A DNA stretch of 64,000 nucleotides from Sabellastarte sp. h YS-2021 (taxonomy: Eukaryota; Annelida; Polychaeta; Sabellida; Sabellidae). Location of the stretch: positions 135,906,033 to 135,970,032 of the forward strand of contig OZ024931.1 in the NCBI GenBank assembly GCA_964017235.1. Reading direction: 5' to 3'. Under the pieces are notes generated by a model. The model did not search any database, was not told the origin of the DNA, and saw only the letters and a list, made by a program, of their open reading frames with translations. Position numbers and translations under genes: made by a program. The first letter of the stretch is position 1. Each line of letters begins with the position of its first letter. Below, in pieces: positions 1 to 64,000 of the stretch.

Positions 1-252
1 AGCTATCACATAGTAAAGTTTCGGATCTGTTGCACATTGGATAGCTGAGTAATAGCTACTTTGAAATTCTACAGTTGAGTAAATCCATTGTAACTCCAAA
101 ACTATTGCAGTTACAATATTTTCGTAAAATATGTTGTTCACCTACTTTGTCCTTAGCTATAAGCTGGCATGTAGTTTGGGGTTCTATTGCATGCCATAAG
201 TGAGTAATAGCTATTTTTTAGGCGGGTTGCGTGTAACCAACCCGCCTATTAG

Positions 253-2060
253 ATTGATGTGTCCGACGTCCGTCTGTCCGTCTGTCTGTCTGTCCGTCTG
301 TCCGTCCACATTTTTCGTTTCCGGACTCTAACTTTAAATCGGTTTGACCAATCAAATTCAAACTTCACAGGGAGATAGATCACCATCATAGCTAGGTTCC
401 TTTCGAAATTGGTGAAATTCCGTGTGTTCGTTTGTCCGTTTTTCGTCCGTTTGTCCGTCCATCCATCTGTTTGTCCACATTTTCGTTTCCGGATTCTAAC
501 TTTAAAACGGTTTGACCAATCAAATTCAAACTTCACAGGGAGATAGATCACCATCATAGCTAGGTTCCTTTCGAAATTGGTGAAATTCCGTGTGTTCATT
601 TGTCCGTTTTTTGTCCGTTTGTCTGTCCATCCATCTGTTTGTCCACATTTTCGTTTCCGGACTCTAACTTTAAAACGGTTTGACCAATCAAATTCAAACT
701 TCACAGGGAGATAGATCACCATCATAGCTAGGTTCCTTTCGAAATTGGTGAAATTCCGTGTGTTCATTTGTCCGTTTTTTGTCCGTTTGTCTGTCCATCC
801 ATCTGTTTGTCCACATTTTCGTTTCCGGACTCTAACTTTAAAACGGTTTGACCAATCAAATTCAAACTTCACAGGGAGATAGATCACCATCATAGCTAGG
901 TTCCTTTCGAAATTGGTGAAATTCCGTGTGTTCGTTTGTCCGTTTTTCGTCCGTTTGTCCGTCCATCCATCTGTTTGTCCACATTTTCGTTTCCGGATTC
1001 TAACTTTAAAACGGTTTGACCAATCAAATTCAAACTTCACAGGGAGATAGATCACCATCATAGCTAGGTTCCTTTCGAAATTGGTGAAATTCCGTGTGTT
1101 CATTTGTCCGTTTTTTGTCCGTTTGTCTGTCCATCCATCTGTTTGTCCACATTTTCGTTTCCGGACTCTAACTTTAAAACGGTTTGACCAATCAAATTCA
1201 AACTTCACAGGGAGATAGATCACCATCATAGCTAGGTTCCTTTCGAAATTGGTGAAATTCCGTCTGTTTGTTTGTCCGTTTTTCCATCCGTTTCTTCGTT
1301 TTTGTCCGTTTTTCTGTCCATCCATCTGTCCGTCCACATTTTTGTTTCCGGACTCTAACTCGAAAACGGTTACTCCAATCTAATTCAAACTTCACAGGGA
1401 CATACATCACCATCATAGCTAGGTTCCTTTCGAAATTGGTGTAAATCCGTCCCTTCATTTGTCTTGTTTTTCTGTCCATTTGTTCGTTTTTAGGCGGGTT
1501 GCGTGTAACCAACCCGCCTATTAGATTGATGTGTCCGACGTCCGTCTGTCCGTCCACATTTTCCATTTCCGGACTCTAACTTGAAAACGGTTTGACCAAT
1601 CAAATTCAAACTTGACAGGGACATAGATCAACATGATAGCTAGGTTCCTTTCGATGTTGGTGAAATTCTGTCCATTCGTTTGTCCGTTTTTTGTCCGTAT
1701 GTCTGTCCATCCGTCTGTTTGTCCACATTTTCGTTTCCGGACTCTAACTTGAAAACGGTTTGACCAATCGAATTCAAACTTGATAGGGAGATAGATCTCC
1801 ATCATAGGTAGGTTCCTTTCGATATTGGTGAAATTCCGTCCGTTCATTTGTCTGTTTTTCGTCCGTTTGTCCATCCATCTGTTTGTCTACATTTTCATTT
1901 CCGGACTCTAACTCGAAAATGGTTTGACCAATCGGATTCAAACTTGATAGGGAGATAGATCTCCATCATAGCTAGGTTCCTTTCGAAATTGGTGAAATTG
2001 CGTCTGTTCGTTTGTCTGTTTTTCATCCATTTGTCTGTCCATCTGTCTGTCCGTCCACAT
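253..2060. repeat. 168-bp tandem array inside HLE-3
   Basis: The marker CACCATCATAGCTAGGTTCC occurs at 381, 549, 717, 885, 1053 and 1221, an exact 168-bp period, with more degenerate units out to about 2,060. Each unit has a GTCCGTTT/CCATCCATCTG-rich half and a conserved half containing CGGTTTGACCAATCAAATTC. Because 168 is divisible by 3, the minus strand stays open as a 56-residue repeat; I regard that as a by-product rather than a gene. Confidence 0.9.
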
Positions 2061-2069
2061 TTATCCTGT

Positions 2070-2780
2070 ACATATGGTAAATAATACTATGACTTACATT
2101 TATTTTAATAAATTATCTTTTGTGATTAGGTGCCATGCAATATTATGGTACATTTTGTAAGTATATGCTATAGCCAAATTTCCCAAGTTCTCACTAAAAT
2201 AATTTCACCAAATTTTTTGTTATTACCGTTTCATAGTTTTTACTCTTTACTTTATTATTTTATAGCATATACTTACATTGTTTTGCAGACCCTTATAAAG
2301 ATAAGAAAAGGCACCTAATCATATACACTTTTAGCCAAATGAGTTTATTAGTAAATAATTATAGTTACTAACCAACTAGTATTGAATTCCAAATAATATA
2401 CCATTTCGGTAACACTTTTTGAGGTTCTGCAATGCATGTCAGCAGCACCTCCTCGTGGTTGTACCGGTAACATGAACAGTGATACATTTTTCCATTTGCA
2501 CTAGGTATTGTACAGTTCTTACATTGTCAAAAATGTTTGTTTCTGCATGTATAGTAGTGGTAACTAGTACATAATTTGTAGTGGTTTGGCTTAATGGTCT
2601 TCATTTACTTAGTTTTAGTTCTATATTTATTATAGTATAGATACAATAATGTAACTTAGATTAGAAGTATTACATTTCTTAGCACGTCGAACACATTTAC
2701 CTTAAGTGGGTAACCTAACATTTCTTTCCTTGTTCCTAAATTTAATGAGAGCAGTTGCTAACCTTGTTTCCTGCGTGCGC
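2070..2780. other. AT-rich 3' part of HLE-3, no gene
   Basis: Non-repetitive AT-rich sequence between the 168-bp array and the HLE-3 3' end. A short open stretch at 2130-2318 has no recognisable protein character. Confidence 0.4.
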
Positions 2781-2811
2781 AACCCGCCTTTTGGGGCACC
2801 TCTGACCCTCT

Positions 2812-3400
2812 TGTTTATTAGTAGCAAAATAATGACATAAGTAAATGTCAAATATCTTCAGAAGTATTAAAGTTACAGAATTCTTTTCAAATATGTCATT
2901 CATCTACTTTTTTGAAAGCTATCACATAGTAAAGTTTCAGACCTGTTGCACATTGCATAGCTAAGTAATAGCTACTTTGAAATTGTGACTGTTGAGTAAA
3001 TCCATTGTAACTCCAAAACTATTGCAGTTACAGCTTTTTCTTCAAATATGTTGTTCAGCTACTTTGTCCTTAACTATAAGATGGTATATATTTTGGGGTT
3101 GTATTGCATGCCATAAGTGAGTAATAGCTATTTTCTTATTTGTAGCAAAATAACAACATAAGTAAATGTCAAATATCTTCAAAAGTATTAAAGTTAGGGA
3201 AATATTTTCAAATATGTTATTCATCTAGTTTTTGATAACCTATCACATAGTAAAGTTTCAGACCTGTTGCACATTGGATAGCCGAGTAATAGCTACTTTG
3301 AAATTGTGACTGCAGGGTAAATGCATATAGTTTGGGGTTCTATTGCATGCCATAAGTGAGTAATAGCTATTTTCTTATTTGTGGCAAAATAATGACATAA
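2812..3400. repeat. Composite repeat of about 320 bp in HLE-1a
   Basis: Two related half-units alternate. One contains GATAAGCTATCACATAGTAAAG and CAGACCTGTTGCACATTG; the other contains ACTCCAAAACTATTGCAG and GCCATAAGTGAGTAATAGC. The same unit fills 1-221 (before HLE-3) and 6,690-8,148 (in HLE-1b). Confidence 0.8.
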
Positions 3401-4765
3401 TTTTTCTCAAATAACTGCTTCATCTACTTTTGGGAGAGCTTTCACATGGTGAAATTTCAGACCCGTAGCTAATTATTCACCTACTCAAAATGAGTAAATG
3501 ATAATTATCTCTAAAAGTATTGCGGATATCCAATTTTTATCAAATAACTCATTCATCTACTTTTGGGAGAGCTTTCACATGGTGAAGTTCCAGACCCGTA
3601 GCTAATTACTCACCTACTCAAAATGAGTAAATGTGAGTTATCCCTAAAAGTATTGGGGATATCCAATTTTTCTTAAATAACTCATTCACCTACTTTTGGA
3701 AGAGCTTTCACTTGGTGAAGTTTCAGACCCGTAGCTAATTATTCACCTACTCAAAATGAGTAAATGCTAATTATCTCTAAAAGTATTGCGGATATCCAAT
3801 TTTTATCAAATAACTCATTCATCTACTTTTGGGAGAGCTTTCACATGGTGAAGTTCCAGACCTGTAGCTAATTACTCACCTACTCAAAATGAGTAAATGT
3901 GAATTATCCCTAAAAGTATTGGGGATATCCAATTTTTCTTAAATAACTCATTCACCTACTTTTGGAAGAGCTTTCACTTGGTGAAGTTTCAGACCCGTAG
4001 CTAATTATTCACCTACTCAAAATGAGTAAATGCTAATTATCTCTAAAAGTATTGTGGATATCCAATTTTTATCAAATTACTCGTTCATCTACTTTTGGGA
4101 GAGCTTTCACATGGTGAAGTTCCAGACCCGTAGCTAATTACTCACCTACTCAAAATGAGTAAATGTGAATTTTCTGTAAAAGTATTGCCGATATCCAATT
4201 TTTCTCAACTCATTCACCTACTTTTGGGAGAGCTTTTACTTGGTGAGGTTTCAGACCCATAGCTAATTATTCACCTACTGAAAATGAGTAAATGCTAATT
4301 ATCTCTAAAAGTATTGCGGATATCCAATTTTTATCAAATAACTCATTCATCTACTTTTGGGAGGGCTTTCACATGGTGAAGTTCCAGACCCGTAGCTAAT
4401 TACTCACCTACTGAAAATGAGTAAATGTGAATCATCTCTAAAAGTATTTCAGGTAGCCAACTTTTATCAAATAACTCATTCACCTACTTTTGGGAGAGCT
4501 TTCACTTGGTGAATTTTCAGAGCCGTAGCAAATTATTCACCTCCTCAAAATGAGTAAATGCTAATTATCTCTAAAAGTATTGCGGGTATCCAATTTTTAT
4601 CAAATTACTCGTTCATCTACTTTTGGGAGAGCTTTCACATGGTGAAGTTCCAGACCTGTAGCTAATTACTCACCTACTCAAAATGAGTAACTGCATATTA
4701 TCACTAAAAGTATTGCAGATAGCCAATATTTCTCAAATAACTCATTCACCTACATTTTGGAGAGC
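3400..4765. repeat. 133-bp tandem array in HLE-1a
   Basis: CTACTCAAAATGAGTAAATG recurs at 3481, 3614, 3747, 3880 and 4013, an exact 133-bp period, then continues with small indels to about 4,765 (roughly 10 units). Alternate units differ in a paired way (CTAATTATTC versus CTAATTACTC), suggesting growth as a 266-bp dimer. Confidence 0.9.
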
Positions 4766-4951
4766 TTTCACATGCTAATTTTTTTTAATGAATTTTTTAA
4801 ATAATTTTTAATGCATTAAAATTCATGAAATCATGCACTAAATCAATTATAACTTGAAAAGTATTACATTTAGAGCACCTTGTTAAAATATGTTATCTTT
4901 GGTACATCTAATTTATATGGCGGGAGATAAATGCATGCGTCAGAATGCTTG

Positions 4952-5454
4952 TTTGGAGATATTTTCACACTTAATGCATGGAAACTATATATAAAATGGC
5001 TTTGGAGGTTGAGTACATGATGGAGTACCAGCATCCAGTTTGTTGACCTTGGCTATTGTTTTCAAGGTCACCTTAGGCCTACTAAAATAACTCAAAATGA
5101 TACATTAGACTGTGAGGCCAGATACCTTTTACCGCTCTAACAAAAAAAATATTATACCTAGCCTTCTCAAATTTTCAGGATATATTCATAACCATAAAAT
5201 CTTGCCTGGGAATTTTTTGGCCTCATTTTGAGAAACAAGATGGCTGCCAGGGAAATTTATTCAACTTAAAGCAAGGACTTTTGTTTGCCTTCTAGAGCAA
5301 AGGGTATTATAGGTAGAGATCTCAAATTATGTTCTGCATTACAACATCTTGACTGGAAATATTTTCGGCCTCAGAATATGTTCCGCATTACAAAATCTTG
5401 ACTGGAAATATTGTCGGCCTCATTTTGAAAAACAAAATGGCCGCCATGGGCGTT
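4952..5454. other. Unassigned spacer with a short duplication
   Basis: No coding signal. A stretch containing TCTTGACTGGAAATATT and CGGCCTCA occurs twice between about 5,330 and 5,430, and phrases such as AACAAGATGGCTGCC and AAATGGCCGCCATGG recall internal units of the HLE families. It is probably old repeat debris. Confidence 0.4.
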
Positions 5455-6340
5455 TTTTTTTTCAGTCATGAAAAGTGCTTATAACTCGCTTATTATTGGT
5501 CCTAGAGGTTTGGGATGGTAAACCAACCTATAGGAAATCATGGGCTGGGAATCTTTTGGTGTGGTCAGATTTGACCTTGGACCCCTTCTTCGAGGTCAAA
5601 CGAGGATAGCCAAACTTAAAAGTGCTTATAACTCGCTTATTGTTGGTCGTACAGGTTTGGGATGGTAAACCAACTTGTAGAAACTCATGGGCTAAGAATC
5701 TTTTGATGTGGTCAGATTTGACCTTTGACCCCTCCTTCAAGGTCAAACGAGGATAGCCAAACTTAAAAGTGCTTATAACTCACTTATTATTGGTCGTTCA
5801 GGTTTGGGATGGTAAACCAACTTATAGGAAATCATGGGCCGGGAATCTTCTGGTGTGGTCAGATTTGACCTTGGACCCTCCTTCAAGGTCAAACGAGGAT
5901 AGCCAAACTTAAAATGCTTATAACTCGCTCATTATTGGTCCTAGAGGTTTGGGATGGTAAACCAACCTATAGGAAATCATGGGCTGGGAATCTTTTGGTG
6001 TGGTCAGATTTGACCTTGGACCCCTTCTTCGAGGTCAAACGAGGATAGCCAAACTTAAAAGTGCTTATAACTCGCTTATTGTTGGTCGTACAGGTTTGGG
6101 ATGGTAAACCAACTTGTAGAAACTCATGGGCTAAGAATCTTTTGATGTGGTCAGATTTGACCTTGGACCCCTCCTTCAAGGTCAAATGAGGATAGCCAAA
6201 CTTAAAAGTGCTTATAACTCGCTTATTATTGGTCGTACAGGTTTGGGATGGTAAACCAACTTATATCTCGCTTATTATTGGTCCTAGAAGTTTGCAATGT
6301 GAAACCAACCTATAGGAAATCATGGGCTGGGAATCTTTTG
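5455..6340. repeat. 147-bp tandem array
   Basis: GTGCTTATAACTCGCTTATT recurs at 5475, 5622, 5769, 5914, 6061 and 6208, giving a 147-bp period with one 2-bp loss. The unit includes GGTTTGGGATGGTAAACCAA, TGTGGTCAGATTTGACCTTG and AAGGTCAAACGAGGATAGCC. Two triplets of units are nearly identical, so a block of about 440 bp was duplicated. A short second locus lies at 15,175-15,535. Confidence 0.9.
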
Positions 6341-6689
6341 ATGTGGGGAAAAGTAAGGGCACCACAGGCATTACAACACACAAACAGCATCTAAATCAAC
6401 TGTTGTGTATATATAACATTATTATCTCCCGCCGGGCTTTAGCCCGGGAGGGAGATTATGAAATGATGCCTGTGTGTGCGTGCGTGCGTGCGTTAGTTAG
6501 TCACGCAGATTTCTCCAAAACTACTACAGCTACAGTTTTTTTGTAAATTAATTGTCCCAATGAATTTTCACGCCCTCGAAAATTTTTTTGGTTTTATGGA
6601 CTTAGGCCTAAAGATAAATGAGTAATAGCAATCTTAGCTACTTGGAGTAAAGGGCTCATAACTCAAAAACTATTGCAGTTACAACTTTT

Positions 6690-8148
6690 TCTTCAAATAT
6701 GTTGTTCAGCTACTTTGTCCTTAGCTATAAGATGGTACATAGTTTGGGGTCCCACTGCATGCCGTAAGTGAGTAATAGCTATTTTCTTATTTGTAGCAAA
6801 ATAATGACATAAGTAAATGTCAAATATCTTCAAAAGTATTAAAGTTAGGGAATTCTTTTGAAATATGTTGTTCATCTACTTTTTGATAAGCTATCACATA
6901 GTAAAGTTTCAGATCTGTTGCACATTGGATAGCTGAGTAATAGCTACTTTGAAATTCGACAGTTGAGTAAATCCATTGTAACTCCAAAACTAGTGCAGTT
7001 AGAGTATTTTCCTAAAATATGTTGTTCAGCTACTTTGTCCTTAACTATAAGATGGCATATAGTTTGGGGTTCTGTTGCATGCCATAAGTGAGTAATAGCT
7101 ATTTTCTTATTTGTAGCAAAATAATGACATAAGTAAATGTCAAATATCTTCAAGTATTAAAATTAGGGAATTCTTTTCAAATATGTTATTCATCTAGTTT
7201 TTGATAAGCTATCACATAGTAAAGTTTCAGACCTGTTGCACATTGGATAGCTGAGTAATAGCTACTTTGAAATTGTGACTGTTGAGTAAATCCATTGTAA
7301 CTCCAAAACTATTGCAGTTAGAGTATTTTCCTAAAATATGTTATTCAGCTACTTTGTCCTTAACTATAAGATGGCATACAGTTTGGGATTCTATTGCATG
7401 CCATAAGTGAGTAATAGCTATTTCCTTATTTGAAGCAAAATAATGACATGAGTAAATTTCAAATATCTTCAAAAGTATTAAAATTAGGGAATTCTTTTCA
7501 AATATGTTATTCATCTAGTTTTTGATAAGCTATCACATAGTAAAGTTTCAGACCTGTTGCACATTGGATAGCTGAGTAATAGCTACTTTGAAATTGTGAC
7601 TGTTGAGTAAATCCATTGTAACTCCAAAACTATTGCAGTTAGAGTATTTTCCTAAAATATGTTATTCAGCTACTTTTTTCTTAACTATAAGATGGCATAT
7701 AGTTTGGGGTTCTGTTGCATGCCATAAGTGAGTAATAGCTATTTTCTTATTTGTAGCAAAATAACAACATAAGTAAATTACAAATATCTTCAAAAGTATT
7801 CAAGTTAGGGAAATATTTTCAAATATGTTATTCATCTAGTTTTTGATGAGCTATCAGATAGTAAAGCTGCAAACCTGTTGCACACTGGACAGCTGAGTAA
7901 TAGCTACTTTGAAATTGTGACTGTTGAGTAAATCCATTGTAACTAAAAAACTACTGCAGTTACAGGATTTTCCTAAAATAATTTGTTCAGCTACTTTTTC
8001 CTTAACTATAAGATGGCATTTCGTTTGGGGTTCCATTGCATGTCATAAGTGAGCAATAGCTATTTTCTTATTTGTAGCAAAATTATGATGGAAATAAATG
8101 TCAAATACCTTCACAAGTACCAAAGTTAGGCAAATCTTTTCATTTGTT
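6690..8148. repeat. Repeat of about 320 bp in HLE-1b
   Basis: The same composite unit as in HLE-1a, about 4.5 copies. The phrase CATAAGTGAGTAATAGCTATT recurs at roughly 319-321-bp steps. Open stretches on the minus strand (for example 6693-6875, 6944-7153) are products of the repeat. Confidence 0.85.
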
Positions 8149-8149
8149 A

Positions 8150-11100
8150 TTATATCCCCAGACGAAAGTCGGGGATATATTGGATTCAGGTCCGTCGCGC
8201 CGCCGCCGCCGCCGCCGCCGCCGTAGAAATTTCCTTGTGGACGCGATAACTCAAAAACAAATTAATATTTTTTTTTCAAACTTGGTACACATGTTAAGGG
8301 TGCCCAAAGGAAGATCCCTATTTTAAGGTGACCTTAAACTCCCAGTAAAAAAGAACTTATGGCCACCTTAAGGTCAGAAATTGGACTTTTGGCCACTTAG
8401 AGCCCTGTAGGTCACAAACTATGATGCTCAGCTGGCTGAAATTTTACCTGACAACACATTAATATGTTCTTAGTACATGTGCCGAAAATCATGACTTTAA
8501 GTTGAGGAGAAAATTGTGTTTGAGGCCCATAAATACCCCCACTTAGGGATTTTTTGCTATACTTTACACATATTTTGCCCTATAATTTGGAAGTGGTAAT
8601 TCTGATGAGTCTCAAACTGCGCTAGGTATAACTTTGATATGTAATCCTTGTCTGTAGAAAATTTTAGGGCTGTAGGTTTACCCAAAGGGGTCGACTTAAG
8701 GTCTCAAAAGTGCCCACAGAGACCCAATTTATGCACTTTTTGCCACTTTCAAGCACTGTAGCTTTCAAACTATGTCTCTCATCTAAGTTAAATATCATCT
8801 GGGAATATATCTATGTGTTTTCTTATATGTGCCCCAACATTTAGGCCTTTAATAGACAGTTAACCTGTGTATCAGGACCATAAACACCCACCCGAGTGAC
8901 CCTTATAAGACATTTTTCACATCTTTTTCCCTGTAACTTGGAAATGGTAAGTCTGAGAAGTTTCAAACTGTATTAGATATATATTCTGTGTGTAATCTTA
9001 GTATGTAACAGATTTTAAGTCTGAAGCTTTAATTTTGAAGGTCAAATTGAGGTCTCTAAAAGGCTCCCAAAGACCCAATATTTGGACTTTTTGCTACTTT
9101 TAAGCCCTGTGACTGTCAAACTATGTGACTGATAGAGCTCAAATCCTATCTGAGAAGATATTAGTATGTTATCTTTATATGTGCCAAAAATTAAGGCTTT
9201 AAGAAGACATTTAACCTGTGTATGAGGACCATAAATCCCCACCCGAGTGAGCATTTTTAGACATTTTTCACATATTTTTCCCTGTAACTTGGAAATGGTA
9301 AGTCTAAGAAGTTTCAAACTGTATTAGATGCATATTCTATGTGTAATCTTAGTATGTGACAAATTTTAAGTCTGAAGCTTTAATTTGAAGGCCACATTTA
9401 GGTTTCTAGAAGGCCCCATAAAGACCCAGTATTTGGACTTTTTGCCAATTTTAAGGCCTGTGACTGTTAAACTATGTGACTGATAGAGCTGAAATCTCAT
9501 CTGGGAATACATTATTATGGTTTTTTTACATGTGCCAAAAATCAAGGCTTCAAGTAGACATTTAACCTGTGTATGAGGACCTTAAACACCCACCTGAGTG
9601 ACCCTTTTAAGACATTTTTCACATATTTTGCTCTGTAACTTGGAAATGGTAAGTCTGAGAAGTTTCAAACTTTATTAGATACATATTCTATGTGTAATCT
9701 TAGTATGTAACAAATTTTAAGTCTGAAGCTTTAATTTGAAAGCCACATCGAGATCTCTAAAAGGCCCACAATGACCCAATATTTGGACTTTTTACCACCT
9801 TTAAGCCCTGTAACTGTTAAACTATGTGATTGATGGAGCTGAAATCCCATCTGGGAATGCATTATTATGTCCTTTTTACATATGCCGAAAATCAAGGTTT
9901 TTAGTAGACATTTAACCTGTGTATGAGGGCCATAGACACTCGCCCAAGTGCCTTTTTTGACATTTTTTCCGTATTTTGCCCTGTTATTTGGAAATGCTTA
10001 GTGTGACAAGTCTTAAACTGTATTATATATAATTTTTGTTTGTTATGTATGTCCCCCAAAAAGTTTCAGATCTGTAGTTTAATTGCTAAGGTCTCTTTAA
10101 CAATTGTAAAATGCCCACAGAAACCCAATTTATGGATATTATGCCACTTTAAAGCCCAGTAACTGTCAAACTATGTGGGTTATAGAGCTGAAATCTTTGA
10201 ATTTTTAAAAGGAAATGCCTGTCTATTTAAATTTTGAATATTAATAATGTTATGGCTATCTTAGTCTTTTAAGAACTTATTTTTGTGTGTTATACCTCTG
10301 CTTGCTGAGTTTTTCTCTTTTTAAAATGAAACTGGTTAAACATATTCAAGTAGACAAAATGGACACTTTAAGTGAGCTTTAAGTCCCAATATTAATGAAA
10401 TTATATCCTTATGTAGTAAAACTAGGGGATTTTTAACCCTCAACTAGCCCAGTTTTATTCAACTTGCCTCAGTTAATTTTGGCACAGCTCCTACAGTTAT
10501 GAACTCATTTCAGTTGATAATCACATACTTAAAATTCTCAATTCTTTTTGTATTTGAGTACCCCTTTTATATAGATTGTTTGTTTACCATTTATGCTCAA
10601 CCCACACCCCCCACCCGGATTCCCCCCACCCACCTCTGGGACCTCCAGCTATATTGAGTGACACTAAATAAACAAAGGTATTTAGTGATATCAGATGAGA
10701 AACAAAGAACTCAATGGGGTTGCAGATCTTGTGTAATAGTGAGAGAGGTGTGGAGAAGGGGAGAGGGGTGGGGGTGGGAGGTGGTGGGCTTCATTACATA
10801 TAACACAAAGGGGAGTCAGAACTGAGATTGTGTCACATATTTAGGTTGCATATATATGGACCACATATATAGGTATAGAGGAAATGAATAACTGAAAACA
10901 ATTTGCAAATTCTAAAAATAATATAATAAAATAATAATATAAATAATTTTTTTTTAAATAATATTTTATTTCTGAACAAATATAGAAACAGATATGCGCT
11001 TTTGGGATTATGAATTTTAGAATGGACATTGAATCATCAATCATTTAAATACTTTGAAGGAAGATTGAAAAATATGATGAGTTGAGTTAAAAATAATATT

Positions 11101-11420
11101 TTATTTGTCAACAAATATAGAAACAGATATGCTCTTTTGGGATTATTAATTTAGAATGGACATTCAATCATCAATCATTTAAATACTTTGAAAATAGGTT
11201 TAGAGTTATCATTGCAGGAAGATTGAAAATATAATTTGAGGTATGTATTCGGCGTCTGGGGATACACCATCTTCCTTGGGGAGATATAAACAGAGTAGAT
11301 TGATGTGCTGAAGTTCATATAATAATGGGTAATTATGTTTTAAAAAATTCCCGATCAAAACCTGTGGCGTGAGTGATGACCTGTCTGGGGATATGTTGGC
11401 GCCGAGTTGGCCCAATCTAG
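8150..11420 (+). mobile_element. HLE-2a: Helitron-like element nested in HLE-1b
   Basis: The 5' palindrome is ATATCCCCAGAC-GAAA-GTCGGGGATAT followed by a GCC microsatellite. The 3' end has GTCTGGGGATAT, then a hairpin TTGGCGCC-GAGTT-GGCCCAA, then TCTAG. The flanks TGTTA and TTCATCTAG rebuild the HLE-1 repeat unit, so insertion is between A/T or T/T with no target duplication. The CTAG end after a hairpin is the classic Helitron 3' signature (CTRR). The interior has four degenerate repeats of about 360 bp containing AACTTGGAAATGGTAAGTCT. There is no coding capacity. Confidence 0.78.
8198..8224. repeat. GCC trinucleotide microsatellite in HLE-2a
   Basis: Nine or so GCC units just after the 5' palindrome. 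The HLE-2b copy has an expanded version at 35440-35488, so the tract length differs between otherwise near-identical copies. Confidence 0.9.
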
Positions 11421-11499
11421 TTCATCTAGTTTTTCAAAACCTTACTTTCCTGTGTCCTTTATATTTTTGTTGCTTTTGCAGATGTAGGTCAATAGCTAA

Positions 11500-13130
11500 G
11501 TGAGTAGATAACTGTGCAAGAGCTACTAAAATGAGTAAATGTCTTTTATCTCTAAAAATATTATAGGTAGGCAATTTCTTCTAAATAAGTCATTCACCTA
11601 CTTTTGTGTGATCTACCACATAGTGAAGTTGCAGAACTGTAGCTCTTTGGATAGCTGAGTAATAGCTACCAAAATGAGTAAATGTCTTTTATCTCTAAAA
11701 AATATTACACATAGGCAATTTCTTCTAAATAAGTCATTCACCTACTTTTGGGTGATCTACCACATAGTGAAGTTGCAGAACTGTAGCTCTTTGGATAGCT
11801 GAGTAATAGCTACTAAAATGAGTAAATGTCTTTTATCTCTAAAAGTATTACAGGTAGGCAATTTCTCCTAAATAAGTCATTCACCTACTTTTGGGTGATC
11901 TACAGCATAGTGAAGTTGCAGAACTGTAGCTCTTTGGATAGCTGAGTAATAGCTACCAAAATGAGTAATTGTCTTTTATCTCTAAAAGTATTACACATAG
12001 GCAATTTCTTGTAAATAAGTCATTCACCTACTTTTGTGTGATCTACCACATAGTGAAGTTGCAGAACTGTAGCTCTTTCGATAGCTGAGTAATAGCTACT
12101 AAAATGAGTAAATGTCTTTTATCTCTAAGAGTATTACAGGTAGGCAATTTCTTCTAAATAAGTCATTCACCTACTTTTGGGTGATCTACCACATAGTGAA
12201 GTTGCAGAACTGTAGCTCTTTGGATAACTGAGTAATAGCTACTAAAATGAGCAAATGTCTTTTATCTCTAAAAGTATTACAGGTAGGCAATTTCTTCTAA
12301 ATAAGTCATTCACGTACTTTTGGGTGATCTACCACATAATGAAGTTGCAGAACTGTAGCTCTTTAGATAGCTGAGTAATAGTTACTAAAATGAGTAAATG
12401 TCTTTTATCTCTAAAAGTATTACAGGTAGGCAATTTCTTCGAAATAAGTCATTCAAGTACTTTTGGGTGATCTACCACATAGTGAAGTTGCAGAACTGTA
12501 GCTCTTTGGATCGCTGAGTAATAGCTACTAAAATGAGTAAATGTCTTTTATCTCTAAAAGTATTTACAGGTAGGCAATTTCTTCTAAATAAGTCATTCAC
12601 CTACTGTTGGGTGATCTACCACATAGTGAAGTTGCAGAATTGTAGCTCTTTGGATAGCTGAGTAATAGCTACCAAAATGAGTAAATGTCTTTTATCTCTA
12701 AAAATATTACACATAGGCAAAATAAGTCATTCACCTACTTTTGTGTGATCTACCACATAGTGAAGTTGCAGAACTGTAGCTCTTTGGATCGCTGAGTAAT
12801 AGCTACTAAAATGAGTAAATGTCTTTTATCTCTAAAAGTATTACAGGTAGGCAATTTCTTCTAAATAAGTCATTCACCTACTTTTGGGTGATCTACCACA
12901 TAGTGAAGTTGCAGAACTGTAGCTCTTTGGATGGCAGAGTAATAGCCACTAAAATGAGTAAATATCTTTTATCTCTAAAAGTGTTACAGATAGGCGATTT
13001 CTTCTAAATACGTCCTTACCTACTTTGGGTTGATCTACTGCATAATAAAGTTGCAGAACTGTAGCTCTTTCGATAGCAGAGTAATAGCTACTAAAGTGAG
13101 TAAATGCCTTTTCCCTTTAAAAGTATTGCA
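11500..13130. repeat. 143-bp tandem array in HLE-1b
   Basis: About 11 units; the phrase ATAGCTGAGTAATAGCTAC occurs at 11651, 11795 and 11938 and continues at 143-144-bp steps. The unit also has GTGATCTACCACATAGTGAAG and ATGTCTTTTATCTCTAAAAG. It occupies the place that the related 133-bp array has in HLE-1a. Confidence 0.9.
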
Positions 13131-13328
13131 ATCAAACATTAAACTTGTTGTCACTTCTACATGTGCCTCCATCTCATAAGAAAATTTTTATTCCACTATC
13201 TTTAGTACATCTAATTTATACGGCGGGAGATAAATGCATGCGTCAGAATGCTTGTTATATATAACATGCCCTGATATCACACTAATTGTCAGGCTGGGAA
13301 CTCATAATTCAAATTAAAAATGCATATA

Positions 13329-13791
13329 CCGTATTTATTGTAATAAACGCCCCGGGGCGATGCATTTTTCCAAAGGGGGGGCGACTATTACAGATAAATA
13401 AAATCATATCTCGAGTCCAGTGGCAATGGGCGATAATGAACACTTGCTGCCTTGATCTCGCTTGCTGGCCTGTATAATGGCGAGACAGCTTAAAATATTT
13501 AAAACAAACCTTAAATCTAAAGAAATTATGTAGTTTTATCTCATATTATTGCAGATATCAATGCGTCTGTGACCAAAACTGCCATGTTTTGTTTTTATTT
13601 TCTTTATTTCTCGTAAGCGATATTCGCTTGGGAAGTACTAAAATGCACCATTTTTCGGAATCCCGGAATCGCAAAAGTGTTGGCTGTTGAGAGGGATGTA
13701 AAACCCCGAAATATGAACTTTGCAAAGGTAGAGAAGAGGGGGGGGGGGGGGGGGATTAATAGGGAGGGGGCGTTTATTACAAAAAATATGG
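13329..13791. mobile_element. MITE with 25-bp inverted ends and TATA target duplication
   Basis: The left end CCGTATTTATTGTAATAAAC and the inverse of the right end CCATATTTTTTGTAATAAAC form the terminal inverted repeats. TATA flanks both sides (13325-13328, 13792-13795). The duplicated copy at about 14,840 lacks the insert. It contains a G-run of about 18 bp and no transposase. The superfamily is not certain from the ends alone. Confidence 0.75.
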
Positions 13792-14107
13792 TATATTAAT
13801 ATGCACCTATGATAATATACCAATTATTCAGACTATAATAACCATAATTGGTTAATTTTTCGTCTTTAAAATGAGAATTAGCCTCATTTTAAACTAATCC
13901 CTCTGAGCCTCCGCCGGCTAAGAGTCATAAAATGGAGGCTCTGGGCGGATAGCATTTTTGTACCTCAGGACAAAAGGGGATTTGTTTCTCAGCCTCTGAT
14001 GAAAAAAGTAATTGAGCTTTTTGAAATATTGACACACACTGCTGTTAATATAAGACAGTTTTGACAATGGTGTGGTGTATATTGTCTAGTTCAATTGCAT
14101 TTTAATT

Positions 14108-14727
14108 CTGTTTACATTACAGGCAAGTTTACATTATACTGCCAAGTTATAGCTGGTACATCACTGGTTTTGTTCCAAAACTCTGCACTCTGGTGGACAC
14201 AATCGCCTGTTAATTGCAAGTAACTTGACTGATGAAATGTTCATTACTGTAGTCATGGGCTGAGTTAACTACATATAGGTTAACTTTAAATATTCCATGA
14301 CAAACAAAATTACTGTTTTATGAACTCATACATAAACAATCGGCCTTCAGATAAAAATAGGACAAGCTAAAATTCCTGAAAATTATCAGAATTTTATTAT
14401 AAAACAAGTAAATTTGTTTGTTTATCTGAATTACTTCATTATAGAAACATAATGATATGGGTGTAGAACTACATGTTTTACAGTGTGTTAGAAAGGAAGT
14501 CTTCCTTAGATACGCCATTTGTGTATTTTATATATATCCTAGACTTCCCAACACAACTGTTTGGCAGTCAACAAAATATGTGATAGATATGACTCTCTTA
14601 CTGCACTTGTGATGCCTGTGGTGCCCTTACTTTTCCCTTGTTTTATATTGGGCCAGTATCACATAGAGATTTATGTCCCATTGTGACAGCCTCACATGTA
14701 TGATTTGAACTGTTTGTCCCAACACAC
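14108..14727. other. Spacer between the duplicated segments, no gene
   Basis: No coding signal. At 14608-14640 it contains an inverted copy of AGTAAGGGCACCACAGGCAT found at 6351-6371, suggesting that an older element with inverted ends includes the duplicated segments. Confidence 0.4.
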
Positions 14728-14729
14728 AC

Positions 14730-15172
14730 AAACAGCATCTAAATCAACTGTTGTGTATATATGACATTATTATATATCACATGCCCTGATATCACACTAA
14801 TTGTCAGGCTGGGAACTCATAATTCAAATTAAAAATGCATGTATATTAATATGCACCTATGATAATATACCAATTATTCAGACTATAATAACCATAATTG
14901 GTTAATTTTTCATCTTTTATAATGAGAATTAGCCTCATTTTAAACTAATCCATCTGAGCCTCTAATTAGAGGCTCAATCTGCCGGCTAAGAGTCATAAAA
15001 TGGAGGCTCTGGGCGGATAGCATTTTTGTACCTCAGGACAAAAGGGGATTTGTTTCTCAGCCTCTGATGAGAAAAGTGATTGAGCTTTTCGAAATATTGA
15101 CACACACTGCTGTTAATATAAGGCAGTTTTGACAATGGTGTGGTGTATATTGTCTAGTTCAATTGCATTTTA
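14730..15172 (+). repeat. Duplicated segment copy 2 (empty-site copy)
   Basis: Matches copy 1 end to end without the HLE-1b and MITE insertions. Within it GAGGCTC is repeated at 14957-14970, an 18-bp local expansion compared with copy 1. Confidence 0.85.
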
Positions 15173-15174
15173 AT

Positions 15175-15535
15175 TTTAAATCTTTTGATGTGGTCAGATT
15201 TGACCTTGGGCCCTTCCTTCGAAGTCAAACGAGGATAGCAAAATCTTAAGTGCTTATAAATCGCTTTTTCTTGGTCCTAGAGGTTTTGCAATGTGAAACC
15301 AACCTATAGGAAATCCTGCGCTAGGAATCTTTTGATGTGATCAGAATTGAGCTTTGGCCCCTGTTTCAAGGTCAAATGACGATAGCCAAAATTAAAAGTG
15401 CTTATAACTCGCTTATTCGTGTTCCTAGAGGTTTGCAATGTCACACCAAGCTATTGGAAATCATGGGCTAAGAATCTTGTGGTCAGATTTTATGTTGGAC
15501 TCCTCCTTCAAGGTTAAGTGATGGTTGATTGGCTT
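15175..15535. repeat. Second locus of the 147-bp repeat
   Basis: About 2.5 diverged units of the array at 5,455-6,340 (TGTGGTCAGATTTGACCTTG, GGTCAAATGACGATAGCC). Together with the first locus it brackets the duplicated segments. Confidence 0.75.
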
Positions 15536-16658
15536 TGGTGAGTTTTCTTTCTGGTGGATACAATTTGCATCGGTTCTCCGATGCGCTATGTCAAGTTACA
15601 TTTGTATCTTTCATTAAGCAAACATTTTGTTTACTTAGTGTCAGTACAAGTTGCTCCCATAAACACTTAGGCCCCCTCCCCACAGGAGTATATTTGTATC
15701 AACCATAATACTCTGTAGGTCACGCTTCAACCATGTCCTGTCCGGGGGTACACTGTGTCGAGACGCAATCTCTAGCTCTCATTGTCTTTGTTTTATTGAT
15801 GTTTATTTTTAGGCCTGTTTTGGAGGCTGTTTCTTCTAACTTATTTGTTTTCTTTTGCATGAAATTTACTATATTTATTTATATTACTTTATGATATAAG
15901 TGCGATGTCATCTGCAAATTCCAGGTCTTCTAGTCTGTTCATAAAATTCCATTTATACTGGTAATACTTCATCAAAACAACAAAGAACATATAAATTTGA
16001 GGAAAAATGTTACATTTTCACTTTATATTCATGGTAAATGAAGTTAATAAACTTCCAAATATCTCGCAAAAACATATTTCCTCTTGAGAATATAGCTCAT
16101 GTACGCTTGTGTAAAAGTTTCCCCATATCAGTGCATACTTTTGAAATCCTGGATTTCGTTTGGTTTCCAAGCCTTGGATACCATTTTTATTTTCTGAACT
16201 GGTCTGACCACTATAAGAAATGTATAATAAATGAGATCAAAGGTTTTGGTTGAAGAAATTTATGCATTTACATAAACTGTTTTCATAATGAAAATTAAAA
16301 TAATTTTGGGACTTTTGGCAAATTATGTCTCCATATTTTGGTTATATATGTCGGAGCAAGTACATGAAAGTTCAAAATTCAGAGCAAGTTCTTGAAATTC
16401 TAAAATATTATATATGTTAATAGAATGTGTGGACTGTTTTTCATTACTTCAGATTTGGAGGCAAGAAAAGGACACTGGCTTTTATCCCCAGATTTTAAGC
16501 TTTTTTTATCAACAAACTATTTTGCGATAAAGCACAATTTTTCAAATCAATATTTTAATGCTGTGTGAAAGTAATGACAATTTTGCAATATGTTACATAA
16601 AATAAGAATAATAGAACATATTAGTTATAAACATTTTTCAGTGCAAAACAATGTTTCT
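15536..16658. other. No gene seen; contains a dispersed repeat at 15,940-16,125
   Basis: AT-rich. The part at 15,940-16,125 (for example TATTCATGGTAAATGAAGTT) is the reverse complement of 43,330-43,520, with about 85 percent visual match, so both are copies of an unnamed interspersed repeat. Confidence 0.5.
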
Positions 16659-17233
16659 GGGCTGGTATTCACGAAGGGTCTTAGACTTAGCCAGGTCTTA
16701 GGCTTAAATCCAGTCTTAAAGTTAAGACTTTTGTCTCAGCTAAGTTTTGTCTTAAAATCGTATTCACAAAGGGTGACTTAGCTAAGTCCAGGATTATCAA
16801 ATAACCACAGTGGTTTTCTGTGTCATGTGACCTTTCTTTTCTATTCAAACTATACTATTGGTGACACATATCCTTCATTTAATGCATTTTATCTGCTGTT
16901 TTGAAATGGAAAACCTTGTTACCACATATAAATTCCCAAAGACTGCTTTAGTCAGGTGTTTTGTATAATTATACTTTGTTTACAGCCATTTCAAATTTTG
17001 AAGTGGAGAAAAGTTTATGGCAGCCATATTTAAGTCCTCTTTACAAAATTTAAGCCCACTACCAACCAGTCTTAAAGTTGAGGCCTTGGCTAAGCCTAAG
17101 GCTGGTCTTAAATTCTTTGTGAATACCACTAAGCCTAAGACAAAAGTCTTAGCAGTTTTTGGGCAGAAACTTGAGACAAAAGTCTCAAAATTAAGCCTAA
17201 GCCCTGGCCAAGACCTTTCGTGAATATGGCCCC
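16659..17233. mobile_element. MITE with long inverted ends rich in CTTAG/CTAAG motifs
   Basis: The left end GGGCTGGTATTCACGAAGGG and the inverse of the right end GGGGCCATATTCACGAAAGG match, and multiple CTTAAG/CCTAAG/AGTCTTA words fill both arms. The centre is unrelated AT-rich sequence. The open stretches at 16590-16781 and 17017-17223 are the arms read as protein. No clear target duplication; TGTT on both sides is possible. Confidence 0.7.
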
Positions 17234-17322
17234 TGTTGTATAAGTCAAGTTGGTTTTAAAAAATTAAGACAAGTATACCAAATATAATTGTCATCCAACT
17301 AAACCTGGTGTACTTCTTGCAG

Positions 17323-17418
17323 CTCAGGGAAATTTCTTGGTGGATGAAGTGGGTGATGTCGATGACTCTGAATTTGGTGCAGCATTTGAAAGTTTTGACA
17401 TGCACACAGTGGACTCAG
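17323..17418 (+). CDS. Host gene exon 1 (visible): acidic leader
   Basis: Acceptor TTCTTGCAG, donor TCAG|GTAAGG. It reads GNFLVDEVGDVDDSEFGAAF then ESFDMHTVDS and ends in phase 1, which joins exon 2 to give an Asp codon. The VDEVGDVDD stretch recalls, from memory, acidic motifs next to matrin-type zinc fingers in the MATR3/RBM20/ZNF638 group, but 32 residues are too few to assign a family. An alternative acceptor 5 bp downstream (CTCAG|GGA) is possible. Upstream exons are not identified. Confidence 0.65.
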
Positions 17419-20400
17419 GTAAGGTAGAGGGGGTTTATCACATCAGTCTGTAAAAAATTTATTTTATCCCTGGACAAAAAGTATTGGGTCAAATTGTGTT
17501 TTTTTTTTTTTAGGTTTTGAGCTTACCAAGCAGCTGCAGTTGACTTTTTGGGCTGTTTTTGTCATCTATATAATATGAATAGAAAAATATTTTTAGAGCA
17601 TTTGTGTTCATTTTTATTGCATTAAATTATTCCAGAAATAAAGGAGATTAAATTTTTGAAGGTTAACTTGTTTTGCAAGTATGTACCTCTTAGAGGGCAC
17701 ACACTATAGCAAGGTTATTTTATTATAGAAACTTTACGGTATTTGTGTTCATGAGCCACAATATTAAATGTAGTAAAAAGATTACTGAGGCACCGTTGTG
17801 AATTCATATTGGTAAAAATTGTCAAAAAATTTTTTTATTGCAAGCTACCTAAGTGATCCTTTTTTGTCATATTTTACTCCAGATTTTTCACAAAATTAAA
17901 TTTAAAAGGTGAAAGTGCAAGAGTTTTAATATAAATAACTTCTGCACAAAGTGACAGTCCCACAAATTTGTTTTGCTTTCACTTTGCCATTAATAGATCA
18001 TGATTTCCAAGTGAGCTACAAATCCTAGATATTTTTTGGTAAACAGGACACAACTTGATTGCTTGTTTCAGACATTTTGAAATATTATAAACTCTGTTAT
18101 GGCCATACACTATTATCACTATATCTTGGCGAGGGGGGTTGATTCTGTAATCACATCTTTACAGGGAAAGATTTTTTGTTAAATATTTAAGTGTAATTCC
18201 ACTTTAATAGACACAGAACATGCAGAAGAAGCAGCTGGAATAAATGAAAACACTGAAAATGAACAGATGGAAGGAATAAGGACATCAGATTCTGAAAACA
18301 AGCCTAGTGAAGCAATGGACCAAACTGAAGAACTGCAGAAAGACACTAATGATGGAGCTGAACTTACTACAGGTGCAATAAATGAGGTGTCTAATGTCAC
18401 TGATTATGTTGCCCAGTCAACGGTGAAAGTACGACCCCATAAGGATACTAGTGAAATTCCTGAAGGAGTGGATCATACTGCAGGACAGGAAGATAAGTAC
18501 TTTTATGCAGGTCAAGTTGAGGATAACCCTCTTGCAAAACAAGAAGTTACAGACAGTGCTAAACAGACAGCTGCAATTAACCAAGAAGCAGAGCAATCTT
18601 GTGTGGACAGTATTAAAGTTGAAGAGTCTGGTTGTGGTGACCATGGTGACCAGCTGATTGACAGTGTAAAGTTCCTGGAGAGTTATGCCATGGACTGCAG
18701 TGAGAAGCAGTCTGACGGGCTGAAAGAGAGTGAAGCTCAGGAGCAAGTGGAGCAAGGAAAAGAGATCCCGAGTGAAGGCCAGGAAGGAGTGGAGGGAGAG
18801 AGTTTCAGCTTGAGTGAAGATCAGGTAGAAGCAGATGGCGTAACGGTGGCATTTAGTGACAGTCGGGAGGAAGTGAAGGACAGAGAGTTGACCTTGTCTG
18901 ATGGTCAGGAGAGAGAGGACAAAAATGTGATCATGTGTGAAGATCAGGAGGAAGCAGGCGGGACAAAGATGACCTTGAATGAAGGTCAGGTGGGATTGCA
19001 GGGGGAAAGGATGCCCATGAATGAAGGCCAAGAGGGACAGGAAGAAGAGAATTTTACCTATAGTTATGATCAGGGGGAACCAGCAGTTACCTTGAGTGAA
19101 GTACAAGAGGGAATGAAGGGAGGAGATGTGGCCTTGAGTTATGAGCAGGAGGGAGCAGAGGGGCAAAGGGTGACCCTGAAACAAAGTCAGGAGCGGCTGA
19201 TTAAAGAAGACAGGGATGTAGACATTTATTGCATGCCAGGGGAAGGTATTGGACATGAAGGGCAAATGGTAGAAGGGACTGGCGAGATGATGAGCTTGAA
19301 TAAAGATCAGGAGAAGGTAATGGAGGCAGAAGATAGGGTTACGGAGCTGGAAGACCAACAAGGGGAAGGAAGTGTTGTACATGAGGCAGTGGAAGCTGGG
19401 AATATGGAGGCAGTACAGAAAAATGACACAGAAAATAAGGGGGAAGAGGAGACAGAAGGTGAGGTGGAGGCTGTTAGGGAAGGTCAGATAGAATATACAG
19501 AAAATGATAGGGCAGAGAGTACAATAGATGGAGTGATGTGTGAAACACATCATGAAACTGAAACAACCTATGATGAAAGAGGATCAAAGGTTGAATTAAC
19601 TGATGGCATTGACAGCCAGAGAGTCTGTGATAATGCAGAGATGGAGCAAAATCAGGAAGACGTCACAAGTGGGGACTGCAATATTGAGAGTGAAAGTGAG
19701 AGAAATGAAGATCCAGTTGAAGATACAATGGAGGGGGTGGTGATAAATGATGGAATAATGATTATATCAGATGAACCAAAGATTGGACAAGAAAATGCTG
19801 CAAATGCATTGGCAGCAGAAAAAGATTCTGAGCAAATGGGTGAGGGTGAGGCCAGTCAGGACAGTGAGATAGATTGTATGCAACACCAATTTGAGAAGAC
19901 TGAAGAACCTTTGGAGGATGCCAAAACTGAGGATGTGACAATGGAGAAGGATGAAAAAGTGGAGGAGGCAGATCAAGATGAGAAGAGTGTGGATAATAAG
20001 GATGAAGGACAGATGGTGGAAAACAAGGTTAAAGTACAGATGGTAGAAAACAATGATGTAGGACAGGGGGTTGAAAACAAGGATGAAGGGCAGATGGTGG
20101 AAAATAAGGATGAAGGGCAGAGGGTGGAAAATAAGGAGGAAAATAAGGATGAAGGGCAGATGGTGGAAAATAAGGATGAAGGGCAGATGGTGGAAAATAT
20201 GGATGAAGGACAGATGGTGGAAAAGAAGGATGAAGGGCAGATGGTGGAAAATATGGATGAAGGACAGATGGTGGAAAAGAAGGATGAAGGGCAGATGGTG
20301 GAAAATAAGGATGAAGGGCAGATGGTGGAGAATAAGGATGAAGGGCAGATGGTGGAAAATATGGATGAAGGACAGATGGTGGAAAATAAGGATGAAGGAC

Positions 20401-23400
20401 AGATGGTAGAAAATAAGGATGAAGGGCATATGGTGGAAAATAAGGATGAAGGGCATATGGAGGAAAATAAAGATGAAAATAGGGATGAAGGGCATATGGC
20501 GGAAAATAAGGATGAAGGGCAGATGGTAGGAAATATGGATGAAAATAAGGATAAAGGGCATATGGGCGAAAATAAGGATGAAGGGCAGACGGTGGAAAAT
20601 ATGGATAAAAATAAGGATGAAGGGCCTATTGTGGAAAGTAAGGATGAAAATAAGGATGAAGGGCATATGGTGGGAAATAAGGATGAAGGACAGATGGTGA
20701 AAAATAAGGAGGAAAACAAGGATGAAGGACAGAGTGTGGAAAATATGGAAGAAGGGCAGATGGTAGAAAATAAGGATGAAGGACAGCATGTGGAAACTGA
20801 TGATAAAGAATCCAGCAGTGAACAGAAACAGCAGGTAAGATGATGTGTAATACTCTTCGGATGTGTAGTTAAACTAAATTTCAATAACCAAGGTGAATTG
20901 CACCAATAATTACTCAGATAAAAATGCTGTGGGAATGCTTAGAGAATTATGGCAGACATATTGATGGGTTTTCAAATTTAAACCATTGTGTCAGTCTTAT
21001 GGTATCTGGTGTTATCATGTTTGAAAATTATTCAAGAGTTGATTTGCTGTTTGAAAAATTTTGTTGCAGGGAAAATGACAAAATAATAGGTTTCTACCTA
21101 GACTTACCACTTATAATGTGGAAGTGCCCGACTTCAAACAGGTCAAGTCAAATGCTGAAAAAATTGTAATATAACACATAATTTAACAAGCTTTTTGTAA
21201 GTTTGCAGTATGCATAGTTTTTCTTTTTCAATTTAAATATAAACATAAATTTTTATGCCTGTGATTGAGAATGTCTTTATATTAAATATGACAATTACTT
21301 GCAGTGATTTAATGATGTTAAATAATCTTAAATCTATTCAGTATAGAATGGAAGAAAATCTGATTGAATATTATTAAATCCATTCAGGTGATTATCAACG
21401 TATATTCCAGGCTTTTTGTAAATCCCCCAGTAAAATATCAGGAATTTCATGAATTTACCATCCATTTTTAGGCAATTCACAAATTTTCTAATTGCACAAA
21501 CTCATTGCAACATGCATAGCAAACATATGAAGTGTTTGAATACCATTCCCCTATTATTCAGTCCCTGTGTGATATGTCTTCAAAAAATATCTTAAACAAT
21601 CAGCTTTACCTTTTAGCCAGGTGAATCTGAGAAGACCAAAGCAGACAGTAAATCGGAGGCACAAATTAGCAATGACAAACCCACTTCCTCCACGGAGAGT
21701 GTAAGTAAAGATCAGGGAAGTGCATCCCCAGATTGTGAGAAGCTCATTGCAATATTTGAGTCGTGTGGGAGTGAGGATGCAAATGAGCTGCTGAAACCCA
21801 TAAAAAAACCGCGCACAAAACCCTGGCATGAAGATATGACTGACGTGAAGAGAAACGCTGTGGTCTTCAAGATGTGAGTGTCTACCTTAACAGCAAAACT
21901 TCCCAAATGACATATTCAAATAAATGTATCACAAATCAACATGACAGTAATTGTGTGTAGTACAATTATCGTATTACCCATTTTTACAAGGTTATGTAAT
22001 CTTTTAATGAAGGATGTTTTTTATTTTTCATATTATCCACCAATTTCTATAAATAATCAATAAAATAAATGGATATTTAACGAAATAGTGCAACGAAAGC
22101 TGTGCTTTATAAGTGCTCCAGGTAGTAGTTATTACTTAACTTGTGTACATGATACATAAATATCAACATATATGGTTAAATGTGAATGGTCAGTAAACCA
22201 GGTCAGTTTCTTTTGATCAGTAAATAGGTTTCTGGTTCACCATCTTATGCACTGACCACTTGACATGGAGTGAAAGCAATTTTCCCTTCTGAAGCCAAGT
22301 TGAATAAATAACATAAAATATCAGAGGCTTCAAGCATTTGTAAAGTAACACATTGGTCAGAACATTGTGAGGGTCAGTTTTACTGAGAGAGGTCTGGTGA
22401 GAAAATGTTCCAAGTTTTACAAAATTTTCCAAAATATAAAAGGTATAAGTAGAGTTAGTTATAACTTGCGAAAAATAAATTTTGGTTTCCAGATATTATA
22501 GATACCTGCTTGGTATAAAGTTCTAAAAATTTCCATAAATATATCATCTAAAGAGTATAAATAAAGCATGCATCCTGTTGTAGTTGATTAATCTGTGCTG
22601 AATTTTGCAAAAGACAAGCCAAACAAGGTTCAAAGTATTTTATCGTCTAGGTATTCTTGTATAATCTTTCACAATATTTCTTTGAAATGTTACAAAAAGA
22701 ATCATGCCCAAAAATGTGTATTTTCATACTCATGGCAACAACAGAGTGTTAAAGTCTGCAACCAATTGTTGGTTGCCACAAAACTACCTTCAACTAGTTT
22801 TTCATTAACAGCCCATAAAATAAAAGTAGGCTTCCGTTTCTGATTTCCTCAACTTTATTTCATTTGTTAAACTCTGCAATCAATTCTTAGTTGCCACACA
22901 ACTATCAGATGAACCAGTTTTTACCCCACAGCCCTTAAGGGCTGTCGGGGTATTGTTTTCACCCATGGTGTCCGGATGGGCGGGCGGGCGGGCGGCGGGA
23001 AATAGTTTGTCCGGGCTGTATCTCAGAAACCGTAAGGTGTAGGAAGTTGATACTTGGTAGGGACATTGGTTAGGGTGTGTAGGTGTGCAACGTCATGGTC
23101 TGACCAGGATTTGACCTTTGACCTTGCCATAGTGACCTTGAGTTTAAAAATCTTGTCTGGGCTATATCTCGGAAACCGTAAGGTGTAGGAAGTTGATACT
23201 TGGTAGGGACATTGGTTAGGGGATATAGTTGTGCAACGTCATGGTCTTGATTTGACCTTTGACCTTGGCGTAGTGACCTTGACCTATAAAATCTTGTTTG
23301 GGCTATATCTTGGAAACCGTAGGGTTGAGGAAGTTTTTTTTTTTTTATTTCTTTATTTTTGTTTCTATATGTACATCTAAACTATTCCAGAGAACATGTT

Positions 23401-26400
23401 TAACAGAAAAACAAAGATTTCAAAACAATAACAACTAGCATCAAGTTAATAAACAGTTCAGCGTAACTAGCACATAACCTCAATCGACATTTTCCTGCAG
23501 ATGAAAAGAATAATAAAAAAAAAAAATTTTTTTTTTACATGATATATATGCTCTTTACCCCCCTCTGGTCTTTATGAAACAGTTTACTTATTCATATATC
23601 TGTAAATAGGTTTTGCCAGTCACACCACCTTTTCTCAAAACAAATACTATAGCCTTTAATGTTAACTAGATATTTATGTTCACTATATCTTCTTTTAACT
23701 TCCTTCTGTAGGTGAAAAACATTCAGTGAAAATTTATTCTTTGAACACCAATAGATATAATATCTTGTCAAAATCAGAACAAAGTTTAAAGGCCAAAAAT
23801 TACTGTCATACTTAGAGTATCCAAGTATTTTAGTAGTTTCGTCTAACTTCAAGTTTGCCCCAGTCCGTACAGAGATCCAGTGCTTCAAGTTCTTCCACAA
23901 CTGAGGAAGTTGATACTTGGTAGGGACATTGGTTAGGGGCTGTAGGTGTGTATTATCATGGTGTCACCTTAATTTGACCTTTGACCTTGTCCTAGTGACC
24001 TTGACCTATAAAATCTTGTTGCACCTTTGGGTCTCTCTTTTGATGCAGATTAAGCACTGTTAAAGTCATATTAGAATTTATTAAGAATTTTACTTTCATA
24101 ACTTCCCATTGTAAGAGATAGAATTTCATCAAGTGAGCCACAGATTTTGCTCCAACACCGCACATAAGCATTCATTAAATGTACTACCACTTCTATATGC
24201 ATGGTAATATTCAAACCATCTAAACCATAATTTGGCCATGCAGATGTAGATAAAGAGGGTTGAATTTTAGTTTGCTGATTAATGCTGTCATCTTGTTATT
24301 GAATTATCTTGTTTTAATACTTCATCTTTATATGCATGATCTTTCTTTTAAACATTATTTGGACCTTTATATAACTGACAGTGCTCTGAAAGTATCCTAA
24401 AGTTTATACTGATACAGTACTTCTGTATCTCATGGTGTTGAAAATATTTCCCTAGGCTGTGGGGTACGGGCATCTCTGATGCTATTTTATAGCTTATAAC
24501 CTCATTAACTTTATCCTATTTTCTTGAGGTATGAGAATCTGTGGACATTTTTTTTGCAGGATAAATGCCATTTTCCCTGCGCAGCCAGCATTTCTGAAGG
24601 ATAAGCGGATGAACAACCTGGTGCGTTATGTCTGCATGGGAGAAGCAGAAATCTACTCCACTGCCACCTCCTTGGTTAGTAAAAAGTTCTATCCAATTAT
24701 CCTGAAATATATCGAAAGAGTTATTTTATTGCATTAATACATCCTATCCAATGTACAATTGCTAATCCAGTTGGCGCAGACCGGCCCGCCAAACGCCAGA
24801 AAAAGATGTCCTGTGTTTCCACCGGCTGGCTTGTCCCAGTACTGTGCACTCCTCAGATGGCGCCTCGTACTTCCTTCCTGTCTAGACAACCTGACATCAT
24901 AGCATCTTTTTCATTTGGCGCGTGTACTGTGCAGACGTGTTTTCAACAATCTCCAGATATTTTAAGGAAATGTGTGCATTATGAAGGATTTTCAACCTTA
25001 TATGTGAATATTTTAGTGTAGAAGTGTTATCTGCATATCAAGCACTGATATACATTAAGAAATCTGCTGGAAACGCTCCCTAGTTGACTCAATTTAGTTT
25101 TGATGATAGGGCAGTAATCGACGAGAAATATGAAGGCAGCCATTGTGCTAGTTTCCTCCCATTCAACAATTGTGCTGTTAGGGGCAGATCGACAATATAA
25201 AGAAAAATACTGGATATACTACTTACAAGGTAATTATTCGTGTCTTTGTTGTGATTGTACCTTCTGTAACCTTCCAGCAACAGATCACAAAAACATCATT
25301 CTGTGCAGTATTTAAAACTGTAAATAGAAGGAATTCCCAACAGAAGAGATGTGTTATTCAGATTTCTCAGAGCGCACTGGTCTCAGTTACCAGCCAGCTC
25401 GAGCATTGGGTGTTTTCAACGGGAACCAAGAGACACATCCTTCAGATTTCTTCAGAGCGCACTGGTACCGACTTCTCTGCTGTATAGCATCAGTCACACC
25501 AGCCTAGCTCGAGTATTTAGTGTCTTTATTGCGTTTATACTACCTCCACTAGAATCTTAATCTTCGGAGTGCACTGATCCAGACGTCTTTGCTGTTTAAG
25601 CATTAGTCGACCGGCAAGCTCCAGTTCAGCCGACCTCACAATAGAAATGTGCACCAACACTACGAGTTTTAAAAGAAAAACCGACTTCTCATCCGGATAT
25701 TTACCTTCAGAGTGCACTGGTGCAGGCTTCTCTGTTTTTAAAGCATCAGCCGACCAGCCAGCTTGAAAGAACGCGATCTCTGACGTCATCTTCTCCACGA
25801 AGCTGGTCACGTGATTCACCGACCAGGAAAGTCGGAAGTGCGTTCTTCAGAACTCCCGTCTACTGTGATACTAGTCCCTCTCTCATGGACCCGGCCTTTG
25901 TTGTCTGTAGTGGGGCTTGTAGATGAGCAGAATACTGCGCCTTTGCCTTTTTAAGTATCACAAAAGAATGCGACAACTGACGAGCTGGTCACGTGACACA
26001 CCGACGAGCAATTTCTGTGGTGCCGTTTCTAAAAATAGCTCACAAGGGCTTCCCCACCAACTGTCAAATCTACACAAGTAGACGTGCGCTTACGAGAATT
26101 ATGTCCACCCACTGGGGGGTGGACATATTATTTTTGCTTTTTCCGCCGTCCGGCGTCACACTTGGTTTCCAGACATTTTAGGCAACAGTTCTTATCCTAT
26201 CTTTACCAAATTTGGCATGCAGGTTTATTGGGTTAATAGCTTGTATGGGATTGCTTTTGGTGATGATAGCTGTATAGCTAACTGAGTAATAGCTACTTTG
26301 CTACTTTTGAGTATCTCTTTGGTTTCCAGACATTTTAAGGAATGGTATCAAGCCTATCTTTCTGAAATTTGGTATGGAGGTCATAGATCATAGAGTAATT

Positions 26401-29400
26401 AATTAAATAAATGAGATCATAGAGTAATTAATTAAATAAATGAGTGATGAGTAAATGAGTCATAGATCAGTGAGTAATTAATTAAATAAATGAGTAATGA
26501 GTAAATGAGTCATAGATCGGTGAGTAATTAATTAAATAAATGAATGATTGGCTATTTTGAGTACTGAAAAAGGCAAATGTGCTCATATCTCCTAAACCGT
26601 GCGAGATAGAACGATTTCGTGGAAATTTTCGACCCACAGGGTATCTAAGGACTGTAATCTTTGCAATTTTCAAAAAATTTTCCCCTCCCCAAAAATGGCG
26701 GCCATTTTGAATTTTCGAATTTTTGCCAAAAATGGCAAAACACAAATTTGCTTCTATCTCCTTAACCGTGCGAGATAGAGTGATTTCGTCGAAATTTCAC
26801 AGGGTATCTAAGGAATGTACTCTTTGCAATTTTCAAAAAATTTTCCCCTCCCCAAAAATGGCGGCCATTTTGAATTTTCAAATTTTTGCCAAAAATAGCA
26901 AAACACAAATTTGCTTCTATCTCCTTAACCGTGCGAGATATTGCGATTTCATCGAAAGTTTCAACCCATAGGGTATCTGAGCATCGTACTCTTGGCAATT
27001 TAAAAAAATTTTCCCCTCCCCAAAAATGGTGGCCATTTTGAATTTTTGCCAAAAATGGCAAAACACAAATTTGCTTCTATCTCCTTAACCGTGCGAGATA
27101 GAGCGATTTCGTCGAAATTTTCAACCCACAGGGTATGTAAGGAATGTACTCTTTGCAATTTTCAAAAAATTTTCCCCTCCCTAAAAATGGCCGCCATTTT
27201 GAATTTTCGAATTTTTTGCCAAAAATGGCAAAACAAATTTGCTTCTATCTCCTTAACCGTGTGAGATAGAGCGATTTCGTCGAAATTTTCGACCCACGGG
27301 GTATCCGAGCAATGTACTCTTAGCAATTTTCAAAAAATTTTCCCCTCCCCAAAAATGGCGGCCATTTTGAATTTTCGAATTTTTCCCAAAAATCTGACAA
27401 GCTAAATCTCCATGCATGGCTCTTCAAAGAGGAGCAACCAGATCAGTCAATGAGGCAAAGTGGGCCATATTTAGAGTGGTGCCTCAGTAATCAGGTGGAC
27501 TTCAGAGCACCCCCTGTAAAGTCAGTTGCTGATTTCCTTATATACCCTTTTCAGGATAGGAAACTGCAGCCTAGCACCATTCATGGTACAGGTCAGCCAT
27601 TGCTAATAAACTGGCAAACTCACCCATTAACATCAGCAATGATGAAAACCTCACTTGTCTGCTGGATAGTTTCCACAAAGACAGACCCAAAGCCGGAGGG
27701 AAATCCCTTCCTGGAACCTCTCTCTGATCTTGCACCAGCTGACAAAGGCTCCTTTTGAACCAATTAAAGAGGCCTCCTTGAAGCATTTGACCTTCAAGAC
27801 AGTTTTCCTCTTGGCCTTTGGGTCAGGCAAGCATAGAAGTGAGATACATGCTTGGCAAAACAGAAAGATTAGACACCAATCCTACTGGTCAAAGGTGTTC
27901 CTGTATGAATCATCCAGCTCTCTTTCCAAGAAGCAGCTGTCCAAAGAGGGTCCCGACAATGTGGCCCCAGTGGTTATACCACTCTTGGCCCCAACTCTGA
28001 ATAGGTCCCTCAAGTCTGACGGGTCCCTTTGTCCGGTTATAGCATTGCGCTATTGTTTGGACAGGACCCCACAATTTGGCAGAATCAGGAGTTGGTATTT
28101 TTCTCCTTTAAGAAAGGTTTTGACAAAGACATCTCGCCTGCCACCATCTCCTCTTGGATCAAGCAGATTGTGATCCTATGTTATGAGCTCTCTGACCAGG
28201 AGGCCCACACTTTACATCAGGTTAAAGCCCATGATGTCAGGGCCTTTTGTTTATAAGGCATTCCAGTCAGGATTTTCCTTAAAACAAATCTTATCAGCCT
28301 ACCACTGAAGTCACATAGTACCTTCACAGAGAGTTCTATCGGAAGGGTGTGGCTTGGGCTGATCCAGAGCTTTATCACTTGGGCCCAGTAGTGGCTGCTC
28401 AGGAGATCCACAGGTGGCCCTTAGATTGAGGAGATTTGTATATATGTACATAGTGTAAATAGTGCTACATGTACATAGTATATAAAAAAAAACAAAAAAA
28501 AAACAAAAACTGTGACATGCTTCCTTCGGGAGGTTTAGTTGCCTTCTGGGACTGAACTCATCCCTCTCTTCCCCTACCTCAGAGCAGGTCTGCTAAAAAG
28601 GGGGGGGGGGCTATGTCGGTGTAGCCCGGGTAGCTTGCTGCTGGTAACCGACCATGGCCTTACAGGGTTTCCTGACCCTAAGGTCAACCCAGGCCTGGGC
28701 CTATAGGTCTCCTGACGAAGTCAGCCTAGACCGTAGGTTTAAATTTACTATCATTTGTGAGTTCACATAAGTCCCTAGTAACTTACCCGCCAGCCAAGCG
28801 GTAGTTATTCAGCAATTGTCTATTGGATAAGATGAATTAATGCAATAAAATTGCAAATTTAATATGTAAATTTAATACCCTATCCAATGGACACACAAGA
28901 CCCTCCCTCCGACCCCGCTATCAACTTACTAGGGGTCTAAGAGGTTTAAACAACGAAAAAGATGCTATGATGTCAGGTTGTCTAGACAGGAAGGAGCTAC
29001 GAGGCGCCATCTGGGGAGTGCACAGTACTGGGACCGGCCAGCCGGTGGAAACACAGGACGTCTTTTTCTGGCGTTTGGCGGGCCTGTCTGCGCTGACCTG
29101 ATTAGCAATTGTCCATTGGATAGGGTATTAACTTATAAAAATTTAATTTACTTATTAAATTTGCAATTTTGCAGGTGTCAAGGCTTTGAATCCATCAAAA
29201 TAAAATTAGAAAAATACAATCAAGGTGTTAAATTTTTAAGAAGAGTGTAAATAAAGTATTTCCACTTTTGGTCTGTCACATAGCTTTTACATGTTGGTTG
29301 GAAACAAGTGGTTGTATCTTGTGGCTATTTCTGTTGCAAGATCATTTGATGCTTATTGGCCAAAAAAATTATTCATTGCGATGTTGAAAACACCATGGCT

Positions 29401-32400
29401 GAGATCTTGAATGTCAGAATCTTAAAATGGAAACAACAGACTAAAATTAAAAGTCATGCGTAGTTGACAAATAAAATTATAAATAGTTTGTTTTAGATAA
29501 TTTGTGAGAAAAATCAATGCAGAAAAATGATTCTAAGTTCTGTCTGTTTTGAATTCTGATTAAATAATTGTTTATATTCTTTATCCCAGAACAACTATTG
29601 TCATGATCTCCCTTTGTTCTTATCAACAGAGTGAATACTACAAGTTACTGGCAGAAAAAGTGAATAAAACCATCACACAGCTACAGGAAAAGCGGAAGAC
29701 ACGCTTACAGAAACAGGCGACAGAGACAAAGACAGGTGCAACCAAAACCAACTCAACAGAAGCCGAGAAAACTTCTCAAACTGAGTCGAAAAATGAATCT
29801 GAAAGAAAAGACGTTCTAACCAACAAAGAAGAAGACCAAACAAAAGCAACATCAAAAATGGAAACTGAAAGTGGGGCAAAACCAGCCACAGATAATGAAA
29901 CTGAAACAGGTGTAACAGAGGAAAATAAACCACAGTGGGTCAGACTCACTCGGTCTCAACGGAAAAGGAGGAGACGACAAGGTATGTACGACTACTCCAT
30001 AATGTAACAGTTGTATGTGGCAATTTTTGGCCAGCTGTAAATATTTCTTGAAGTATTAGTTTTACTTGCTTGATTGAATGTATGTATACTTCTGAAATTG
30101 CCAAACTGTAAAATTTGCGAATTTTAGGTAGCTTTTGCATTTAGGTCTACTTTATTTGATAAGTTTGATATATTCTAATTCTAATTTGACTTTTATAGCG
30201 CTTAATCTCCACTGAGTAGTGGACTCTTAAGGAGCAACAAGACAATAGCAGTATGCAAAATTCAAAGTCCAAGGACAGGAATTGGTCAGCACCACAGAGA
30301 AGCCATAAGAGAAAAAGACCTAAGGAGGATAAGCCTTTGCGTAGAGATAGGTTTTGAGCTTCTTTCTAAAAGAGGTAATAGTGGGTGATGCACGAATGTC
30401 TTCAGGCAGTGAATTCCAAGCATCAAAGGCGAAACTGAAACCAAACTGCTTAGTGGACTTGTGAATTTTAGGTTGAAACTTTGGAACATTAAGGAATTAA
30501 GATACCTCAAAAACTTATGGACGGATTTTGATGAAATTTCCAGGATATGTCTAAAAAGGTAAAAGGACCACTATATGGATCTTCTGGATCCATGAAGTGT
30601 AATTTTTAAAGACAGATACCTCAAAAGTTATGGATGGATTTTGTTGAAATTTTCCGAAAATGTCCTAAATGGGACAAGGAACAAGTGATTAGATGTTGGG
30701 AGTAATCTGGATCCAGGCTGTCAGATAATTTTAGGATGGATTTTGATGATATTTTTGGATTATGTTAGAAATGGTAAAAGGAAGACGTAAGAAAAGAAAG
30801 AAATGATTCAATTTTGCAAGTGATTATCTGGATCTTCTGGATCCATGAAATGTAATTTTTTAAAGACAGATAACTAAAAAAGTTATGGATGGATATTGAT
30901 GAAATTTTCAGGAAATGTCCTAAATGGGACAAGGAACAAGTGATTAGATTTTGGACGTGATCTGGATCACTGTCTGGATCCAGGCTTTTAATGGAAGTTA
31001 TAGCCAGATAATTTTATTTTTTTTTAATATACTGCAGTGACATTTCAAACAATCAGAGGTCACATGACCAAAAATGTCTTTTTTTGATGGGTAATCTTGT
31101 CCGGATGATAACTTAAAAGGGATTTCATCAATTCACCTGAAACTTGGTAAGTACATTCATTCTATTAAATTCTGGAAATCATTAGATTTTGGCGTTGATT
31201 AGTTAAGAAATGGCTGAGTAATTAATGATAAATTAATCATTATGAATTTTCCAAATAAGGAAAATACAGAAATGCTTATATCTTGAAAACCGTGCTAGAT
31301 AGAGGGATTTCGCCGAAATTTTTGACCCACAGGGTATCTCTGCATAGTAGCATGCCAATTTTTCAAAATATTTTTGTCTCACCAAATATGGCGACTGTTT
31401 TGAATTTTTGAATTTTTTTGCAAAAATTGCAAAACACAAAAATGCTTATATCTTGAAAACCGTGCTAGATAGAACAGACTGTGCTGACTTTGGTTGTCAC
31501 AACAGTATAAGGCTAGAAACGAAGCATTTTCTTAATACTTTAGCACTCACCTTTATATCCTTTTCGGGATGCTTTGTTTTTGCTGTGCAAAAACATTATC
31601 TTTTTTTTTGCGAGTGATCCTCTAGTTAAAACTTGAGCTTTCCCACTTGGCACTTGTCCTCTGGTCACACCTACTCTCCTGAATTTTACTAACCTAGACC
31701 GTCCCCCACTATCCCTTTGTACACTGATTTTGTTAACCTAGTGCACCGAGTTCTTCATTGTGGGTAAAACATTCCACCTACAGAGCAGTAGAATAGATTA
31801 AATATTACTTGCCATACATTGCACATCAAAACAATACAATGAAATTAACTGCTGTACATGGGTATATAATAAGTGTATGCTGAAAACTCTTTATCTTTAT
31901 TTTCAATGTATCCTTGGCCTTGTGTTGAGTTTCTGTTCCTCCATTTTACTATTTAGTCGCAAAACAAGTGAATGGTGCATCACAGATCACAGAGGGCATG
32001 GCAACAGGACAGGAAGCAGCCACAGGAGAGACAGTGATGGAGGGGGATGAGGGGGATTCCAGTGAGGGTGAATGGGTTACCACAGAGGTAGATAGCTCAA
32101 ACAAGGAGGCAGAAAGCGTTCCCAAGTTGATGGAAGGCATTGAAAGTGGTACAGGAAACCAAGGGACCATGGAAGAGAAAAATGTTGACGGAGAACCAAT
32201 GGAAATGGATGAAAAGCAGGTGCCAAAAGAAGGCAGTCAGGCTGAAAGTAAAGGTGAGAGATTGAGAGTGTTCTCTGCATAATGTTGAACGTACAACTAT
32301 TCTTTCACCAATCTGCTGTAGGGTGGCTCCCTCTCTCAACCAGCATCATTGTTGTTAGGTTAGGTAACTGTTCTCTGAAGTATGTTATTAAGCGGCCCGT

Positions 32401-35400
32401 CAGGGACGCTTTTTGTTTTCACCGAAGTTCGACTGATCGCCGCCGCCGCCGGATTATGGTCTCCCTTGAATAACTTCTTAGCCTTTCAAATTTTTCTTTC
32501 CTTCTTATCTTTCTTTAAAACTATAGGGGCGGGAAAGCTTTTTGGGATACTTTGCGCAGACCTTAAGCTTTACTTAAGGTAACCTTAAGCATAACTCCAA
32601 AACACCCCGTCATCGCGTTTCGGAAAAAACCACACACCCCTGTGCTATAAAATTTATCACGTACATTCTAGACCAAATTTCCAAGGTCGGAAAGGATTTT
32701 CTTATCAGTCGCACCATAGATACCTGAATGGGAGGCGTTTTATTTTTGTAAATTTTTTAAAAATGGGTACTTGGTCTGTATCTCAAAAACGGTTATGATT
32801 TCGGCGTGTTGTTGGAATAACTTATTCAGCTACTTTTTGATAATCTTTCACATGCCGAAGTTTTAGCTCTGTATCTGCAAACTTAAGGTCACCTTAATGA
32901 CCAAAACGTGGCTTTTAACCCTCCAGTTCACTTAGTTTTCCACACATTTCAACCAAACTTTGCATATATATTATGATTCACCAAAGGATTATCTTGACTT
33001 TATAGTGACCTTAAACTGTTAATATTGTTAGGGCTATGGCCCCCCTAAAGTCATCAAATTGGAATAAAATTGTCTGGCCTGTTATTTTTCAATCTTTTTT
33101 AAAATCTAACATATATTGATATTGAGGTACATCAAAAGAACACTCTTACTACCTTATGATTCAAATATTAATAATGTTAGGGCCATCTTCAACTTAAAAT
33201 GTAGAGTTTTTCAGCCTTAAGCTTAGTTAATGTGTACATTTTTCAAATAAAAATTGCGACATTTATAAAGGTTGGCAGAAAGGACATTCTGCTTTTATGG
33301 TCGCCTTAAAGTCCCAATATGAATGAAGTTATGGTCACTTTTCAGTGAAAAAAGGAAGTTTTAGGCCTCCAGCTATCTTATTGTTCAACTGACCTCAGCT
33401 AAACTTTGTACACTTATAAAGGATGACAAAAGGGACATTCTCATTTTATGGTCACCTTAAAGTCGCAATATGGATGAAGTTATGGTCACCTTGCAGTGAC
33501 CTTATGGAGTTTTTAATCTCCAGCTATCATATTGTTCAGCAGAGCTCAGTTAAATTTTGTACACTTTTAAAGATGACATTAGGGACATTCTTATTTTCTT
33601 TCCACCTTGGAGTTCCAATACAAGTACAGTCATGGCCATCTTGACGTGAAAATGAGGATTTTCAGCCCCTAACTGATTTACTGTTCAGTAACATCAGTTT
33701 AACTTGACATTGATTATACTAAAGTAAGATTTTGTATAACATTTCACTTAAAATTCCTGTACTTAAGAGGCTTTGGCCATCTTAACATGATAAACATATA
33801 CTTCTTGCTCCCTCCTCATTTATTTTAACACTTTTTAAAACCGCACCTGGCATATGTATACTTAAAAATATTTATGCTGTCTGGCAAACCTAATCTCTTA
33901 GTGTTTATGAAGTTATGACATCTTCAAAGAAAAAAATGAGCTATTTATGATGCACTGATGTGGATATTAACATATTGCAACTGATCAGTGTTCACATAAT
34001 ATAAATTCCCAATTTTAGGCAGATTAAAAAACCACATTCTTCTGATTCCATTCTTTTGGAATTGTGGGGATATAACTTTTCCTTTTTGGAAAAAAAGCTT
34101 CAATTGATTCAACTTTTTTTTGTAGAAGGAGTTGATGATCTAGCTACTTGTTCACATAGACTATATAAATTGGTCAAATGTATACACCTGACTTCTTTCA
34201 CAATATAAGATGCTTGAAAAAAACACTTTCTCATAAACAGTTTTTCTTGTACAGCATTTTATGTATCTCCAGCTGAGTGGAAATGAATGACTTGTCCTTT
34301 TCTTCTTCCTCCCCAACTCTGTATTTGCTTTTGTGTGATATCAATCAAAAGGCACATTCGTGGAAAGTCTTTCTATGCAGAAAGAACCACCCCCCCCCCC
34401 CCCCCCCAACTCCCCTTTAGTGCACATAAAAAGCAAGTGGAAAAAAGAATGGCCTCAGTGGGGGAAGTGGGGGGGTTGATGGAGGGAGATGATAGATAGA
34501 GATATATATATGTGTGTGTGAAGCAAAAGTGGAACAAAAAAAATTGGAATATTTATGCTGTTCTTTCGAATGTATATTGTTTTCTTTTACTTTCTTCCAT
34601 TTCACTTAGACTTCCACATTTAATTAATTTTAGCTCAAGTGGGAAATGAATTTTTGAAACTTTAATGCATTCAAATTCCTGAAGTGATGCATTAAATCAC
34701 TTATAACTTGAAAAGTATTGCGTTCACAGCATTTTGTTAAAATATGTTATTAGGCTACTTTTTCCACAGCTACAACAAGTCCAGGAACTTGTGTGGTCTT
34801 AATTTTGTGCATTATTGAAGTGTGGAATGGATCATGATCTCCTACTCTTATTCCTTAGCCTAGAATTTTAATTTCAATTGCTAAATCATTCATAAATATT
34901 GCAATATATAAACTCATACTTTTCTTTCCCAATAAATCCAGTAACATTTTTCTAGCGCTATAGCTTGACTTGTTTGTAACTTGATTTTTCTTGTAAGCAA
35001 TAACTCTGAAGCAAAATCAGTAACTTTTGAACCAAAAGTCTAATGCACTTTGGTTCACTGGATTTTATTAGTGGTTTTTATTTGAAGCACAATCACTAAT
35101 TTTAAACAATAGTTCTTAAGCATCTTAGTCCACTGCATTCAATTAGTGTTTTATACTTAAGTCTGATACTAATGAAATTTTGAACAGAAATGTCTGTGGT
35201 CAGTGTACCCTTTCACTTGAGACCTCTTTTCCGAGAACATTACCAAAGAATGTAGGACATACAGAATCCGGGAAAAAAAATGCCTCCTGGACAAAATACC
35301 TCACAGAAAAAAATGCCTCCTGGAAAAAATGCCTCCCGGAAAGAATGCCTCCTGGATATTTTGTGACTAGGAAAAAATGCCTCCTGAGAAAAAAAGTTAT

Positions 35401-35446
35401 TATATCCCCAGACGAAAGTCGGGGATATATTGGATTCAGGTCCGTC

Positions 35447-35489
<43 letters not shown>

Positions 35490-38400
35490 AGAAATTTCCT
35501 TGTGGACGCGATAACTCAAAAACAAATTAATATTTTTTTTTCAAACTTGGTACACATGTTAAGGGTGCGCAAAGGAAGATCCCTATTTTAAGGTGACCTT
35601 AAACTCCCAGTAAAAAAGAACTTACGGCCACCTTAAGGTCAGAAATTGGACTTTTGGCCACTTAGAGCCTTGTAGGTCACAAACTATGATGCTCAGCTGG
35701 CTGAAATTTTACCTGACAACACATTAATATGTTCTTAGTACATGTGCCGAAAATCACGACTTTAAGTTGAGGAGAAAATTGTGTTTGAGGCCCATAAATA
35801 CCCCCACTTGGGGATTTTTTGCTATACTTTTCATATATTTTGCCCTATAATTTGGAAGTGGTAATTCTGATGAGTCTCAAACTGCGCTAGGTATAACTTT
35901 GATATGTAATCCTTGTCTGTAGAAAATTTTAGGGCTGTAGGTTTACCCAAAGGGGTCGACTTAAGGTCTCAAAAGTGCCCACAGAGACCCAATTTATGCA
36001 CTTTTTGCCACTTTCAAGCACTGTAGCTTTCAAACTATGTCTCTCATCTAAGTTAAATATCATCTGGGAATATATCTATGTGTTTTCTTATATGTGCCCC
36101 AACATTTAGGCCTTTAATAGACAGTTAACCTGTGTATCAGGACCATAAACACCCACCCGAGTGACCCTTATAAGACATTTTTCACATCTTTTTCCCTGTA
36201 ACTTGGAAATGGTAAGTCTGAGAAGTTTCAAACTGTATTAGATATATATTCTGTGTGTAATCTTAGTATGTAACAGATTTTAAGTCTGAAGCTTTAATTT
36301 TGAAGGTCAAATTGAGGTCTCTAAAAGGCTCCCAAAGACCCAATATTTGGACTTTTTGCTACTTTTAAGCCCTGTGACTGTCAAACTATGTGACTGATAG
36401 AGCTCAAATCCTATCTGGGAAGATATTAGTATGTTATTTTTATATGTGCCAAAAATTAAGGCTTTAAGAAGACATTTAACCTGTGTATGAGACCATAAAT
36501 CCCCACCCGAGTGACCATTTTTAGACATTTTTCACATATTTTTCCCTGTAACTTGGAAATGGTAAGTCTAAGAAGTTTCAAACTGTATTAGATGTATATT
36601 CTATGTGTAATCTTAGTATGTGACAAATTTTAAGTCTGAAGCTTTAATTTAAAGGCCACATTTAGGTCTCTAGAAGGCCCCATAAAGACCCAGTATTTGG
36701 ACTTTTTGCCAATTTTAAGGCCTGTGACTGTTAAACTATGTGACTGATAGAGCTGAAATCTCATCTGGGAATACATTATTATGTTCTTTTTACATGTGCC
36801 AAAAATCAAGGCTTCAAGTAGACATTTAACCTGTGTATGAGGACCTTAAACACCCACCTGAGTGACACTTTTAAGACATTTTTCACATATTTTGCTCTGT
36901 AACTTGGAAATGGTAAGTCTGAGAAGTTTCAAACTTTATTAGATACATATTCTATTTGAAAGCCACATCGACTTTGGACTTTTTACCACCTTTAAGCCCT
37001 GTGACTGTTAAACTATGTGATTGATGGAGCTGAAATCCCATCTGGGAATACATTATTATGTCCTTTTTACATGTGCCGAAAATCAAGGTTTTTAGTAGAC
37101 ATTTAACCTGTGTATGAGGGCCATAGACACTCGCCCAAGTGCCTTTTTTGACATTTTTTCCGTATTTTGCCCTGTTATTTGGAAATGCTTAGTGTGACAA
37201 GTCTTAAACTGTATTATATATAATTTTTGTTTGTTATGTATGTCCCCCAAAAAGTTTCAGATCTGTAGTTTAATTGCTAAGGTCTCTTTAACAATTGTAA
37301 AATGCCCACAGAAACCCAATTTATGGACATTATGCCACTTTAAAGCCCAGTAACTGTCAAACTATGTGGGTTATAGAGCTGAAATCTTTGAATTTTTCAA
37401 AGGAAATGCCTGTCTATTTAAATTTTGATTATTAATAATGTTATGGCTATCTTAGTCTTTTAAGAACTTATTTTTGTGTGTTATACCTCTGCTTGCTGAG
37501 TTTTTAACTTTTTAAAATGAAACTGGTTAAACATATTCAAGTAGACAAAATGGACACTTTAAGTGAGCTTTAAGTCCCAATATTAATGAAATTATATCCT
37601 TATGTAGTAAAACTAGGGGATTTTTAACCCTCAACTAGCCCAGTTTTATTCAACTTGCCTCAGTTAATTTTGACACAGCTCCTACAGTTATGAACTCATT
37701 TCAGTTGATAATCACATACTTAAAATTCTCAATTCTTTTTGTATTTGAGTACCCCTTTTATATAGATTGTTTGTTTACCATTTATCCCCACCTCTGGGAC
37801 CTCCAGCTATATTGAGTGACACTAAATAAACAAAGGTATTTAATGATATCAGATGAGAAACAAAGAACTCAATGGGGTTGCAGATCTTGTGTAATAGTGA
37901 GAGAGGTGTGGAGAAGGGGAGAGGGGTGGGGGTGGGCGGTAGTGGGCTTCATTACATATAACACAAAGGGGAGTCAGAACTGAGATTGTGTCACATATTT
38001 AGGTTGCATATATATGGACCACATATATAGGTATAGAGGAAATGAATAACTGAAAACAATTTGCAAATTCTAAAAATAATATAATAAAATAATAATATAA
38101 ATAATTTTTTTTTAAATAATATTTTATTTGTGAACAAATATAGAAACAGATATGCGCTTTTGGGATTATGAATTTTAGAATGGACATTGAATCATCAATC
38201 ATTTAAATACTTTGAAGGAAGATTGAAAAGTATGATGAGTTGAGTTAAAATAATATTTTATTTGTCAACAAATATAGAAACAGATATGCTCTTTTGGGAT
38301 TATTATTTTAGAATGGACATTCAATCATCAATCATTTAAATACTTTGAAAATAGGTTTAGAGTTATCATTGCAGGAAGATTGAAAATATAATTTGAGTTA

Positions 38401-41400
38401 TGTATTCGGTGTCTGGGGATACACCATCTTCCTTGGGAAGATATAAACAGAGTAGATTGATGTGCTGAAGTTCATATAATAATGGGTAATTATGTTTTAA
38501 AAAATTCCCGATCAAAACCTGTGGCGTGAGTGATGACCTGTCTGGGGATATGTTGGCGCCGAGTTGGCCCAATCTAGTTTCAACTTGTAAACATGTTACA
38601 TATGGAACCTATAACGTATAATATCAAAAACATGTTAATTTCAGATATGTACAGTCAAAACCAGAACGTACAATATCATGAAGTACAAATTACAAATATC
38701 TTCTTGAAAGGGTATCCCTTCAGCTGTACTCTGGACCAGTTTAAAAGCAGGATTTATGGCTGTGAGGTTTCTTGATGAAATAGTTGTGGCCTTTATGGCT
38801 TACAATATGCATTCTTATCAAATTACAACATAGGTTATGCCCTCTGTAAGGAGTTGATCGCAGTTAGATGCAGTAGGAGGGGCAGAAATGTAATTACAAG
38901 AAAAACATGACACCTGTCATAATGGAAACCAGGGATGAGCAGCCAGCCAAAAGAGTGAGAAGTACCAGCAAAACCTTACAAGAGAAACTTACATATCTTT
39001 GTACAGCTAAGCAAAATGGGTAAAAGACTGTGAATTTTTGACAGGCATTGGCGACTTTAAGACTCAAGTGGAAAAAATGAAGATGCCTCTGAAGTTGTAA
39101 TGTGAACCTGTAGTGTTATAATACTTGAAAGAACTTTTTTTCTTAGGAGGTATTTTTCCTGGTCACAAAATATTCAGGAGGCGTTCATTCTAGGAGGTAT
39201 ATTTCCTAGGAGGCATATTTTCTAGGAGGCATTTTTTCCAGGAGGCATTTTTTCCGCGCATCGGACATACATTCTTTTGAGAAGTAAATTTCACACCCAC
39301 AATTTCTCTTCTGCCAAGCTGTGGTCCAAATATGATAACATACACAATGCAATAAACTTTACATTTTCTATTCCTTGTGATGCATATCTTGACATCTTTT
39401 ACGGCTTACTTCGCACTTTTTCATCAGGGCCGCTTCGTTTTTGTCAGCAAAAACATTTTTCTAGTTTTTTTTGGAAATTTTCATTCATAGAATTCTAAAT
39501 ATTTTCAAATCACAACAGGTTATTTGCCTTTGTGGCCTAGTGTGGGACACGCTTGCTGGGAATACAGAGGACATGGATACAGGCAGAAACAAAGTGACTC
39601 GGGTGACTGCTTAAAATGGCAGTTCTCTGTCATTGTGTCGTATTCCAGCGGCGGGCTAAAAATCCTCAGGAATGTTGATAAATGGTCATCCCTGAGATTC
39701 TGTCGTTTTAGTCAGTCTCTTGTGTTTGGGCTTTGTGTGCTTGGATGGGCAGATAGCACTTTGAATCCTGCAGTAACGGATTTTTTATAACGAGAATAAA
39801 TATGCTATACACTAACTTAAAAGGGTACTAGTTCAAAACATTTCATCCGTATATATTTTATTGCTGGTATTGTTTATGAAAGCTGAAATTTCCAAACCAT
39901 TTGCACAACACCTGTCAAATATAAATCAATATAGAGTCTGTTCCGTGAAGGCGGAAAATTTAGGGTAAAATATTAAATTTTGTGCAATGTCAAAAATATC
40001 AACAATATTTTCAATGTATTTATTTTTTTACAGAGGAATTGGAAGTTTTGCCAGATATCCCTGATCCCAAGACACGGCAGGATTATCAGATAGGTGAGAC
40101 CTGTTACTTTGTTCCACACACTCTGTGTTTAGAACTTGAGATTATTGCGTTACTCAGTGAGTAAAGTGTACTATCACAAGTGGTTGATGTACACATATTT
40201 TGATTCATTTCTGTGTGTGTCCTTGATCATCTTACAGTGGCTTGAGATAAGGAGTCTGATTATTTGTGTATTTTGTGTGTTTCAGTGTTCAAGAAGAGGA
40301 ACAGACAGGTTCTGCCACCCTTCCCAATCAGTCAGTGGCTTATGGAGGGTGAGTTCATCATGTTAGTCATATCCCAGAACTCCTGTGTACAGAAAATACC
40401 TCAGAGGTTCAATCATAGCCATGATTTTTCACAAGTTTAATGTAAACTCTCGTTATTAGGGTGGGGTCGGTAACACTGGTATCTCGGTAAAGTAAATCCC
40501 CCCCCCCCCCCCCCCCCCCCCCGGGGTAAGATTTTCCAGTAAATATTCCCGCCTACCATGAAAAAGGCCCCCCCCCCCACCCACCTGTGATAATTATAAA
40601 AGATTATTAATATTTTCAAATTATCTTCATTTGAACAATGTATAAAGAATATAGGGGCAAAACATTTAACCTGTTTATGCTAACAGTATGTTATAGATTA
40701 CAGACATTGATCTCACTTTAGATTCTGCCATAAGCAGTCTATGTGTGGTTTTTTTCAACATTTTTTGCAGTTTTAGTCGAATCTTTGATTTGAGTTATGT
40801 ACTGGGTTGTGGCCACGATTTTAAATTGGCTGTTTAAGCCCTTAAATATCAAAATTCTGCATAATATTTCTTTACATATCTGTACATTAAGTTGTATAGT
40901 ATACACTCTGCCATTTTGAATTTTTTAAAAGTTTTTATTAAGATAGATTTTATATAGTAAAAAGCTTGTCTAGCACTCCGTCTGCCTTTGTGTAAGGTCC
41001 CGTATGTCCTAGAAACTATTGTCTTTTGCATTGTCTTGGCCTACTCAAATGAGTAATTTTTAACGGTTTCGTCTGCTGGTTTCTAGAAGTGAAAATGTGT
41101 GCGCAGTCAGTTTAAATGTAAAATAGTTGTCTGCACATCCCAAATTAAAGTTCATTTTTATCCGTCTGCTGGTTTATCGCACAGTCACTGTTAATGTAAA
41201 GTTGTTGTCTGCGCATCCACGTGACTTCATTCATCGAAGCTTGACAATTAATTTGCAACGTATTTGTTATGAACCAATCACATAGCTCGAAGATATTTGT
41301 GTTTAAAATACGTAGTCCCAGCCTTACTCATTTGTCAAACAAATAAACCGCAAAGAAATTTAAATAAACTGTATCATATTTTGACATATTATACCTTATA

Positions 41401-44400
41401 AAACAGTTGAAATACCTACAACAGGAAAGAATGTTCATACTTCATGGAAATTTAGAATAAAGACGCATGTATAATGCAAATTACAGGAAACTTTAACCTC
41501 TTTTATCTTGCGAGATATGAGGCATCTTCGAAATATGTTCTTTTAAAATGCCATCTTATAAAACATTGTTAAACACATATTTAAGATTTGTAAAGGCGTA
41601 AAAAGTGAAAACGGAAACACCTTATATTAGAAAAACATGTAAATATATTCATATATTTTTAAAGAAAAATCAAACTTTCTAGTAGATTTTACTTCTATTT
41701 TTAGTTGTTTTCGAAGACCCGGTTCACTTTTCTTAACTCGAGTACTGAACTGAATCGTTTTGTTTCCGAGTAACCGAAGAATCGTTGCAGCCCTATTGTT
41801 TTCTAGAAAATCTCCCCCCCCACCCCCCACCCCCCGGGACTTTTTAATGGTTTCATGGGTCCTGTGTCTGTATTTTTATAGTTGCAGCTGATTTTCAAAT
41901 TTCATTTTATGGCAGAAATATAACTTAGTTTCTGAAATACTAGTGCCTTCACTTTACCTTCTGCAAATGTTTAAGAGTGGAAACAAAGGTCATTGCCACA
42001 ATCTCATACATTTTACATATTGATCTTCTATTTCAACCTACAATTGTTTAAACCTTTGCAAAGACATGTATTGTCATCAGTAAACATTTGAAACTAAGTA
42101 TATATGAACTAGATTTACTGAAGTTCAGTTAACTTGGTATAGGTGACTTAAGCATGACGGGTCTTTTTGTATCATGTGACCATATCATGTGATATCTGTA
42201 GGTGTAAACCAGGCCCGTGGGATGCAGATGCTTTACTTAAAGGGTCTGTCAAGTGAGCAGATTCTGTGTGACAGTCTCGTCAAGTGGGCACGTAAATCCA
42301 TTAACTTCTGCCTCAACCACGGACCCACTGCTGCCAAAGAGGGGTAAGTGGCAAGAATACTCTTGTGACTGTAACCTGTAATATGGGTAAACATCCAGTA
42401 CATGCAAAATATGTAAATGTAGTGTTATTCAGAGAAACCTGGGAGTGTGGACAAGGGATAGATTTAATATATGGCTAATGTTATTATTAGTTCTGATGCC
42501 CAACCTTCACCTCAGGATTCTTTCTATTACTCGCTAACTAGGTTGTTTTTGTATGTGGATGTTTTTTCTTTCTTTTGGGTAACCAGAAAGATTCTCTGTT
42601 TTCCTGTTTGTGTTTATAGAATAGCTGCACTGACCAAGTCTATCAAAATTTAAATTTGTATAGACTCCCATTGATTCCTTTCTTGTGTCATTTTACTCAG
42701 AGCCGTCTTGCTGCAGTTCGCATGTTCCACAGACTGTGAGTCGGCAGGGAAAGAGATGCGGGAGACATTGGGTGCCGAGGTGTACATGACTCATCCCTCC
42801 ATGTTCTGGGAGGAACGTAAGTGTTCAGTTATCTGTATTTAACAGAAATACACCACAGTGTTTGGCAATTTTGAATGTATTTTGGTTTCAGCATCACTTT
42901 TGATTTTGACTTAATGTTTTGAAAGATAATCAATAAATTACATGTACTTTTAAATTTTAAAGCGCAAGCCCTAATGATGCTTGCACTTCTAGAGATCACT
43001 TTTTTTGTTTCCGGACTTTCATGAATTGTGGTATAGCGTGATGAGTACCATGTCTCAACACTGAAGTTAAGCAGCAATGAATTACGTTAGTACTTTGGAT
43101 GGATGACCGCTTCTGTGTACTACTCGTGTCTCTGATGGCTTTGTGGCTCATTCTAGCAGACCAAAACCTCTTTCGGCCTTGTTTATCAAGAGAGACAACA
43201 AGTCAATACAGTCCAAGTGTCTAAAACTAATGTCCATTACTGGTCGGACCGGTTGTAAAAACAAAAAACGGTTTTCAGAGCTTTAGAACCGAACAAAATC
43301 TGGGATTTCGAAAGTTTACAGAGATATGATAAAAAGTTTTATGTGAGCGTGCATGAGCTACATTCTCAATAGGAAATATGCATTTGCGAGATATTTTGAG
43401 GTTTGTAAACTTCATTTACCATGAATATAAAGCGAATATGTAAGTTATTTCCTCAAATATATATGTTCTTTATTGTTTTGACGAAATATTAACCAGTAGA
43501 AAGCCTAATTTAATGACATTTTCAATAACTGGTACTTAAATTTTCTTTGCGGATTTCGTCAATTCTGTTTGAATGTTGGTGTACTAAAACCTGGACTCCC
43601 AGAATCGGAACAGTTTTACATTGGCGACCTCCTAATCTACACATTTTTTATACCAACCCATTCCTGGTGATAAGTAACTAGGAAGAACAGATTTCTCCTA
43701 TTTAACAGCCCAGTAAACTGGTTTTGCCATCCATAAATGTTTACAGTCTTTACACCACCACTTTAACACTTTGTTTTTGTTTATATTTTCAGAGAAAGAA
43801 ATCAAGAAAGGCTTGAACTGTAACTCTCTCACCGACTTCATCATCACCATGCATGAACAAGGTTTGTATTCTCATGCAGTCAAACTCCTTTCATTCAAAT
43901 GTTGACAAGTTCAGTTCTCCACAGGAAGAAAAGGCCGTCATGCTAATGTTTGAAGGCCAGCCATGACCTTGAAAAAAGCAGTCGAAGGTCAAATTTCTTC
44001 ATTCTTCATGTGTATAGGGGACAGTATTGTATATATCAGCCATATGATGACCTGTCCGTCTGTATAGGAGTACCAATCCAAAATGTGAAGAAATACCCCA
44101 AATATAACCTTTAGAAGGCCACCATTGGTCTTATAATGGAAGGCCAAGGCCACAAAGCAATAATCTTTGAGGCCTTACCCATATATATATATTTTTTGAC
44201 ACATTAAATTGGAAAGATCTTTGTGAGATGTTATTCAGTTATTGCCTTTTAAGTTATTACCTTGATATTTGAACGGCCACCATTAGTGTTATAGAGGAAG
44301 ACTGAGGCCATAAATCAATAGGCCATGAGGCCTTACGCATATATACCCATAAACCAAATTCAAAAAGTCTACAAAAAATTATCTTTTAATATATTGTGTA

Positions 44401-47400
44401 TGAAAGAAAATCTTTTGGGGGGAAAAAAACAGACATTCTCATGATTGAAGTTTAGTCATAACCTTGAAAAAATAGGTCAAAGACCAAATTCCAACATGAT
44501 TTGCAGCATTTTGCTAAAGTTTTAAGTCTCTGTATACTGACTGGGTATAATACTTGCTATGAATGAAGAATGTTTAGTGTATCAGTATGTAACACCACAC
44601 TAAAATAACACGTCACCTCCAGTTGGCAGTGCTTTATGAAGCAACAGCTAAGATCTGGATCCACTACAAGAGACATGGAAAGGGATTGCCTTATCTACTG
44701 CATCAACATAACCCAAAGTTGTATTGAGCATGCAATCATTTAAAGATTCGATGACTGTCATAGTGTGCTGTTGCCTTTCCACTGTTTGCAGACTCGAGGA
44801 CCGTGGTATTTATTGGCATACCTGAAGGCTGCACTGAATCTGATGTGTGGAATCTGGTGCCAGATGCCACAACTGTGTGTCAGTTGCCCATAGACTTTAT
44901 CTCAAAGAAATGGTAAGCGAATGGCAAAGTATTGATGTCTCTTGGTCCTCACAGGTCATACAGGAAGACTGTACAAACTTACAAGGGCTATTCACCAAGG
45001 GACATCCTCAGTCTGTGTAAAATAAGAAAATGGCCCAAAAACAAACCCGATTTGAAGGGGAATTAAAAAAGAAGGTGAGATTAGGCAGAATTAGCAATGG
45101 TTATTTTTTATCTCCCACCAGCGTGCCGGCGGGAAGTTATAATTTGCACCATGTGTGTGCATGCATGCGTGCATGCATTTGTCACACAGTTTCCTCTAAC
45201 ACTGCTACAATTATATGTTTTTGGTAAATTACTAATCCTAATAAATTTTTATGCCCTTCAATATTTTTGGGGGGGTTTTTGTGTACTTTGGCCTACTTTT
45301 GAGTGAGTAATAGCACATTTACCCAATATAATGTGTTTGGCTTATAACTCTCAAACTATTTTATGTACAGTATTTTCTTCAACTATGTTGTTCAGGTACT
45401 TTTCCCGCACCTACAACATGGTCAGTAGTTTGGAAGTATATCTCCATTGTTAAGTAAAAAAAAAACTAGCTACTTTGTCAATTTTTAATGGTAACCATAA
45501 TGAGTAAATGGCTTCTATCTTCAAAATAATTGCAGCTACACAATTTCTCTCAAATATGTTGTTCATCTACTTTTTTTGAACTGTAACATATTTAAGTTTC
45601 ACACCTGTTGCTCAATGTACAAGTAAGTAATGGCTACTTTATTGGTACTCTTAGTGAAAATGTGAAAAATCGCAAATATCTTGAAATCCGTAAGAGATAA
45701 AGCGGTTTCGAGCGAATTTTGACCACAGGGTATTACATCAGTATCCTATGCAAAGGGGAAAAATTTTAATTTTCACCACTTTTGGCAACCATCTTTGATT
45801 TTAGAGGAAAATAAAACATTGAAAATATTGCGCAAATGGTAAGAGATAGAGTGATTTTGAGTGAATTTTTGACCCGCAGGGTAGTACAGGAGTATCATGT
45901 GCCTAGGGTAAAAATTTCAATTGTCGCCACTTTTGGCGGCCATCTTGGATTTAAACGGAAAATGAAAAAAGTGTGACTATCTCGAAAACAGTAAGAGATA
46001 GAGCGATTTACAGTGAATTTTTGATCCACAGGGTGGTACAAGAGTATCCTATCCAAAGGGGAAAAATTTCAATTTTCACCACTCACAGCGGCCATCTTGG
46101 ATTTTAGCGGAACATAAAACATTGAAAATATCTCGGAAATGATAAGAGATAGAGTGATTTTGAGTGAATTTTTGACCCACAGGGTAGTACAGAAGTATCA
46201 AGGGCCCAGGGGAAAAATTTTGATTTTCGCCACTTTTGGCGGCCATCTTGGGTTTTAGCGGAAAATGAAAAATTGTGAATAACTCAGAAATGGTATTTCT
46301 TCCCCTTCAATACTCGGCAGGAGATACACACCACGGCAGTGGTCCTGTTTTAAAACAAAATGTCTGCCTACTTTTATATATGTTGTATTGAATGTAGATA
46401 ACCATTGAATGTATACATTCAATGGGTTAGTTATTGAATGTGTACATTCAACGGCTTGGCCATTGAATCTACACATTCAACAGCAAGCAGACATTGAATG
46501 TGTACATACAATAGTTTAACTGTGGAATGTGTACATTCCACAACCACAGTCATTGAATGTGTATATGAACTTCAGAAATTGACATAAGTAACTGATATTG
46601 TGTGAAATGGAACTTATTATTGTCATTTTCTTGATAAATCACATCTGTTGGTACTAACTTAAAATAAACTTTCATTGCGTTAATACATCTTACCTACCAG
46701 ATGATAGCTATAGCCCGGCGCTAGCCGGTCCCGCCAAACGAAAGAAAAGACGTCCTGGGTTTCACCCCCGGCAGGACCGGTACACTACACTCCACTCGCC
46801 AGGTGGCCTAGTTCCTGCTTCACTCGCCAGAGGGACGTGACGTCATAGCATCTTTTTCGTTTGGCGCGATATTCAAAGTTTGAATTTTGTAAACTCTTTT
46901 TATTTTGAGTATTTCTTAAGTTATATATTGTGTTTTGTGCTACGATTTGTCAGTTAGTTGGATAAACTACCATGGCATCTCCAGGACAAAGGAAAGGAGC
47001 CTGCGGGCATATCATGGCTATTTTTGACCCTCATTCTCGTTGTGCCAGATGCAGAGATAAAGGGTTGGGCCAAGACCCGTGTGTTTTAAAGTTGCAGTGT
47101 GATTTGTGTGACAATTTAACCCCTGAGCAATTGCTCCAGCTTTCAACCCCTACGTACAAACTGCGGAAGGAGAAATCTAAAAGCAAAGAAGCCCTTGTGG
47201 ATCCGTCCACTGTCACTATCGTGTCGCAGGTGGAATCTCAGGAAGTTGCTTCAACTTCTCCACCCCATGTTGCTGAGCAAGATCTCTCTTTACCTCCACC
47301 TATGTTCCGCCAAGAGTTAAAAGAGTTGGACGAAAAGTGGTCAGTACGTATGGCCCGTCTGGAAGCACTCATTACTTTGGGGCAGCGTCCTTCACCTCAA

Positions 47401-50400
47401 CCTTCCTTCTCACCGGTCAAGGCACCGGTACCGCATCAAGCTCCCGCGGGAGCTCTCTCTCAGGCACCTTTTCTCTTATCATCTGTCCCTTCCGGCCAAG
47501 CCGGCCCGGCTTCTGGCCCGGATAGGATAAAACCTAGTGCCACTGTCACTACCAGCTCAATAGCTAGGACGTCTCCTCTAGAAGGCCTTTATTCTGAACA
47601 GGACCCGGAACCGGTATTCTCTCAACAGAGTTCTTCCGGCCCGGTGGCCTCTGCTTTTCCTCAACCTCCTCCGCAATCCAGCTTGTTCAAGTCAGCTCCG
47701 GAGCACTTTGAGGAAGGTGAGGTATCTGACCAAGAAGACGTCACTGACCATCCTGATCAAGAATCTCCGGACTTGGATAAGACATTGAGCGAAGATCAAA
47801 ACTACAGAGAGACTGTTAGGGGAGTGCGTGCATTCATGGGCTGGTCACATATCCCAGATCTTGAATATACACCAAGTTCCAGGTCAGACAATCCCTGGAT
47901 TGGCCACCGGGCACAACCTGTAGGCAAGGTCTCTATCGACTCACCACCAGAGGACTGGCTTTGTAAAAAACTTGAAAATTTAAACCTCGTCCTCATAGAA
48001 GGGTACCCGTCCAAGTCTACGGAACCGGGTGGACTTCATGTTGATCAGTATCTCCGCCCCCCCAAGTCTCAGGCAAGGTGGTACGGGATTCATCCCGCTG
48101 AAAATAAAGACATCACTAGGCCGGGCAAATATGTAACTACTTGGCCCAATGACGCTGCGAAGTTGAACAGTTCCTTTGCCCGAATTGGTAAACCTGCTCT
48201 TGCTTCATCCCAACCCACCTCCCGCCCTATTGCTCAGGATACGCTCCGGAAGTGGGAGAAAGCAGCAAAAGAGACCAGTTATATTTGTAACCAGTCCGCT
48301 GGTTTCAATAGGTGCACCACCAAAATACAAGACTCTGTACAAGAACAGTTACAAATTCTTCAGACAGAGTTGGGAAAAGGAAAATCTTCCACGAAAGCTC
48401 AGGGTGCACTTGATGAGTTACATTTCCTGTCTGCATTCAATCAAAATGTGAGTTTCGCGGTTGGCAAACCCCTCCAACACCTCTCAGATTTTACTTTTAT
48501 ACAAATGGCTAATTTAACTCTGGTCAGGAGGGATTCTTATCTTGAGCACCTGAAAGCTGGCGTCAAGCCAGATACCTTTTCCTCCCTCAGGAACTGTCCT
48601 CTACAGACCAAGGCTTTGTTTCCGGACGACATTATCCGGAGGGCGGAAGATGAAATAGCAGCATTTGAGTCACACAAGCGTACCAACCAGCCCGGTTCGG
48701 CCCGTGGTGGGTTTGCCGGTACTCAAAAGAAGCAACACCGTTACCAGCCATATTCAACATGGAAACAGGATGATTCTGGAAACTCCGGGGCTCCCGGCAA
48801 AGAGATGCCTGCATGGAAGACATTTGGCAATCGCGGGAGAGCCCGTGGCAGAGGCAGGGGAGGTCAACCCGGTCGCGGTTCGCGCCCTGCCAAGGATGCT
48901 AAGGCGTATAAATGACAATCACTGCAAAGTTCCTCCGGAAGTAACATCCTGTCTGGAGTTTGGTGTTGTGGATGTAACAAAGACAAGTCTTCCTGTTCTT
49001 GTGAAAGACTCTGTAAATTGTCACAATGTTGCTCATCATGTACTTTCTGTAAAAAACATCAGGCAGCCGCAAAAGAAAGGCATAAGTCCAATCTTAAACT
49101 CACAAAATACAATAAAGTATGTGAAAAGTGCTTCTTTTGTAAATCACTGTGTCTTTGCCCCAAGTGTGTCAAATGTCCTCAGTGTTGCAAATGTCCAATC
49201 AGTAGGGGGACGCCTACAAAATTTTTGGAAAATATGGGCTCTCAAGGGTGCAAACCCGAAGGTAGTATCCATCTTGAAAGAGGGCTATGTGCTTCCCTTC
49301 AAGGTCAGGCCTCCCTTAATAAGGGAACCCCTGATAGTAAGCGGCTATGCAAACCCCACCAGAGACTCCCACTTACAAGAAGCAGTGCAAGCTCTGATCA
49401 AGAAAAAGGCAGTAGAGAGGGTCAGGGTTCGAACCTCACTAGCCTTTTTCAACAGATTGTTCATTGTCCCAAAGCCGAACCAAAAGTGGCGGCCAATCTT
49501 GGATCTCAGTACTCTAAATCATTTTTTATGCGTAAAAACATTCAAAATGGAGACTCCAGAGACAATCCGGACCTCTCTACAACAAGGGGAGTGGGTGTCA
49601 TCGATAGATTTCAGCGACGCCTACTTCCACATTCCAATCCACTTCACATCCCGAAAATTCCTCAGGTTCCACTTCCAGAACCAGTCGTACCAGTTTCGGG
49701 CTCTTCCCTTTGGCCTTTCAACAGCTCCCATGGAGTTCACTGCTGTGGTCAAAGAGGTCAAGTTAATGGCTCAGTCACAGGGTATAAGAATCCACCAGTA
49801 CCTAGACGACTGGTTGATTCGAGCCCCTACCAAAGAATCTTGCCACCAGGGAACCCAGTCCCTCCTAGCCCTTTGCCAGGAGTTGGGCTGGATGGTAAAC
49901 ATGCAAAAATCAGAACTGGAACCCCAACAAATCTTCGATTTTGTAGGCTACCAGTACGACCTGCTCAACGGACTGGTCAGACCTACTCAAAACCGTTGGG
50001 AAGCCCTTCAACAAAAAATAACAGGGCTATTACAGAGGAGATCTTGCCGAGTGAGAACCTTCATGTCTCTTATAGGTCTACTCACTGCGACAGAGAAACA
50101 GGTGCCCCTAGGCAGACTGCACATGAGACCTATTCAGTGGCACCTCAAGAAACACTGGAGAGTCCCGGAATCTCTGGAAAAGGAGATCCCAATTCCGAGG
50201 TCTCTCCATCAGCACCTGCAGTGGTGGACCCAGGAGAAAAATGTCCTAAAGGGTCAACCCTTACACCCCCTACAACACGTGATACAAATCTTTACAGACG
50301 CCTCAAAAGAAGGCTGGGGTGCTCACTTAGGCGACTTCACAGCAAGCGGTACTTGGTCAGTGCCCGAAAGCAAGTTGCACATAAACTTCTTAGAGCTAAA

Positions 50401-53400
50401 AGCCGTGTTGTTAGCACTAAAAAGATTCCAACAATTAGTGCAAGGAAAGCTCGTCCTGATTGCCACAGACAACACCACAGTTGTGGCATACATCAACAAG
50501 GAGGGAGGTATGAGGTCAGGTTCACTTTGTGCCCTTCTTTGGCGGCTCCTATGTTGGTGCAATCTCAGACAAACAGTACTGAAGGCCAGACATATTCCGG
50601 GCCGTCTGAATGTAATTGCAGACAAGTTGTCTCGCCAGGGACAGGTCATTCAGACAGAGTGGTCCCTCCATCAGGAGATCTTCGACACCCTTTGTCGAAC
50701 TTGGCATTATCCCCAAGTGTACATGTTTGCAACAAGGTACAACTGCAAACTAGTCCGGTTTGTGTCCCCAATTCCAGACCCAAAGGCCTGGTCAGTGGAC
50801 GCTCTGACGCTGTCCTGGGAAAACCTGGACATGTACCTCTTCCCCCCAGTGTCTCTGATGGGGAAGGTGGTCAGCAAGCTGTCAGACCATTGGTATCACA
50901 GAGCAATCCTGATTGCTCCGGGATGGCCAAACATGCCTTGGTTTTGGGTCCTAGTGGAGCTGTCGGCCATGGTTCCTCTTTGTCTTCCACACCATCCAGA
51001 TCTAGTGACCCAACCTTTCAACAAGGCACGTCACAGGGATCTGACAAGCCTAAATCTCCATGCCTGGCTCCTAGAGCCCAGACCATCAAGGAGCAAGGGT
51101 TCTCTAGCCCAGTGGCGGCAAGAATTGAGGCGCCTCAAAGACGTTCAACCAGAGCAGTCTACGAGGCAAAGTGGGCCCTTTTTGTTAGATGGTGCGAAAC
51201 AAGTCAGGTGGACTTCAGGAACCCATCTATAAAACAAATAGCAGATTTCCTCCTGCATCTTTTCCAGGAGAAGAATCTCCAGCCCAGCACTATTGATGGT
51301 TACAGGTCAGCCATTGCAGACAAACTGGGAAATGCCTCGGTTAATGTTGGCAAGGATGACAATTTGACTAGACTGTTAGACAGTTTTCACAGAGATAGAC
51401 CCAAAGGGCGCCGGGGGGTTCCTGCTTGGAACCTCTCCCTGGTTTTACACCAGCTTACAAAGGCGCCTTTTGAACCACTCAGAAAGGCTTCTCTGAAGCA
51501 CCTTACTTTCAAAACTGTTTTTCTCCTAGCCCTGGCTTCGGGAAAACGCAGGAGTGAGATTCACGCTTGGTTAAACAAAAATATCAGACACCAAGCTGAC
51601 TGGTCCAAAGTTTCCCTCTACCCTTCACCAAGCTTCTTGGCGAAAAATCACTTGGCAAAAGAGGGACCAGAGTGCGTGGCCCCGGTGGTCATCCCGGCTT
51701 TAGCCCCCACTCTGGATAAGTCGTTGAAAGAAGACAGATCCCTTTGCCCCGTTCGGGCTCTTCGCTACTACCTGGACAAAACCCAGGACCTAAGGACGGG
51801 AAAGGAGTTAGTTTTTGTTTCTTTCAAACATGGTTTTAACAAGGACATCTCTCCTGCCACTATCTCATCCTGGATCAAACAAACAGTAGTGTTGTGTTAT
51901 GATCTTTCTGACCAAGATACCTTGACCTTACATCAGGTTAAGGCCCATGATGTTAGGGCATTTGCGGCCTCCAAAGCCTTTCAAGGTGGCATATCTCTGG
52001 ACCAGATTCTAGCAGCATGCCACTGGAAGTCCCACAACACCTTTACACAATTTTACCTTAAGGATGTTGCCTGGGCCGATAAGGAGCTTTTTCACTTGGG
52101 TCCTGTGGTGGCTGCCCAGCAGATCCACCACTAGTCCTCTAAGCTTCTTTGTATATAATTATATATAGTGTACATACTAGTTAGTTTTAGGTGTAGGCTC
52201 ACCTTTAGCCTAGGCCTTGGCTTCTCAAAGTCGTTTACTTCAGAATAATCCTCTGGGTATAGGACTTTCCCCACTCCTCCAGGTTAACCGTGGGAATCAT
52301 TGCCTTGAACTCTTACTCTCTTCCTCCCCTCAGAGCAGTCAAAAAGGGGGGGGGGGGGGGGGCAGGTCTAGTTACCCTCGAGACTAACATGTCTCCTCAA
52401 AGGGCTAGAACCTCACACCTAGGCATAATATAAGAGTTCTCTCCAATCCTCAGAAGGCTGCCCTCCTTCCACTGGGTAGTTATTCTAGCTATCGTCTGGT
52501 AGGTAAGATGTATTAACGCAATGAAATTGCAAATTTTAATTAGTAAATTAAATTTTTATTAGTTAATACCTTACCTACCAGACGGGAAATTCCCACCCAG
52601 CCTTACAATTCAACCTTAGGGACGAAAAAGATGCTATGACGTCACGTCCCTCTGGCGAGTGAAGCAGGAACTAGGCCACCTGGCGAGTGGAGTGTAGTGT
52701 ACCGGTCCTGCCGGGGGTGAAACCCAGGACGTCTTTTCTTTCGTTTGGCGGGACCGGCTCGCCGGGCTATAGCTATCGTCTGGTAGGTAAGGTATTAACT
52801 AATAAAAATTTAATTTACTAATTAAAATTTGCAATTTTGCATTAGTTGATTATCTTTGGTCAGTTATATAGTTATGCATTATAACAAAAACTGTTTTGTT
52901 TTCTAATAATGTTTATCTTAATCTGTTTTCTAATTATATTGTCCCACTGAACCTCTCTAACAATACAGGGGTGCAACCATGGGGCTAATTACAATTAAAT
53001 ACCCAGATTTCACACTTAATTACGTGAATTACTTGCTATCACATATTAGAATCATACACTGAAAGACCATAAAGTAACTACTCAGGCTTGAACTATTTTT
53101 CTTTCATCCTTTCACTGGGAGGCCAAATATTTCAATATTTGTGGATTAAAGTAAAGCTTATAATAGAGTTTTTGTAATGACTTTGATCAGAAAGGCTTGA
53201 TGTATCATAAATAATCCAATGAAAGATATGACATTTATGTTGTTACATATATGTTTATTCATTTTAATGTTCTAGATTGATCCTTCTTTATATCACTTCC
53301 TGAAATGTAACACCTTTATTCCTATTAGTTTAATCACTTATTATTATGCTAAAAAAATATCCAATATAGGTTATAAACTAAGTCTTTTCAATCAGTATCA

Positions 53401-56400
53401 GCTTTTCATATTTATTTATTTGTACATTCTATGGCTTGGGTCATTGAATGTACACATTCAGTGACTTTAGCTATTGAATGTACACAATCCACAGCTCAGC
53501 CATTGAATGTATACATTCAATGATTTGCCCATTGAATGTACACATTCAATAGTTTGTGCCATTGAATGTATACATTTTATTGCGTTAATACATCCTATCC
53601 AATGGACAATTGCTAATCCGGTCGGCGCAGACCGGCCCGCCAAACGACAGAAAAAGTCGCCTTATATGAGTGCATAATGCCCCCACAAGCGTTCCGGTCC
53701 CTGTGTGTGCTCGCAAGGTGGCGTGTCGTACTTCCTTCCTGTCTAGACAGCGTGACGTCATAGCATCTTTTTCGTTTGGCGCACGTGTGTGTGGACGTGT
53801 TTTTTCATCAGCTCTCGCAAGTTATTATATTGGTGTGTGTTAATTTAATCAAGGAACTTTATTTTATTTGAAAAGAATTTTGCTTCATTGTGGATATAAT
53901 GGCATCTCCTGGTCAGCGTAGGGGAGTTTGTGGACACGCCATGGCTGGCTTTGACCAGCACGCGCATTGTGCTCGTTGCAGGGACAAAAAGAAAGGGTCT
54001 GACCCTTGTGTTAAAGGAAATATCTGTCCTTCATGCAATATTCTTACTGAAGAACAAAAACTACGCTTAGCCACCCCAGTTTATCAAAATAAAAAGGAAA
54101 AGAAGGAAACTAAAGCGGCTATGGAAGAGTGTACGTTAGTCGACCCTGCCCTAGTTTCTGTGCTGGGTGTATCTACAGATACCGGGATTAAGAGCTCAGA
54201 AGAGGCGAGTAGCAACATGGAAGTTGTGAAAGCTAAGAAGCACATGCAGAGCTCAGAAGAGGCGAGTAGCGTTTCGTCTAACGTGAAAGCCAAGAAGATT
54301 AAATCCCCTACAACCTCCAAAGAAAAACCGGAAAAGGGCAAGAAACGCCAGTCTTCTCCCAAGCCGTCTAAAGCGTCTACAGAGAGTAAACTGGAGGCAA
54401 TGGATATTAAATGGTTAGACCGGTTTAACAGACTGGAAGCTATGTTGTTATCTAAAAGTCTTTCCCAACCGGAACCAACCTTTCAACCAGTGAAACTCTC
54501 ACCGGTCAGGCCATCCCCTGCTGGCATCTCTGAAACTGTTAACCCCTTTTTTGCTCCGACTACCAAAGTGCCTTCATCTCATGAGCAAGGGGTAAAATCT
54601 CTATCTACTGACCACCCTTCTGATATGCCAGTTCTCAAGCCGGTGGCCGGCTCATCAGGATTGTTAAGTTCTCAAGCCCATTCTGAACCGGAAATGGATG
54701 TCGACAGTGCATCAGAATCTGCTTCTATGCCAGATTTGTCGGTTAAAGGTGAAGAAGGTGAACTCTCAGATCTTGATCCGGATAATTCACTCTCTGATGT
54801 TGACCAGGCCCCGTCAATGCGAGGTATCAGAGCTTATATGAACTGGAATCACATTCCAGATTTGGATACAACTCTAGCCAGTGCTGAAGACAACCCCTTT
54901 GCCGCCCCTAAGATCCAACCGGCAGGGAAGATCAGTGTACAACTACCTACGGATGATTGGCTATGCCGTAAGATGGATAGACTAAATCTCACATTAACGC
55001 AAGGATACCCTTCTAAAGGGTCTGAACCCGGTGGACTGCAAAGGGACCAATTCATTAAACCTACCAAGTCGCAAGGAAGATGGTATGGTTTACATCCCAG
55101 TCAAGACAAACCGGCTGGTTCTGTCTCCTTCTGGCACAGTGACAATGCAAAAATTAACAGTACTTTCAGCAGAATTGCCAGATACTCTGCTCTCTCATCA
55201 CCAGCTCCTGCTTCACGCTTTATTGCTCAGGACACTCTTCGCAAGTGGGAGAAAAGTGCACGTGAGGCCTCCTACATGTGTAATCAAGCTGCGGGTTTAA
55301 GCAGATGCTTAAATAAGGTTCAACAGGAAATGTCCGGCCACTTAAAGGTCCTTCAAAGTGAACATAGTAAAGGCAAGTCTGCCAGTAGAGTCAGTAGTGC
55401 CACGGACGAGCTACAGCATCTCATGCATTTTAACTCTTCCATTTTTCAATGTATGGCGAAGACGATGGAACATCTATCAGATTTCGCATTTGTGAGCATG
55501 TACAACTTCACCTTGGCCAGACGAGATTCTTACCTCGCACTGGTCAAACCGGGCATCAAACAGGATACACTGGCTTCCCTCCGGCAGGCCCCTATGCAAT
55601 TGGATACTTTATTCCCTGATCTTGTGTTGAAAAAAGCAGAGGAGGATATTTCCAAATTCGAGGATAGAGGCCGGTCTCACCCTGGTTCCACTGGCCGAAA
55701 GGACTCACGTTTCCACCCTTATAAGAAACCTGAACAATCCTATCAAGAAAACAAACAGACTAGGCCTGCCTGGAAGAATATTGGCAGATTTCAAAAGAAA
55801 AAGGCTAAATTCCAGGGGCAGAAGTACTCCTCGCGACAGGCCCGGGGATACAATTCATTTAAATGACAATCAAAGTGCAGACCTTCAGTTGAAGGTCCAG
55901 GGCAAAAGACAGGAACTTTGCAGTGGAGTACCGGATCAGCAGACCGGACCGGACTCCAAACAGACTTTAATTCATGTGTCAAGAAATTTAAACTCTGTAA
56001 ATTCATTTGTTGTTTCTCCTGCACCTTTTGCAACCGGGCAGCCGCAAAAGAAAGGCATAAGTCCAGTGTCTGTAAACTTAAACAAAGTTCAGCCATTAAA
56101 ATAATATTATTATGTGAACAATGCTTTGTTTGTAGATCACTTGTGTTCTGTAAAACCTGTAGCAAATGTCCCAAATGTTGCTCCCAATCTTCCTGTAGGG
56201 ACCAGACTTCAAAACTATTGGACAAAATGGTTGGATCTGAGTGCAAACCCAATAGTAGTTCAAATCCTAAGGGAGGGCTACCACCTTCCCTTTCGGATCC
56301 GACCCAGGTTAACAAGAAATCACATGGTCATAAGCTGCTATGTAAATCCCCACAGGAACAGCTACCTGGTAGAGGCATTGCATCAGCTTATAGCCAAAAA

Positions 56401-59400
56401 TGCAATAGAAATCGTACAAAACCCCAAATCTCTAGGCTTCTTCAACCGACTATTTCTAGTTCCAAAGCCAGACAAAAAGTGGAGACCTATACTGGATCTG
56501 AGCAAACTCAATCTTTTTCTCAAGGTGGAGAAATTCAAAATGGAAACCCCGGAAACCATCCGGACTTCCCTCCAACAAGGGGAATGGGTCACCTCAATAG
56601 ATTTCAAGGACGCCTACTTTCACATACCCATACACCAGAGGTCTCGAAAATATCTCAGATTTCATGTCCAGGGCCAGACCTACCAGTTCAAAGCACTTCC
56701 CTTTGGCCTTTCAACAGCTCCTATGGAGTTCACTGTAATAGCCAAGAAAGTGAAGCTGATGGCTATAAGCAAGGGTATAAGAATCCACCAGTACCTAGAC
56801 GACTGGTTGGTGAGAGCCAGCTCCCACCCCCTTTGCCTTCAACATACCCAAAAGCTGGTCCAGATTTGTCAGGAACTGGGCTGGTTGGTGAATGTAGAAA
56901 AATCAGAACTCGAACCCAAGCAGGTCTTCGAATTTGTAGGCTATCAATTCGACCTCCAGTCCGGACGGGTCCGACCTACTCCGGACCGGTGGCGAGCCCT
57001 TCAAGGGAAGATACAGACTCTCCTGTCACTTCCGGCCTGTCCGGTCCGGCAGTTCATGTCCTTGATAGGCCTGTTAACAGCCACAGAAAAGCAAGTCCAT
57101 TTAGGTCAACTACATATGAGGCCCATACAGTGGCACCTCAAAAACAATTGGAGGGTACCAGAATCTCTGGAGAAAGTTATTCCATTTCCCAGATCACTGC
57201 ACCCCCACTTAAGGTGGTGGCTGGAGGAAGGCAATGTGCTACAAGGTCAACCATTACACCCCTTAAAGCATGCTCTGCAAATTTTTACAGACGCATCAAA
57301 AGAAGGTTGGGGCGCTCATTTAAACGAACGCACTGCAAGAGGCCACTGGTCACTGCCGGAAAGCAAGTTACACATAAATTATCTAGAACTAAAAGCAGTG
57401 TTCCTAGCCTTAAGAGAATTCCAGGACCTCTGTGTAAACAATATAGTACTAGTGGCCACCGACAATACAACAGTGGTGGCCTACATAAACAAAGAGGGAG
57501 GCATGAGGTCAGGCCCACTCTGTGCCTTACTATGGAGAATCCTGACCTGGTGTACCAGGAAACACGTGACACTGAAAGCCCGACACATTCCGGGTCGGCT
57601 GAACGTGGTGGCAGACAAGCTGTCCAGATTAGGACAGACCATTCAAACAGAGTGGTCCCTCCTTCCGCATGTATTCGAAGCAATATGCTACAGGTGGCAC
57701 CGACCTCAAATAGACCTCTTTGCCACCAGATTCAACAACAAGCTACCTCTCTTTGTGTCACCCTTTCCGGATCCCATGGCCTCAGCAGTGGATGCACTCA
57801 GCCTACCATGGGAGGATCTGGACCCTTATGCCTTCCCCCCAACAGCCATATTGGGCAAGGTAGTGGAGAAGTTGCAGGACTCCCAGTGCAGCAGAATCAT
57901 TCTGATCGCCCCAGGGTGGCCAAACATGCCCTGGTTTTGGGACCTGGTAGCCATGTCCAGTCAAATCCCACTGAGTTTGCCCAAGCTGCCCAATCTGTTG
58001 ACTCAGCCCTTCAGCCAGACCCCTCACAGGAATCTGACAAATCTAAATCTCCATGCTTGGCTCCTAGAGCCTCAGCAATCAAGGAGCACGGTTTCTCTGA
58101 GGAGGTGGCAACAAGAATTGAAGCTCCTCAAAGAAAATCAACCAGATCAGTCTATGAAGCAAAATGGGCCATTTTTACAAAGTGGTGCCTCTCTAATAAG
58201 GTGGACTCCAGAGCACCCCCTGTGAAGGCAGTAGCTGATTTTCTTATGTACCTTTTTCAGGACAAAAAGTTACAGCCCAGTGCCATTGATGGTTACAGGT
58301 CTGCCATTGCTGATAAATTGGGGAATTTCCCCATCAATATCAGCAAAGATGACAATCTCACTCGTCTTCTGGATAGCTTCCACAGGGACAGACCCAGGGG
58401 CAGGAGGGGAATCCCTTCCTGGAACCTCTCCCTGGTTCTACATCAATTGTCAAAACCACCCTTTGACCCAATTGGGGAAGCCTCTTTGAAGCATTTAACC
58501 TTCAAAACAGTCTTTTTGCTAGCCTTAGGGTCAGGCAAACGTAGAAGTGAGATTCATGCTTGGCAAAACAAGAACATCAGACACCAATCTGATTGGTCAA
58601 GGGTGTCCCTGTACCCCTCACCCAGCTTTCTCTCAAAGAATCAGCTGGCCAAGGAGGGCCCAGAAAGTGTGGCCCCAGTGGTTATACCAGCCCTGGCCCC
58701 TACTCTGGATAAGTCCCTCAAGTCTGACAGGTCCCTCTGTCCAGTCAGAGCTTTGCGCTACTATTTGGACAGGACCTCAGATCTCAGGCAGAATAAGGAG
58801 TTGGTTTTCGTCTCCTTTAAGAAAGGGTTTGACAAAGACATCTCCCCTGCCACTATCTCCTCATGGATCAAGCAGACTGTGATCCTATGTTATGAGCTCT
58901 CGGACCATGATTCCCACACTCTACATCAGGTCAAGGCCCATGATGTCAGAGCCTTTGCTGCTTCTAAGGCCTTCCAATCGGGAGTCTCCTTAGAACAAAT
59001 CCTGTCAGCTTGTCATTGGAAGTCACATAACACCTTTATACAATTTTACTTAAAGGATGTGGCTTGGGCTGACTCAGAGCTTTACCATCTGGGCCCTGTA
59101 GTGGACCACCAGCAGTCCAACACATAGAGGAGATCTGTACATATGTAGATATCTGTACGTCTGTATATATTGCACATATAATTAAGAAGTAATTAAAAAA
59201 AAAAAAAAAAAAAAAAGTCTTCTCATTTGCTTCCTTGTGGGAGGTTTTTAGGTTTTATGGGACTGAACTCAGCCCTCTCCTCCCCTAGATCAGAGCAGGT
59301 CTCTAGGCGACAAGGGGGGGGGAGGGGCGGTCGGTTCTGACGGTTCAAACCCGAATAACGGTTAACCGAATGATGATATCCGACCAGAGCCTTTAAGGTT

Positions 59401-62015: not shown

Positions 62016-62230
62016 GTCAGCGGTGGTTTTTATGCTTTTACCATTGAATTAGTGTTAGATCGAAGAAATTTTCAAAACCCTTTGATGGAGTATATAGTAG
62101 ATGTAAATACAATGAGAAATATAGCTTATTTGGAAAAATGGGCATAAAGAAATGGCATGTTGACCAAACATAATATAAATACAGGCTGTTAAGCAATTGT
62201 GTGCTATATTTTATGCATTTGGTGTTAAAT

Positions 62231-62303
62231 TTGCAAATTTAAAAAGTAAATTAAATTTTTATAAGTTTATACCTTGGTAAAACATATTAAGGCAATAAAA
62301 ATG
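62231..62303 (-). mobile_element. Minimal DIRS fossil: only the two outer ends
   Basis: 62,231-62,273 matches the inverse of the DIRS B right end (AAGTAAATTAAATTTTTATA and flanks, about 41 of 43 bases). It is followed at once by GGTAAAACATATTAAGGCAA, similar to the inverse of the DIRS A left end. Order and orientation equal a complete DIRS element on the minus strand with almost nothing between its ends. The same order also occurs in an internal complementary region only with the halves swapped, so it is not simply one of those. Confidence 0.6.
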
Positions 62304-62323
62304 TATTTTTTTGCATACTGGTT

Positions 62324-63184
62324 TTTACCCCACAGCCCTTGAGGGCTGTCGGGGTATTGTTTTCACCCATGGTGTCCGGGTGGGCGGTCGGCAGGAAAAA
62401 ATTTGTCCAGCCTGTATCTCAGAAACCGTAAGGTGTAGGAAGTTGATACTTGGTAGGGACATTGGTTAGGAGGTGTAGGTGTGCAACGTCATGGTGTGAC
62501 GTTGATTTGACCTTGCCGTAGTGACCTTGAGTTTGAAAATGTTGTCCGGGCTATATCTCAGAAACCGTAAGGTGCAGGAAGTTGATGCTTGGTAGGGACA
62601 TTGGTTAGGGGTTGCAGGTGTACAGCATCATGGTGTGACCTTGATTTGACCTTTGGCCTTGTCGTAGTGACCTTGACCTTTAAAATCTTGTTGCACCTTT
62701 TGGTCTGTCTTTTGATGCAGATTAAGCACTGTTAAAGTCATTTTATAATTCATTTAAAATTTTACTTTTACAACTTTCCATTGTAACAGATGGAATTTCA
62801 TCGAGTAAGCCACAGATTTTGCTCCAACACCACACATAAGCATTCATTGAATGTGTTACCACTTCTGTATGCATGGTAATATTCAAAACATCCAAACCAT
62901 AATTCGGCCTTGCCATATGTAGATAAAGAGTGACGTAACATTTAGTTTACTGATTAATGCTGTCATCTTGTTATTCAATTGTCTTGTTTTAATACTTCAT
63001 CTTTACATGCATTATCTTTCTCTTAGACATTATTTTCTCTATTTAAACATTGTTTGGACCTTTATATAACTGACAGTGCTCTGAAAGTATCCTGAACTTT
63101 GTACTGATACAATACTTCTATATCTCATGGTGTTAAAAATATTTCCCTAGGCTGTGGTGTACAGGCATATCTGATGCTATTTTT
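62324..63184 (+). mobile_element. HLE-4b: second copy of HLE-4
   Basis: 5' palindrome ACCCCACAGCCCTTGAGGGC..., two internal units with GAAACCGTAAGGTGTAGG, and a tail co-linear with HLE-4a from about 24,018 to 24,487, ending GGCTGTGGTGTA, hairpin GCAT-ATCT-GATGC. It has fewer internal units and lacks the LINE. Confidence 0.78.
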
Positions 63185-63389
63185 TAGACTTTGGAGGCAA
63201 TCTACATTTGATTTTAGATGGTACAAAGCGTAAGCATGTACTATTTCAAAGTTATGAGCATTCTCTGTAAGCATTCCAGGTATCTTTGATGTTTTTGTGG
63301 ATTTTTGGTTTACATTTAGCCATCTGACCAAATATTCACACCACTTTTATAAATCTTAATAGTCTATATTATTCTTAATAATCAAATAG

Positions 63390-63714
63390 TTTCTAATTGT
63401 GTATCCAAGTGGGAAATTTTTAAGCTATAACTTTCTTGGAAATTCTATTTCCCCTACCAATGAAGTCAAGAATTTAGGTGTTACTTTTCATTACTTTGCC
63501 AGTCATATAATCAAGGTTTGTCATGCCTGCTACTATCATCTCAAAAATTTCAGATGTATTCGTAAATTCGTCGAATTGACTACTGCAATTCCCTCCTTTA
63601 TGGTGTGAACAAATGTAACGTGGGTAAACTCCAAAAGATTCAAAATGGCCTTTGTAGAATTGTTTTCAGACTTGTTAAAGCAAGCCATGTTACTTCTTAT
63701 CTGCAAAAACTACA
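63390..63714 (+). mobile_element. LINE fragment, CR1/L2-like reverse-transcriptase C-terminus
   Basis: Reads EVKNLGVTF, KVCHACYYHLKNFRCIRKF, then in another frame IDYCNSLLYGVNKCNVGKLQ and KIQNGLCRIVF, ending SYLQKLH. This is the usual tail of CR1/L2-type reverse transcriptases. A frame change and loss of roughly 20 codons lie near 63,560, and a smaller loss follows LGVTF. The 3' end is cut by DIRS D. Confidence 0.75.
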
Positions 63715-64000
63715 TTTTATTGCGTTAATACATCCTATCCAATGGACAATAGCTTATCCGGTCGGCGCAGACCGGGCCGCCAAACGCCAGAAAAAGACGT
63801 CCTGTGTTGCCACTAGCTGGCCGGTCCGTAGTACTGTGCACTCCCCAGATGGCGCCTCGTACTTCCTTCCTGTCTAGACAACCTGACGTCATAGCATCTT
63901 TTTCGTTTGGCGCGTGTACTGTGCGGACGTGTTTTCAACATCTCCAGAGTTTTAAAAGGAAAAGTGTGCATTATGACGGATTTTCGACCTTATTTGGGAA
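63715..64000 (+). mobile_element. DIRS element D, left end only (runs off the window)
   Basis: Left inverted terminal repeat of the B/C type (TTTTATTGCGTTAATACATC ... TAGCATCTTTTTCGTTTGG), then leader sequence close to that of element C (GTGTACTGTGCGGACGTGTT). Whether it is whole cannot be told. Confidence 0.8.

Follow-up and report, generated by a model that had tools for sequence, protein, structure and literature searches.

The results reveal a real spliced gene that carries a real CBP-class KIX domain in a non-CBP setting, with one groove of that domain altered. The gene lies on the + strand at 17323-62015 of a 64-kb window (the whole stretch of annelid DNA analyzed, 64,000 nucleotides from Sabellastarte sp. 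h YS-2021), and all evidence for it was drawn from this window. The 14 phase-consistent exons of the earlier note were confirmed when the model was rebuilt from AG/GT borders: every exon has an AG acceptor and a GT donor, all 13 junctions are in phase, and splicing gives a product of 1510 aa with no stops. The acceptor of exon 3 was fitted to the frame, using 21617 (score 1.5) rather than the frame-breaking site 4 nt downstream at 21621 (score 4.9). Because more than one frame is open in each of exons 1, 8, and 13, their frames were set by the neighboring exons. The product is incomplete at both ends: exon 1 opens at an acceptor, making it an internal exon, and the exon-chain search described below yielded no credible exon farther upstream, in 1-17400 (score 1.3 versus 4.1 on the reverse strand). 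At the other end, exon 14 has a weak donor, the alternative being a last exon that runs to the TGA at 62045-62047, with an AATAAA at 62294. Exons 7, 8, and 11 have phase 1-1, so each could be dropped without a change of frame. The exons are as follows.

Exon 1, 17323-17418, + strand: AG/GT borders and an open frame; encodes QGNFLVDEVGDVDDSEFG...
Exon 2, 18211-20834, + strand: 875 acidic aa, with a 9-aa tandem repeat of ENKDEGQMV type at the end
Exon 3, 21617-21873, + strand: start of the KIX domain (KPWHEDMTDVKRNAVVFK), with Pfam and PDB matches; acceptor fitted to the frame
Exon 4, 24560-24674, + strand: middle of the KIX domain (INAIFPAQPAFLKDKRMNNLVRY...); donor gttagt, score ~0
Exon 5, 29630-29981, + strand: end of the KIX domain (SEYYKLLAEKVNKTITQLQEKRKTRL), then the basic cluster RSQRKRRRRQ downstream
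Exon 6, 31957-32253, + strand: acidic linker; recovered by the exon-chain search
Exon 7, 40034-40093, + strand: 60 nt, phase 1-1; weakly supported by itself
Exon 8, 40286-40348, + strand: 63 nt, phase 1-1, all three frames open; weakly supported by itself
Exon 9, 42202-42343, + strand: start of proposed module 1 (MQMLYLKGL...); no RRM match
Exon 10, 42701-42816, + strand: remainder of module 1 as proposed (AVLLQFACSTDCESAGKEM...); this module scores at the level of shuffles
Exon 11, 43793-43861, + strand: 69 nt, phase 1-1, with a weak donor; passed over in the exon-chain search
Exon 12, 44792-44912, + strand: start of proposed module 2 (RTVVFIGIPEGCTESDVW...); PNMA RRM-like match at E = 0.17
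Exon 13, 60438-60558, + strand: middle of proposed module 2 (DFVDLYFAQFDTAVAAKDAADW...)
Exon 14, 61916-62015, + strand: weak donor; not recovered by the exon-chain search

The coding signal was compared with chance by an exon-chain search that used the amino-acid frequencies of average protein composition, none of them taken from the window, and generic splice-site weights that we set. The search covered 29991-46300 and 59201-64000, skipping the stretch with two retroelement copies. The best chain scored 135.8; the reverse complement gave 13.6, and 20 dinucleotide shuffles reached no more than 15.3 (mean 7.1). The exon set as a whole is better than chance. Six of the 13 chain members are exact model exons (6, 8, 9, 10, 12, and 13), and exon 7 was recovered with its acceptor shifted by 2 nt and in another frame; exons 11 and 14 were missed among the nine model exons within the stretch searched. 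The other six members (starting at 34381, 35412, 38877, 39519, 62336, and 63670), which lie outside the model, scored 0.3 to 6.0 and were not accepted. Exon 6 alone contributed 50.1 to the score. Exons 9, 10, 12, and 13 stood out as well (13.9, 16.8, 8.7, and 16.9), with a sum of 56.3 that is well above the shuffles, and at least these four are real coding sequence. The scores of exons 7, 8, 11, and 14 (6.7, 5.9, 2.8, and 2.6) showed no clear step over the spurious members, and because they hardly outscore these, the case for each of the four is made by its frame and position, not by its score.

The KIX domain encoded by exons 3-5 is, by sequence, of the CBP/p300 class. These exons matched the Pfam KIX model (PF02172) with E = 1.1e-14 and 54.9 bits (gathering cut-off 27) over profile positions 3-80 of 81, and KIX_2 with E = 5.6e-06 and 26.6 bits (cut-off 25.6); because PF02172 scored 54.9 bits and KIX_2 26.6, we assign the domain to the CBP class and not to the other Pfam KIX model. 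The earlier note had recognized a KIX domain by eye, and its pieces do occur in the order and spacing it described. A PDB sequence search with the KIX exons returned eight matches at E ≤ 1, of which the top six were p300 and CBP KIX chains (best match, a p300 KIX chain, E = 5.9e-21) and the remaining two were chemokines (E = 0.63 and 0.84). Over 84 aligned columns, 42 are identical in CBP and 43 in p300; the single gap falls in the loop that follows helix 1. The fold-stabilizing cation-π pair of KIX described in PMC3936767, Arg-600/Tyr-640 in CBP numbering, is kept in the new domain. Glu-636 is likewise kept, although equating it with a residue in the passage of PMC3936767 is a guess.

The binding grooves were compared in CBP numbering, which was checked against the residues and helix limits given in PMC3305381 and PMC2717803. 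The residue lists in PMC3305381 assign 12 residues to the c-Myb groove and 6 to the main MLL groove. All six of the latter are kept (I611, F612, R624, L628, Y631, and L664), whereas only 5 of 12 are identical in the c-Myb/phospho-KID groove, a comparison that takes one sequence and CBP numbering and in which the host's own CBP could share the same changes. The changes in the c-Myb groove are mild at three positions (L603V, L607M, and I657V) and not mild at four (L599K, H602A, Y658N, and K662T); in the second MLL groove, three of five residues are kept, with M639I and I660T differing. Likeness to the CBP/p300 KIX covers the main MLL groove as well as R600 and Y640; the differences lie in the protein context and in the c-Myb/phospho-KID groove. 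According to PMC2717803 and PMC3305381, the phosphoserine contact is made by Tyr-658, in the groove of helices 1 and 3, and earlier work cited in PMC2717803 found that Y658A abolishes the phospho-KID complex and that Y658F cuts its affinity 3-4-fold. Judged from sequence, the new KIX lacks the CBP-like phospho-KID contact set, with Asn in place of Tyr-658 alongside L599K, H602A, and K662T. We predict no binding of phospho-CREB-type ligands but possible docking of MLL-type helices. A CBP-class KIX placed in another protein, with changes mainly in one of the two grooves, would represent a natural experiment on separating the functions of the grooves.

Our preferred reading, to which we give an even chance, is that the host gene would encode a large adaptor, mainly acidic and probably nuclear, with a CBP/p300-class KIX domain outside CBP/p300, in which recognition of phospho-CREB would be lost and MLL-type docking would persist. 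The kept groove would dock MLL-type activation helices, and the altered groove would no longer read phosphorylated CREB-like ligands. Because no acetyltransferase was seen in the window, such an adaptor would either compete with CBP for these activators or deliver them to the binding partner of its C-terminal part. The 875 aa encoded by exon 2 are acidic (D+E 29.4%, K+R 9.1%). At 19989-20796, this exon contains an in-frame 27-bp tandem repeat that encodes 9-aa units of the ENKDEGQMV type, and DEG(Q/H/P) occurs 23 times in the exon; we guess that the length of the repeat may vary among individuals. The sequence RSQRKRRRRQ after the KIX domain is a basic cluster of putative nuclear-signal type. 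A nuclear role is plausible from the KRRRR cluster and by analogy with the usual behavior of KIX proteins. Pfam searches of the product encoded in the window, which covered 1236 of the 1510 aa (604 + 632; everything except 274 aa in the tandem-repeat part), gave no match to TAZ, bromodomain, HAT, or ZZ, and NCBIfam gave nothing credible. No relatives of the KIX domain or of exons 9-14 were found in viral contigs, nor of exons 7-14 in prokaryotic genome contigs; because these collections are viral and prokaryotic, the absence of relatives says little. The protein could quite possibly already be in the databases as an "uncharacterized protein."

The earlier note had proposed that the KIX domain is joined to tandem RRMs and that the protein could tether activation domains to the splicing machinery or to RNA, a reading we regard as rather unlikely. 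In its favor are the strand-helix-strand pattern seen by eye in exons 9-14, the RNP2-like segment VVFIGIP, and the profile score and PNMA match of module 2 given below; the segments quoted in the earlier note, VVFIGIP and DFVDLYFAQF (called RNP1-like there), are present. However, their identity as RRM segments found no backing from Pfam, because no Pfam RRM model matched at E ≤ 10 with long or short pieces of module 1 or 2; of the two models named for the KIX-RRM product, PF02172 was significant and PF00076 gave no match at E ≤ 10, an outcome that the earlier note itself had set as counting against its RRM half. The PDB set searched includes RRM chains of PTB, Matrin-3, RBM20, and ZNF638, and the whole C-terminal region matched no RRM in it, the sole match being bacterial RdgC (E = 1.1), whereas a profile of both modules, as well as module 2 alone, matched nothing at E ≤ 10. 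The claim that the two modules are RRMs thus has no support from RRM models or structures.

We also scored the modules with our own RRM profile, for which 15 RRM segments were taken from PDB chains, and with 500 shuffles per module (404 and 379 of which yielded a score, the others being counted as lower). Module 1 scored -0.2 bits, and 41 of 500 shuffles scored as high, which places it at the level of shuffles. Module 2 scored 5.2 bits, a value reached by 1 of 500 shuffles, but its best piece covers profile positions 43-70 only; the controls (the KIX domain and two other pieces) scored at most -0.1 bits. The start of module 2 also showed a weak likeness to the N-terminal RRM-like domain of PNMA (E = 0.17, 12.8 bits, under the cut-off of 27), which was not seen with shorter pieces. 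AlphaFold2 of exon 12 alone gave one short helix and no strands, at a confidence too low to weigh either way (pLDDT 55.5). Against the RRM reading, the RNP1 aromatic residues, judged by eye, are missing at one of two positions in module 2 and at both in module 1. The two modules aligned with 23% identity and many gaps, and BLAST of one against the other returned, among the matches listed, only the stretch common to both pieces and short ones with E of at least 0.64; together, these results leave the modules unsupported as copies of one domain. From the profile, Pfam, and PDB results, we regard the strand-helix-strand pattern as a by-eye reading. Overall, module 2 may be a divergent RRM-like domain; for module 1, such a fold is unsupported.

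We consider it unlikely, to the same degree as the two-gene arrangement discussed below, that the product is a so far unnamed animal protein combining divergent RRM-like modules with a CBP-class KIX whose phospho-CREB groove is lost and whose MLL groove is kept, and that it would carry activation domains to chromatin or RNA with no acetyltransferase involved. KIXBASE recognizes three categories of KIX proteins, CBP, MED15, and RECQL5 (PMC5668377), and PMC12129344 describes TFIIS and REXO1/Rex3 as further ones. REXO1/Rex3, with KIX, CHORD, and a DEDDh exonuclease (PMC12129344), resembles the new product in having a KIX within an RNA-related protein but differs in that no exonuclease or CHORD match was found in the parts of the product searched (1236 of 1510 aa); in the text of PMC12129344, twin RRMs are described only in vertebrate REXO5, without a KIX there. 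Term searches of the main text of the KIXBASE paper (PMC5668377) and of the text of the KIX review PMC3936767 found no RRM or RNA-binding, and no KIX-RRM protein appeared among the literature matches listed, a set that covers few subscription papers. Within these matches and KIXBASE, the statement in the earlier note that no named family has the KIX-RRM order is not contradicted.

Module 2 and a VDEVG stretch in exon 1 presumably resemble the RRM proteins Matrin-3, ZNF638, and RBM20, but module 2 matched none of their RRM chains in the PDB set at E ≤ 10. The stretch FLVDEVGDVDD of exon 1 (exon at 17323-17418) is similar to what we take to be a VDEVG-like motif of matrin-3/ZNF638-type proteins. 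It gave no Pfam match, and a literature search for VDEVG returned, by title, no matrin-3, ZNF638, or RBM20 work among the matches listed.

Exons 1-6 are linked to exons 7-14 by phase and strand only, and a match of phase at any single junction has a chance of ~1/3. The window could therefore hold two adjoining genes, the first with the KIX domain (exons 1-6) and the second made up of exons 7-14, an arrangement that we hold to be improbable. The gap of 7780 nt between exons 6 and 7, the intron of 15525 nt inside module 2, and the weakness of the bridging exons 7 and 8 speak for two genes, whereas the single strand, the fit of phase at every junction, and a gap that needs no stop or start speak for one. 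It is very improbable that the KIX exons belong to the true CBP/p300 gene of the host or to a partial copy of that gene in decay, because despite ~50% identity to the CBP/p300 KIX, the searched 1236 of 1510 aa lack any TAZ, bromodomain, HAT, or ZZ match, the 1510-aa frame is open without a stop, and Y658 is replaced.

Scanning the window for Rfam families and tRNAs gave nothing. Two same-strand retroelement copies, at 46966-52134 and 53872-59127, lie in intron sequence between exons 12 and 13. Their RT/RNase H ORFs matched RVT_1 (E = 1.9e-22 and 2.8e-22), and their first ORFs, gag-like by position, had no Pfam match. The end of the third ORF in both copies looks by eye like a tyrosine recombinase, and we take the elements to be DIRS-like; the one third ORF searched gave no Pfam match at E ≤ 0.001. 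Between exons 4 and 5, an intronic fragment at 27324-28173 is akin by eye to these third ORFs, with which it has QPSTI.G and SLKHLTFKTVFLLA segments in common. The region upstream of the gene (260-13127) contains many tandem arrays with periods of ~133 to 351 bp. The 351-bp array occurs again at 35828-36955, within the intron that separates exons 6 and 7, with a CGC run nearby, as at 8198-8223.
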